DNA of 64,000 nucleotides from Tetradesmus obliquus (lineage: Eukaryota > Chlorophyta > Chlorophyceae > Sphaeropleales > Scenedesmaceae): contig CP126206.1 in NCBI GenBank assembly GCA_030272155.1, positions 2,108,001 to 2,172,000 on the forward strand. Reading direction: 5' to 3'. A program made the translations under genes and the position numbers. The notes beneath the pieces are model-generated. The model searched no databases. It saw nothing but the letters and a program-made list of their open reading frames with translations, and was not told the origin of the DNA. Position 1 is the stretch's first letter, and the number at the start of each line of letters is the position of its first letter. Below, one piece after another: positions 1-64,000 of this stretch.

Positions 1-43
1 ACGTGCCTTTTGATTCGCGTCTGTCTCCCTTTCTTCCCTGCAG

Positions 44-542
44 GTGATGCGCCAGTGCCAGGCAACCCCAGTTACTCATGGACGCCGCTGTCGGCATCGG
101 GCTGGGCTGAGCAGCAAACCCTGTTTGAAGTCATCCTTTGACTTGCCTGTTGTTTTGCCTCTGTGATGCCATCCTGCAGGCGATGCGCCAGTGCCAGGCA
201 ACCCAACTTATTCATGGACCCCACTGTCAGCATCAGGCTGGGTTCATCCACAAGCCATGTTGCAGTCGCTCGTTGACTTTTTTCCACACACTCTTTTCGA
301 TGCGCCAGTGCCGGGCAACCCCAATATCTCCTGGACCCCACTGTCAGCATTTGGCTGGGCCCACCCACAAGCCCTGCTGAACTTTTGCTTACTTGTTTTG
401 TTTGCAGGCGATGTGCCAGTACCGGGCAACCCTACTTATTCATGGACCCCACTGTCAGCATCAGGCTGGTCTGAACAGCAGGCATGGTCACCTCACTCTT
501 TGACTCTTTTCGTCCTGCTCACTCTTTTCCACTCCCCTACAG
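44..542 (+). repeat. Tandem copies of the start of the protease exon at 543
   Basis: Four partial copies of the segment encoding DAPVPGNP-YSWTPLSASGW begin near 44, 180, 296 and 413; the complete exon starts at 543. Spacing is about 112-136 bp. Copies at 44, 180 and 413 keep a CAG acceptor; the copy near 296 has lost it. None continues into the catalytic DSG part, so none can replace the full exon. Confidence 0.85.
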
Positions 543-3500
543 GCGATGCGCCAGTGCCGGGCAACCCCAGTTACTCATGGACGCCGCTGTCGGCATCCGG
601 CTGGGGGGACTTCTTCGCTGTGGCAGTGGACCACATCAAGTTTGGGGACGAGCGCCTGGGCGTGCAACAGTCCATGTTCAGCAAGGGATACAGGACGGTG
701 CTCGACTCAGGCACCACGTTCATCTATCTGATAACCCCGGCATACAGGGCCTTCGCAGCAGCAGCAAAGGCGGCAGCCAAGGCGGCTGGCCTGCAGACAA
801 CCAGCGACGGCTATGGGGACATCTGCGTGAGTGCATATCATGCTATATTATAGTATGATTATTTTCAAATTTATATTGTAGATGTATTTATAAGAAAAAT
901 AGAGGCCTTTTTGGCAGCAGCCAAGGCGGCAGTTTAGGCGGCCGGCCTGCAGACCACCAGCGACGGCTACGGAGACATCTGCGTGAGTTTGGTACCGCTA
1001 CTGTTGTTCAATTCGATTACTTTGAATGTCGTCCGATAACACCACATTTCTTCTCCTGCCCTACAACAGCTGCAGCTTCAGCACGCCTTTTTGACGATCG
1101 TGGCCGTCATGCTAGCACTGCATTGCTGCATCTCCTACTGCCCGTGCCATGTTTTTGCCGCCGCTGCTGCTTCACACACAGTGGACGGGCGCCCAGGCGG
1201 ATTTTGCAGGGCTTGAAGAAGCCTTTCTCAATGCAGAGCTGCCGTTGTAGCACACTTCCTGATACAATCATATAAGTCATACTTGCTGTAACGTGTTGCA
1301 CCTGCCGCTGCCCCTGCCTCCGCTGCCGTCGCTCTTGCTTGTCAAACAGTGGACCGGCGCCCAGGCTGATTTCGCAGGCCTCGAAAAGGCCTTTCGAAAT
1401 GCTCAGCTGCTGTTTGTGGGAGGAGGCCTTTCACAATCATAACGATCATAACAGTTATGTCTGCCGTCACGTTCGCGCTGACTTTGCTGCATCTCGCACT
1501 GCTGCTGCCACTGCTGCTGCTACTCTTTCATACAGTGGACCGGCGCCCAGGCTGATTTTGCAGGCCTCGAAAAAGCCTTCCCAAATGCAGAACTGCAGTT
1601 TGTGGGAGGAGGCCTCCTACAATCATAACAATCATAACAACATGTGTGCCGTCACGCTCGCGCTGACTTTGCTGCATCTCGCACTGCTGCTGCCGCTGCT
1701 GCTGCTATTCCTTCATACAGTGGACGGGTGCCCAGGCCGATTTTGCAGGCCTTGACAAAGCCTTCCCTAATGCTGAGCTGCAGTTTGTGGGCGGAGGCCG
1801 GCTGGTGCTGCCTGCGCACCGCTACCTGTTCCAGCTGTCAAGAAAGGGCAGCTACTGCTTGGCTGTGTTTGACAACGGCATGTCTGGGAGCCTGATCGGG
1901 GGAGTGGCAACACGTAACGTGCTTGTCAAGGTGAGGGCGGCTCGCTGCTTTTACACGAGATGTGTTTCGCAATGAGTGCGGACGGGTGTGCGGCGCGTGG
2001 CGTGACGGTCAAGCTGTGTGCAGCATGTTTTGTCAAGATGTTCAAATAGGGTTGCAAGGAGGTGGGCAGTGCCGCTATCTGTTCCAGTGCTCGAGGAAGG
2101 GCAGCTACTGCTTGGCTGTGTTTGACAACGGCATGTCTGGAAGCCTGATTGGGGGAGTGGCCACGCGCAACGTGCTTGTCAAGGTGAGCACGGCATGCAC
2201 TCACAGCCCTTGTTCAGCATGGTATGAAGGGTGTTGAGCAGTGGTGTCATTTGTTGTCATTTGTTGTCATCTGTTCCGGTTGTCGAGGAAGGGCAGCTAC
2301 TGCTTGGCTGTGTTTGACAACGGCATGTCAGGAAGCCTGATTGGGGGAGTGGCCACGCGCAACGTGCTTGTCAAGGTGAGGGCGGCTCGCTGCTGTGTTT
2401 GCATTGAAGCCGCGCATGCATTTGCGGCCGCAACGTGCATGCAAAGCTGCACATGACACCTGTTCACGTCCCATGTTTAAAAGGGTGTGCAGCGCTACCT
2501 GTTCCAGCTGTCAAGAAAGGGCAGCTACTCCCTGGCTGTGTTTGACAACGGCATGTCTGGGAGCCTGATCGGGGGAGTGGCAACACGCAATGTGCTGGTG
2601 AAGGTGAGCACGGGATGCAGTGGTGTTATGCTGTGCTGTGCTGCTCTAAATGCTGGGCAGTGCCGTCACCTGTTCCAGCTGTCAAGAAAGGGCAGCTACT
2701 GCTTGGCTGTCTTTGACAACGGCATGTCTGGGGAGTGGCAACACGCAACGTGCTTGTCAAGGTGAGGGCGGCTAGCAGTTTATGTTATATGCTGCATACA
2801 CCTTGTGTTTGCTTGTTTGCGAACACCTTGTTTCTGCTTGAAACAAGGAATGCAGGGGCAGCTATTGCATGGCTATCGTTGGCTGTCTTTGACAATGGCT
2901 TGTGAGGCAGTCTCATTGGCGGTGTTGCAACTATTGTACAGGCTTGCAGCAGGGCTGTGACTGCGCCGCTGGCTTGCAGCTGCTTGCTTACGGGGTTTGA
3001 CACCTCCAACACTGCTTGCATTCTGCTGCCGCCTGCTGCTGCTGTTGTGCAGTATGATCTTGAAGCTAGGCGCGTGGGCTTTGCCGACGTGGACTGCCAG
3101 GCACTGGGGCAGATGCCTTCAAGCAAGGTGAGGCTTCAGGTTTTAGGGTTGATTGCAAAGGTTTCAACGGGGTACATATGAATCAAGGGGGGTCGGCTTT
3201 GCTGACGTGGACTGCCAGGCACTGGGGCAGATGCCTTCAAGCAAGGTGAGGGTGCAGGGTTCAGGGTTGACGGCTGAGGGTTTTGACAGGTGACATCTGA
3301 ATCAAGGGGGGTGGGCTTTGCTGACGTGGACTGCCAGGCACTGGGGCAGATGCCCTCGAGCAAGGTGAGGCTGCAGGTTTAAGGGTTGATGGCTTAAGGT
3401 GTTAACCGGGTACACTTGAAACAAGGAGGGTGGGCTTTGCTGATGTGGCTGCCAGGTGCTGGGGCAGATGCCCTCGAGCAAGGTGAGGCTGCAGGGTTCA

Positions 3501-4657
3501 GCCAGGGTTCAGCCAGGGTTCAGCAAGGGTCCAGGGTCTGTCAAGGGCTCAGCAAGTGTTTAGCAAGGGTGCAGCAAGTTCCAGGGTTCAGCGAGGTGAA
3601 GGTCCAGGGTTCAGGATCAACCAACCAATGCCTTTCCTGTTTTTTGCCGTCAGTCACCCCTGCTCTCCTACCTTTTACTTGCATGGGTAAACCATGCACA
3701 CCAGGCGTGGCTATGTGCCTTGTGACACCATGCTCGCTTGCTTTTGCGCGGCAACACTGCAGCACATAGCCATTAGGGTCGCAGGTGGCAAGGGTTTCAA
3801 CTCTGCCTGGCTTTGTACTTTCTTGCCCGCAGTTCACGCCGCCTCCCAAGCCCCCTCCAGTGACAGCAGCTCGTCCAGCTGCTGCTGTTGTGACAGAAAC
3901 AGCTTCAAAGCAAGCTGCTGCAACTTCCGCAGCAGCAGCAGCAGCGGCGGCAGCAGCAGCAGCAGCAGCCCGGCCTGCTGCGGCAGCAGCCGCGCAAGCA
4001 GCAGCAAAAGCAGCCGTTGCGCCATCAGCAGCAGCAGCAGCAGTGTCAACATCTCCTTCCGGGATCCAGCTGCAACAGGCAGCTGCAGCAGTCTCACCAC
4101 CACCTGCAGCAGCAGCAGCAGCTGTGCCTGCAAAACAGCAGCAGCAGCAGCTACCCCCGGCAGCAGCACCAGCACCAACACCTCCCCCAGCTCCTGCACA
4201 GCAGCAGCAGCCGCCAGCGCCGCTGACTGCCGCAGAGATCCAAAAAGATCTCGACATCCTGGACAAAGCAGAGGAAGCATATGATGAGGCATATGAACAA
4301 GCTGCAAGCATTATGGATAAAGCAAAGCAGAAGGTCAAAGGCATTATCACAGGAGTCATAGCAGTACATGCAGATCAGGCAGCTGCGAGTTCCAGCCCCA
4401 GCGCCAGCCCTGCTGCTGCTGCTGCCGGTGTAGCAGCAGCAGCCGGGCCGCCAGCAGTTGCATCAGAGTTGGTGTCTGCAACGACGCCAGTAGCAGACGC
4501 TGCTGCTGCTGCTGCTGCCGACGTGCAGCAGCAGCAGCAGGCAAGCCCAGCAGCAGCAGCAGAGGGGCAGCAGGAGCTGCCAAAGGTGTATTGGGGTGTG
4601 CAGAACCCTCCCCTGCCACCACCGCTGCCGTCACCACCAGCTGCTCCAGCAGCAGCC

Positions 4658-4706
<49 letters not shown>

Positions 4707-4852
4707 CGGAGCTTGTCGGAAATGCCTCCGCCACTACTACGTTTGTGCCTGACCCATCTGTCAATGCAAGTGCAACAGCAGAACCTGCCACTACTGTGGC
4801 AGTGTCGGAGTCTCTGCTTGAACCTAGCAGTGCAGATGACGCCGCCGCCGCC

Positions 4853-4886
<34 letters not shown>

Positions 4887-5688
4887 AGTCTTCGCCAGAG
4901 CCTGCTAAGGTGTACTGGGGTGTCAGCAATCCCCCACCGCCACAGCCGCAGCAAGTCACTGGCAGTGCAGATGACACACAGCCAGCTGCAGCAGCAGCAG
5001 CAGCAGATGGTGGCCTGCTGAATAGCATAAGCCCCATGCTGCTGCTGATATTTGCAGCTGCATTTGGGGCTGTGCTGCTGGCAGTAGCAGGTGCAGTGGC
5101 ACTTGCAGTGCGCCGGCGGGCGATCAAGGCGGCGGGCTTTAGCCGAATCTCAGCTGCAGATATTGACTGCGAGCTTGCAGGAATATCGCGGATCAACCCC
5201 AACACAAGTTCGAATTCAAATTCAAACTCGAATGGAAACTCAGCTGGGCTGAACGGCAGCAGCGGCGGCCGGTTTGGTGGCAGCAGCAGTGGCGGTGGTG
5301 GTGGTGCACCGTCGCGGCCGGCTGTAGTAAGCAGCGCTACAGCAGCAGCAGCAGCAGCGGGTGGTGGCCGATCCGGCGGCGATATAACACTCAGCGGCCT
5401 GCAGGATTTGCATGACTTGGATCTGGATCTAGATCTAGATGCAGCAGGTGCAGATCCTGCTGGGTTTGGGGTTGACTGGGATGCCATAAAGAGTCCTGCA
5501 AGGGACCAGGCATCACCAAAGCCTGCCTTTGGCGGTTCAAACGGAGCAGCAACAGCAGCAGCAGAAGACAGCAGCAGCGGCAACTTTGCAGGACTGCTGC
5601 CGCCGCCGCGGCAGCTAGGAGCAGCAGCAGCAGGGGGTGCGCCACTGCTGCAGCCGCCGCCGTCTGCCGGGTCTGTGCGGCAGCAAAG

Positions 5689-5727
<39 letters not shown>

Positions 5728-5953
5728 GGGCAGTCGAAGGTTAGATGCTGATGCAGATGCGGCTGGTAGTTTGCAACAAGCAGATCAGATAGCAGAGCCT
5801 GCAGGTGTGCAGCAAGCAGGAGCAGCAGCAGGGCGTGACAATGCGTCAGCTCATGCTGCTGCTGGCAGCGGCGGCGAGAGCTTTGTGCATGCCGCGTCAT
5901 CTGACAGCATGGAGCTAATCTCGCTTGCTGATGACGCACATAAGCAGCAGTGA
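543..5953 (+). CDS. Membrane-anchored pepsin-like aspartic protease (family A1), 5' part outside the window
   Basis: Exons that join in frame: 543-826, 1721-1930, 3053-3127, 3833-5953 (TGA stop); earlier exons, including the first catalytic Asp, lie off the left edge. Exon 1 carries VLDSGTTFIYL, the second catalytic Asp-Ser-Gly motif of A1 peptidases (Asp codon 704-706). Exon 2 reads GGGRLVLPAHRYLF, then YCLAVFDNG and LIGGVATRNVLVK, and exon 3 reads YDLEARRVGFADVDC; this order is the C-terminal lobe of plant and algal aspartic proteases. The last exon adds about 700 residues of Ala/Pro/Gln/Ser low complexity, two similar KVYWGV-NPP motifs (near 4580 and 4910), one hydrophobic membrane helix (about 5034-5106) followed by an RRR stop-transfer cluster, and a Gly/Ser/Asp-rich presumably cytosolic tail. 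Family assignment is firm; substrate and membrane are unknown. Each exon has decayed tandem copies beside it. Confidence 0.85.
940..1620 (+). repeat. Partial copies of protease exons 1 and 2
   Basis: A copy of the end of exon 1 (LQTTSDGYGDIC plus its GTGAGT donor) lies at about 940-986, after an in-frame stop. Three copies of the beginning of exon 2 (WTGAQADFAGL-KAF) start near 1177, 1347 and 1531, each behind a (C/T)ACAG or AACAG acceptor. The copy at 1531 is closest to the native exon at 1721. Confidence 0.8.
2068..2940 (+). repeat. Tandem copies of the 3' half of protease exon 2
   Basis: Copies of the segment YLFQLSRKGSYCLAVFDNGM through the donor recur at about 2072-2183, 2266-2375, 2490-2603 and 2668-2762, plus a degenerate one near 2850-2940. 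The first three keep open frame and a GTGAG donor. The fourth has lost the SLIG segment. The native exon is 1721-1930. Confidence 0.85.
3187..3481 (+). repeat. Tandem copies of the protease exon encoding GFADVDCQALG
   Basis: Three copies, about 120 bp apart, of the 3' half of exon 3053-3127 with its GTGAGG donor lie at about 3187-3247, 3307-3365 and 3427-3481. The last has an internal deletion. They are followed by short GGTTCAGC-type tandem repeats at about 3495-3610. Confidence 0.85.
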
Positions 5954-6305
5954 GAAAACGACAGCTGCAGAATGCCGATGACGTGTTTGCGTTGTTTGTT
6001 TGGGCTTGAAACGTGCGTTGCTGAAGGTGATGACTGACCGCCAGTCTAATGATTGAGCAGAGGCATAGGTATTGGCGCATGTAATGCACAGTGTATGGCA
6101 TCTGCTGCAGAGCTGCGCTGCAGCACAATTGCACCAGCCGGCTTGGATTGATTCGGGCAACTGCAGCTGTTGCGTCATCTGACAGCATGGAGCTAATCCC
6201 GCATGCTGATGATGCACGAAAGCCGCAGTGAGAAAACGACAGCTGTTGAATGACGATGACACGTCATGTGCTTTTGTTTGGGTACAAAATGTGTGTTGCT
6301 GAAGA
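5893..6305 (+). repeat. Duplicated 3' end of the protease gene
   Basis: The last codons, the stop and about 100 bp of 3' flank (about 5893-6030) recur at about 6170-6305 with substitutions. The second copy again ends in a CAGTGA stop context. It is non-coding as it lies past the real stop. Confidence 0.8.
6080..6084 (+). other. Candidate polyadenylation signal of the protease gene
   Basis: TGTAA, 127 bp past the stop codon. TGTAA is the usual near-upstream element in Chlorophyceae. It lies between the two copies of the duplicated gene tail, which would leave the second copy outside the transcript. Confidence 0.45.
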
Positions 6306-7523
6306 TGTTGTCTGGCATTGGGCAGATATGCATGGGTACGACAGCGCATGTCAGTGCTGCACTGCATCTGGCATCTGCTGCACAGCTGCGCTCCAGCACT
6401 TAATGTGCCAGCCGGGCTGTGGCTCGTGTCATGTGATATCCAGCAATTGTAGATGTTGTACAAGGTGCACGCCTGCATCTGCAATGGCGAGCATGCAGCC
6501 TGCATATGGACGCACCACATTTTGAGAATTCATAGGCACATTGACTAGGTAGCGTTGTAGACATGCAGTTGCAACCATACCCCTCGGTACAGCATGTATA
6601 TTTGTGTATCTCTGTTTGTGCACAGGACGTTTGAAGATGGCATGATAGCTTTTGACCGGATCGCAGCCAGCGTGGCATCAGACGAGTTGATCGAGCAGGA
6701 TGTGCTGTTGTGGATCCAATCAGGGGCTGCTTGCTGCTGGCTTTGTGGCAGGGCAGGCATTGGAGTCCTTGCACATTCAGCCATGCTTGAAGGTGCGCAG
6801 CTTTGCATTTATCATGCTAGACTGTCCATCTTTACAGTGCAGTTGTCGTCTAAACATATCAACTGTGGCATGCATGTCATGTGTGGTGAAGTGGTGCTTG
6901 AAATTCAGGTATTCTTGCTGTTTGGCTTTGTGGCGGGCAGGCACCTGCCAAATCCTTGCACAGTGCAGTTGTCGTTGGCAGGGGGTTTGCAGAGTTCCCA
7001 GCATGTAAGCGTTGGACTGCAGTGCGCGTGTTGTTTACATATAGTTTGCAGAGTTTCTAAGCATGCAAATGTTGCGTAAGCGTGGCATGCATTGTGTGCA
7101 TGCGGTTCTGGCACAGGGTGCATGCGTGTGCAGCGTGTTCAAGGGCTGTGTGAGCTGGAACCTTTGCTTTGTGCAGTGTGCACAGTTGTCATTTTTAACG
7201 CGCACTGCAGCTGCAGACGCAGCACGTGAGCAGGAGCGACGCAGCAGGGCTGTGCCTGCCATGGCCATGCAGCTTGTTCCACATGCAAAAATGTTTCCAC
7301 TTGCAATATGCCCTCCATATTCCACAGCATGCCATGCTGTGATGCACAGTGTGCATCTGCAGGATGTGTCGGCTGTTCAACAGCAACAACGTGTGAACCC
7401 CTTGCGATTTCACTGTGGCCTTTCGGGGGACCACTTCTTGCCATGTGAGTACTCATTATGTTGCATGATGGTTGTGCTTGTGCTTGTAATGAATTCAATT
7501 CGGCAACTGTCTTTATATTTTTT

Positions 7524-7566
7524 GGGGTGGCCACCCACCATGATCATCATGATGGCGGCCCACCAC
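7524..7566. repeat. Imperfect inverted repeat
   Basis: A roughly 43-bp imperfect palindrome with a GGTGGCCACCCACC-like left arm, centre near ATGATCATCATGAT, and a right arm rich in GGCGGCCCACCAC. No role can be assigned. Confidence 0.5.
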
Positions 7567-7596
7567 TGGTGACTGGCAGTACAGGTAAAATGACGA

Positions 7597-7690
7597 AATC
7601 TAGACAAAGCCAGGATACCGAAGCACGCTGGTCATGCACAGCTGCGCACCTTCAAGCAATGCTGAGCCAGAAGACCCCCACCAAAGTCTC
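7597..7690 (+). repeat. Dispersed repeat, copy 1
   Basis: Shares TCTAGACAAA-CCAGGAT, ACGCTGGT, TGCACAGCTG and CTTCAAGCAATG blocks with 54048-54126, and the block GCTGCGCACCTTCAAGCAATG with 51816-51862. The three copies lie near three unrelated sequences, so this is an interspersed element and not a local duplication. No terminal inverted repeat or tRNA-like box was seen. Confidence 0.6.
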
Positions 7691-8888
7691 CTGGCACTCC
7701 AAGTGGGGCTGTTCATGTAGGCACAGGTGATGGTGATCAGCAGTCGATTGCAGTGAGTGGTACCAGCCTGCCAGGCTCAGCCTGGCTTACCAATGGTGTT
7801 GCATTATGCTTGTGCTTGGAATGTATGACCTGCTTGCACGTTGTAATCCTTTTACACTGCACTACATAGTACTACAGCATGATGCTGAGCATGGCGTGAT
7901 ACAACCAAATCGCCACCTGCGAATCGTGCACTGCGCGTGTGCGCCTGTTGATGTAGTGCAGATTCCAGTTGATAGGCAGAGGGGCAGCTCGACTCGCTAC
8001 GCCTATGAAGCACGGCCCCTGTGTGTTAGCACCAGCTGGTGACTTGCTGTAAGTATCGCTGGATCTCTATGTGAGGCAGGTTTAATTAACTGAAATGATT
8101 CAAAAACGTTATGGCGTTGGCTACAGCTTCGGGGCTGCCTTGCTCTCACCGGGTCCTTGCAAGTGCGTGACTAGGACGCAAATGAGGGCTCCCAGTGTTC
8201 TGCTGAAGGCGTTGAAATCGTCTGAAACGTAATCATGGTGATCTAAATGGTCTTATAAAACGTGGACCAAGCTGCTGCACGCCCGCAGAAGGAGGTGCAA
8301 AGATCACTCCCGGTGCCTACCCACGTGACGTCAACGAAATATCAGTATGGACTATATTTGAGTAACAAAACGAGTGGAGGCTGACGCGCTCGAAGGCTCT
8401 GTGGTGTGTCACCACTGTTGGTGCACGGCGATGTTCGCAACGATAACAAGGTTTGTGGTCGAACCCACACATCTGTTGTGTGTGCAGTTCATCTTATCTT
8501 CATCTGCCATCATGCAGTGTTTGTTTCTGAACAGAACTTGGCATCAAAGCGGCTAGGTGACCATCGTCAACCGCTTCATCCGACTTACCAAGAGTACCGA
8601 AGGACCTTGAAAAGGCCCGAACCAGTTCTTGTTGGTTGTTTAAAGCCATTTCATACGAGTATTGGCGCCAACTCGTTCGGTGAAGCGCACCAGGTGCGTG
8701 TCGCTACCTCAGTCTCTAGCTTCTAGCCCTGCCACCGCATTCACAGTCATCAACACTTACCTATTATGGTATATCGTGTCCTTGAACTGCCGCAGGTGCC
8801 TTAAGTCAGGCGCATAGGAGGCTAAGCCAGGTGCACTGGGCGCGCAGCGTGCGAATCTCTTGCCAAATCGCCATTCGATCGCACCAAA

Positions 8889-10733
8889 ATGTCAGAATAC
8901 GTCAGTGAGCTGCTGCAGATGGAGCACTATCATCATCCAGAGGGCAGCATTACACATGGGACCTTTGGCTCAAGCGGCCTCTACAGCGGTCCTCGGAGAG
9001 CATCAATCGGCAGCAATACGACAGATGCTCGCACTTTTGCAGTGTCGAGGCCGCCCGTCAGCCGCAGCTCATTCAGCAAGGGCAGGCCTGCTGCTCTGTG
9101 CGGAGCTATCCTCGAATATAGCAGCCCGCAGGACCAGCGCAGCACAGACTACGCGTGTTATTCGCCTGTTTTGCGTCAATCTTGCGGCCCTTTTCAAGCT
9201 GCCAGCTACCAGCAGCAGCAGCAGCAGCACTTGCAGGACCGCAGCAGGCAGCTGCTAGAGCAGGAGCAGCAGCTGCGACAGGCACAGCTCGAAGGGATGA
9301 TGCAGCAGCACTCTGGCCATGCACATGGCCTGCAGCTGAGCTGGCAGCAGCTGGAGCAGCAGCTTGCAGGAAACGCCGCCGGGCTTGCAGGAAACGCGGC
9401 GGTAACCGCAGCAATGGACCGCAGCTACAGCAACGGCGCCAGCACAGCAGCAGCAGCAATGGACCGATGCTACAGCAACGCCGCCAGCACCAGCGATGGC
9501 ATGATGCTCTCCAATGCAACAGAGCTGATGTTCTCTGTCGATTGCAGCTTTGAAGGCGCCTGCGGAGCAGGCCCGGCAAATGTAACAGCATTCGAAAACA
9601 ACAGCAGCTGCCTGGAGAGTATGGCCAGCACGGCTTCTGATGCTGACTGGTCAGCAGCAGTAGCAGCCGCCAGCAGCAGCCCAATCGCCGCCCTTGAGCT
9701 GAACCATTGGGAGGCAGCAGCAGCCTGCATGGCCAGCCGCCAGCAGCAGCAGCAGTTCAGCCGCAGCAACAGCGGCTTCCGCAATAACACTGGCGCACCC
9801 AACGGCGGCTACAGCACAACAGCAGCAGCAGCAGCAGCAGCGCACAGCACGCCGCTGTCGCAGCTGCAGCTGCAGTTAGCACACCAGCTGAGTGTGCCCC
9901 TGGGATCCCCCACTGGCAGCGGGGCACTCTCACCCAAGCAGTTTGTTGCTGCTGTTGCCAGCCTTGCTGCTGCCAGGTCACTCCCCGGCAGCGGCGTCAC
10001 TAGTGTAACTAGTTACACCAACGGCAGCTGCAGGGCCAGCAGTGTGCAGGCCAGCTGCCCCGTGCCAAGACCTCCAGTGTCACCCGCGCTGCAGCAGCAG
10101 CTGCAGCAGCAGCAGGCGCTGCTTGCGCAGATCCAGCAGCAGCAAGTGCTACAGCAGCAGCAGCAGCTGCTGCTGCAGCAGCAGCAGGCGGCGCTGCGAG
10201 TGCTCAATGATGAGCTGGTGAAGCTGCAGCAGCTGGCTGCAAAAATCGATGCTGCAAAGGCAGCAGCAGCACCTGGCAGCGCAGCAGCAGCAGCGTGTGA
10301 CGCAGCAGCAGTGAAGCACACAGCAGCAGTGCGGCGTGCATTGTCAGCCAAGGCTTCCCTGCAGATGCAGATGGCAGCAGCAGCAGCAGACCAAATGGCA
10401 CCAGTCAGCACTGCAATGCCACCTCAGCAGCAGCAGCAGCAGCGGCAGCAGTATGAGCTGCATTCTGCGCAGTCTGTGCCGCAGCTGACGCCGCAGCATC
10501 GCCACCTTGCAACGCCCCGCTCTGCTTCGCTTGCTGCGATCCCGTACCACCGCTGCATGACTGCAGCAGCAGCAGAGAAGCCAGCGGAAGCAGCAGCAGC
10601 AGCAGCATTCCACCGCAGTGCGAGCGGTCCTCTTGCGTCTACTGCTCATGGGAAGCTTGCTCAATTGGTGAAGGTACAGAAGATGCAGGCAGCATTGCAG
10701 GACGAGCTGCTGCAGCTGCTGCCGCTGGCTTGA
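8889..10733 (+). CDS. Gln/Ala-rich protein of unknown function, single exon
   Basis: An uninterrupted 614-codon frame with ATG in CAAAATG context and a TGA stop. It has no recognised domain. The N-terminal 120 residues are mixed in composition (Ser, Arg, Tyr); the rest holds poly-Gln runs (about 9215-9240, 10085-10190, 10425-10450), poly-Ala runs, and Gln/Leu-rich stretches of coiled-coil character (about 9240-9370 and 10080-10260). The C-terminus, LVKVQKMQAALQDELLQLL, is strongly helical. In-frame tandem duplications of 45 nt (MDR-YSN units, 9413 and 9458) and about 21 nt (LAGNAA, near 9362) lie inside. The conserved-looking N-terminus and balanced composition favour a real gene; a transcriptional or scaffold role is only a guess. 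It is the only long gene here without introns. Confidence 0.65.
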   Translation: MSEYVSELLQMEHYHHPEGSITHGTFGSSGLYSGPRRASIGSNTTDARTFAVSRPPVSRSSFSKGRPAALCGAILEYSSPQDQRSTDYACYSPVLRQSCGPFQAASYQQQQQQHLQDRSRQLLEQEQQLRQAQLEGMMQQHSGHAHGLQLSWQQLEQQLAGNAAGLAGNAAVTAAMDRSYSNGASTAAAAMDRCYSNAASTSDGMMLSNATELMFSVDCSFEGACGAGPANVTAFENNSSCLESMASTASDADWSAAVAAASSSPIAALELNHWEAAAACMASRQQQQQFSRSNSGFRNNTGAPNGGYSTTAAAAAAAHSTPLSQLQLQLAHQLSVPLGSPTGSGALSPKQFVAAVASLAAARSLPGSGVTSVTSYTNGSCRASSVQASCPVPRPPVSPALQQQLQQQQALLAQIQQQQVLQQQQQLLLQQQQAALRVLNDELVKLQQLAAKIDAAKAAAAPGSAAAAACDAAAVKHTAAVRRALSAKASLQMQMAAAAADQMAPVSTAMPPQQQQQQRQQYELHSAQSVPQLTPQHRHLATPRSASLAAIPYHRCMTAAAAEKPAEAAAAAAFHRSASGPLASTAHGKLAQLVKVQKMQAALQDELLQLLPLA

Positions 10734-11046
10734 AAGAAGCGTTATGACAGTGTTATGACATTGTTAGATCCGTCAGTCTGACACGCCACGAGGTCTCGCG
10801 ATCCGGCTTGCATGTCCAATGTTTTACGTGTGTACATGCTGCACCCTTGCACAGTTGTGGTCGCGTGCTGCAATGCTTTGAGCTGCTGCTGCTTCTTTGT
10901 TATCGTGTGGCTCTGTGCTGTGCACGCATGGTGTTTTTGAAGCAGCTCTGTTCTGTATTGGCGTGCGTGTGTTTGGCTGTGCTCTGCTTTTCCTATGCTT
11001 TTCTTACACAGCTGGAGCAGTCACCTCCTTGGGAAGTCTGCCCAGT

Positions 11047-11051
11047 TGTAA
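11047..11051 (+). other. Candidate polyadenylation signal of the Gln/Ala-rich gene
   Basis: TGTAA in CAGTTGTAATTATATAAG, about 315 bp past the stop at 10733. It is consistent with a Chlorophyceae poly(A) signal and the only one found close to this gene. Confidence 0.45.
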
Positions 11052-11810
11052 TTATATAAGCACACGCAGCAGCACATGCCAAACGCCCCGCACGCCTCAA
11101 AAAAAGACATCCGGCATCAGCCTCTCAGGCTGCCTGGTGTTTTTTGGCTTCTTTTGCAATGGTTAGACCTCTCTGCAAGTAGCTGCTACGTGTGGGACCC
11201 GTACTGTGTGTGCTGCATCCGCCCACGGCAGCAGCAGCAGCAGCAGCAGCCATAATTGTGCGTCTCTCTATGTTCAGTTTGTATGCATTTGCTGGTGTGG
11301 ATCTTGGTGCCCTGGCGTCAAAATACTGGCTGGGCTGCTCGCACACACCGGGAGAGTGTGCCTGCCTAGCTTGCATTGCGTGTGTTCCCGATGCATTTGC
11401 TGGTATGGATTTGGCTGCCCTGGCAGCGAGTACTGGCTGGGCTGCTCGCACACCAGGAGAGTGTGCGTGCCTAGCTTGCACTTGTGGGTGGCAACAAGCG
11501 TGCACACGCAAGCCACCACCAGCACGTTGCTGGTACCTCGCTCTTGTGATCAGCCAGCAGCATTTTTGCAGTACTGGTTGGGCTGCTCGCAAATACCAAC
11601 AGTATATGTGCGTGCCTAGCTTGCGTTTGTGTGCATAGCTTGCAGCAGGCCTGCATGCACTGGGCAGCATCATGTTGCTTGTGCCTCTCTCTTGTGCGTC
11701 GGCCAGTAGCATTTTTGCAGGTGCATGCAACCTTGCTGCAGCACTTGCGTGTTGTGGAGCAGTGTTGAGCAGCGGTACCGAGTTACCCGACAAGATTTGG
11801 CTCTGTGTGG

Positions 11811-11813
<3 letters not shown>

Positions 11814-11879
<66 letters not shown>
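11814..11879 (+). repeat. (TG)n microsatellite
   Basis: About 33 uninterrupted TG dinucleotides. Confidence 0.95.
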
Positions 11880-11884
<5 letters not shown>

Positions 11885-13509
11885 GCTGCTGTTCAGTATC
11901 GATGGTGATACATGCTTGGCAGTTGCCGGTGCGTGTGCGCGTGTGTGTTGATCCCACACAGAACCTACCATTCGGCCGATCTGTCCACCATTTTGGTAGC
12001 ATTTTTTGCACGCAAGTGTTGCAGGCACTGCACTGCACTGCAGTAGCTCCCAGGCCCTATGAACTGGGGTCTGCTGTTGCCGCCCGGTCTCTTTTGTGCT
12101 GCTTGTATGCAAAGCTGCAGCAACTGTAAGACAGAGTGCATGCTGCTGCGGCTGCTGCTGCCAGGTTGCAGGCAAGGTTGCAGGTTATGCGAGGCCCGGA
12201 TGTGTGCATTGACCAGTCAGGGTTTGGGTTTTTGGCTGTTCCCGCTGACAGCCATGGTTGAGGGCATTGTGGTTTTGTCAGGAGGATTGCAGAGTTGAAC
12301 TGCAGAAACCTCAGCATGCACAGGGATGTAGCTATATGCTAAGTACGTTGTGGTGTGTTGGTTTTTGTCAGTGCAGCGGCAGGAGGCTGCCAGAGCAGCA
12401 GCTGCACAGCACATTCCACTGCTGCTGCGGCTGCTGCTGCTGGCCGTCTGACATGCTCAACACCTTGTCCACACATCTACGTATTAAAAAGGGCAGCAGC
12501 TGCAGCTGCACACAGCCGATGTCTGTGGGCTTCACAACAATACTGTGTCAATCCATAGCTACCCTGCTTGGTTTGATATTGTTAATTATCCTGTTTGGCA
12601 TCACTAGGCTTGTCAGGTTGCGGTTTGGTAGCGCATTCAAGGCATGTGCAGCAGCAGATGCGTGCTGCTGCAGCAGCTGCTGTCCCCTGGACAGGCCTAC
12701 TTGCGTGTTCTTGTTTTCCCTGCAAATACACCTCTGCGCCAGGCATGCACCGGGCGGTTTTAGAACCAGAGAACCCTGTGCAAAATGCGGCAGAGTGGCC
12801 CTGGGCAGGATTCTCCTGTTCTGGTGCTGTGCTGCTTCAGTGTACCTGGGACAGCTTCAGATGTGAGTCTTGCTATGGTTGTGTTGTGTCTGCAGACGCC
12901 TGTGGGCGCTGTTTGCTGTGAGCTTGTGCAGTGTGGTGCATGTCACGGGGCAAGGACATGTCACACACAGCACAGCACAGTCCAAACATCAGCTTAGTTT
13001 CGTGTGAATTTCGTGCATGGGTAGCATGCTTTTGTCAAAACTTGAGCATTGGCGCAGCAGCTGCGCTGCTACGCTGTGCAAGTCTCTGCACAGAGTATGT
13101 TCATACCAGTGCCGGCACTCAGCTGCTGCAGCTGTGCACCGCATTGTGCACGTTAGCAGCAACAACATTGTACGGGCTTTCAAGTGAATCCCTGCTCTGC
13201 TGGAACCGTCGCTTGCCGCCTGGTCAGTTTTGAACCGTTCTGGAACTGTTTTGGCCGCTGCTGCGTCATGCATGTATGTCTTGTGTCATGTTTGGTGCTT
13301 GACCACGCGTGATGTTCCCCTGTTATTGCGGTGTCATAGCTTTGCTTGATGGAGCCGCAGTGGTGCTTGGTTATGGTGCATTAGCTTGCTGTGACTTGTA
13401 TTGGGCCTGGATTCGCTGAATCAGACTGCTGTTGTGCAGCAGTGGTGCTTGGATATGGTGCATCGGCTTGCTGTGGCTTGGATAGGGCCATTGGATTTGG
13501 TGCATCAGT

Positions 13510-14200
13510 TTGAAGTTGTGCTTGGATCAGGCGGATCAGGCCCTTGGGTCAGGTGCATCAGTTTGCTGCAGCACACTTTGATCAGGCCATTTGATGTGGT
13601 GGATCAGATTGAGATCGTGCTTGGATCTGGCCCTTGGATCGGCTGCATTGGGTTGCTGTGACATCTGGATTCAGTGGACCAGACTAATGTTGTGCTTGGA
13701 TCAGGCGGATCAGGCCCTTGGGTCAGGTGCATCGGCTTGCTGCAGCACACTTTGATCAGGCCATTTGATGTGGTGGATCAGATTGAGATCGTGCTTGGAT
13801 CTGGCCCTTGGATCGGCTGCATTGGGTTGCTGTGACATCTGGATTCAGTGGACCAGACTAATGTTGTGCTTGGATCAGGCGGATCAGGCCCTTGGGTCAG
13901 GTGCATCGGCTTGCTGCAGCACACTTTGATCAGGCCATTTGATGTGGTGGATCAGATTGAGATCGTGCTTGGATCTGGCCCTTGGATCGGCTGCATTGGG
14001 TTGCTGTGACATCTCGATTCAGTGGACCAGACTAATGTTGTGCTTGGATCAGGCGGATCAGGCCCTTGGGTCAGGTGCATCGGCTTGCTGCAGCACACTT
14101 TGATCAGGCCATTTGATGTGGTGAATCAGATTGAGATCGTGCTTGGATCTGGCCCCTGGATCGGCTGCATTGGGTTGCTGTGACAGCTGGATCACATTGA
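13510..14200 (+). repeat. 174-bp minisatellite, about four units
   Basis: The block GCACACTTTGATCAGGCCAT recurs at 13571, 13745, 13919 and 14093, exactly 174 bp apart. Units are near-identical and are themselves built of shorter TTGGATCAGG / GGATC-rich sub-repeats that extend, more diverged, from about 13390 to 14300. No coding function is evident. Confidence 0.9.
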
Positions 14201-14645
14201 TGTTGTGCTTGGATCAGGCGGATGAGGCCCTTGGGTCAGGCGCATTGCAATGCAGTGACACTTCACTTGGATGAGGAGGTTGGTCAGAATGCTGTTATGT
14301 TTGGATCACTTGGATTAGGCATTTGGGCCAGTTCATGTCTGATTGCGCCCTGTGCATCCATATACTACTGCTGCTTGATATATGCACTTGTGTACATGTA
14401 TGTGGGCTGGCAGCGTTGCTTGCTTGATACTAATCAGCAGACTGCGGCGGCTGGTGCTGTGGAGGGTGGATGAGCCCACTCAAACCATGCCCAGGGCCGC
14501 TGCAGTTGAACACCTGCTGTATTGCCTGCTTACCTGCAGCCACAGGACTGCTGCAGAGCCGCTTTGATCCGGGTGGATTGTCTGCCAGTTCATGGCAGCT
14601 GCATGCTGCTGTTTTGTTTGTTTTGTTGTCGGGCACTGCATCACA

Positions 14646-14705
14646 AAGTACTACATATATTATGTATGATATATTATATGATATCATATCATATCATACA
14701 CATGT
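14646..14705. repeat. AT-rich palindromic tract
   Basis: Alternating TATATTATG / ATGATAT / CATATCATATCAT sequence, able to form cruciforms. It stands out from the GC-rich surroundings. Confidence 0.6.
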
Positions 14706-17700
14706 TGACAGCCGGTATGTCAACAGAAGTGGCTGCGGCAATGCCAGAAGAGGGTTTGATTGAACAGCGGCAACACCCCAGAACGGCGGCTGCCCCTTCT
14801 TGAGATGGCTTGCATCTGCTGCTGCGGCAGCTGCTGGTCTCAAAAGGCTTTGCATTGAATGCAGCAGCAGCTTGCAGTCCGGCGTTTCAGCACTGCTTTG
14901 TATCATATACGTCACGGCAGCGTTGCGAGGCGGGCTGTGCACTGTTATGCATGTGTTACTGTGCATGTGTTTCCATGCAGCGGCAGTTTGATATGCGACA
15001 GGCTCTGGTGCTGTGCAGGTCTGTGGGGGTGAAGATGATCTTGGCGGTTTCGTTGTGTCAGAAAAAGTCAGCCGCCCTGTCACATTGTTACAGTGTTGTT
15101 ACATTGTTGTTACGTGTTGGCTTGCTCACGAACAGCGTATGCCTGGTGGCAGCATCATTGAGGTTTATTCTACAACATATTCTAGATGCATATTATATTC
15201 TAGATGCATTTCCAGCACTTGTTTTTCAGGCCCCATCCACGCAGTGTGTGCGCTGCTGCTTTGAATGCACTGGATCATGGCTGCTAGGTGACACAAAAGG
15301 CCGGAGGGTGGAGGTGTGCTGTGGTGTGCTGAGCAATGTGTTGCGCTAGCACGTGCTTGCACTCAAAGCACCACATCAATGAGAGGAGAGCTGCTGTCCT
15401 CGAGTGCATGCGATCAGCTGTTGATTGAACAGCGCCAACACTCTGGGCTGTGAAAGCTTGCGGCTGCAAGACGGTTATCAACGTTACAATGTTATAACTA
15501 GTGTTGCTTGCTGTGTCGTTGCTACCACTGTTGAACCCATCGGCACCTCCCGCGATACTGTGCGCCTTTGTGCGAGTGTTGCTGCGCCCGAGCCATCGCC
15601 GCTGCTGATCTGCAGGGTGGTAGTCAGTTGCATTGCCCCCCCAGGCAGTTTCAGCATGTGGCGCAGTGTTGATCATCCAGCATGCGGAGTCGGTATCTTG
15701 GGGCTCGGGGGCGTTGCGTGCATAGAAACAGAACAGAGCGATGACACTAGAGGGATTAGGTGTGGGTGTGGGCACAATACGGCCTGCTGCGCAGGCACAT
15801 GTTACCTTGCGTTTCATGCATCACAGTTCCCCTTTGTTTGTTTCTTTGGCCATTCTAGCAGCAGCAGCAGCAGCATCTGTGAAGCAGCAAAAAACTGCCA
15901 GCAGTGATGCAGCAGTGATGCTCCTGGCCCCTCCCCGCCTCATCTTGTGCTGCATGCGGTGCAGAGCAGCCGCCTCTGCATTAGCGTCACCCATATGTGT
16001 ACGAGTTATGGGGGTTCTACGGGGCGTGCCGGTGCGGCTGCAGTGCACGCTGCCATTCACTTTGGCAATCTGGGACCTCATGCATTGTTGGAGGTTGTGT
16101 TCTGGGAGCGGGGCATGTATGTGTGGCTGCCGCGTGCATGTGTGGCTGGCGCATGTGCTGATGTTTCTCAGCAGCAGCTCCACATGCAAAAGCCTGTCAT
16201 AACATCAGTGGCAAATGCGCTAACACAGTTGCGCCTGGTTCTGCTGCTGCCCAGGAGCATTGTGTGAGGAGCTATCTGCAATGAGTGCATCTGCTGCCTT
16301 TGCTGAAAGGTGGTCCTGGAATTGTATGCATAGCTGCTGCACAGTTGCTGCATCTTTGCATAGTACGGGGTGCAACGTCTCGCTAGAGGCTCCATCTGGT
16401 GGATACTTGGGTCCTGTGTTCCGTGCTCGGTTATGTCTCGTATGATGTCTGCTGTGTTTGGTGCCACTGAAGCACGCCTGCTGCAGGCCACCATTCAATC
16501 TGGCACAGCACTTCTATTGCATAAGCAGCGCACACTGCTCGTCTGTTCCAGAAACAGTGTGCATTTCTGCTTCTTTTTCGAGCTGCCGTTGCCTGACAGC
16601 TGTGCTCGTTTTAGCGATACCATCCATGGTGACTGATAACTGCGTACTGCAGGAGCCAGAAGCACTTGATTTGAATGTTACGAGCTGCTCTCTCTGCCGG
16701 GACAAGGCAGCCAGCCGTTACTGCCTACCTGAGAAGATGCAGGCACTGCTGGAGTCTGTTATGTACCGGCTGTTGTTGTTGTACTGTGTTTTTCAAAACA
16801 TCTCGCACATGGCTAGAAAGCCTGAGCACAGCACTGCAGCTGGCGCATCTTCATGATCTTTTTGTCACTCAAGCACTTGAGTGATGCAGCACTTGTTACA
16901 TTGTTATGTTATAACAGGTACATATCCCCAGAGCTCATGCAGAGCTGAGTTGCATTGCCGCTTAAGCTTTGAACAGCAGCCTGCTGAACAGCAGCCTGCT
17001 GAGCAGCAGTACTGCTGCCTGCATGCAGCACTGTTCGGTGAAGTATTTGAAGCCCCATGTAACAACTCAACACCAAGCGAGTGCAAGTTTCAGGAATGGG
17101 ACCTGACACCCCCCCAGCCGGTCCTGCTGCTACGGTGCCGCATGTGATTCTTCTTACACGGTCGACAAACAAAAGATGTGTATGCAGTGCGCGCAGCTGC
17201 AGTGCGTGTGGAAGCACTTGAGCTCATTGGCCGGAGCAAGGTTCAATCAGTGACTCACTGTGTGACACTGGCGGCTGGCGCAGACTCTGCGCAGTATCGG
17301 ATATTGCTGGCGCCAGGACCCGCCGCCAACGTTTACCAAATACCAGTTACCTAAGTGAGCGCAGGCCCACCCATTGAGTTCCAGACAAGGCTCACGGGTT
17401 CCACCAGAACACCGAGACCTGAAATCTGATGTCAAGCAGCTCTGATAGCTGCTGCTGCCAAGTAGCCTACTTTAGCGCCATCGCCCGCCACTGCTGGGCG
17501 CAGTCCAGGTCGCTGTCGCTATGGCACATTGTGGCGCTGCCCCTCTCCCTCTGATATGGAATAAGGGTGTTTATATATATGTTACGCATACCCTATAGCT
17601 GCGGCAGCGTCGCCATCGTCATGTTGTTCCTTGCCACATCACGTGGAGTACCAAAATTGTCATGTTACACGTGGCCTGCACCTTCACCACGATCGGTGCT

Positions 17701-18637
17701 GTTAGCCCCGGCACTGTCGAGACCATCACCACAGCTCTGCGGGACAGCGCCGCAGTACACGGGGACATGTACATGGCAACAACTCTCAAGTATTGCTGTA
17801 TTGATGCTCACCGCTGCACGACAATGCTGCACCCAGACCACTGCTGATGCAGGCAAGCTGCACACAACGATCCTGATGGACGCCATGACGACTCGCCAAA
17901 GGCTCCAAGCCCGGGGCGCAGCACATACCAAGCATGCTGGCAGCCGTCACAGCAACAAACGATGTTGCTGTGCATAGCCAGTATTGAAGTTGCAGCCGCT
18001 CACAAGCTCTTCCAACAGCAGACTGCAAACCTGATGGATGGAAACACCAAGGTGTTTGTATGCCTTAGCCAGAGACTGGTGAATGGGGGGATGAGGCACA
18101 GGGGATGATACTGTGCATGCGTCGTGAGAGAACTTCTCTTGAAGATACACAGAGCCAGGGCCACGGCAGATCCTTGAAAACAGGGGGAGGGGGTGCTGAA
18201 GCATACAATGGACAGGCGTGGAGGGTGCAGCGTGGACAAATAGTGGAAACACAACAAAACAAGGGGCGCGATATTGGTGGCGACTGTACTACAGTCTGTG
18301 ACATGTGGGGCGCCGAAAAGGCACCCTGCCTCCCACCCACAACTCTGGACGGCACTCGTAGTAAGCCCAACAGGCGTTAGCTTCTCAATCGGTTGTTGTG
18401 TCAATTGTGAACTCACACTGAGAACTGCCACAGAGAACTCTCAACCATCAGGGTTGCAGGATGCACCCTGCGCTGCAACAGTAACACTGCCAAAACCAGG
18501 ATCAAACCTTTTGCAACCAGTGCAGGATGTAAGCAATATGCTCAGCACAATCCATCACAAAACACACACACCAACCAGGCAGAAAGCAAGCAAGCTGGCC
18601 TGGGCACAGCAAGCAAGCAAGCACCACAAAGCTGCAT

Positions 18638-18638
<1 letters not shown>

Positions 18639-18673
<35 letters not shown>
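18639..18673 (+). repeat. (CA)n microsatellite
   Basis: About 17 CA dinucleotides. Confidence 0.95.
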
Positions 18674-18676
<3 letters not shown>

Positions 18677-20208
18677 CTGCGGAATTGCGAGGCGAGGACA
18701 GTCACTGCCACCCTGATGCAGGAAGGCAGCAGTGCGACACAAAACACATAGTGGAAATGAACACAAATGGAGCCAATCTGGAGTGTGGCGCTGCAACACA
18801 ACACCTTAGCAGCAGATGCCATATGAAGCGCGTTGCATGCCTGAGCTTCAAAGCTCAAGCAGCCACAGCAACATCACAAGCAAGAGCTCGCAGGATATGC
18901 AAAGCACACACACATTGCAGTGGAAATCTGGCCAGCGCTGTTGCAGCAGTAACAGCATCATGCGTTTGGTACTGTTGCAGCAGCAACAGCATCATGCGTT
19001 TGGTGCTCCTCAGAACTCAGCATGCTGCAACAGCCGGCACTGCACAGCAACAAGCAGGGCATGCGTCACCTGTGTGGCTTGTGTCAGCCACGCACATCCA
19101 AGTTAGACGTCGAGGCACCTGGAAAGACATAAGAATAACACACAACAAACAGCACCAAACCATGCGGCATGCAGTAGAGCCACAGGCATAGTGCCGTGGT
19201 CATAGTCAGGGAGCATGCGCACCCATCGATGTACACAAAGCACCTGTTTGATACATACATCAGGCAAGGTGTACAGCAAGCTGTGGCTGGCACAGTGTGC
19301 GGAGTGCACACATCACGTGCAAAGCCAACAGCAGATACTTGAGACATGCGTACACAACTGTGCATCACCGACTGCCACAAGCTGCCTTGTGCTTGTGCTG
19401 CTGCTGCACACTGCCAGAAGCAGATCACTTGCAGGACACTTGCAGGACAATAGTATACACTGACAAAAGCAGGCACTGGGCCTTGTGTGAAAACACACTT
19501 GGCATGCCTGTATACACTCGCAAAGCAACAATTGCAAAACGCAGCTTCCAAAACGAGCTGCAGGGCAAACGCCAACACCGCCACTCTTGTACATACACAG
19601 CTCTGAATGCCTCAGAAGCAAGGCTACACGCACGCTGCCAGCGCTTGCAAAACACAGCTTGCCAAACAAGCTGCCGGCAGCTGGGCACTACAGCAGCATC
19701 GCTGCAGAGCCCAACACCGCCAACGCTCTTGTACAAACACGGCACTGAGTGCCCCAGCAAGCAAGGCTACAAGGCATCACGCCTGTGCAAAACTCACACC
19801 CACCCCCACATAGCAGCGCCTGCCTATCACTGCTGCTGCAACACTCCACCTCTTGTCCACTCCTGACCTCGTTGTATCACCACCACCTATTCCTTCTTTG
19901 TCCATCTCCTTGCCCGTAGCAAAGTGCCTCTGTGCCTTTGGGCACCCCACCAGGGCCCCTGGCGCCAGCAGTCACTTAGCACCTCCCTGGGACAGCAGGC
20001 TTCCCTCATCATCTTGTCGCATCACTGACCCTGTTGTCTGGTGCATCAAAATGCCCGGGCTCCGGGTCTCCCACCAAGGGGCCTGCCCTCAGCAGTCAGT
20101 TGCCACAGCCTTCATTGTCTGGTTGCATCATCTCCCCTCATCACCTGCCCTATCTGGTGCAAAGTGGCCCGGGTCTGGGTCACCCACCAAGGGGCCTGCT
20201 CCGAGGAG

Positions 20209-20283
20209 TCAGTTGGTGCGCATGTGCTCGTAGAGGGCACGGGAGAAGGTCTGGGAGAAGCTGCTGGGGGTGCGCGCAGACCT

Positions 20284-20314
<31 letters not shown>

Positions 20315-21264
20315 AGTTGAGCGTCAGTCGCACTGCGTGGGAGAAGGTCTGGGAGAAGCTGCTGGGGGTGCGCGCAGACCTGCAGCAGCAGCAGCAGCAG
20401 CAGCAGAAGCAGCAGCAAAGTTGAGAGTCAATTGCACTGCGCACGAGAAGTTCTGGGAGAAGCTGCTGGGGGTGCGCGCAGACCTGCAGACAACAAGAGA
20501 GGGGGGACAGCAGCAGCAGCAGCAGCAGCAGAAAGGTAGATCAGCTGCAGTGTGCGGGAGAAGGTCTGGGAGAAGCTGCTGGGGGTGCGCGCAGACCTGC
20601 AGACAGAAAAGGTTGGTGAGGAGCAGCAGCAGCAGCAGCAAAAGCAGCACAGCACACATGTATCAGCTGAAGCGGCATGATGTCTCAGGTGCGAGGCAGG
20701 ACTGCAAGCAGGCAGCTGCCACGTACCTTGAGCAAACATACAATGTCGTATGCAGCACTGCACTAACACCCGCCACCCACTGTCCACCAACAACGTCAAC
20801 ATGCAGTGTAACAAGATAACACCAACCCGAGGGTGTAGTCATCACTGTCCATGGACCAGGAGCGGGCATGTCCACCTTGGCGGCTGGAGCCAACACACAC
20901 CTAGCCATAATTAACACATATGTTAAACAAAAAAATGACATTGTAACAACAAAATATTACTCACCTTGGTGTGTGACGGCTACACACATCCGTCGCTGTC
21001 CATGGACCAGGAGCGGGACATGTACACCGTGGCAGCTGGGGCCATCAAAAACCCATGCCACACGAATACAACACAAGTAACATGAATTGTAACAAATATA
21101 ACACAGCATATAACACCCACCTGGGGGTGTAGTCGTCACTGTCCATGGACCAGGAGCGGGACATGTCCACCTTCGCGGCTGGTGTCATGCCAGGAATCTT
21201 GAGGGGGGCAGCAGGCGCGGCCACCGGCGCAGAGGGCGCAAACTCGCTGGGGTCGATGCCTGGC

Positions 21265-21302
<38 letters not shown>

Positions 21303-21604
21303 TGGCAGCAGCAGCATATGAGGGCTGTGAGTGCCTTTCTGGGAGCAGTGGCACTGCGGACTGACAGCAGCCACAATGTGTGCAGAAGGATAGCCGTAGC
21401 ATGCACTGCAGATGTGTTGTAGCAGCAATGGCTGCGGCAGGAGGGCACCTGCCAGCAGCACATTGCCTCTGTGCACCTGGCTGCAGCCCAACTGCCTGTT
21501 GCCGCAACCCAACTTATGTATACATGTTATTGCCCACCTGAGCAGAAGTCGTTGAAGGAGGGCACGTGGGGCAGCTTGCTGCCGCTGCGCTGCAGGGAGT
21601 CCAT
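20209..21604 (-). CDS. Unrecognised 92-residue Ser/Pro-rich protein, three coding exons
   Basis: Minus-strand exons 21604-21538, 21259-21121 and 20281-20209 (67+139+73 = 279 nt) join in frame through GT-AG introns (CTCAG|GTGGGC, GCCAG|GCATC, CCCAG|GTGGGT, CTGCAG|GTCTG). The ATG is the first codon of its exon; an in-frame TGA lies two codons upstream if the 5' exon ending at 22020 is joined, which supports this start. Visible features: SKLPHVPSFNDFCSG near the N-terminus, a Pro/Ala-rich middle, MSRSWSMDSDDYTPR, and a C-terminal TPSSFSQTFSRALYEHMRTN. The RSWSMDSD motif looks like a kinase target, but this is inference. No domain or targeting signal is recognised. Extra copies of exons 2 and 3 fill the introns; one exon-2 copy has a 1-nt deletion, which shows it is not used in this frame. 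Confidence 0.55.
20240..20605 (-). repeat. Tandem copies of the terminal exon of the 92-residue protein gene
   Basis: The 45-bp segment encoding SARTPSSFSQTFS with its CTGCAG acceptor occurs four times, near 20242, 20341, 20444 and 20558 (99-114 bp apart), separated by (CAG)n runs that read (CTG)n on the gene strand. Only the copy at 20281-20209 continues to the ALYEHMRTN stop. Confidence 0.85.
20815..21060 (-). repeat. Two decayed copies of exon 2 of the 92-residue protein gene
   Basis: Copies of AAKVDMSRSWSMDSDDYTP lie at about 20985-21055 and 20820-20895. The distal copy has lost one base (ATGTCCCGC became ATGCCCGC), which breaks the frame. The nearer one reads MSRSWSMDSDGCV and then a stop. 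Confidence 0.8.
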
Positions 21605-23647
21605 CTGTAGATATGGTGCAGCAGCAGCAGCAAGGGCAGGGGCAGCAGCAGCAAGGGGCAGCAGGGACAGCAAGGCGGCAGGGGGTTAGCCAGAGGTCGA
21701 CAAAGAGTTGAAGATGTTATAGGTGCGCGTTTGAATGCATGGAGAACAGGCAAGTGTGCTTGCGTGGCCTCGAGGGGCCAAACTTCAAGGTGCGAACAAC
21801 CCTGGCCACGAATGCAAGTCCGGGCTGCTGAATGGCCCGTCCGAGCTCACGCAAGCTTACAGAAACAATCAAGTATGGTACGTGAAGTTATAATGTGCAG
21901 GTTGTGGTTCCTTTCAGCCTCTGCAAAGTGCTGTTCGGTTGTGGGAGGTTCAGCAGGCAAACTGTCGGAGCAGCGAGCGACATTAACGCACAATTTCGAT
22001 AGTAAAATAATGCGCTTACCTTTCAAAAGTTTTTCTCGGGCGAGGGATACGCGAGTTGGAAGCTTCACACTTCGAGAGCGATCTGTGAAGTTGTAGGGAG
22101 TCCGTGTGGCAAGAGGAGTTGAGAAAGAGCACGTAGTTGTGTTTCAAGCCGCTGCGAAAAGAGGTTATGAAGGCCAGACAGGACGTAGACTCAGGATTCT
22201 CCCATAGGTTTCGGGCCGAAGTCATGATCCTAGTCGCGACAGTGGACCTTTCATGAGAATCAGCTTGTTTTATCTTGATGAATGTTTTATTGCGATTCAG
22301 CAGCAATGCGCGCAGCGTAGTGCAAGTAGGAGGAACCACGCCTGTCCTAGTCGGACTGCTTGCCGCACTTTCTGGCACGCGTTCAACCACGCAGACCTGC
22401 CATCAGAACATTCTCGCTGATGTTTTATACCGTATAGGGAGACTGTTTGTTCGCTGGCGTGACGTGGAGTCGATTGTAGCCGCAGCACTTGGACCTGTGA
22501 CTGGCAGTGCTGCAAGGATACGGGTAACCCCTGCCCCTACAGGCAGCAATGCTGCAAGCGCTGCCAACTGCACCCGTATTTAATGTGTAAAATGTGCAAG
22601 CAGGTCAATTATTGCAGGTCAATCATTGCATGCAACCCAGGCTGCAAGCCAAGCAGTACAGCCAGCCTTGAAAGCTTTCAAAGCTTAAGCCATCCTGTGC
22701 TCAAAGCAGTGATCAACAAAGTTACCCAATCGAGCCATTGCTCAATGCAATGACGATGTTTTGTCCAAATGTGGCACCCTGCTGGCTCCTGCTCCAACCC
22801 CAGCAACCTGCTGCTGTCTGAGATCTGAGATTGGGGCAGGGAACACATCCAGCAAATGCTGAGCGATGCAACCTTAACCACAGCTGCTGCACCTGTCACC
22901 ACAAATCATCTTCTGCTGCGCCACAACAAAGCTGCTACTTAGAGACCATACACGGCTATGTGCACTGCCACGTGGCAAAGCAACCAATCAGTGGGAGTGT
23001 CAAAGTTCGAAAGGAGGGCGTGCATTGCCAAAGTTACTGACAAACCTTGCATTGCAGGGCTTTTCCGAGCTCATACTACGTATGCGGTACGCACACCACC
23101 AATCCAACTGCTGCTGCTGGGAGGCAGCGGCAACATATGGCATCACACATGCAATCTCTCTCTGTCAACCTGCCCAACGCATGCCTGCTACATGCCTGCG
23201 GCATGCTCTGCTGCAGAAGGCAGCTGCTCTCACTCTCCTACTACACATGCTCCACAACTGCTGCCCCACAATCCCCTGCTGCTGCTGCTGCTGCCGCTGC
23301 TGCTCCGTTTGTTGCTGAGCAACACCCCACAGCTGCTACTGCAGGTCCAGCATTCCGCGCCCTGCTACTTCAGCGCCACGGCAGCAACCTCACGCCGAGC
23401 CACGACTCGAACGTCCCAAGCACCAACAGCGACTTGAGGGTCAACGAAGCCACCACGCATGGGGTCTGTTTCAAAGGGCCGTTTGCAGCTTTGAGGCAGG
23501 CACTGGCTGCGCCTCCTCCGGCTCCGGCACGTCCACCCACCTGCTGCTGCTGCTGCTGCTCCTGTGTGTGGGTTCAGGCGCCCACTGTGGGATTCATAAT
23601 GGATACTGCCAGGGTTGAGGCCGCCACTGTCTGGGCTGCCATAGGGT
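21605..23647. other. Upstream region of the 92-residue gene and 3' flank of HDS
   Basis: Holds the possible 5' exon (to about 22.2 kb, extent unknown), a promoter region to about 22.6 kb with no recognised box, then repeated AATGTG/GCAAG-type sequence and the HDS 3' UTR. A partial duplicate of the HDS terminal exon (the GRWVDxP / PEEAQ region, decayed) lies at about 23497-23545. No TGTAA was seen on the minus strand within this region. Confidence 0.5.
22020..22230 (-). other. Possible 5' untranslated exon of the 92-residue protein gene
   Basis: A clear donor (TTTTGAAAG|GTAAGCG) at 22020/22019 on the minus strand. The upstream segment has an open frame starting MTSARNLW, but joining it to the next exon gives a different frame from the one supported by the later exons, so it is better read as 5' UTR. 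The 5' limit is unknown. Confidence 0.35.
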
Positions 23648-26600
23648 TTAGGCCGCCACTGGCTGCGCCTCCTCCGGCTCGGGCAGGTCCACCCACCTGC
23701 CGTTGTCCTTGATGAGCTGCACCAGCGCATCACACGCCTGCAGCAGCAGCGGCAGCAGCGGCATCAGCATCAGCAGCAGGACAACATCTTTTTCATTTGG
23801 CAGGATGTGACAGTTATAACACACATATAACAATGTTGGTGTTTACGCACCTCCTCCATGGGGAATGCCACGCTGCACCACCTCCTTGCCGGCATACAGG
23901 TTGATCTTGGCGGGTGCTCCACCCACCCAGCCAAAAGATACAGCACCAAAACAAATAACATGTTGTATAACATGTTTCAAATAGTCACGCACCGAGTCCA
24001 TGGGGATGCCGCGCTGCACGACCTCCTTGCCCACATACAGGTCGATCTTGCCAGGTGCCCCGCCCACATAGCCGACAGACACAGTACCAAAAGCAAATAA
24101 CATGTTATATCACATGTTTCAAAAAATGACGCACCGAGTCCATGGGGATGCCGCGCTGCACGACCTCCTTGCCCACATACAGGTCGATCTTGCCGGGTGC
24201 GCCGCCCACATAGCCGAAATCGGCATCAGCCATCTCTCCCGGGCCGTTGACGATGCAGCCCATGACCGCAATTGCCACACCTGCATATGGCAAAATCAGA
24301 GCAAAGTCTTAGGGATTTCGCAGAACAACGGGCAATGGGGTGCGGCAGGCAATGTGGGCGCCAGACATCTCTCCCGGGCCGGTGACGATGCAGCCAATGA
24401 CTGCAATTGCCACGCCTGCATATGCGAGAATTACTGCAAAAACAGGTGAGGAATAAGGCGAAAGACAGGGCAGTACGGAGGCGCAGCAGGCAATGTGGGC
24501 GTCGGCCATCTCTCCTGGGCCATTGACAATGCAGCCCATGACTGCGATTGCCACGTCTGCAGCGCGTGGATATAATAGCAACCGCAGCGTTCAAGGTCAA
24601 CGATGAGCAGCAAGGGATGCGCGCAGCAGGCGCGCCCACAACATGATCGTGACCGAAGGCAGCAGCAATATGCAGCGATTGACCGGCAATGTGTGGTTCA
24701 CACTGCCGTTCTGGAGCGTTGCTTTTAAGAATTCATGAAGCAACTCCAGCCCCTCCCCCGCACCTGGCAGGTGCCCAATTTCTGCCTGAACTGCTCCGTG
24801 ACCTCCTGCAGGTCGCAACTCTTGATCTACTGCTGAAACCTGATTTAAAATCGCATTATCATTCACTCGATACACATTCTTTCGAGCCCGCCGCACCTGG
24901 CAGGTGCCCGGTTTTCTGCCTGATCTGCTCGGTGACCTCCTGCAGGTCGAACAGCGTACGCCCGCAGCTGGGGCAGCTCACGTACTCCGTCTTCACGTTG
25001 CGCATGCGAGAGCCCTGCAACCAAAAGAACGGACAGCAACACAAGAACTTAGCATTGGTGTTGCAGCTATGCAGTGGCCGCAGCTGGGGCAGCTCACGTA
25101 CTCCGTCTTCACGTTGCGCATGCGAGAGCCCTGCAACCAGATGAAGTGGATATAGGCCGCATTATGCAATGATGTATGTGTTGTTTTGGCACATGAATGC
25201 AGTGGGAGCAGCTGCGACAGCTCACGCACGACGCCTGACTCCTAGGAGCGCTGAAAACAGGGCAACTTCTGTGGCACTGAACTGTGCTGACCCAATTCAA
25301 AGACATTTGTCAGATGCTCAACATACAATTATTGACACGAGCAACCCCCAAACCAAAACCGCACCTGCAGCAGACCAAAGCTGGTGGTGTGCAGGAAGTC
25401 CAGGTCCTCACCCTCAGCCTCAATCATGGCGCCGTCACCAAGGCCGTCAACAACTCTTCAACCATCAGATATAACACAATGGTTGAACCCAAAACCCTAG
25501 GCCACAATCTTCAAACCCTAAACCGCACGCACCTGCAGCAGACCAAAGCTGGTGGTGTGCAGGAAGTCCAGGTCCTCACCCTCAGCCTCAATCATGGCGC
25601 CGTCACCAAGGCCGTCAACAACTCTTCAACCATCAGATATAACACAATGGTTGAACCCAAAACCCTAGGCCACAATCTTCAAACCCTAAACCGCACGCAC
25701 CTGCAGCAGGCCGAAGCTGGTGGTGCGCAGGAAGTCCAGGTCCTCGCCCTCAGCCTCAATCATGGCACCATCGCCCAGGCCCTCTGCAACCCCCCAAAAC
25801 CCATAAACCCCGAGACAAATGTTACACCACAAACCCTGCCATCGAAGTCCTAAAACCCTAAACCACACACACCTGCAGCAGGCCGAAGCTGGTGGTGCGC
25901 AGGAAGTCCAGGTCCTCGCCCTCAGCCTCAATCATGGCACCATCGCCCAGGCCCTCTGCAACCCCCCAAAACCCATAAACCCCGAGACAAATGTTACACC
26001 ACAAACCCTGCCATCGAAGTCCTAAAACCCTAAACCACACACACCTGCAGCAGGCCGAAGCTGGTGGTGCGCAGGAAGTCCAGGTCCTCGCCCTCAGCCT
26101 CAATCATGGCGCCATCACCCAGGCCATCAACCAGCAGGCCGCCCACCCAGCTGCCGGTCTTGATGACCACCTCGTCCCTGCAAACATGACAATATTGCAT
26201 GTTACTAATTTTAAAATGCGACATGTAGTTGGCAGGTGGTGGCTGGGCACAGCACCATCACCCAGCCTGTCAACCAGCAGCCCGCCAACCCAGCTGCCGG
26301 TTTTGATGACCACCTCGTCCCTGCAAAAGTAACACATGAGTGACATGGTGTGACATGTTGTCTGCCTCTGTCTAACATCAAAGCGTGACACGTGACGGCT
26401 GCGTTCCGACTGCAAACAGCTGTTGCAGGCTGCCAGGTGCAGTACTGGCAGCTCCCCGCCGGCCCGCTAGACGGGGTCGATCCCTACAAACACCACCCTA
26501 CAGCCTGTACGTTTTCATAACCTAACCCACCTGTGTGTGCCTGCTGCGAAGCGGATGTGGTGCAGCACTGGAATCTCGCTGCCTGCCCGCTTGATGGCGT

Positions 26601-27154
26601 CAAACACGCGCCTGCTGCTGTGCACACGCGACACGCCATCCTGCGAAAACAACAGCAGCAAGGCACAGTACAGCAGCAGAGAGGCAGCAGCATGTTACAT
26701 ACAACTCTAGGTCTAGGGTTAAGTTACGAATGTGTCCTGCAACATCCCGCACAGCATCTTGCAAGACCTGTAACAGGTGGGATTATAGTTGCTCAATAGG
26801 TGAGATAGTGAAAGGTGGAATGATGGTTGTGTTTGGACTCACCGGTGTGTCCAGCAGCGCCACCACCGCGTCAACGCTCTTGATGGCTGCCAGCTGCTCG
26901 TCACCCGTCTTGGAATACGCGTGCCTGGTCAGCAGCACCGCTGTCCAGCTTGCTGCAGCTACATGCAGTCAATCTTCATACATCTCGCACTATGCTGCAG
27001 TTATAGGTTTAGGGGTTTCAAGGTTCGACTCACCGGTGTGTCCAGCAGCGCCACCACAGCATCCACGCTCTTGATGGCTGCCAGCTGATCATCACTCTCA
27101 GTGCCGTTGAGTGACAGCGTCAGGCGGGACGCGCCAGCAGGGGCCTTGCCGCCT

Positions 27155-27214
<60 letters not shown>

Positions 27215-30200
27215 GCAGCAGAAGAACATTACCGCGGGCGCTTCAAAGGCAAACAAAGTGCTGTTTTGCATGCAAATCGACTGATGGGAAGCGCTGCTTG
27301 GCATGTTGCGACATCTGGTGCCGTGGCTGCTACTGCCGCATGTGTGCACCACACAATGCATGACTACTGTTGCCCATGTATTACGCTAAAAACCCCAAGC
27401 TATCAACCCTCAAGCTGTATAAGTAAGCAACACCCACCTGCTGCCAGCGCCTCAGCCAGGGTCATGACTGCCACTGCGCCAGGCAGCGGGTTGGCTGCCA
27501 GTGCTGCTGCACATGCCAGGCAAGCTCCTAAAACCCCAGGCATTGATAAAGCCTAAAACCTACCTGCTGCCAGCGCCTCAGGCAGGGTCATGACTGCCAC
27601 TGCGCCAGGCAGCGGGTTGGCCGCCAGTGCTGCTGCAGGGGCCAGGCAAGCTCCTAAAACCCCAGGCCTTCATAACACCTAAAGCCTAAAACCCACCTGC
27701 TGCCAGCGCCTCAGCCAGGCTCATCACTGCCACTGCGCCAGGCAGCAATCTTGCTGCCAGTGCTGCTGCAGAGGCCAGGCAAGATCCTAACACCCCAGGC
27801 CTTCATAAAACCTCAAGCCTAAAACAAGTGCTGCTGCAGGGGCCTGGTAACACCCTAAACCCGCAGACTGTTTACAACTCAAACCCTAAACCCACCTGCT
27901 GCCAGCGCCTCAGCCAGGGTCATAACTGCAACTGCCCCAGGCAGCGGGTTGGCTGCCAGTGCTGCTGCAGGTGCCAGCACGTGCACGCCGACCTCCTGCA
28001 GGCGCCTCAGGGCGCGCCTGGCCTCAGCATCCGACTCAGCAGGCAGCTGCAGCAGCAAAGGAAAAAAGGAAGAAGCAGGGGGGTCAGGCTTTGCTCAGCA
28101 GCAAGCAGGGGGCTGTTGAACGCCGACCTCCTGCAGGCGCCTCAGCGCACGCCTGGCCTCAGCATCCGACTCGGCAGGCAGCTGCAGCGGCAAAAGAAGA
28201 CAGGCAAAAGCAGAGGGTTTGATGTTTGTTCAGCAGTGGGCAGGGGGCCGTGCACGCCAACCTCCTGCAGGCGCCTCAGCGCACGCCTGGCCTCAGCATC
28301 CGACTCAGCAGGCAACTGCAGCGGCAGCAAAAAAGGAAGAAGCAGAGGAGTTAGGCATTTGTTCAGCAGTCGGCAGGGGGTGGCGTGCACGCCAACCTCC
28401 TGCAGGCGCCTCAGGGCGCGCCTGGCCTCAGCGTCCTCAACTCGGCAGGCAGCTGCAGGCGCAGTGGCATGACAAACGGGGCAGTGGATGCAGTGACATA
28501 ACACTCAAAGTAACACTCAAAGTAACATATAACATGCCCACCTGGCGCATGAAGATGCTGTCAGATGTGGCGATGTCCTTGAAGGGCATGCCCACCACCA
28601 GCTTGGCGCCCAGCTTGCGGTACAGCGCCTCAGGCTGCTTCAAATCAGCCAGGCTCACTGCACTGAACACGGTGCCGTCCCTGCAACATAAAGCATACAG
28701 ACATACGGCTTTGAGCTTGTGTGTAACAGTATGTGACCAGCTTGCGGTACAGCGCCTTAGGCTGCTGCAAGTCGGCCAGGCTCACTGCACTGAACACGGT
28801 GCCGTCCCTGCAGCATGAAACAGCAGATCGGGACCAAAACAGGCGTGCTTGTCAATATGCAATCTAGCAGTGTTCTTACGGTTGTTCCAGGTCAGCCAGG
28901 TGCACACAGAACTGTCCCTGTACAGCGGAGCACTGATTCTCTGGCAAACTGCTGCTGCTGCTGACCAAATACAAGACAAAACCAAGTTTCTTCAAGCCTA
29001 TGTTCCAATATGTCTTTTCTTCCAGGTCATTTCCCCTCACGCTTCTCCAGCAGCACACTGCTGCTGCAAGTCGAACATGATAAATAACAGCCAAACATAA
29101 CACATTTTCATATTTACCTGTGCACCAGCGGCCGGAAGTCCAGCTCGTCGCCCTTGCGCTGCTCAGGCAGCACACCCACACACCTGTGGCTGATGCTGCT
29201 GACGTTACAACATAGAAGTAACATGTTATATGACAACCGCCCACCTGTGCAGCAGCAGCCGGAAGTCCAGCTCGTTTTCCTCGCGCTGCTCCGGCAGCAC
29301 ACTGCAGCAGCTGCTGCCATTCGATAACAAAAAAAATTGACATTGTTCAAAATCACCTGTGCAGCAGCGGCCGGAAGTCCAGCTCGTCACCCTCGCGCTG
29401 CTCCGGCAGCACGCCCACGCGCCTGCTGAAGGTGTGCGTGTCGCGCGTGGTCTCACTGAACTCGGGCACACCCCAACCCTGCAGCAGAACAAGGAAGTAC
29501 ATGGACATTGAGCATGATGTTGAGGTGTTTGTTTGTGTTGTGTCCTGCTGAAGGTGTGCGTGTCGCGCGTGGTCTCGCTGAAGTTGGGGACACCCCAGCC
29601 CTGCAGCAAAGAAAATAAAGGAAACAAACGGATCTGGAACAAGGTGTTGATGTTAGGGTGTGCTCCCAGTTTGTTGCGACCTGTTGAAGGTGTGCGCGTG
29701 TCACGCGTGGTTTGGCTGAAACGAGGACACCCCAGCCCTGCAGAAACGTCAAAAACATTGTATGAATGCCTTGAAATAAGCATGGAGCAGCACTGTCGCA
29801 TCAGTCTTGCATGTGTACTGCGCACCTCGCTGCAGGCGGTCTCTCCCAGGCTCGCCAGGCGCTTGCAGGGGTCCATCTCATACTCGGGGTCCTCTGTGAG
29901 TGACACGCGGATGGTGTCACCCAGGCCGTCCATGAGCAGCGAGCCAATGCCGATGGCAGACTTCATGCGGCCGTCCTCACCCTCTCCGGCCTCTGCGGTA
30001 ATAGAAATCCAGAGAAAACAAATGAGAGGTGTGATTAGACACCAGCAGAAGGTGGATGAGCCGCAGCAGCAGTTGTCCAAGTACCAATCGACCAAAGTCA
30101 ATGTAGATAGTCAAGGACCACCACCCACATGTCACGCCCAGGTGCAGCGGGTAGTCCCAGCCACGCTTGTACTGCTCCTCAGCCAGCAGGCAGTACGCCT

Positions 30201-33200
30201 GCACCACGACCAGAAGTGCCGCCCCAAAAAATAACAAGAAACGAAACAACATGCAAAACCACTTGTCACGCCCAGGTGCAGTGGGTAGTCCCAGCCGCGC
30301 TTGTACTGCTCCTCAGCCAGCAGGCGGTGCGCCTGCACCGTGACCAAAAGTCACGCCACACACAAAAAAAGTAACAACATTCAAACCCACCTGTCACGCC
30401 CAGGTGCAGCGGGTAGTCCCAGCCGCGCTTGTACTGCTCCTCAGCCAGCAGGCGGTACGCCTGCACCATCACCAGCGGGTTGCTTGCCTTCATGCTGAAC
30501 ACAAAGTTGTGGTAGTCGTGCTTGCGGCAGATGTCTGCGAACTCGAATGCAGACTCCACCATACCCCTGCGGCAGCAGCAGCAGCAGCCAAATCAGTGTA
30601 TAATAATCAATTACACGTTTTGCTAGCAAGAGATGGTACCTAGAAAGGCAGCCACTCCCAAACCACCTCAGGTGGTTCCTGACCAGACGGGGCAATCCCA
30701 CAAGCCAGGGCCAGATACGGCCAGAACCTTCAAACACAGAAGAATAAGCAGGTCTCTCAATCGCTGATGGCCCTGAGCTGGAACACCGCGTCAGTGCACT
30801 CCCGTGTTGGATGAATCCTTCCACAAGGGCACTGCCAACCCACACCAGCAATCATGAATGGCTCATTTGATGCCGGGTACATCTGCTGTAGGCGCTGCTG
30901 TTATGCACTTGATAAATAATTCCATCAACATCATGCTGAGGTAAGCTGTGTTGCCGTAGACCTCACGATGAGCATATTCGCTGCAACGATGCTCTGCTTT
31001 TGCAGCTGATGCAAAGCGGCATCACAGCATGCAAAAGCAACTGCACGCAGACGCACTTGGGGGTGTCTCCGTAGACGATGACACAACTCAAGCATACTTG
31101 GGCGTCGCTGCGCCAGTTGAACGTACGCATGTAGCTGCAGCACATCATGCAATCATTTGAGTGCAGCACACCTAAAACTACAAACAAACATGGCAAAACA
31201 TGAAACCAGGCGCACTTGGGGGTGTCTCCGTAGAAGCTGAGGATGCGTGCGCTGAGTGAGCCGTGGTTGGTGCCGATGCGCATGGCACGGCCCAGCTCCT
31301 TGCACTTGAGCACCTGCAACAGCAGCAGCAGCAGCAGGATCAGCACAATTGCAGCAATTCACAACACACTGCACCGGTCACACTCTGCAGCACTCAAACT
31401 GCAAACTTCGGGCTAAGGGTCAACACTGCTGTTCGCACTCTTCAAAATTCACACCACCCACTTCGCACTGTGAAGTTCACACACTCAGCAGAGGTGTGAA
31501 CACCTCCTCGATGTGTGCGCGCTCCGCCTCAAACTGCGCTGGGTCGTCATAAATTACCTCCTCAAAGTTCACACTACCTCGAAATTCACACTGCACACTG
31601 CAAAGTTCACACCCCAGTTCGCACTCACCAGGGGTGTGAACACCTCCTCAATGTGTGCGCGCTCCGCCTCAAACTCAGCGGGATCGTCGTAGTTGATCTC
31701 CTCAAAGGTCTTGCGCCCGTCAGCAAAGTTGCCAGGGTTGATGCGGATCTGCAGCAGCAGCAGCAGCATCAGCAGTAGCAGCAGCAGCAGCAGCGGCAGC
31801 AGCAGCGGCAAGAGCAAGGTCAGGCAGCCGGCTCCAAGCCAGGGGTGCTATGGCTGTGCTGGCGGGCTCAGCACCAGCAGCCTGCTACTGCCAAAGCTGC
31901 ACCAACAGCTGGAAGTGATGGGACACTGCAAGATCCGGCGCACCCCGCAAAAATATCCTCTGCTGGTACAGGTCTGCGAGGAGTTGTTCCCGACAACTTC
32001 ACGCAGCAGCTGCTCAATCGTTTAGCAGGGACAGCAGGCGGGCACATCATTCCTGGCATTGCTGTACATCTGACAATATGACAACATGACATGATATCAG
32101 TTGTGAAAACGTAACAAAACAACAGCCCACCTTCTCAAAGGCCTCAGCCACCATCATGGCCACTGCAGGCTGGAAGTGGATGTCAGCCACCAGGGGGACA
32201 TCGTAGCTGCGGCAGCAGCAGCAGCAGCAGCGGCGGTGGCAGCAGCAGGGTGTCAGCTGATGACGGCAACCCCAACAACAGTGCAGCTGGCAGGAGCCGC
32301 TTTGCTGCGGTGGCGGCTGCTGCGCTACAGACAACATTGCTGCAGTTGCGACTGAACTGTGCTGTGCGGCAGCTTGCAACAGGACAGCAACTTGCTGCGG
32401 ACGCAGCTGCTGCTCGTGACAGCGCTACTGCAGGACTCCTGCAGTTGTGACATGCAACGCTCACCCGTCCTTGAACAGCTGCTCCCTGATCTTCATGCAT
32501 GCCTCCGCCTCCTTCCTGCCCTGCACCGTGATGCGCACAATGTCTGCGCCAGCATCAGCGCACTTCTTCACCTGCAGGGCAAAGGACAAAGCACGGCAGC
32601 ATGAAAGGCGTGAGATTCACATGATGACATGGCCTGATGCGCACAATGTCTGCGCCAGCATCAGCGCACTTCTTCACCTGCAGGGCAAAGGACAAAGCAC
32701 GGCAGCATGAAAGGCGTGAGATTCACATGATGACATGGCCTGATGCGCACAATGTCTGCGCCAGCATCAGCGCACTTCTTCACCTGCAGGGCAAAGGACA
32801 AAGCACGGCAGCATGAAAGGCGTGAGATTCACATGATGACATGGCCTGATGCGCACAATGTCTGCGCCAGCATCAGCGCACTTCTTCACCTGCAGGGCAA
32901 AGGACAAAGCACGGCAGCATGAAAGGCGTGAGATTCACATGATGACATGGCCTGATGCGCACAATGTCTGCGCCTGCATCAGCGCACTCCTTCACCTGCG
33001 ACACACAATGGCAAGCGTGCAAAGATACGGTTGTTATTCACATGATGACATGTCCCTGCACCGTACCGCGCACAATGTCTGCGCCCGCATCAGCACACTT
33101 CTTCACCTGCAAGACACAAAACATTGACACAGGTCTTTATTTTACAGTTGATTTGATACCAGCAGCACCAACCAGCACCGTCAATGCAAGCATCTGTTTT

Positions 33201-34026
33201 GACCCTGTGCATGCAGCAGCACTGCATGTTCTAGCGAGCACATGCGGGTTACGCAGCTACTACATCCTGTGCGGCTGCTGCTATATACTGCATGCAGCAT
33301 ATAACATGAATTCAGATCATGCGGCAAGTGCAGCTGCTACCACTCTACAATTGCATGCACTGCGCAATCATCAGGCCTCTCTTGCTCAGGCCTTGTGCAC
33401 AGCCAGGACAAAACAGCTCGCTTCCCATTGCCTGATTCCCCGCATGTTGCTGCTCTGCAGCCTGCGTCCTGCATCTGCTGCAGCTGAACCCATAACAAGC
33501 TGGAACACAACGGTTGCTGCTGCTGCTGGGCCCTGTCCTGCAAGCTACAGCAGCGCACCTGAGCCACAGTAGCAGCAACGTCCCTGGTGTCTGTGGTGGT
33601 CATGGTCTGCAGGGCCACCCTGTGCTGGCTGCCAACCTTGACCGGGCCAATCTGCGGTCAAACGTTGACTTGTTAGCATGCTGCAGCACGCTACGCTGCT
33701 GTAGGAGGGTAGCACAGCAGCAGCACCCCCACAGCACTTACTGTGACGGTGCGAGTGGGGCGCCTGCGAGTCTGGTGCACAGACTCGCAATACTTGGGGA
33801 GATCCAGGTCGATGGTGGGAATCATCAGCTCCGTAGCAGCGGCCTGCAGCAGGCGTGGTGAATTATACCGATTCGCGCATGGCACGCACTGCTGTCAGGA
33901 TCCCGCCCAGCGCACCTGCATGGGTGCAGCCAGCCGAGCTCCCTTAATCTGCCTGAATCCATAGAGCTGACGTGAGCCAGCGCCCAGCTGGGCCTGGCCC
34001 CTGCTGCTTGCAACGCTGCGCTGCAT
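23648..34026 (-). CDS. ispG: 4-hydroxy-3-methylbut-2-enyl diphosphate synthase (HDS/GcpE), plastid, 18 exons
   Basis: Minus-strand exons: 34026-33916, 33843-33742, 33651-33559, 32571-32465, 32206-32131, 31748-31629, 31313-31216, 30566-30391, 29992-29826, 29478-29357, 28680-28542, 28046-27896, 27152-27034, 26640-26531, 26177-26045, 25014-24897, 24280-24135, 23737-23648. All junctions are GT-AG and in phase; total 2178 nt, 725 residues, close to plant HDS. The enzyme reduces MEcPP to HMBPP in the plastid MEP pathway. Motifs in order: [109 protein letters not shown], the plant-type insert, [50 protein letters not shown] and the Glu of NGPGE are the 4Fe-4S ligands. The N-terminus ([11 protein letters not shown], Ser/Arg-rich) fits a transit peptide; the exact start is uncertain since the frame stays open upstream. 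Most introns hold exon copies. Confidence 0.93.
23850..24075 (-). repeat. Two downstream copies of the HDS exon ending at 24135
   Basis: The segment [20 protein letters not shown] plus QRGIPMDSV and donor recurs at about 23990-24078 and, more diverged, 23847-23940. Both keep a GTGCGT-type donor but lack the [11 protein letters not shown] part and an evident acceptor. Confidence 0.85.
24355..24570 (-). repeat. Two upstream copies of the start of HDS exon 24280-24135
   Basis: Copies of [20 protein letters not shown] at about 24360-24420 (reads [14 protein letters not shown]) and 24500-24562 keep the CTGCA-G acceptor region but run into intron sequence, not into the FGYVG part. The first carries substitutions in the iron-ligand segment flank. 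Confidence 0.85.
24745..25140 (-). repeat. Copies of the HDS iron-ligand exon 25014-24897
   Basis: A copy of the 5' half ([18 protein letters not shown]) lies at about 25080-25135. A copy of the 3' half (QEVTEQ-RQKxGHLPGAG), decayed, lies at about 24755-24830. Weaker similarity continues to about 25250. Confidence 0.8.
25340..25960 (-). repeat. Tandem copies of the 3' part of HDS exon 26177-26045
   Basis: Four copies of the segment [20 protein letters not shown] plus FGLLQ and donor, with donor boundaries at 25364, 25533, 25701 and 25873; the native one is at 26045. Spacing is 169, 168, 172 and 172 bp. Each unit contains AAACCCTAAACC-type telomere-like sequence. Adjacent copies are almost identical. 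Confidence 0.9.
26240..26330 (-). repeat. Upstream copy of the start of HDS exon 26177-26045
   Basis: [24 protein letters not shown] with its CTGCAG-like acceptor at about 26255-26322, then intron sequence. Confidence 0.8.
26845..26930 (-). repeat. Copy of HDS exon 27152-27034
   Basis: [19 protein letters not shown] with donor recurs at about 26840-26905. Upstream of it the copy diverges (AYSKTGDE). Confidence 0.75.
27155..27212 (-). repeat. (CTG)n run forming an HDS 3' splice site
   Basis: About 19 CAG triplets on the plus strand, (CTG)n in gene orientation. The run ends exactly at the acceptor CAG of the exon starting at 27152. Confidence 0.9.
27430..27840 (-). repeat. Tandem copies of the 3' part of HDS exon 28046-27896
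   Basis: Three copies of the segment [20 protein letters not shown] plus AAG donor at about 27438-27515, 27565-27640 and 27697-27770, with a shorter remnant near 27830. The third has a substitution-rich middle ([13 protein letters not shown]). Confidence 0.85.
28085..28455 (-). repeat. Tandem copies of the 5' part of HDS exon 28046-27896
   Basis: Copies of [26 protein letters not shown] begin near 28186, 28319 and 28452 in gene orientation (133 bp apart), each with a plausible acceptor. The outermost reads [12 protein letters not shown] after a small deletion. Confidence 0.85.
28700..28930 (-). repeat. Copies of the start of HDS exon 28680-28542
   Basis: [15 protein letters not shown] recurs at about 28735-28807 (one base different, KALYRKL) and in degenerate form at about 28880-28920. 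Confidence 0.75.
29115..29745 (-). repeat. Copies flanking HDS exon 29478-29357
   Basis: Downstream: [18 protein letters not shown] (about 29246-29305) and [18 protein letters not shown] (about 29119-29175), each with a GTGGGC or GTAAAT-like donor. Upstream: [17 protein letters not shown] copies at about 29545-29600 and 29685-29742. Confidence 0.85.
30125..30350 (-). repeat. Two downstream copies of HDS exon 30566-30391
   Basis: [20 protein letters not shown] followed by HLGVT recurs at about 30258-30335 and 30130-30205, each with donor-like sequence; the second has ATG-free upstream divergence. Confidence 0.85.
31055..31085 (-). repeat. Short copy of the end of an HDS exon
   Basis: YGDTPK with its GTGCG donor, duplicated from 31216-31245. 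Confidence 0.65.
31490..31560 (-). repeat. Copy of the end of HDS exon 31748-31629
   Basis: [20 protein letters not shown] followed by EEVFTP in the intron downstream of the native exon, with adjacent AGTTCACAC-rich repeats at about 31430-31620. Confidence 0.8.
32637..33110 (-). repeat. 106-bp tandem array of the start of HDS exon 32571-32465
   Basis: ATGCGCACAATGTCTGCGCC recurs at 32531 (native exon), 32637, 32743, 32849 and 32955, exactly 106 bp apart; a diverged unit follows near 33066. Units 2-4 are essentially identical. Each repeats the CTGCAG acceptor and [13 protein letters not shown], then runs into intron with no GT donor at the homologous place. Confidence 0.95.
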
Positions 34027-35788
34027 CTTTGAGGGTGCCAGCAGCTTGATGCAAGCTGGTGCAGAAACGACGACAGCGTGCCAATGTGGTCGTCTACGCC
34101 TTCGAACAGGACAAAGGTGGTGCCAGGCCTTCGTAAAGTGACGATCTGCTTGTTACTAGCGCCCACCAAGCAATTGTCTTGTAATATCGTGCACTTTGTG
34201 ATATATCTTGATTTAACTGCTTGATACGAGCGATTTCTGTCAATGGCTCCAGTAACCCATCAGTATTGCCGACCGGCAGGCAGTGCACAGTAGCAGGACG
34301 TGTCGCGGAGGAATGCTGCGCGATTTGCTTTACAGCCATTTCACTAGGACTATGGTGTGAGGCATTGCTAATCAGAAGGCGCTGTATGGCTGTGCCAGCA
34401 GGTGACAGCACACCAGCTGCTGCAGTGCCTGCTGCCTGCACAGGCCACAATCATCAGGTGGCAGGAGCTACACTGCCTGCAGCTGAGCTTTAAGGCAGCA
34501 AAAAGACTAAATGGTCATTTACGCACGGCTTGCAGCCAATCAGCTGGCCACAGCTACATGTATTACTGCTTGGCATGCCACAGCCCTTCACATTGAAGCT
34601 GCGCAGCCTGCTGCTATCATTGTATGTTCATCCTGCATAGCGGCAGTTGCTGCACTGAGCGTCAACTCGTTGGACTAAATTTGACCAGCAGTCTCTTTAC
34701 CTGTTGTGGGTCACCCCAGGTGCCATGTGCCACGGCATGCCATCACCACACAGGTAAAACTTATGAACTAACTCAATCTGCGCAGCCGGGTGTGACATTA
34801 GAGCTTCCTCTGCTGCCTGCATGCCTTCATGTCTAGAGAAGACTGAAATGCCATGCATGCAGTATCTCAACTGGGCTTCAACTGGGCACAGCACTGCAGT
34901 CTGCTGTACCCCGCTGTGAACAGCCTGCTTTTAGTGCAGCAGCTGTTCTAAGTTTGCTACTGAGTCCAAAAGCACTCCAAAGCACGGCCATGTATTATCC
35001 ACATGCTGCTGTTGACACCCATCCAAGCAGAGCCTGTTTCAAAGCCATGCATGTGCCTGTCCGCCAGGCTGTGCTATCTCCTTGGGCGCTGCTGCAAAGC
35101 CATGCCGGCGCATGAGCGCGCGGCTACTGCAAGCTATGCATGCTTCCCAGCACAGTTGCCACCTGCACTTGCACACATGCAGATGGCAAACCTTTGTGCT
35201 GGCTGATGCACTGCTGGCGAATTGCACAGGAGGTAGCTACAGCCCGCTCAAACAGAGGGAGCACTTGCTTTAGCTATGCAGCTGAAAAGCCTGACTAGCG
35301 CTGTGCTGACCTGTGCATGACTTAGGAGCAGCCTTCAACCCGTTTCCAGTTCAAAGAAACACAAGCAGCACATCCACAACATGAACAAACCAAACTGTCA
35401 GGAGCCAAGTTGGCCCCCTGATAGCTCTCTTCCAGCTTCAAGGAAGTTCCAGCATTCTTCAGACAACGCCAACATTGTGCTGAATCAGAGAGCTGCAGCA
35501 CATGCTCCTGCTGCGCAGGTGGAACACGTGCGCCAAGAACGTGCCCACCCGATAGTAATAGAATGGTTGTTACTGCGACATCACTGCCACCACTGAAAGT
35601 AATAGGAATGATAACTCCTTGCAACGCCACTCGTGCCAGGATGGTCAGCGCACACAGACATGCCAGTGGCATGCATGACAGCTCAGCGGCTGCTGCTGCC
35701 GTCTGCTGCTGCTACTGCGGCCGGCAGCACTGCTTCCTGCCAGAATGGTCAGCGCCGCAACAGCTGCGGCAGCCGGGCAGATGGCAGG
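34027..35788. other. Region between HDS and lycopene cyclase
   Basis: Contains HDS promoter/5' UTR and the 3' UTR of the upstream cyclase gene. The minus-strand complement of TGTAA at 34330-34334 is the only candidate poly(A) signal found for the cyclase. Locally duplicated sequence is seen at about 35050-35220 (GCAAGCTATGCATG / ATGCATGTGCC type) and 34440-34500. No gene recognised. Confidence 0.5.
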
Positions 35789-37265
35789 TCAACGGCTGCT
35801 GCTGGCATCTGCTGCTACTGCGGCCGGCAGCACTATTTCCTGCTCGGGCGCGCTGCTGCCGTTGCTGCTGGCGCTGACGCCGTTGCTCTCAGCATTGCTG
35901 CTGCTGCTAGCCGCAGCTGCGCTTTGGCTGGAGATGCTGCTGCTGCTGCTGGTGATGGTGGTGCTGCTGCTGTCATCCTGTGCTAGGTAGCGGTCGATCA
36001 GGTACTTGCCAGCAGGGTCTGCAGGCACAGGGCAGCACATGTAGGCACGGGTGGAATGATGTTAGCGTGCAGCAGCAGACACGCATATGTGTGACCCTTT
36101 GATGGTACAACAACACATCATGTCACAAGACATGTTACATGACATTCTTCAACATATTCGCTCCACCAAGATCAGGTTGCTGAACAGCTCTGGCTTTATC
36201 GCCCGGGGCGCGTTCAGGGTGTGAGCAGCGCAACACCTGCCTTATAACCACAGTTCACGTGCATGTGATACGACTCGTTAGATGACACTGGAAACAACAT
36301 GTTACAAAACATGCCATCCACCAGTGATGAGGTGGCTGACAAGCTTTTGCCTTGACGCCCACTGGCGCGTACATGAAGGTCAGCAGTGCAAACACCTTCA
36401 CTTATCACAACAAACACCTTCACTTGAAACATGAATATTAATGTGACATAACATGTTATATAACATGCCAACTAACACTCCGACCCACATGTGATCAAAT
36501 GGCTGACCAGCTTTGCTTTGATGCCCACTGGCGCATGAAGGTCAGCAGTGCAAACACCTTCACTTGCCACAACACAAACATGAATATGAATGTGACATAA
36601 CATGTTACATAACATGTCAAGTAACACTCCGACCCACCTGTGATCAAATGGCTGACCAGCTTTGCTTTGATGCCCACTGGCGCATACAGGAAGGTCAGGA
36701 ACGCAAACACCAGCAGCTGCACGCTGCTCAGGTTGCTGCCCAGAAACCCACGCCAGTAGTAGTCTGCAGCAGCAGGCAACATGAAACAACAGCAGTGACA
36801 CATATCAGATGTGTGAGATGCTTTGCATGGCTAAGGCGGCACGCTGCTGAGGCTGCCGCCTAGGAACCCACGCCAGTAGTAGTCTGCAGCAGCAAATAAC
36901 AATGCAGCATAAATCAAACAGCAGCACAACACAGCAGGTGTGTGGGAGGGTTGGCATGGCTCGAGCAATATGCTGCTGAGGTTGCTGCCCAGGAAGCCCC
37001 TCCAGTAGTAGTCTGCAGCAGCAGGCACAACAGATGATACAGCAAGATTGTGTTATCGACAGCACCGGGCTTGCTGCTCAGAAGTCCTGGCCGGCAGCTG
37101 ACATCTGTAGCATCTTCAACGCCTTCTCACAAAATGTGACACATGTTGCACTGCTCACGGCGCGTCACTCACCGGGCAGTGCGAAGAAGGTCTTGAAGAA
37201 GTCGTTGGTGGCTGCCAGGTCCAGCTGAGTCAGCAGCTCCATGCCAAACACGTGGAACGCAGCCT

Positions 37266-37317
<52 letters not shown>

Positions 37318-38748
37318 GGATGTAAGCAACCACAGCACAGCTGCGTCGGCAGCTTCATGCCACACACGTGGAACGCAGCGCCTGCAAAGACACAAAGTGT
37401 CATATGTCACACACAGCAGCACACTCTAAGGGGATTCAAGGAAAACTGCAGCACAAGCTGATGCAAGTGACAGCTATGAATACAATACTGCTGCCCCTCC
37501 TGCGCAAGCAGTCAGCATCCTCAAAAAACAGCAGTTGCTGCAGCCATGGTGCCAAACTTGGCATTAGATGGTCGCGCGCCGCACCTGCTGCCGCCGCTCC
37601 TTGGACCACAGCTGCTGCCACACAGCAGATGACACCTGCTGCACGCTGCCGCCTGCTGCCAGTGCTGCTGCTGCAGCTGCTGCAAACTCGGGGGCCTGCC
37701 TCAGAGAGCGGCTGACACTGAAACCTGCGGGGAGGCAAGAAGCACATAACAGCTGTTCAGGAAAATGGTCTGTAGAAAGGAAATAATAATCAAGGCTTCC
37801 AAAAAAAGGCCTGCCTCAGGGAGCGGCTGACACTGAAGCCTGCAGCAGTAAAAGTTAAGCAGCAAGATGGGTTTAGGATCAGACCGCTCAAGGAGTGCTG
37901 CTGCTGCAGCTGCTGCAAATTCAGGGGCCTGCCTCAGGGAGCGGCTGACACTGAAACTTGCAGGGAGGCATCAAGCACGCAACATTTCATGTGTTTAATT
38001 TTTCAGAGAAGGTTGAAGACATCAAGATAACGGGCAGCAGGCAGAACAACAAGAAGCACGCGACACGCGTGTGCATGCCTGCAGCATGAGCAGGAAAGCT
38101 GCTGCTGCTGCAGCCAATTTGTGACACCACAGGCACATATGTACTGACCCATTCTCCTGCTAGTGACAGCTAACATCTGTTGCATCGGTTGCAGCGCTGC
38201 CCACCTGTTGCCGGGTGCACCAGGTTTGCTGCTGCTCCAAATGCGGTGCAAGGCTGGTCACCCACTGGCAGGGGGCACCCGCAAAGGCAGTGCTGACCCC
38301 CCTTCCCAGTGTTAGCAGACACACGTTGCAGTGCAGTTCCACCCTGCATATTGAGCCCCGCTAGCGTTACCCTCCAATATGAACAGTGTTGTTGAGGGGC
38401 TACTGTTACTGCTCTCACCTGTCGCCGGGTGCACCAGGTTTGCTGCTGCTCCAAATGCAGTGCAGGGCTGGTCACCAACAGGCAGTGGCCCACCCACTGG
38501 GATGTAGCTCCACTCCTCCTCGTGCACCTGCAGCAGCAGCGGCAGCAGCAGCAGCAGCAGTGAGCGCGTTCTTGTACAGGCTGGCCATGCAGCAGCCAGT
38601 AATGGCAGGCGTGCTGGCGGTGCAAACGAATGCTCCAACTGCAGCAGCACGGCTTAAACTACCGGTCCACATTTGCACTCTCCAAGTACTAGTTCTGCCT
38701 GTCGTGGTTGAACCTTGCTGCTGCTGCTGCTGCTGCTGCTGCCGCCGC

Positions 38749-38792
<44 letters not shown>

Positions 38793-39224
38793 CTGCTGCC
38801 GCTCGCACCTTGTTCACTTTGACGTTCATCGCTGCCAAGCGCCGCTCCAGGCGGCGCTTCAGCACGGCAAAGGGCAGCGCTGGCTTAGTCACCAGACAGG
38901 TCTCCTCCAAAAACACCCTGCAGCGACAAACGAATAACAACATGTTGTTAGTGTGTGATTTCTCATGACGGTTGAGCACCGCAAATGGCAGTGCGGGCTT
39001 GGCCACCAAACAAGTCTCCTCCAGGAACACATGAATAACAATCATTGGTGTTTTGTTTTTCATCTGCTGCTTCACTGTTCCGCATCAGTGTCTCAATTTC
39101 AATGGCCGTGGGCGCTGTGTGTTCCCTCCCGCACCTGTTGCCGCCCAGGGGCATGGCGTACAGGAAGGAAGGCACCTCCTCGGATGACCCCCACAGGCCC
39201 TCACCAGCGTTGGGGTGCAGGCCT

Positions 39225-39289
<65 letters not shown>

Positions 39290-42200
39290 TTGTAGGTTCT
39301 GTCGTGTGTGACAATGCATGTCCACTCAGCTGCGCTTGCTACCACTGTAGTCTCCAGCCTGTGGAACCGTGAAACACATAATCAACATTTTGGTTCATAA
39401 ACGGCATGGGCTCAACATGCATCACGTGTCACTAACATATGTCATAACAACAAAACTGTCGTCCACCTGGTTTCAAGTGGCGTGCTGCGCCGTCCCACAG
39501 GCCGGTGTGGTTGCGGCGGTAATGCATAAAGCATGATTGATGCGTGCACCATAACGTGTTATTAACACTTGTTACACTTTTAACAAAATAACAGCCCACC
39601 TGGCTCCAAGTGGCGTGCGGCTCCGTCCCACAGGCCGCTGTGGTGGCAGCGGTGGTCCATGAACAGCATGAACGATGCGTGATACGTTACTTGTCATTCA
39701 CAACATTGTTACAAATGTAACAGAGTAACAACCCACCTGGCTCCAGGTGGCGTGCCGCGCCGTCCCACAGGCCGCTGTGGTGGCGGCGGTAGTCCATAAA
39801 CAGCATGGAAGACGAGTCATATGCTTCATGATAGCCCTGCACTTCAGCTTCGATGCCATATGCTGTTTGAGCAGCAACTGTTGGGGCGCCATCCTCGTAG
39901 CGCAGGAAGCGGCCGGCCGCCTGGCCTGACGCAAGTGTGACCAGCCTGCGGTGCAGTGTGAGAAAAGAGTGAGGCCTGCTGGAGCAAAGAGAAGTGTGAT
40001 AGGTGAGAGGCGCCGTCCTCGTAGCGCAGGAAGCGGCCCGCCGCCTGGCCTGACGCAAGTGTGACCAGCCTGTGGTGCAGTGTGTTGAAACAGAGTGAGA
40101 CGATGTATGCTGTTTGAGCAGCAACTGTTGGGGCGCCATCCTTGTAGCGCAGGAAGCGGCCTGCTGCCTGGCCCGACGCAAGTGTGACCAGCCTGCGGCA
40201 CAGTGCGAGAAAAGAGTGAGATGCCATATGCTGCCTGAGCAGCAACTGTTGGGGCTCCGTCCTCGTAGCGTAGGAAGCGGCCTGCCGCCTGCCCCGACGC
40301 AAGTGTGACCAGCCTGTGGTGCAGTGTGTTAAAACAGAGTGAGATCAGGGAGCAGCCACAAGTGTGACGTGCACACATGTGCGTAGGCCACACCGTGTTG
40401 GCAATAAAGCCTGGTCAATGACAGACACAGCATCACGTCTAGAGCAGCCCAGCGCTTGCATTGCTCGTGTTCCAGAGGTAATCCACCCACCTGCTGCTGA
40501 GTGTGGCGCCGCCGCTGCAGGTGACTGTTGCTGTGGCGCCATTCCCTGCCACTTAGATGTCCTCAGCAGTGTTGAATCTCCTGATAAATCCCCTGTTTTG
40601 CCGGCAGCCAATGCTGCTCAACACCTTTTATGACAGAACATAAAGCACCGCTATGCGGCAAATCAGCCAAAAAAGGTACACTATCAAGCCAAGAGCAGCC
40701 CAGCATTGCAGCTCCTGTCTCTCTCCACCAACCTGCTGCTGAGAGCCGCGCCGCCGCTGCATGTGACTGTTGCTGTGGCTCCATCGCCCGCAACTTGGAT
40801 GTCCTCCACTGCTGCTGCCATGTATTGCACGCCTGCTGCTGCTGCCAGCTTGAGCAGATGCTCGCGCAGCAGGCGCCTGCTGACGCGCCCATACGCACGC
40901 CCCACCCGGGTCTGCAGCACACACAGTTTCACAGACAAACAGTTGCAGTGTTTGCGGTGCTGTGTGCACACTTATAACACAGCAGGTGCTCCCACAGCAG
41001 CCGCCTGCTGAAACGGCCGTAGGCACGCCCGACACGCGTCTGCAGCACACAAAATTTCACAAACAGTTGCAGTGAGTGCGGTGCTGTGTGCACGAAAATA
41101 ACACAGCAGGTGCGCCCGCAGCAGCCGCCTGCTGACGCGCCCGTACGCCCACCCAACGCGCGGCAGCGATGCTGAAACATGAGTGCAGACAGGTTAAATT
41201 GAGTTCTAGGACAGACAGAGCATCAGTGACAGAGCTGACACTTCAGCTCCAGTTTTCTCAATGGAACTGCAGGGTGGTGGTCGTGTAGGTCCATGGTGCA
41301 TTAACCTAAATGCCCAACACCTCGCAACTCCATTTTCCTGCAAATCGCAACAGGCCTGGCTGGACCCCCCGGCCTAGCATTTCCTCATTGTAGCACAATC
41401 ATCCCGTGATATTCAATCCTGATAACCATCTTCAAAGCCGCCCATGCCCAGGGCATCACCAGAGGAGTGAAACACTGTCATTGTGAAATTAGCAGCCAAA
41501 TTACATACAAAAGTGATGCCCCCGCACCTCCTTTTTCTCCTGGAAGTAGCAGAAGGTCTGGCTGAACTTCTGCTCCAGCGTGCCACCCATGCCCAGCACA
41601 TCACCAGAGGAGCAAACCTGATAACGTTATAATTGCAAGCCAATCAACATGTTTAAAAACAGTCTCGCACCTCCTTTTTCTCCTGGAAGTAGCAGAAAGT
41701 CTCGCTGAACTCCCGCTCCAAGCTCGGCGCAAAAGTGGTCCAAACCAAGTTTTACTATAAATGAAGGACCTGATTGAATGCACAAAATCAACCACTTTGC
41801 ACCTCCTTCTTCTCTTGGAAGTAGCAGAAGGTCTCACTGAACTCCCGCTCCAGTGTGCCGCCCATGCCCAGCGCCTCACCAGAGGAGCCAACCTGATAAC
41901 GTTACAATGACAGCCAACTAACGTAACAAAGTAACAGTCCCGCACCTCCTTTTTCTCCTGGAAGTAGCAGAAAGTCTCGCTGAACTCCCGCTCCAGCGTT
42001 CCGCCCATGCCCAGCGCCTTGAACTCATCCACCCACACGCCATAGTTGTTCACAAAGGGGCCGTCAGGACCTGAAAGTAACAGAGAAATAACAATGTCAC
42101 ATGTTAGATGACAAGTCGGATATTCAGGGCTGGTGCCGCCCATGCCCAGGGCTTTTTACTCATCCACCCACACGCGCAAATGTTCAAATTGGGCCGTCAC

Positions 42201-45200
42201 GTCCTGCTGCCGCTGCTGCTGCTGCTGACATTCTACGGCCACCACCACTGCCAGCTGCTGCACTCGCCCACAAGGCCCACTTTCAGGCCCATCTCTGCCA
42301 GCTGTGCTGCCAAGTAGATGCCTACAGGCCCGCAGCCCACCACCTAGACACCAACTACACCAAACAACCACCACCAGCAGCTCCCCCACTCACCCACAAG
42401 GCCCACTTTCAGGCCCTTCTGTGCCAGCTGTGCCGCCAAGAAGATGTCCCCTGCAGCCCACCACTTAGACACCAACTACACCAAACAACCACCAATAACA
42501 GCTTCCCCACTCACCCACAAGCCCAACATCCAGGCCGTTCTCTGCCAGCTGTGTTGCCAAGTAGATGCCTGCAGGCCCGCAGCCCACCACCTAGACACCA
42601 ACTACACCAAACAGCCACCACTAACAGCTTCCCCACTCACCCACAAGGCCCACTTTCATGCCCTTTCCTGCCAGCTGTGTTGCCAAATACATGCCTGCAG
42701 GCCCGCAGCCCACCACCCAGACACTAACTACACCAAACAACCACCAGGAACAGCTGCTGCACTCACCCACGAGCCCCACTTTCAGGCCCTTCTCTGCCAG
42801 CTGTGCCGCCATATAAATGCCTGCAGGCCCGCAGCCCACCACCTAGACACCTATTACATCAAACAACCACCACCAACAGCTTCCCCACTCACCCACAAGG
42901 CCCACTATCAAGCCCTTGTCTGCCAGCTGTGCTGCCAAGTAGATTCCTGCAGGCCCGCAGCCCACCACCCAGACACCAACTACACCAAACAACCACCACC
43001 AGCAGCCCCCCCACTCACCCACAAGGCCCACTTTCAGGCCCTTCTCTGCCAGCTGTGCCGCCAAATCCATGCCTGCAGGCCCGCAGCCCACCACCCAGAC
43101 ACCAATAACACCAAACAGCCACCACTAACAGCTTCCCCACTCACCCACAAGCCCCACTTTCAGGCCCTTTCCTGCCAGCTGTGCCGCCAAGTAGATGCCG
43201 CAGGCCCGCAGCCCACCACCTAGACACCAGAACTACGCCAAACAACCACCACCAACAGCTTCCCTACTCACCCACAAGCCCCACGTTCAGGCCCTTCTCT
43301 GCCAGCTGTGCCGCCAAGTAGATGCCTGCAGGCCCGCAGCCCACCACCTAGACACCAGAACTACGCCAAACAACCACCACCAACAGCTTCCCTACTCACC
43401 CACAAGCCCCACTTTCAGGCCCTTCTCTGCCAGCTGTGCCGCCAAGTAGATGCCTGCAGGCCCGCAGCCCACCACCTAGACACCAATTACATCAACCAAC
43501 CACCACTACCAGCTTCCCCACTCACCCATAAGGCCCACTTTCAGGCTTTCTCTGCCAGCTGTGCTGCCAAATACATGCCTGCAGGCCCGCAGCCCACCAC
43601 CTAGACACCAATTGCACCAAACAACCACCACTGACAGCCCCTCAACTCACCCACAAGCCCCACTTTCAGGCCCTTCCCTGCCAGCTGTGCTGCAGGCCCC
43701 CAGCCCACCACCTGGACACCACCTAATCAGACAATTGTCACTTACAGCTGTTGAACTCACCCACGAGGCCAACTTTCAGGCCCTTCTCTGCCAGCTGTGC
43801 TGCCACATAAATGCCTGCAGGCCGGCAGCCCACAACCCACAACTACACCAGCTACCTGAGCACCCAATTCATATGGCACGCAGCGCCAATAAACCACATG
43901 CTGCTGCTAAATGATCATCTTATGCTGCTGCTGCAGCAGCTGCAGCTGCACTCACCCACAAGGCCGAGTTTCATCCATTTTTTCGGCCAGCTGCGCCGCC
44001 AATTAATGCCTGCAGGCCCGCAGCCCACCTAGATGCCAGCAACAAACATCATCATCATTAACAGCTTCCCCACTCACCCACAAGCCCCACTTTCAGGCCC
44101 TTCTCTGCCAGTTGTGCTGCCAATTAAATGCCTGCAGGCCCGCAGCCCACCACCTAGACACTAGACACCAATTACACCCAACCACCACCACCAACAGCTT
44201 CCCCACTCACCCACAAGCCCCACTTTCAGGCCCTTGTCTGCCAGCTGTGCCGCCAAATAAATGCCTGCAGGCCCGCAGCCCACCACCAGTGCGTCAACGC
44301 TGCTGCCAGGGGCCAGTGCTGGCAGCAGCGACGCAATGGCCGGCTGCTTGGAGTCGTGCTTGCTGGCCTGCATCATGCGGCAGCGATGCAGCAGGACACA
44401 GCGTGGTAAGGACATCACAGGCACACAAGCAGGAGAGGAGGAGCCGACAGAGTCAGCGACTCGCCTGGAGGACATTACAGTGTACGAAAGGTGGGAAAGG
44501 TGGGACAGAAAGGTTATTGGGAAATGCCTGCAGGCCCGCAGCCCACCACCAGCGCATCCACGCTGCTGCCAGGGGCCAGCGCAGGCAGCAGCGACGCAAT
44601 GGCCGGCTGCTTGGAGTCCTGCTTGCTGGCCTGCAAAGCATTACGAGGCAATGGTACAGCAGCGTGCCGCGTGGTAAGCATAACAGGCAGATGAAGGGTA
44701 GCCGGCAGCAACAGCAGCTTGTCTGAAGCGTGCAGTGTCCTGCAGGGTGCAGGGCAATGTGTGACAAAGTGGGGTGTTAGAGGAGGTGAGAAGGTGCCCG
44801 CAGCCCACCACCAGTGCATCCATGCTGCTGCCAGGGGCCAGCGCTGGCAGCAGCGACGCGATTGCCGGCTGCTTGGAGTCCTGCTTGCTGGCCTGCATTG
44901 CAGCATCAGGGGAGTGGCACAGTAACAAGCAGGGTGGTGAGAACATAACACATGAAGACAGTGTGCAAGACGAGGCGGCAGAGCCAGCAGCTTGTCTGGG
45001 GCGTTCAGTGTGCTGCAGGGTGGACAGATTGTGACACAGAGAGGTGTATGAGAGGGTGGAACGGCGCCTGCATCTCGCCATTTATATGAGTTTTATTTAA
45101 TTATGCATATGATTGCTCGAAGCTGCCAGGAGCCAGTGCAGGCAGCAGCGAAGCGTACTATTCATATCAGAGCTGCAACACCCAGACGTGACAGTTGACA

Positions 45201-45818
45201 CCAGACTATCAGGAGTCAGCAAACTGGTGCTGGTGGTTAGAGGGTGCATTCAAAGGTGTGATGGGTTTGTGTGATGCAAACAGGTGCAAGGACGCGTGTG
45301 GGATTGAGACCACACGGCCTGCCTGCGTGGCACTATGCTGTGCTGTGCACAAATGCCTGCCAAGCACCAGTTCAGCTCCTGTGCTCAGCTGCAACAAAGC
45401 AACCAAATAAACAAGGACGACATTGCTATCTTCAATGTGCTTTTCAGTCCTGGCAGAACTACGGTATGCACCACAGAAAGTGGGTCACCAGAACACCATG
45501 GGCATGCTGTTGGCATAGCCAGCACATGTCCCAAACCACTCTGCATACTGTTGCAACAGCAGCAGCGTCTGCGCAGCCACACACCTGCTCCTGAACCAGT
45601 GGGGCTTCGTAATGGCCCTCGCGCACGAGCTGATTGTAGTCCAGCGAAGCAACCTCTGCTGCTGGAGCTGCAGCAGGGGCTACAGCAGGCTCCGCCACTG
45701 CTTTGGCGCTGCTGCTGCGCCTGCTGCCGCATTTCGACGGAGTTGCCGCACGAAATGCTTTACGAGCATTTGTACCGTTGAGATGCCAGGCACTAATCTT
45801 GGTGGGGTTGAGTAGCAT
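35789..45818 (-). CDS. LCYE: Lycopene epsilon-cyclase, plastid, 12 exons
   Basis: Minus-strand exons: 45818-45585, 44367-44211, 42070-41946, 40911-40733, 39945-39737, 39222-39135, 38917-38809, 38527-38419, 37724-37585, 37263-37173, 36763-36638, 36018-35789. All are in phase (1797 nt, 598 residues). It cyclises one end of lycopene to an epsilon ring, the committed step to alpha-carotene and lutein. Visible: Ala/Ser-rich transit peptide, LDYNQLVREGHYEAP, VVGCGPAGIYLA (FAD/NAD-binding GxGxxG), NNYGVWVDEF, GRAYGRVSR, SGQAAGRFL, MLFMDYR, SFLYAMPL, VFLEETCL, EEEWSYIPVGGPLP, AFGAAANLVHPATG and a C-terminal hydrophobic YYWRGFLG / LLVFAFLTFLYAP segment. EEWSYIPVGG and HPATG match epsilon- and not beta-cyclases. 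The C-terminus has an unusual Ser/Ala-rich tail after DRYLAQ. It follows HDS on the same strand and diverges from RRP9. Introns are packed with exon copies. Confidence 0.92.
36300..36545 (-). repeat. Copies of the end of LCYE exon 36763-36638
   Basis: APVGIKAKLVSHLIT plus donor recurs at about 36480-36540 and, diverged, 36318-36375. Both lie downstream of the native exon and share CACTTGCCACAACA intron sequence. Confidence 0.85.
36835..37025 (-). repeat. Copies of the start of LCYE exon 36763-36638
   Basis: CTGCAG|(D)YYWRG-LG-xLSS recurs at about 36838-36888 and 36962-37020, upstream of the native exon, each with an intact acceptor. Confidence 0.85.
37267..37315 (-). repeat. (CTG)n run at an LCYE 3' splice site
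   Basis: About 16 CAG triplets on the plus strand. In gene orientation the (CTG)n run ends in TAG immediately before the exon starting at 37263. A short copy of the exon start (AAFHVCGMK) follows at about 37352-37382. Confidence 0.85.
37800..37970 (-). repeat. Copies of the start of LCYE exon 37724-37585
   Basis: FSVSRSLRQA recurs at about 37808-37845 and 37900-37962 (the latter with PEFAAAAAA). Acceptors are CTGCAG-like. Confidence 0.8.
38195..38290 (-). repeat. Copy of the end of LCYE exon 38527-38419
   Basis: PLPVGDQPCTAFGAAANLVH followed by PATG and donor, at about 38204-38275, downstream of the native exon. Confidence 0.85.
38718..38790. repeat. (CTG)n / (CAG)n run after an LCYE donor
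   Basis: About 23 interrupted triplets just downstream (gene orientation) of the donor at 38809/38808; here the gene strand reads (CAG)n. A copy of the neighbouring exon start (VFLEETCLVAKPALPFAVL) lies at about 38965-39025. Confidence 0.85.
39225..39291 (-). repeat. (CTG)n run forming an LCYE 3' splice site
   Basis: About 22 triplets. On the gene strand (CTG)n ends directly in the CAG acceptor of the exon starting at 39222. Confidence 0.9.
39465..39665 (-). repeat. Copies of the end of LCYE exon 39945-39737
   Basis: YRRHHSGLWDGAARHLEPG recurs at about 39602-39662 (DHRCHHSGLWDGAARHLEPG) and 39468-39525 (diverged), both with GTGG donors, downstream of the native exon. Confidence 0.85.
40005..40325 (-). 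repeat. Copies of the start of LCYE exon 39945-39737
   Basis: LVTLASGQAAGRFLRYEDGA, with variants, recurs at about 40008-40070, 40122-40195 and 40240-40315, each behind a CAG-type acceptor. Copies 2 and 3 extend to PTVAAQ. Confidence 0.85.
40480..40580 (-). repeat. Decayed copy of the end of LCYE exon 40911-40733
   Basis: Sequence matching EDIQVAGDGATATVTCSGGA and the donor region, with indels that break the frame, downstream of the native exon. Confidence 0.7.
40930..41165 (-). repeat. Copies of the start of LCYE exon 40911-40733
   Basis: CTGCAG|TRVGRAYGRFSRRLLWEHLL-like copies at about 40980-41042 and 41100-41160, 120 bp apart. The second lacks the TR acceptor end. Confidence 0.85.
41410..41885 (-). 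repeat. Tandem copies of the end of LCYE exon 42070-41946
   Basis: LGMGGTLEREFSETFCYFQE followed by KKE and donor recurs at about 41806-41880, 41668-41735 and 41525-41600, with a short remnant at 41430-41465. A further partial copy (VDE-KALGMGGT, with an in-frame stop) is at 42125-42175 upstream. Confidence 0.85.
42265..44170 (-). repeat. About 15 tandem copies of the LCYE exon for the GxGxxG motif
   Basis: The block GCCAGCTG(T/C)G marks units at 42297, 42424, 42544, 42670, 42796, 42922, 43048, 43174, 43301, 43429, 43554, 43680, 43790, 43986, 44107 and the native exon at 44240. Spacing is mostly 126 bp: a 76-nt exon-like part (VVGCGPAGIYLAAQLAEKGL and KVGLVG) plus a roughly 50-nt intron. Units at about 42520-42600, 42770-42850, 43277-43355 and 43402-43483 keep AG acceptor, GT donor and open frame. 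Others have lost AG (TCTGG for TCTAG), carry 1-nt deletions, or a stop (unit at 44107). Confidence 0.95.
44520..44905 (-). repeat. Two copies of the start of LCYE exon 44367-44211
   Basis: CAG|ASKQDSKQPAIASLLPALAP followed by GSS-DALVVGCG recurs at about 44525-44635 and 44795-44898, both open with intact acceptors, upstream of the native exon. Weaker similarity near 45120-45155. Confidence 0.9.
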
Positions 45819-46689
45819 GGCGTGCTTTCAGACGTGGAACAGCGACGTATGCAACGTTTGCGCAGATAGTTAGGTTTATGTTATGTAGAAAGCTTTGGAT
45901 CCGAAAAGCACGACTCAATGCGCGGCAGGACAGCAGTGCAACGGAGCCTGATGACAGGCATAAGATCACAGCTGCAGCAAGCTTATAATAGCATTTGTCG
46001 GTTCGACAACCATTTGACACACCGTGTTGAGTTCGTCAAACTGAAGATCGGGTTCAGGGTTGTTCCTAAACAACTTTAATGTAACCCTGCTGTACAGCCA
46101 AGACTCTGCTGCTCCGACAGCTGGGTTTAGCGTGTGCAGGCGTCTCTGCACTATTGAAATGTTGTTGTGTTTCAATTTCTGCAGCCAACACGGCACCAAG
46201 CGCATCAACTCTACCCACCTGTTGCCTGAGGCGACTTATACCCATCTGAAATACCTGCCAGCCCTGTCCAGGGCCACTAGCCAGTAGAAGAACAATGAAC
46301 TCGGTTAATCCAATGTGATACATGTTTATTGTGTAAGCTTCAACATGGTTTGATCAAGGTCACATCAGCTTTCCTGGATTTAGTGCCATGCATGGTCAGA
46401 CAGAGACCAGTGGAGTGCAATCCATCTCCTGCAAGGTCTTAAAGTACCTCAGCTTGTTAAAATTTGTTGATGTCTTTGTTATTACTAAAACCAACCTCTG
46501 TACGTCTCGAGGTCGAAAGTGACATACGGCATGACGGCCCGCTGTTGCTGTCGGAGGCTGGGCAATAGCATGATGTGCAATACAATAGTTTGTTTCATCA
46601 TTCGAGCTTCGTTGCTGCATGTCTGACGTATTGCTTTCGCTTCGATTGTGCAGCAAGCTATCAGCAGCAGCAGCAGCAGCAGCAGCAGT
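45819..46689. promoter_or_regulatory. Divergent intergenic region between LCYE and RRP9
   Basis: 871 bp separates the two start codons, so both promoters and both 5' UTRs must lie here. It is less repetitive and more AT-rich than its surroundings. No TATA box or named element is claimed. The RRP9 side ends with an (AGC)n run at 46661-46688 directly before the ATG. Confidence 0.55.
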
Positions 46690-47441
46690 ATGGCAAAGCG
46701 CTCAACCAAGGCAGCTGCTGGTGCAGGCCGCAAACGGTCACGCAAAGAAGATGAAGCAGACGAGAACGCAAATTTCTTTCTAGTTGATGACGACGAAGCC
46801 AAGAACAGACAGCAGGAAAGCGAGGAGGATGAGGAGCAGCAGGAAACAGCAGAGCAGAAACGTATCAGGCTGGGTGAGTAAACACATTAGTTGCATGAAT
46901 GAAGATATGACAGCGATTCACAATGCATTTGAAGCCTTTGTTGCTTCTCCAGGAGGTCATGCAGCCGCTTAATGTACGCACATGTAAACAGAGCAGCATA
47001 CCGAACACCATGCAGCAGCCGCAGCAGCCTGGGCAGCAGCAGCAGCAGCGGCAGTAGCATCTAGGAGTCATGCTCAGACAGTTGCACGTCCGCACTCAAC
47101 GCAGACATACTGCTTAACAGCAGCTTGAGTGGTTTGTTAGCAGCTGATTGGCCAGGTGCAGTTCTGTTCATCAGGAGTTCTCACCAGAACGCCACCAGAC
47201 GCAGTTCAAGCAATTGCCTACACAGCGTGATGCATGCACAGTATGGCTGAAAAGACAGCACAATTAAGTGTCACAGGGACACAGCAGCCGTCAGGTGTGA
47301 CACATTACACTCAGCGTATGCTGTACAGCAACTGCGCACGCAGCACGCACCGACTGAAACTTCAGTGTAGCAGCCGATTTCTGTGCCTGCTGCTGCTGAC
47401 CCAGCTGCTGCTTCTGCTGCCGCCGCCGCTGCTGCTGCTGG

Positions 47442-47524
<83 letters not shown>

Positions 47525-47540
47525 CCGCTGCCGCCGCCGC

Positions 47541-47600
<60 letters not shown>

Positions 47601-47926
47601 GCTGCAGCGCGCGCCTACCTGGAAGACTTGAGGGCAGCCACGCAGGGTGGTGATGACGAAGATGATGCTGATGGAGCAGCAGCAGCGGGGCTGGATGACG
47701 ACGAGCTGGCTGAGAAGCTGCGCCAGGACGCACTGGAGGTGAGGACTTGTCACATAACATTGTTACTTTTTGAATGTGCCGGGAACTCACTGCCATAAAG
47801 GGATGCTGATGGAGCAGCAGCAGCGGGCCTGGATGACGATGAGCTAGCTGAGAAGCTGCGACAGGATGCGTTGCAGGTGAGTGATGTGTTGCTGCAAAAC
47901 TGCTGATGATGTTGCTGATGATGATT

Positions 47927-47962
<36 letters not shown>

Positions 47963-50900
47963 GGGCTGCATATGATGAGCTGGCAGAGAAGCTGCGGCAG
48001 GACGCGCTAGAGGTGAGAACTTGTTACATTTGAAATATGTTTATAGTGTCATGTAGCTGCAGCAGCAGCAGTGTCAGATTGATGCCTTAACAGCAGAGCA
48101 GCCGTGTTCGGTACTGCATTGGACTGTTTGGCGACATTGCGGCAGATTCTGATGCTCATTGCTCACACGCAAACACCTACCGCCGCCTGCCCTACAATTC
48201 TCAGGCGCAAGGCCGCCTGCAGCGGCACCATGAAATTGTGGCCAGGTGTTCCCTCAAGCTACGCACTTCATGTCACGCAGTCACACTTCTGCATGCATGC
48301 AAACCTGCTGCCCATCTTAACCTCGCAGGCGCAAGGCCGCCTGCAGCGGCGACTAGCACACCGGCTGCTGCTGCCGCAGGAGCCCGCCGCAGCCGCCACC
48401 AGCAGCAGCAGCAGCAGCAGCCGCAGCAGCAGCGTGCTGTATGGCAGCGGCCGCTTTTCGAGGGCTCATCGGTTGAGCCCTACTGCGCTGGCACTGACAG
48501 CAGATGAGGCGGTGGCCTTCACAGTGTCAAAAGATGGCAGCATTCTGAAGTGGGATGTGGAGACGATGCAGCGCACGCAGCTGGTGCGGTGAGTGCAGGA
48601 ACGGCGCCTGCAGCACTGCTTTGTGCTTGTTTTGTCACTGCTGCATTGCATCCAGTAGCATTCTGAAGTGGGATGTGGAGACAATGCAGCGCACGCAGCT
48701 AGTGCGGTGAGTGCAGGAATGATGCTCATGGCACTGCTTTGTGCTGTGCTGTGTTGCTTGTGTGATGCTTTTAGTAGCAGTTTGGAAGGGGATGCGGAGA
48801 CGATGCAGTGCACGCAGCTGGTGCGGTGATTGGTGCCTGCATGAACAACAATCTGTGCTTGCTTACAGCACGAGAGCAGCTGCAGGAGGGCAACCATCAG
48901 CAGGGTAGTGCTTGCAGGAAGTGCACTTGCTGGACAGCTGGGCAGTGCTTGCTGATGATTGGCTCGCAGATGTTGCCCGTGTACGCTGCTGCTTTGCCCA
49001 CCTATGCCGCTGCACTCTGAACTCTGCCGAGTCGCAGCAGTGCATGCTAGTGCAACTCTGATGTCCGTTGTGTCTCCTCAATCCTCACATATTACACGGT
49101 GCTTTGCATGCCTGCAGGCCTGGTAGCAAGGCCACCAAGGCAGCGGCAGCAGCAGCAGGCACCACCGCAGACTGGGTGCAGAAAGGACCACGCATGAATG
49201 CAACAAGCAGCCTGCTCGCAGCAGCAGTCAGCAGTGACGGCAGGTACCTGGCAGTTGGCGGAGGGGACAAGATGGTTCATGTGTTTGAGGCAGGCAGCGG
49301 CACACACGTGCAGGTGAGAGGATTTGAGTCGACCGGTTATTTTTCTATGTTTCAACACCTTTGGGGGTGTGATCAAGGCTACAGGTGGTCTGCTGGTGCA
49401 AAGTGGCGGCAATGGTAGTTGCAAGACAGCGGAATTCTGTCTTGCAGTTGACAGTTTCAGTGAATGTGTGCCACCAGCAGCCTGCTCGCAGCAGCAGTCA
49501 GCAGTGATGGCAGGTTCCTGGCAGTTGGCGGAGGGGACAAGATGGTGCATGTGTTTGAGGCAGGCAGCGGCACACACGTGCAGGTGAGAGGATTTGAGGC
49601 GACCGGTTATTTTTCTATGTTTCAACACCTTTGGGGGTGTGATCAAGGCTACAGGTGGTCTGCTGGTGCAAAGTGGCGGCAATGGTAGTTGCAAGACAGC
49701 GGAATATTGTCTTGCAGTTGACAGTTTCAGTGAATGTGTGCCACCAGCAGCCTGCTCGCAGCAGCAGTCAGCAGTGACGGCAGGTACCTGGCAGTTGGCG
49801 GAGGGGACAAGATGGTTCATGTGTTTGAGGCAGGCAGCGGCACACACGTGCAGGTGAGAGGATTTGAGGCGACCGGTTATTTTTCTATGTTTCAACACCT
49901 TTGGGGGTGTGATCAAGGCTACAGGTGGTCTGCTGGTGCAAAGTGGCGGCAATGGTAGTTGCAAGACAGCGGAATTCTGTCTTGCAGTTGACAGTTTCAG
50001 TGAATGTGTGCCACCAGCAGCCTGCTCGCAGCAGCAGTCAGCAGTGATGGCAGGTTCCTGGCAGTTGGCGGAGGGGACAAGATGGTGCATGTGTTTGAGG
50101 CAGGCAGCGGCACACACGTGCAGGTGAGAGGATTTGAGGCGACCGGTTATTTTTCTATGTTTCAACACCTTTGGGGGTGTGATCAAGGCTACAGGTGGTC
50201 TGCTGGTGCAAAGTGGCGGCAATGGTAGTTGCAAGACAGCGGAATATTGTCTTGCAGTTGACAGTTTCAGTGAATGTGTGCCACCAGCAGCCTGCTCGCA
50301 GCAGCAGTCAGCAGTGATGGCAGGTTCCTGGCAGTTGGCGGAGGGGACAAGATGGTGCATGTGTTTGAGGCAGGCAGCGGCACACACGTGCAGGTGAGAG
50401 GATTTGAGGCGACCGGTTATTTTTCTATGTTTCAACACCTTTGGGGGTGTGATCAAGGCTACAGGTGGTCTGCTGGTGCAAAGTGGCGGCAATGGTAGTT
50501 GCAAGACAGCGGAATTCTGTCTTGCAGTTGACAGTTTCAGTGAATGTGTGCCACCAGCAGCCTGCTCGCAGCAGCAGTCAGCAGTGATGGCAGGTTCCTG
50601 GCAGTTGGCGGAGGGGACAAGATGGTGCATGTGTTTGAGGCAGGCAGCGGCACACACGTGCAGGTGAGAGGATTTGAGGCGACCGGTTATTTTTCTATGT
50701 TTCAACACCTTTGGGGGTGTGATCAAGGCTACAGGTGGTCTGCTGGTGCAAAGTGGCGGCAATGGTAGTTGCAAGACAGCGGAATTCTGTCTTGCAGTTG
50801 ACAGTTTCAGTGAATGTGTGCCACCAGCAGCCTGCTCGCAGCAGCAGTCAGCGGTGATGGCAGGTTCCTGGCAGTTGGCCGAGGGGACAAGATGGTGCAT

Positions 50901-52163
50901 GTCTTTGAGGCAGGCAGGGGTCACATGTGCAGGTGGGTCTTGGGGTTGGCCGCTGCCTTTGTCACTGCCTTTGTCACTGCAAGTTAGCATGTGACCTGGT
51001 TTCCAGTGGCGGCACAGCCCACGCCATAGGCTCTGCAAGTAAGTCACTATTCATGTTCCTGCCTTGCTGCTGCTGCAGAGCTACCCGGGCCACCGTGACC
51101 AGGTGTCCGGCCTGGCCTTCAGGGAGGGCACACACACGCTGTACAGCAGCGGCTTCGACAGGTGAGAATGGGGCATAAATCATACAACGGAAATAAATCC
51201 CTATAACTGTGGTTACATCGTTCTGCAAATGCATGCGCAAGTACATGCAGGCGCCATGTAAGAATCAAAGCGAGCAGTACAGCTGCGGCTGCAACAGGTG
51301 TGCGCGGCTCATCAAGAGCTGGATTTATGTCAGTGACGACATGTGGCACCAGCAGCAAGCTCGCATATTGCCGTGCCAAATGTTTACGGCAACTACGCTA
51401 CCACAGAGAACTTCCCACTGCTTGCAGGACAGCGAAAACCTGGAGCCTGGATGACGGCGCGTACATGGACACGCTGTCTAGGCATTAGGTAAAATTGTTC
51501 TCATTGTCCACTGCGAACTTCCCACTGCTCGCAGAACTGTGAAGATCTGGAGCCTAGATGACGGCGCGTATGTTGACACGCTGTTTGGGCACTAGATAAC
51601 ATTGTTCTCACTGTCCACTGCGAACTTCCCACTGCTTGCAGGACTGTGAAGATCTGGAGCCTGGATGATGGTGCCTACGTGGACACGCTGTTTGGCCACC
51701 AGGCGGAAGTGTTTGCGCTGGATGCTGCGCGCGCGGAGCGGGTGGTCAGCGTGGGGCACGACCACACGTGCAGGTGAGCTAGCTCAGCGCTGATGTGAAA
51801 TGACTATACAGTAAGCAGGGCTGCGCACCTTCAAGCAATGCTGGACCAGCAGACTCCCTGGTCTATAGTTGATGTGTAGATCTGTATGCGTGTTCTGGGA
51901 CCTGCTGTAAGTTGCCAGAGAGAGCTGTGAAGCCAGCACGCAGCGTCAGCGTGCGTCACAGCGCATGTGCAGGTGATTGATCGCTGCACATGATGCGTGT
52001 GTCTTGCTGCCGCCAGGGATTGCGGCTACTGTGGCTGCTAGGTCTTGCACTGCATGTTTACGATATCTTCACCCTGCTGCTGCTTCTGTGCAGGCTGTGG
52101 AAGATCCCTGAGGAGAGCCACCTGGTGTTCAGGAGCCCCAGCATGGCGCATGATATGCTCACC

Positions 52164-52222
<59 letters not shown>

Positions 52223-52296
52223 GCAGGCTGTGGAAGATCCCTGAGGAGAGCCACCTGGTGTTCAGGAGCCCCAGCATGGCACATGATATGCTCACG

Positions 52297-52345
<49 letters not shown>

Positions 52346-52426
52346 AGGCTGTGGAAGATCCCTGAGGAGAGCCACCTGGTGTTCAGGAGCCCCAGCATAT
52401 GACACATGGTGTGCTCACCCTGCTGC

Positions 52427-52495
<69 letters not shown>

Positions 52496-53677
52496 AGGCT
52501 GTGGAAGATCCCTGAGGAGAGCCACCTGGTGTTCAGGAGCCCCAGCATGGCACAGTACGCGGTGTCATACGTGACAGGCAACGAATGGGTGTCAGGCGGC
52601 GCCGACGGCTCGCTGCAGGTGGGTAGCGTAGTGACGCTGTGGCGTTGCATTTGTCACCAGTGGTGAAGTGGAGTGTCATACGTGACTGGCAACGATTGGT
52701 TTTCAGGAGGCGCGGACGGCTCCCTGCAGGTGGGTTGCAGTTTAGATGGTTTTGGGTGCTGCAGCTGCAGTTGGCTGTTCTGTATGTCACCATCAGCAGC
52801 AGCGGTGTATTGGCGTGTCATACGTGACTGGCAACGAATGGGTGTCAGGCGGCGCGGACGGCTCCCTGCAGGTGGGTGGTGTAGTGACACAGCATGCTAG
52901 GCATATTATTCTCAGCGTGTTCGCAGCTTGTGTGCAATCATTGTATTGCAGGACACTGCCGCACTGCTTCTGGACTTGATTCATAGCTGGCTGTTTCTAT
53001 CGCGTTTTCGCGTTCCGCGTGCAGGTGTGGAACACCATGAAGAAGAAGCCGCACCTATCATCACCTGCACTTCATACCATTAGTGAGCACTGCCGCACTG
53101 CTTGTGGGCGTCAATCAGAACCGATGGTTGTTAACCGAGTGTCTCGTGCTGCGTGCAGGTGTGGAACACCATGAAGAAGAAGCCTCAGAGCGTGTACCGC
53201 AACGCACACGTCAGCCGCAGCAGCGGCGCAGCAGCAGCAGCAGCCCCTGCAGATGCAGGCCCCGACGCAGCAGCAGCAGCAGCAGATGCCGACGCAGCAG
53301 ATGCAGCAGTAGCAGCCGGCCTGCCCAGCAAAGGCAGCTGGAGCACAGCCAGAGTAGACACCCCAGGCTGGATCCAATCCATAGCTGCCTGCAAGGGCTC
53401 TGAGATTGTTGCTAGCGGTGCCGGAGATGGCTTTATTCGGCTGTGGGCTGTGCAGCCGAGTAGGCACGGCGGGGCTGGATCTTTGAAGCCTGTTGGGGCG
53501 CTGCCTGCTGCTGGCTTTGTGAATGGGTTGGCACTGGGGCGGTCAGGCAGGCTTTGTGTTGCAGCATTGGGTCAGGAGCCGCGCTTAGGGAGGTGGGGCA
53601 GGGTGGGCAATGCGCGCAACGGGCTGCTGGTGCACCGCTGGGAGCTCGCCGACGATGGTGCCAGCGATGACGAGTAG
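46690..53677 (+). CDS. RRP9: RRP9 / U3-55K, WD40 protein of the U3 snoRNP, 8 exons
   Basis: Exons 46690-46873, 47608-47738, 48329-48588, 49118-49313, 51079-51161, 51642-51773, 52498-52618 and 53159-53677 join in phase (1626 nt, 541 residues, TAG stop). RRP9 binds the U3 snoRNA box B/C and acts in nucleolar processing of 18S pre-rRNA. Visible: basic N-terminus KRSTKAAAGAGRKRSRKED (nuclear signal) followed by an acidic stretch; the RRP9-type helix IRLGARAYLEDLR and ELAEKLRQDALEAQGRLQR; then WD repeats ending KDGSILKWDVE, GGDKMVHVFEA, SSGFDRTVKIWSLDD, GHDHTCRLWKI, SGGADGSLQVWNT, SGAGDGFIRLWAV; and the family hallmark near the C-terminus, GQEPRLGRWGRVGNARNGL. A poly-Ala insertion lies between the last two WD repeats (53227-53320). 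An in-frame ATG at 46648 would add 14 residues, mostly Ser. Confidence 0.92.
47395..47600 (+). repeat. Long (CTG)n tract before an RRP9 3' splice site
   Basis: About 200 bp of CTG with CCG and GTG interruptions, ending in CTGTGCTGCAG, the acceptor of the exon starting at 47608. Long open frames of poly-Leu, poly-Ala or poly-Ser on both strands are by-products. Confidence 0.95.
47795..48012 (+). repeat. Two downstream copies of the end of RRP9 exon 47608-47738
   Basis: DADGAAAAGLDDDELAEKLR with donor recurs at about 47799-47876, and a shorter YDELAEKLRQDALE copy with a (CAG)n run at about 47930-48012. Both end in GTGAG donors. Confidence 0.9.
48160..48230 (+). repeat. Copy of the start of RRP9 exon 48329-48588
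   Basis: TTCTCAG|GCGCAAGGCCGCCTGCAGCGG at about 48192-48222, with an intact acceptor but a diverged continuation. Confidence 0.8.
48655..48830 (+). repeat. Two copies of the end of RRP9 exon 48329-48588
   Basis: SILKWDVETMQRTQLVR and donor recurs at about 48658-48710. A decayed one (EGDAETMQCTQLVR) is at about 48778-48828. Spacing is about 120 bp. Confidence 0.85.
49474..50935 (+). repeat. 270-bp tandem array of RRP9 exon 49118-49313, six extra units
   Basis: The 3' part of the exon (SSLLAAAVSSDGR-LAVGGG through HVFEAGSGTHVQ and the GTGAGAGG donor) plus about 164 bp of intron recurs every 270 bp: units near 49474, 49744, 50014, 50284, 50554 and 50824, the last truncated. Copies differ at only a few sites (GACGGCAGGTACC vs GATGGCAGGTTCC; GTTCAT vs GTGCAT; GGAATTC vs GGAATAT). 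Confidence 0.97.
51421..51600 (+). repeat. Two copies of the start of RRP9 exon 51642-51773
   Basis: TTGCAG followed by TVKIWSLDDGAYVDTL-like sequence at about 51421-51488 (CAGCGAAAACCTGGAGCC variant, then TAG) and 51529-51595 (KIWSLDDGAYVDTLFGH, then TAG). Both have acceptors and end in stops. Confidence 0.85.
51816..51862 (+). repeat. Dispersed repeat, copy 2 (short)
   Basis: GCAGGGCTGCGCACCTTCAA and GCAATGCTGGACCAGCAGAC match 7640-7676, inside an RRP9 intron. Confidence 0.55.
52092..52400 (+). repeat. Three copies of RRP9 exon start separated by (CTG)n runs
   Basis: GCAG|LWKIPEESHLVFRSPSMA recurs at about 52094-52150, 52228-52285 and 52347-52400. Each is preceded by a TGC- or CTG-rich run (52165-52220, 52300-52345, 52418-52494) ending in the acceptor CAG. 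The native exon starts at 52498. Confidence 0.95.
52672..53060 (+). repeat. Copies of the ends of the last two RRP9 exons
   Basis: VSYVTGNEW-SGGADGSLQ copies at about 52674-52731 (with a 1-nt context change) and 52815-52871, each with a GTGGGT donor. A copy of the start of the last exon (GCAG|VWNTMKKKP) is at about 53022-53055. Confidence 0.85.
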
Positions 53678-54040
53678 TAGCAGCATGCCAATGCCGTGCA
53701 GCCATCATCACGATGATATGATAACATGTGGTGTGGTCTGCGCAGACCAGCACACTGAGTGTGCAACGGGCTGCTGGTGCACCGCTGGGAGCTTGCGGAT
53801 GATGGCGGCAGCGATGAGGAGTAGTGGCAGCACCCTGCTGGTAGTGTGACATCAGGCACCACATGCATGTGGCGTAGCATGTGGTAGGTCCTGGTGAATG
53901 TGCAATGGGCTGCTGGTGCTTCAGTGGGAGCTTGCAGACAATGGCGGCAGCGATGCCGAGTAGTAGCAGGATCATGATGCCAACGCCATGCAGCCCTCAT
54001 CGTGATGATGATATGATAGCATGTGGTGGGGTCTGCTGAG

Positions 54041-54045
54041 TGTAA
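54041..54045 (+). other. Candidate polyadenylation signal of RRP9
   Basis: TGTAA, 364 bp past the stop, inside the duplicated tail region. Confidence 0.3.
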
Positions 54046-54047
54046 AA

Positions 54048-54126
54048 GGATGAATCTAGACAAATCCAGGATCTCGAAGGACGCTGGTACTGCACAGCTG
54101 TGCACTGCGCAAGGCTTCAAGCAATG
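54048..54126 (+). repeat. Dispersed repeat, copy 3
   Basis: AATCTAGACAAATCCAGGAT, ACGCTGGT and GGCTTCAAGCAATG match copy 1 at 7597-7690 over about 80 bp, with a short internal insertion. Confidence 0.6.
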
Positions 54127-55239
54127 GCGATGGTGTCTGCTGAGTGTGCAATGGGCTGCTGGTGCTCTGGTGGGAGCTTGCGGACGATGGCGGCAGCGAT
54201 GACAAGCAGCGGCAGCACACCAGGTGCCACATGCAGTTGGCAAAGTATTTGGTGGGGCCTGATGGTGGTGCCAGCGATGATCAGAAGGTGCACCCACCAG
54301 GTGCAGTTCACAGATAGTTGGCGAATGGCATGTAAGCATGTAGCAGTGTATGGATAAGCAGCTGCGCAGCTGTCAGTTGGTTGCTTGTCACAAGCGGCGC
54401 CCGGGTACGTGTTGTATTGCACAGGGCGTGCCTTGGTGGGCTGCCGCATTGTGATGTGCAGCTGCTGCCAGCGCTGCTACAGTGTAATTAATGAAAACAT
54501 GTGGAGTGTTGGGCACGTTTGATGTGCCAGACTGGACGTTTGGTGCCGAAGCAAAGCCAGGCGTATCCTTTGCTGTGCAATGGGCTGCTACTAGTAGTGC
54601 ACAGGTGGGTCCTTGTTCCAGTCCTTGCGGCGGCGGGTGAACGTGATGTTGCTGAGATCCATGCTACTGCTTTCAGATCCAAGCGTGACGCAAGCCTGAG
54701 AATGCAGAAATCGGTGTTCAACATCCTTTAGCGCCTGTCTTGTGGTGGGAAAGTCGGTTGACTCCTCAGCTGATGCATGTGCGTGTCATGCATTCACAGC
54801 TGGCTAGCCGGCAGGCACGTACCCGCGTAGGAGGGCCATCAACGAAGCGCCCGCAACCCCAAAGTGTGCATTGAGGAGTCTATAGTGGAACTTTGGCTCC
54901 AAAAATTTCTGAAGTTGTGCGTTACGGTTGGCATCATCGACGATGACTGTGTGCACAGACATCATCAGCCGTCCATCAGCAATCACAGTCCAGGCGGTAT
55001 CGGTGTGCACTTCATGGTCTTTGTTTAGTACTTGCCGTGTGTTGAGTTATTTGCAAAAGCCAAAGCGTGCCTTCAATTGTGCTGGAACCCCAACCGAGGT
55101 CTTATTGGGCCACTGCACACAACTTGTATCTGCCAGCTTTGCAGCTCAGTCACTGTCATTGGTGTAGATCGAGTGCAAGCTGTGTTGTTGAGTGTGCCAC
55201 ACCTACACCAGCCTGCCAACCTCGCTTGCTGCCTGTGAG

Positions 55240-57004
55240 ATGCTCACCAGGCCAACCTCGGCCCTTCAGCTTTTCACAACTAGTAACAAGAAACATAATG
55301 TATTTAGTAGTAGAGGCCCGGCGCCTATCACGGTGCCGAAGAGGCTGACTGGCCTACCTCCAGCCCGGAGCCAGCTTGGGACTGTGGCAGCGCCTTTGAG
55401 CGACATCGAGCGCCAGAATGCAGAGAGGTAGGTTCTCAAGGATGACATCCGGCGCCTAGCTGCCTCAGTGAACCAGCTTGAACATTCTATCACGCCTTCT
55501 ACGCAGGCGGAGGGCCTATGAGGAGAAGCTGGCGCAACAGAGGGCGGAAGAGGAGCAACTGAACACGGGTGCAGCCTGGTAAGTCTTGAGGCTGAGATTT
55601 GCTCGCTGCCAGTCGGGCACTCACCAACGATGGCAGGCAACATGGCACGTTGTCTGACAGCTCTGGCGCCTTTGATGCAGCTCCAGCTGCCTCGTTGTTG
55701 TACAAAGCAATCATTCAGTGCACGTGTACAGCGGCAGACGCCCGCGGCGATACATTCAAGCCAGTGCAGCACGTGACGCTCAGCTCCTCGCATCGTCTGA
55801 CCTGGACTTGGCTTTGTCTCGTTTGTCACGTGCAGGTGGGAAGTGGAATGCCCGCCCAACATGATCAACGTTGCAAGCCTGGATCAGCTCAAGGTGCGCA
55901 GCACAGCAGCCTGGCAGCAGCTGCACACCACAGCAGCTGTATCACAACAGAGCAGGTGCTGGTCAGCAGTCAACACTTCTGCATCCAGCTGCTGCTTCGT
56001 TCCTGAGCAGTGCACGTTCAGCATGTTTTGCTGGTGCAGTGTGCTAGCGTGCTCACAAGCGCTGCGCTGCCTGTTGCGGGCAGTTGTTGTGGGACCTGCC
56101 TGTGGGACCCACCTGCAACATTGTACTGCTGATGGCACAACAGCAGCAGCTGTCGCAGCAGATATCGGCAGGCAGTGCAGCCGCTCTCAAGTCCATTTAT
56201 GGGTCTCCTGCAAAGGCTTCAGTCTTGTCGCCAGCTTTGTGTATCAGCATCAGCGCATGCAAATGGCCAAGCCACACAACGTGTGGAACAAGCTGCTGCT
56301 GTCAGAGCCAATGCGCAGCTGCGCTCACTGCCTGTGCGCAAGCATACATGACCACCACCACTTGTGCATACACCACACTTCCTTACACACTCTTCCAGCA
56401 CTCTCACCCCTGAGCTCTGCGCACGTGCTTCCATTTGAACTGTACTTTCCTGCAGACCACTGTGGAGGGCGAGTGTGCAGCAGGCAAGCTCGTGGTGGTC
56501 AACTTTTTTGCCCCCGAGTGCTACGCATGCAAGTCCATGCAGCCCAAGCTGCGCCAGATTGCACGGGATAACCCGGATTCAGTCTTCCTGAAGGTCAACG
56601 GCCTGGTGAGTGGCGGGACGCAGCTGGGCAATCCACTAAGCCAGTGCTGCTGCTCGGCTGGCAGTGGCTGACTGGACGCGTGAGCTGACTTATGTGGTCG
56701 AAGGTGTGGCAGCATGCACGCACAGGCAAGTGGCCTCACGCGCGCTGCATCTGCCACCAACTCGCATGTGCTGCTGCTGCTGCTGCCGTTCCTGCAGGTG
56801 GGCGACCTCATGCAGTATGTGGAGGCGATGCAGATCACGCGCATCCCCTACTTCCACTTCTACAAGAACAACAAGCGCGTGGCAGAGTTCTCCGCCAACA
56901 TGCGCCCAGACAAGCTCGCGCTGCTGCGCGCTGAGATTGCGGCGCACAAGGAGCAGCCCGTGGCAGCAGCGGACACCAGCAGCCACCAGGCCCTGGAGGC
57001 CTAA
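55240..57004 (+). CDS. Thioredoxin-like protein with CYAC site, probably plastid
   Basis: Exons 55240-55427, 55507-55578, 55836-55893, 56456-56605 and 56798-57004 join in phase (675 nt, 224 residues, TAA stop). The N-terminus MLTRPTSALQLFTTSNKKHN is Ser/Thr-rich without acidic residues, as in transit peptides. Then come a charged helix (ERRRAYEEKLAQQRAEEE), WWEVECPPNMINVASLDQL, and a thioredoxin fold: KLVVVNFFAPECYACKSMQP with CxxC = CYAC, LRQIARDNPDSVFLKVN, and TRIPYFHFYKNNKRVAEFSA with the cis-Pro. The CPPNM segment, CYACK and RIPYFHFYK resemble the atypical ACHT-type plastid thioredoxins of plants. It presumably acts in thiol redox signalling; no target can be inferred. An upstream in-frame ATG at 55192 would lengthen the N-terminus by 16 residues. 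Confidence 0.85.
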
Positions 57005-57420
57005 GCTTGCAGGACAGCTGCTGGTGGCCTGAGCTTGCAGGACAGCTGCTGGTGGCCTGAGCTTGCAGGACAGGTGCTGGTGGCCTGAGCTTGCAGGGCA
57101 GCTGCTGGAGGCCTGAGCTTGCAGGACAGCTGCTGGTGGCCTGAGCTTGCAGGAGCTCTTGCAGCTTGCAGGACAGCTGCTTGCGCTGGCCGCAGACACC
57201 AGCAGCTACCAGGCCTCCCTGGACGCCTGCGCTTGCAGGAGCTCTTGCAGCAGCTGCAGCTTGCAGGACAGCTGCTGGGGCAGGCCGCAGCCAGCAGCTG
57301 CCAGGCACTGCAAGTTTGCAGGAGCTCTCCAGCAGTCTGCAAGACAGCTGCTACTTGTTTGTATGTGGACTGCAGCTTGCAGGACAGCTGCTACTTGTTT
57401 GTATGTGGACTAGCGTTAGA
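57005..57420 (+). repeat. Minisatellite of about 28 bp derived from the gene end
   Basis: Units of the type GAGCTTGCAGGACAGCTGCT (about 28 bp with GGTGGCCT) recur five times from about 57005 to 57150 and more loosely to 57420. The first unit overlaps the stop context GAGGCCTAAGC of the thioredoxin-like gene, and segments resembling its last codons (AADTSS-QA) recur near 57190-57225. Confidence 0.85.
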
Positions 57421-60400
57421 GTGTGTGAACTGTGTGGGCCGCGTATTGCATGTGCTGGCCTTTGAAATGCTGCGCCTGAAGTTTTCTCATCTACAGGCTG
57501 TGGCGAGGCAGCAGCAGCAGCAGCGCGCGTGCGAGTGTGTTGTAGAAGCAGCAGCGCTTGATGTATGCACAGGCAGCGCCCTGACACACTTGCCTGGGGC
57601 TGTGGTGATCTTCATCAGCCGTGTGTATGCCCTGTGCTGCAGTTTTGTGTGTGCTGCTCAAGCTTGTACACTGTCACGGCACGCGTGCCGTTTTTTTCCT
57701 GTTTGGACAACACGGTCTGACGTGGTGAGGGGTGGCCGCTTCTTGTGCAGTTTTGTGCGCGAGGGTGTGTTTTGCTGCACAGTTTTCCCCCATGTCCGGT
57801 TGTCGCTGGCTCCAAGGTTGCTTGTTGATCTATGCTGAGCGGGCATCATTGTTGCTGAGGGTATTTCATCGCGTTGTTGGTTGGGGGCCGTGGCCATTTC
57901 TGTACAATGCTGCCCCACCATAGGTGGGGCGAGTGGCGGGCCCAAAGAGAAGAGTGCGTGTGTGGTTCTTTCTGCGATTGCATGCACGGCTGCTATTGCA
58001 TGCACGGCTGGAATGGTGGGTGCCAGAAGTAGCAATTCCTGGCCAGCAGCTCATGGGGAGCTGCTACAGCTACAGCTGCAGCTCATGAGTGCACACAGTG
58101 GCCTCGTGTGGCTGGCAGATGGTGTGGTGCGTGCTCCCTACCTTGGCTCCATGGTTGCATAACTTGTCTTTGTCTTGTGCGGTGTGCGGTGCCAGGCATT
58201 CCAGCCCTCTGTGCTTCCAGCTTCTTTCTGCTTCTCATACCAGTTGTCTGCAGTGCATCAGTTGCCATGTGGCTTCATGTAGCCATGCCTGCTGTGTGAG
58301 GGATGCATGTCTCTGCATGACTTGTTGAGCGGGTGCAATGGCTGTGTATCCTGCTGCTGCTCCCCTGTGCATCTTAAACCCGTGTGCAATACGCACATGC
58401 GCACACCTGGCATCCCCAGCTGCATGCAAGCGGCATTCACTGTGCAGCTGCTCTGAGCTCGCATGGCGCTCAGGGCAGTCACGTGCTGTGTCAGCTTTCA
58501 TCATGCAGTGGTGTGCGCGCACGGTGATCATGTATACGCGCCGGGGCAGCAGCAGGCACAGCAGCACCCATTTGATGTGTCTGCTAGGTGCACTCTTATG
58601 TATTGAGTTGGCCGTGATGCTGGTGGCTAAGTTGCAGACCATGGGGCAAGGGTTTGTTCCGCATATGCACAGGCTGAGGATGGTTAGTGCGCCTGGTGCC
58701 CTTGGCAGGCTGCGCTGAGCCCCCATGGCTGTCTGGCAGGGCTCTTGCTCCTCATGGTGACCTGTGCTTGACCGTGACGTTGCGTGCAACTGCATCAGCG
58801 CAAGCAGCAGCTGCTGCTGTGCTTCTGCTGGGTGCTGGCTTGTGGAACAACAGCTGGCTTGTCACTGCTGTGAAGGTCTGGGTAGGCAGCGGGGTTGGCT
58901 GTCCGGCGAGCGTGCTGGCAAGCAGCAGGGCGGGTGATGTCGCATGTGTGTTGCCGTGCTGTGCGCAGATGCGCTGCTTCGCCTGCTGCTGCCTGACATT
59001 AATTGTGCCGGCGCCTCCCCAACAGTTTTCTATTTGTGCGTAGCATGCGTGTGTACTAGTATGCGTAGTCTCTTTCTTCTCTCCTCTTCTCCTTTGTTTG
59101 GGGCTCTGAGGCATTCTTTGGCCTGGCGTGTTTGTGTGGTGCCAGGGTTTTGGTCTGAAGGCAGGAAGGCCGCTCTTGCTTGCTTGCTTTGCTTCGGGCA
59201 TGACGCTTTCCCTGCGCGCTACTGCGTGATTGATCTGGTTACGGCCTGCTCGCCAATGAAATGAGAGCGGGCGTGCTGGGCAGCTGCTGGTGCTGTGCAT
59301 GTTCAAACTGCTGTCTCTGCCATGACCCAGTGTCATGGCAGAGATGTGGCTGCATGCTCTGGCACTAAAAGTTTCTGCCCTCATGCCCCTAGACACACAG
59401 GCTGCTATTAGCCGGCGAGCTTTAGCTGCCTGACTGTTCTGCGGCTCCCTATCGCCATGCTGGATGGATTGATATGCATTTATATGTAGGCCTGTTGTCG
59501 GCTGGTCCCAAAATATGGTGCCTTGCAGCGCATGTGCCAGCTGTCGCTGCTGCTTTTTAACCGGCCACGCTGCTATCCTGTGGTTGCTTGTTTCACAAGC
59601 AGTCACAGCAGCTTGCAGGTGGTCGTGCTATGCAGCCAAGCAGCTTTCAGTCAAAAGGCACTGTTTATGTGGCTGTGCAGTCTTCATTCGCTTGTGCTTG
59701 TGCGTACTTTCTTCGTTGTTTTGTCCCCTCGTTGCTTTAGGGGCTTGCTGCAGCGCTGCCTGTGTGCGCTCTCAGGATCTGCAGCTACAGGCAGTGCATG
59801 CAGCCATGTGGCTATGCTTTTGTGAGGTGGGGTACATGCTGGGAGTCCATCTGCAGCATGGCGGTGCATGCAGCAGCAGCTGCCGCACAACCGCCAGGAG
59901 TTGCAGGCATGGTGGTGTGAGAGGGGGTGCAGCTTGCAAGGAGTGTGCACATATCATGGAGAGTGTGCCTGGGTGTGTGGGTGATGATCCATGATGAGGG
60001 CCTCCCTTTGCTGTGTATGGCCTGATGTGTAGCTTATGGACACACCAGGTCACTGGTCATCCATAGCCCAAAGGTGGCCTGCGTGCTGCAGCTTGCAAAA
60101 TGTTCTTGCGCAGGCTTGCGTTGTGTTGTGCTGCTGCAAATTGATGTGCACGTCTCACTGTGGTTCCTCTGGGGGTGGGGGTGGTGTATGTGAAGCTGCA
60201 AGGGCATTACCTTGCTTCCTCTTTAAAGCAATGTGTGTGAGGAACGATTCTGACAGCATAGGCTACAGGCTGGCACAGCTTGCTACCTACAAGGATTGCA
60301 GGTGTGTGCTCTGCAGGAGCCTATGTCTGGCTGAGTTGCTGTCGCGCATGCTAGTTTGGAGGTTGCGCCACCAAAACACATGTACCGACGGCTGGCATGA

Positions 60401-61106
60401 TTGTATGCCTGTGTTTGGCTCCACCAGACATGCTGTTCAATGCCGTCCAGCTTATTAAAAGGCATCCTAGGGATGCGGCTTGAAAAGTGTGTACGTACAG
60501 GGGCATCTTCCCCTCACTCTGTTCCGTTACTAGTTATTACTGCTCCTGCTGCCTCATCTGTGGCAGCAGCGGTTGGCACAGCTTGTTGGCCTGCATCAAT
60601 GTATGATTTGTATGGGCACACCTCACATGCAGGGAGCCTCTGGAGTACACCTGGCCACAGCAGCACATTGCAGCAGTGGCTGGGGGTGCTTCAGCAGGAC
60701 TCGCTGCTCTTGACAACTGTTACTACTGGCAATGCATTGCGCGTTGCATCCCACTGTATGCCCAGGTGTATCTCGCTGCACAAGATAGAGACTGCCTATC
60801 TGGCTATTTGTACATGGCCAGCATCCCAAATGTTGTTTGCTTGGTTTTGAGTGGTGCGTGTGATTTCCTGGCCTGTTCTCTGTGTGTACGTTGTGTTGTG
60901 CATATACAGCAGAGGGTCGGCAATAGAGCAAGTGACAATTTTTTGTGTAGGAGAGAAACAAGGTAACACATCAACATTAATCCACGTCTTGTGTTACACC
61001 TTAAGCAAAAGGGAAAAGCGTGAACTCTCAAAGCGTTGTGCCACAAAAGTGTACTGCTGCTGACGCTGCTGCCACCCTTGATCCCAAACTTTGGGTGTGA
61101 CACCTT
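57421..61106. other. Region without recognised genes
   Basis: Holds the 3' flank of the thioredoxin-like gene and downstream flank of the minus-strand gene from the right. Only short frames lacking domain signatures occur on either strand. The sequence is T- and G-rich in plus orientation, largely non-repetitive, with small CAG/CTG patches (57508, 59870, 60550). A gene with weakly conserved short exons could be missed. Confidence 0.5.
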
Positions 61107-61139
61107 TCAATCACCGTCTTGCGCCTGAACACCGATGCT

Positions 61140-61290
61140 GTGAGTGCCTGTATGGGCGTGCGGCACGTACAACACTGGCCGCATGTTGCGCGCCCAGCGC
61201 TGGGCCAGCACCTGTTTGTGTGCTATCCTGCAGCAGCTGATCGGCTGGCCTGCCTCCACCACCAGCTGCTCAGTGCCCAATCAAGACCAG
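61140..61290 (-). repeat. Copy of the last exon of the right-hand gene
   Basis: GTEQLVVEAGQPISCCRIAH plus KQVLAQRWARNMRPV recurs about 230 bp downstream of the copy at 61390-61515 and runs open to a TGA at 61107-61109. It could be the real terminal exon. Confidence 0.7.
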
Positions 61291-61331
61291 TTGCTGCTGC
61301 TGCTGCGCTCAGTGGCGCCTTGCTGCGCAGC

Positions 61332-63949
61332 TCAGCTCATCAACATACTCTGACCAGCTTCTTCCCGCTGGACATCAAAGCTGCGCATGCTGCTTACAAA
61401 CACCACCGGCTGCATGTTGCGCGCCCAGCGCTGGGCCAGCACCTGTTTGTGTGCTATCCTGCAGCAGCTCATCGGCTGGCCTGCCTCCACCACCAGCTGC
61501 TCGGTGCCGCATGTGGCTGCGCCCAGCAGGTCAGCTGCAAAGCCGAGCGGGCTGCTGTACAGCTGCACATAGATTAAGCGCGACAGGGAGAATGCGGCAC
61601 AGGCAGGCAGCATGACAGAAAGCCAGTGAGTCAGGTTGTGTGCATGTGGAGTGCAGCGATTGGACAAGTGTAAACAGCTAGACTGTGGTATTGTTTGATC
61701 AGCCTGAAGCAGCTCATCGGCTACCCTGCCGCCACCACCAGCTGCTCAGTACCGCCTGTAGCTGTTGCCAGCAGGTCGGCTGCAAAGCTGAGCCGGCTGC
61801 TGTGCAGCTGCATGCAGAATAGGTCAAAGAGGGAGCATGCAGAACAGGCAGGCAGCATGACAGGAAACCAGTAAGTGAGGTTGTTTGCATGTGGAAGGCA
61901 GCAACTGGACAATGGCTAGACTGCGATATTGGTTGATCAGCCTGCAGCAGCTGAGCTGCTCAGTGCCTCCTGTGGCTGCTGCCAGCAGGTCAGCTGCAAA
62001 GCTGAGCGGGCTGCTGTACAGCTACATGCAGACCAGGCAGAAGAGGGAGCATGCGGCACAGGCAGGGAGCGTGAACGAACATCAGTGAGTGACGTTGTGC
62101 TGCAGTGCGCCCAGCAGGTCGGCTGCAAAGCTGAGGGTGCTGCTGTGCAGCTGCATGCAGAATAGGTGAAAGAGGCAGCATTCAGAACAGGCAGGTAGCG
62201 TGAAAGAACATCAGTGAGTGGCGTTGTGCTGCGCCCAGCGGGCCGGCTGGCAAAGCTGAGGCTGCTGCACAGCTGGTTGTGGGTTGGGGCAGAGGATGAG
62301 TACACAGTCCAACATACAGCAGGGACTGTAAGTGCCAAAGCGGCGGTCGGTTGTATCAATCTGTAAGATGCAACAACCAAAAAGCTAGCGTTGGCTGAGC
62401 ATTGGTTTGGTTCACCAGGTGATGCTGACGTTGACACAGCTGTACCCCTGCAGGCTGCTGTGGGACTGTCTATCTGCATCTGCTGCTTGTGCTGGATTTC
62501 ATTCCACCCTGCCGTACTGATCCAATCATTGAGTCACACAGCTGGCACTGGCACCTGCTATCTAGCTGGCTGTGCTCACCAGTCTGTACAGCTGGCAGCC
62601 GGCTGTGCTGCGCTGCAGCTGCTGCTCCAGGCTGCTCAGGCCCAGCAGGGCATTGATGTGTCTATGTGCAGGCACCAAAACCCTTTTCGTAACTTCTGAT
62701 CCGCTGTTGCACTCACCAGTCTGTACAGCTGGCAGCAGGCTGTGCTGTGCTGCAGTGCTGCTCCAAGCTGTTGAGGCCCAGCAGGGCATTGATGTGTCTA
62801 TGTGCAGGCACCAAAAACCCTTTTCGTAACTTCTGATCCGCTGTTGCACTCACCAGTCTGTACAGCTGGCAGCAAGGGGTGCTGCGCTGCAGCTGCTGCT
62901 CCAGGCTGCTCAGGCCCAGCAGGGCATTAATGTGTCTATGTGCAGGCACCAAAAACCCATTTCTTAACTTCTGATCCGCTGTTGCACTCACCAGTCTGTA
63001 CAGCTGGCAGCAGGCCGTGCTGCGCTGCAGCTGCTGCTCCAAGCTGTTAAGGCCCAGCAGGGCATTGATGTGTCTACGTGCAGGCAACACAACAGCTCTC
63101 CCTAATCCCGCTGTCACACTCACCAGTCTGTACAGCTGGCAGCAGGCTGTGCTGTGCTGCAGCTGCTGCTCCAAGCTGTTCGACCCAGCATGGCATTGAT
63201 GCGTCTATGTGCAGGCAACAGGTCACCTCTCCCAAAAGCAGCTGTTGCACTCACCATTCTGTACAGCTGACAGCCAGGTGTGCTGCGCTGCAGTGCTGCT
63301 CCAAGCTGTTGAGGCCCAGCAGGGCAATGATGTGTCTATGTGCAGGCACCAAAACCCCTTTTTGTTACTTCTGATCCGCTGTTGCACTCACCAATCTGTA
63401 CAGCTGGCAGCAAGGGGTGCTGCGCTGCAGTGCTGCTCCAAGCTGTTAAGGCCCAGAAGGGCATTGATGTGTCTATGTGCAGGCAACAAAACCCCGTTTG
63501 TAACTTCTAATATGCTGTTGCACTCACCAGTCTGTACAGCTGGCAGCAGGCTGTGCTGCGCTGCAGCTGCTGCTCCAATGCTGTTGCATTTGATTTGTCT
63601 TTGTGCAGGCAATACCCTCTGTTTAATCCAGCTGTCACACTCACCCGTCTGTACAGCTGGCAGCAGGCTGTGCTGCGCTGCAGCTGCTGCTCCAAGCTGT
63701 TGGACCCAGCAAGGCATTGATGCGTCTATGTGCAGGCAACAGAACACCTCTCCCAAAAGCAGCTGTTGCACTCACCAGTCTGTACAGCTGGCAGCAGGCT
63801 GTGCTGCGCTGCAGCTGCTGCTCCAAGCTGCTGAGGCCCAGCAAGGCATTGATGTGGTTGGGGGGTGCCCGCAGCTGCTGCATCAGCTCGCTCAGCAGGC
63901 GGGACAGCAGGGTGTGCAGCCGCACTGCCTGCATATAGCCCGGCTTGAG
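61332..63949 (-). CDS. Unrecognised gene, 3' part only, continues past the right edge
   Basis: Best-supported exons on the minus strand are 63949-63776 (58 codons: LKPGYMQAVRLHTLLSRLLS, QQLRAPPNHINALLGLSSLE, QLYRL; acceptor is the end of a (CTG)n run, donor CTG|GTGAGT) and 61562-61332 (LYSSPLGFAADLLG, GTEQLVVEAGQPMSCCR, IAHKQVLAQRWARNMQP, then a stop at 61332). Both are phase 0, so they join in frame. The text looks helical and Leu-rich; no family is recognised. Which downstream copy is the true last exon is uncertain: an alternative copy (GTEQLVVEAGQPISCC, then VLYVPHAHTG) ends at a stop at 61107. Intervening exons may exist, for example around 62422-62452. Confidence 0.45.
61695..62265 (-). 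repeat. Tandem copies of the start of exon 61562-61332
   Basis: CAG|L(H/Y)SS-LSFAADLL-like copies at about 61735-61812, 61955-62025, 62105-62152 and (diverged) 62230-62272, each with a CTGCATGCAG-type acceptor. Those at 61735 and 61955 extend to the GTEQ/GTE region. Confidence 0.8.
62560..63770 (-). repeat. Nine tandem copies of the 3' part of exon 63949-63776
   Basis: CTGTACAGCTGGCAG marks units near 62585, 62722, 62859, 62997, 63129, 63262, 63399, 63534 and 63650; the native one is at 63779. Spacing is about 115-138 bp. Each has a CACATAG-type acceptor, about 82 nt encoding HINALLGLSSLEQQLQRST and QLYRL, and a GTGAGTG donor. Several have 1-nt deletions in the GCAGCTGCTG stretch. Confidence 0.92.
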
Positions 63950-63951
63950 CT

Positions 63952-63990
<39 letters not shown>
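63950..63990 (-). repeat. (CTG)n run forming a 3' splice site
   Basis: About 13 CAG triplets on the plus strand; on the gene strand the run ends in the CAG acceptor of exon 63949-63776. Confidence 0.9.
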
Positions 63991-63995
<5 letters not shown>

Positions 63996-64000
63996 GGCAG

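Follow-up and report, generated by a model that had tools for sequence, protein, structure and literature searches.

Short tandem copies of coding edges in the introns of three Tetradesmus obliquus genes

Introns of three genes of the green alga Tetradesmus obliquus hold local tandem copies of the edges of their own exons, each copy combining part of an exon with the adjoining noncoding DNA. We give about an even chance to the explanation that introns here grow by recurrent tandem duplications of about 130 bp centred on coding edges, with copies that stay coding-like by way of functional exon ends. The analysis covers a window of 64,000 nt, positions 2,108,001-2,172,000 of contig CP126206.1 (GCA_030272155.1), and coordinates below are those of the window.

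Results

Gene models

Gene models rebuilt by hand comprise 36 exons: 18 in HDS, 12 in LCYE and the last six of RRP9. HDS (plant-type GcpE/IspG; 23648-34026, minus strand) encodes 725 amino acids, with a Pfam GcpE match and an NCBIfam ispG_gcpE match across the whole domain (residues 64-706). LCYE (lycopene epsilon cyclase; 35789-45818, minus strand) encodes 598 amino acids and matches NCBIfam carotene-cycl across the whole domain (residues 103-516); from its sequence features, we take it to be the epsilon rather than the beta cyclase. The modelled part of RRP9 (U3-55K, WD40; 48329-53677, plus strand) encodes 436 amino acids, for which no NCBIfam model matched when joined, and two of its exons match human U3-55K (PDB 4j0w/7mq8) in a search of one reading frame. 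In each gene a single copy per exon joins into one open frame, as the initial annotation had held; its exon sets of 18, 12 and 8 were recovered for HDS and LCYE, and RRP9 has six exact exons and a seventh that was seen. That annotation had also counted six array-bearing genes. Arrays are confirmed in the three modelled exactly, and were read by eye in two more: an aspartyl-protease-like gene (Pfam TAXi_C; 1-3501, plus strand; arrays at 33-605, 758-988, 1103-2779 and 3059-3501, edges likewise by eye) and an unnamed gene with no Pfam match (61400-63856, minus strand; arrays at 61400-62268 and 62575-63856).

Paralogues were considered as a source of the copies. All six GcpE-family matches in the genome fall within the HDS gene of the window, as do 33 of 35 LCYE matches within the window LCYE gene, the other two lying on contig C5 in a distant relative (37-43% identity). 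HDS and LCYE being single loci apart from this relative, no paralogue supplies their copies.

Repeats are local and overlap exons

Self-comparison of the window confirmed local tandem exon-edge copies beyond chance. Direct repeats with copies less than 3 kb apart cover 24,226 of the 64,000 bases, and 165 of the 176 non-self pairs are direct and less than 2 kb apart; pairs more than 5 kb apart comprise three direct and eight inverted ones, and no local inverted pair was found. With low-complexity sequence masked, the HDS, LCYE and RRP9 regions contain 37 repeat clusters, 36 of which share 25-115 bp with an annotated exon. The remaining cluster (47664-48029, plus strand) consists of 3'-edge copies of an upstream RRP9 exon, outside the annotated set, that by reading ends at about 47738. 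None of the 37, single-copy or multi-copy, is purely intronic, and inside each gene region no direct match lies more than 2.6 kb away.

Exons compared with their neighbouring introns and flanks gave 96 matches, namely 56 of 3' edges, 36 of 5' edges and four exon-internal ones that are left out of the edge-copy counts; no match is a whole-exon copy. At least one edge is copied in 27 of the 36 exons, so that the earlier statement that nearly every exon has copies becomes 75%. All 56 3'-edge copies lie downstream and all 36 5'-edge copies upstream. The direction rule reported earlier is thus correct, but as evidence it is uninformative, since in any tandem duplication across an edge the spare copy necessarily falls on the intron side.

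Along HDS (minus strand throughout), exon 4 has an acceptor-edge array of five copies spaced 106 bp apart (32519-33119). Single donor-edge copies belong to exon 6 (31438-31710), exon 7 (31048-31240, with 25 bp of exon) and exon 13 (26833-27095), two to exon 8 (30123-30475), and one acceptor-edge copy to exon 11 (28610-28822). Both edges are copied in exon 10 (29021-29746; donor 29021-29425, acceptor 29422-29746), exon 12 (27429-28464; donor 27429-27977, acceptor 27980-28464), exon 16 (24755-25229; donor 24755-24949, acceptor 24962-25229) and exon 17 (23845-24561; donor 23845-24219, acceptor 24222-24561). Exon 14 has a partial copy ending 28 bp before the donor edge (26436-26601). Exon 15 has four copies of its donor edge and one of its acceptor edge (25342-26327), including two recent whole-unit doublings identical over their aligned length.

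The longest series is that of LCYE exon 2 (42239-45155, minus strand like all LCYE arrays), with 14 donor-edge copies, spaced mostly about 126 bp, and two acceptor-edge copies. Donor- and acceptor-edge copies number three and one in exon 3 (41437-42206), one and two in exon 4 (40432-41162), two and three in exon 5 (39420-40367) and two and two in exon 11 (36162-37027); exon 8 has one donor-edge copy (38202-38488), and acceptor-edge copies number one in exon 7 (38855-39030), two in exon 9 (37684-37984) and one in exon 10 (37222-37379). On the plus strand, RRP9 exon 48329-48588 has a donor-edge array of two copies (48539-48832), exon 49118-49313 one of six copies spaced 270 bp (49199-50935), exon 51642-51773 an acceptor-edge array of two copies (51401-51702), exon 52498-52618 copies of both edges (52074-52888; acceptor 52074-52554, donor 52562-52888) and exon 53159-53677 an acceptor-edge copy with 29 bp of exon (52954-53187).

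Stop-codon ends, which have no splice site, are copied alike into the 3' flank in HDS (23491-23696, minus strand), LCYE (35631-35843, minus strand) and RRP9 (three copies, 53616-54218, plus strand). Splice sites, to which the initial annotation had tied the duplications, are therefore not the sole anchor, and no single physical mark, whether splicing or a step in base composition, fits all edges.

Units are centred on coding edges and lengthen introns

Over 40 edges (HDS exon 14, whose copy does not reach the edge, is left out), the median spacing is 130 bp, with a median exon part of 63.5 bp and a remainder of 65 bp. The exon share is 0.48 with an SD of 0.13, against an SD of 0.26 in simulated random placement, and none of 20,000 resamples of the latter gave as narrow a spread; the KS test on this set left out the four of 40 edges with spacing of at least 200 bp. 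A doubtful alternative is that random short tandem duplications arise everywhere and that selection keeps the coding half recognisable and recombination-competent while intronic arrays fade. It would cover the stop-codon edges too, selection alone being able to see a stop codon, and some clusters in other stretches of the genome appear noncoding. It does not, however, predict the centring, and of 393 tolerated placements in the simulation 125 fell wholly within introns; all 125 were recovered at mutation levels of 2-12% per base, whereas the three gene regions contain no such array. The same simulation rules out detection bias as the source of the centring. This supports the earlier proposal that duplication is focused on exon borders. 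Helical phasing of the spacing at 10-11 bp was not seen in a histogram that left out spacing of at least 300 bp, and breakpoints at exon midpoints were rejected, the 11 edges of exons longer than 170 bp having a mean reach of 66 bp from the edge.

Once copies are subtracted, using the largest copy offset per edge, the 33 introns of the three genes shrink from 20.5 to 7.8 kb. Copies amount to 12,662 of 20,472 intron bases, which bears out duplication as the main cause of intron growth in these genes. As to whether it is ongoing, some arrays are recent, with matches of 98-99%.

Joints do not follow the AG/GT model

The arrays consist of direct, adjacent, same-strand copies of one segment and are thus short tandem duplications. 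Unlike minisatellites, which have a noncoding unit, units in the three genes include exon edges and show a codon-like pattern; unlike introners, in which one family occupies many unrelated sites, they have no long-range direct matches within the gene regions. K-mer and dyad scans for a palindromic or introner-like seed element revealed no common family, and no k-mer family was dominant in 264 kb.

The initial annotation had likened the arrays to intron gain from AGGT-containing exon segments as modelled by Rogers, the arrays then being repeated gains. The joints largely refute this reading, which we hold to be very unlikely, although joints of AG-GT form face an exonic GT in LCYE exons 2 and 11. 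Neither alignment of the joints nor base counts revealed a general AG/GT motif, and no other breakpoint motif was seen; a seamless GT/AG swap is possible at some position in eight of 40 arrays and at none in the other 32. The joints appear sharp with few shared bases, their breakpoints having been placed by local alignment of aged copies. In that model the segment begins and ends at AG-GT and the copy becomes a new intron. Here each unit leaves 27-168 bp of noncoding DNA (spacing minus exon part), and the copies sit within introns already separating verified exons, or in their flanks. Two RRP9 arrays prompted the idea of splice-like joints, each copy being a complete mini-exon bounded by AG and GT, which the array alignments rule out.

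Copies diverge like coding sequence

Mismatches between edges and copies in the three genes number 92, 59 and 353 at codon positions 1, 2 and 3. The codon-position ratio is 0.215 (0.173-0.269), against about 0.5 expected for freely drifting copies, and 0.32 on a stricter subset that left out the 34 of 91 copies whose noncoding, intronic part now aligns poorly. Neutral drift after simple duplication cannot give the observed ratio. Sequence context is ruled out as its source, since intron-based context rates predict 0.20-0.22 at all codon positions. The description of copies as truncated or decayed stands for truncation, which affects all of them; 73 of 91 are free of stops and frameshifts, and differences fall mainly at third positions.

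These patterns also suit an explanation that we consider improbable, namely that the half-exon copies are alternative exon ends with a direct coding role, in which purifying selection keeps frame and splice sites. The donor core is changed at 5 of 150 positions compared with 217 of 1795 flanking ones (p 4e-4) and the acceptor AG at 4 of 70 compared with 173 of 1327 (p 0.09), and the third-position trend recurs in other stretches of the genome. Such exons would, however, have splice sites on both sides, and most inner joints lack splice signals, only the eight swap-compatible arrays allowing for one. Copy spacing is independent of reading frame (31, 34 and 26 cases with remainders 0, 1 and 2 modulo 3), so the arrays are not read through. 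The 18 copies that carry a stop or frameshift themselves retain the third-position excess (30/17/90), and variants confined to a single copy show more relaxation. At the 24 edges with at least two copies, to which this count is confined, copy-unique variants number 57/31/94 at positions 1/2/3, shared variants 3/4/30 and variants unique to the functional exon 3/1/42; a realigned subset gives a weaker contrast (44/28/66, 3/3/15 and 9/6/29, respectively). The relaxation is as expected of copies that left the functional lineage recently.

The four-gamete test, applied to the array of LCYE exon 2, found 326 of 703 site pairs incompatible. Near pairs (160 of 369) and far pairs (51 of 114) have nearly equal rates, so this test does not separate recurrent mutation from exchange.

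Other stretches of the genome

We sampled 20 other stretches of 10 kb. Of these, 14 contain clusters with predicted coding sequence, and five have no cluster at all. Excluding a satellite-like locus (L014, three clusters) from the cluster, edge and codon counts, predicted coding sequence falls within 71 of 102 clusters, against 51 (SD 4.4) with predictions shifted, none of 1000 shifts being as high. The genome-wide enrichment proposed earlier thus appears, at this sample size, as a clear but moderate excess. Only the 36 verified exons served to train the gene finder; it recovered 33 of them exactly and called 70 exons in the verified-exon spans, many being copies. A self-trained version drifted and was rejected, and so was retraining, which lowered the exact exons from 33 to 25 of 36.

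With this rough finder, 53 edge assignments with spacing below 200 bp (11 of 64 left out, some clusters counted at both ends) have a spacing of 127 bp and an exon share of 0.42 (SD 0.18). Mismatches at codon positions 1/2/3 are 107/95/300 over 51 edge assignments and 105 copies, leaving out spacing of at least 250 bp and exon parts below 25 bp. Predicted coding sequence is missing from 31 of the 102 clusters; none of these exceeds the 95% point for intron controls, compared with 20 of the 71 others. At one locus (L005) three of the four clusters read are exon-edge arrays that the finder overlooked, and at another (L015) those read look noncoding. Clusters of these kinds indicate that focusing on edges is weaker, or carries more noise, than in the three genes.

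Array copy numbers are those of the assembly, and collapsed or false tandem duplication was considered as their source. We find an artefact hardly credible: edges and copies differ at third positions by averages of 0-47%, and also by indels, predicted-coding clusters turn up in the stretches sampled from 13 of 17 contigs, and misassembly gives no graded, codon-patterned divergence.

Discussion

Under the explanation that we favour, a duplication would run from within coding sequence into neighbouring noncoding DNA, an intron or less often the 3' flank. Such an event would be tolerated, since the copy contiguous with the remainder of the exon continues to serve the message; the spare half-exon and its splice site would then fall in the intron and be removed with it. 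With two copies present, whole-unit duplications could lengthen some arrays. The first event may be end-joining repair of staggered breaks, and it is probably duplication itself, rather than survival, that is focused on coding edges. Spare copies would be coding-like if drawn from, or exchanging with, functional exon ends that were already silently different, such as those of other haplotypes, and would then drift nearly neutrally. A source in other haplotypes would need a silent diversity of, by rough estimate, very roughly 10-15%. We tentatively put forward, as possible, that repeated exchange with or drawing from functional ends lets selection on the protein reach into the intron and preserve the coding-like state of dozens of half-exons that are not expressed. 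The coding edge, at a splice site or a stop codon alike, would be a focus of recurring duplication and exchange.

Several known processes resemble the exon-edge copying described here. In a potato RdRp gene, a short tandem duplication likewise crossed an intron-exon border and left a formerly exonic piece inside an intron (PMC4974935); that was one event giving a new intron and a new donor, whereas 40 edges are involved here, existing introns are lengthened and up to 14 copies occur per edge. AGGT tandem-duplication intron gain (Rogers, Hellsten), described in the same article and with Drosophila cases in PMC2891723, also involves tandem duplication in genes with a spare piece spliced out, but requires AG-GT at the duplicated ends (PMC4974935), which most arrays here lack. 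The internal gene duplications of Gao & Lynch 2009, as cited in PMC4974935, also lie inside genes but contain entire introns, whereas no copy here holds a whole exon. In Chlamydomonas and Volvox, tandem repeats are commoner near intron ends (PMC3887541), a similar position in green-algal introns; the account of those repeats that we draw on reports abundant GT/AC dinucleotides and does not describe exon-edge copies with splice sites. Fill-in of staggered breaks by CST/Pol alpha-primase followed by end joining yields small tandem duplications, in which, in wild type, microhomology is rarer than in the Pol theta kind (PMC8355091). Such a process may act here, although the work described there concerns Cas9 nicks in mouse and human cells, with no link to exon edges (PMC8355091).

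The origin of intron length is mostly unreadable because the evidence decays. In these three genes 62% of intron bases are traceable to named exon edges, and such copies, from events that differ in age within a single genome, allow unit size, position and fate to be measured rather than modelled. Present models have difficulty with two features: the duplications are centred on coding edges, including stop codons, and the copies, though noncoding, diverge in the manner of coding sequence. This leaves either a mutational process that recognises coding edges or selection that extends to sequences supposedly invisible to it.

Exon-edge copies in HDS, LCYE and RRP9

The window lies at C16:2108001-2172000 in a 17-contig assembly totalling 104.66 Mb. 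It has long introns and a G+C content of about 56%, akin to the values tabulated for Tetradesmus obliquus (57% G+C, mean intron of 462 bp); mean introns of 230-302 bp are listed for four other green algae in the same table (PMC5966456). Self-comparison revealed local direct repeats over 38% of the window, and Tandem Repeats Finder (TRF) detected numerous arrays whose units measure about 100-270 bp. Exons were set by hand for HDS (18), LCYE (12) and RRP9 (6, its 5′ exons being excluded), and each model yielded a single open frame. NCBIfam models match HDS and LCYE across their domains; the same search with the joined RRP9 protein returned no match, and two RRP9 exons match human U3-55K. Among the 37 repeat clusters in these gene regions, 36 overlap an annotated exon and the last overlaps what reads as an RRP9 exon outside the model.

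Comparison of each of the 36 exons with both adjoining introns or flanks gave 96 matches, none of which is a whole-exon copy: 56 of 3′ edges, all downstream of the exon, 36 of 5′ edges, all upstream, and 4 exon-internal. The initial annotation that 5′ edges are copied upstream and 3′ edges downstream thus holds without exception in the three genes. Its proposal that nearly every exon has partial copies was too broad, as such copies are real but involve 27 of the 36 exons. The direction rule calls for no special mechanism because, when a doubling spans an edge, the exon-joined copy is the one used and the spare lies on the intron side by definition.

Other features were observed in the window. 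A ~174-bp tandem array at 13354-14331 (96% matches by TRF) lies in noncoding-looking sequence and does not resemble an exon-edge array. Palindromes resembling TAACATGTTA recur in introns near donor sites (e.g. 23950-24110 and 36430-36640), and AACATGTT occurs nine times, array copies accounting for part of the count. Long CAG/CTG runs are found at many places in introns and coding sequence (e.g. 27155-27221, 47387-47605 and 52167-52495); CTG runs sit immediately 5′ of several acceptor sites, and the RRP9 runs at 52162-52495 lie between acceptor-edge copies of that gene. A thioredoxin-domain match (Pfam) at about 56.5 kb on the plus strand falls in a stretch poor in local repeats. Elsewhere in the genome, a distant LCYE relative (G000:C5:4559340-4562222; two matches, 37% and 43% identity) is perhaps another lycopene cyclase.

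Exon-edge copies elsewhere in the genome

Twenty 10-kb stretches were sampled at fixed places. Fifteen contain repeat clusters, one being a noncoding satellite (L014), and 14 contain clusters with predicted coding sequence; the five without any cluster (L001, L003, L006, L010 and L018) do have predicted coding sequence. The large satellite-like block (L014, 932-8800) has a smallest spacing of 149 bp and inverted matches too, unlike the gene arrays. With L014 excluded, predicted coding sequence is present in 71 of 102 clusters versus 51 (SD 4.4) with shifted predictions, which never reached 71 in 1000 shifts; in 54 of the 102, an aligned copy encloses a predicted edge, versus 43 (2 of 1000 shifts as high). 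The excess is clear but moderate, and 31 clusters have no predicted coding sequence. Scored for coding potential, none of these 31 exceeds the 95% point set by intron controls, and 20 of the 71 do. The gene finder misses exons: of the five clusters of this kind in one stretch (L005), four were read, three being exon-edge arrays and the fourth an apparent coding repeat; those read in another (L015) appear noncoding. The 53 sample edge assignments, which count some clusters at both ends, have a spacing of 127 bp and an exon share of 0.42 (SD 0.18).

Divergence of copies from functional exons

In 91 copies compared with the functional exon, mismatches affect 92 first codon positions out of 2095, 59 second positions out of 2074 and 353 third positions out of 2093; 18 copies carry a stop or frameshift. 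From rates in the intron parts, change would be expected to be equal (0.20-0.22) whatever the codon position. If copies drifted freely and the functional exon underwent silent change alone, some 351 differences at first and second positions would be expected versus 151 seen. The ratio of rates is 0.215 (0.173-0.269, resampling 40 edges). The signal is weaker in a subset of 57 copies whose realignment takes in the intron part (87/61/234 at positions 1/2/3, ratio about 0.32) and the third-position excess less strong in 51 sample edge assignments (107/95/300); it persists at single-copy edges (18/11/58) and is present in intact and in broken copies. Conservation is evident at donor cores (5 of 150 positions changed versus 217 of 1795 in flanks) and less clear at acceptor AGs (4 of 70 versus 173 of 1327, p 0.09).

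At edges with at least two copies, differences are 57/31/94 when unique to one copy, 3/4/30 when shared and 3/1/42 when unique to the exon (44/28/66, 3/3/15 and 9/6/29 in the realigned subset), "unique" at two-copy edges possibly including exon-lineage changes. From these patterns, older variation looks coding-like and recent variation more relaxed, so the copies, initially described as truncated or decayed, are not ancient remnants. Two accounts are simplest: a recent origin from functional exon ends already silently divergent, or selection still acting on the copies. Direct use of copies as exons is unlikely because most inner joints of the arrays examined lack splice signals and copy spacing is indifferent to reading frame.

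Unit placement and origin

Across 40 edges, the median of the smallest copy spacing is 130 bp (quartiles 120-142). Copies extend 63.5 bp into the exon (median), and 65 bp remain for the noncoding side; the exon share is 0.48 (SD 0.13). The noncoding part, taken as the spacing less the exon part, now aligns poorly in 34 of 91 copies. Removal of the largest copy offset per edge shortens 33 introns from 20,472 to 7,810 bases. Survivorship alone, whereby duplications would arise at random everywhere and purely intronic arrays would fade, is disfavoured by a simulation on collapsed HDS, LCYE and RRP9 with mutation added and similar detection: 125 of 393 tolerated duplications were purely intronic versus 0 of 37 observed clusters, and exon share had an SD of 0.26, no resample in 20,000 being as narrow as observed. 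Three of the copied edges are stop codons without a splice site, and splicing alone is therefore insufficient to account for the edge focus. G+C is 63% in exons and about 45% in the first ~50 bp of introns.

Published accounts describe single duplications across an exon-intron boundary (PMC4974935), Drosophila introns arising through tandem duplication (PMC2891723) and repeats near intron ends in green algae (PMC3887541). Among the matches listed from the open-licence literature, titles and abstract openings contain no report of genome-scale exon-edge arrays or of coding-like change in them. The likeness first drawn to intron gain by duplication of AGGT-containing segments finds no support in the joints.

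In the RRP9 array at 49199-50935, two unit types alternate; copy 2 and the functional exon share three exon variants, copies 1, 3, 4 and 5 having the other state, hinting at dimer-level duplication or conversion. HDS exon 15 has two recent whole-unit doublings, identical as far as aligned. We favour an origin in which short tandem duplications, focused on coding edges, would arise through break repair, as suggested by the sharp-looking joints and by work on staggered breaks (PMC8355091), and whole units would later be doubled.
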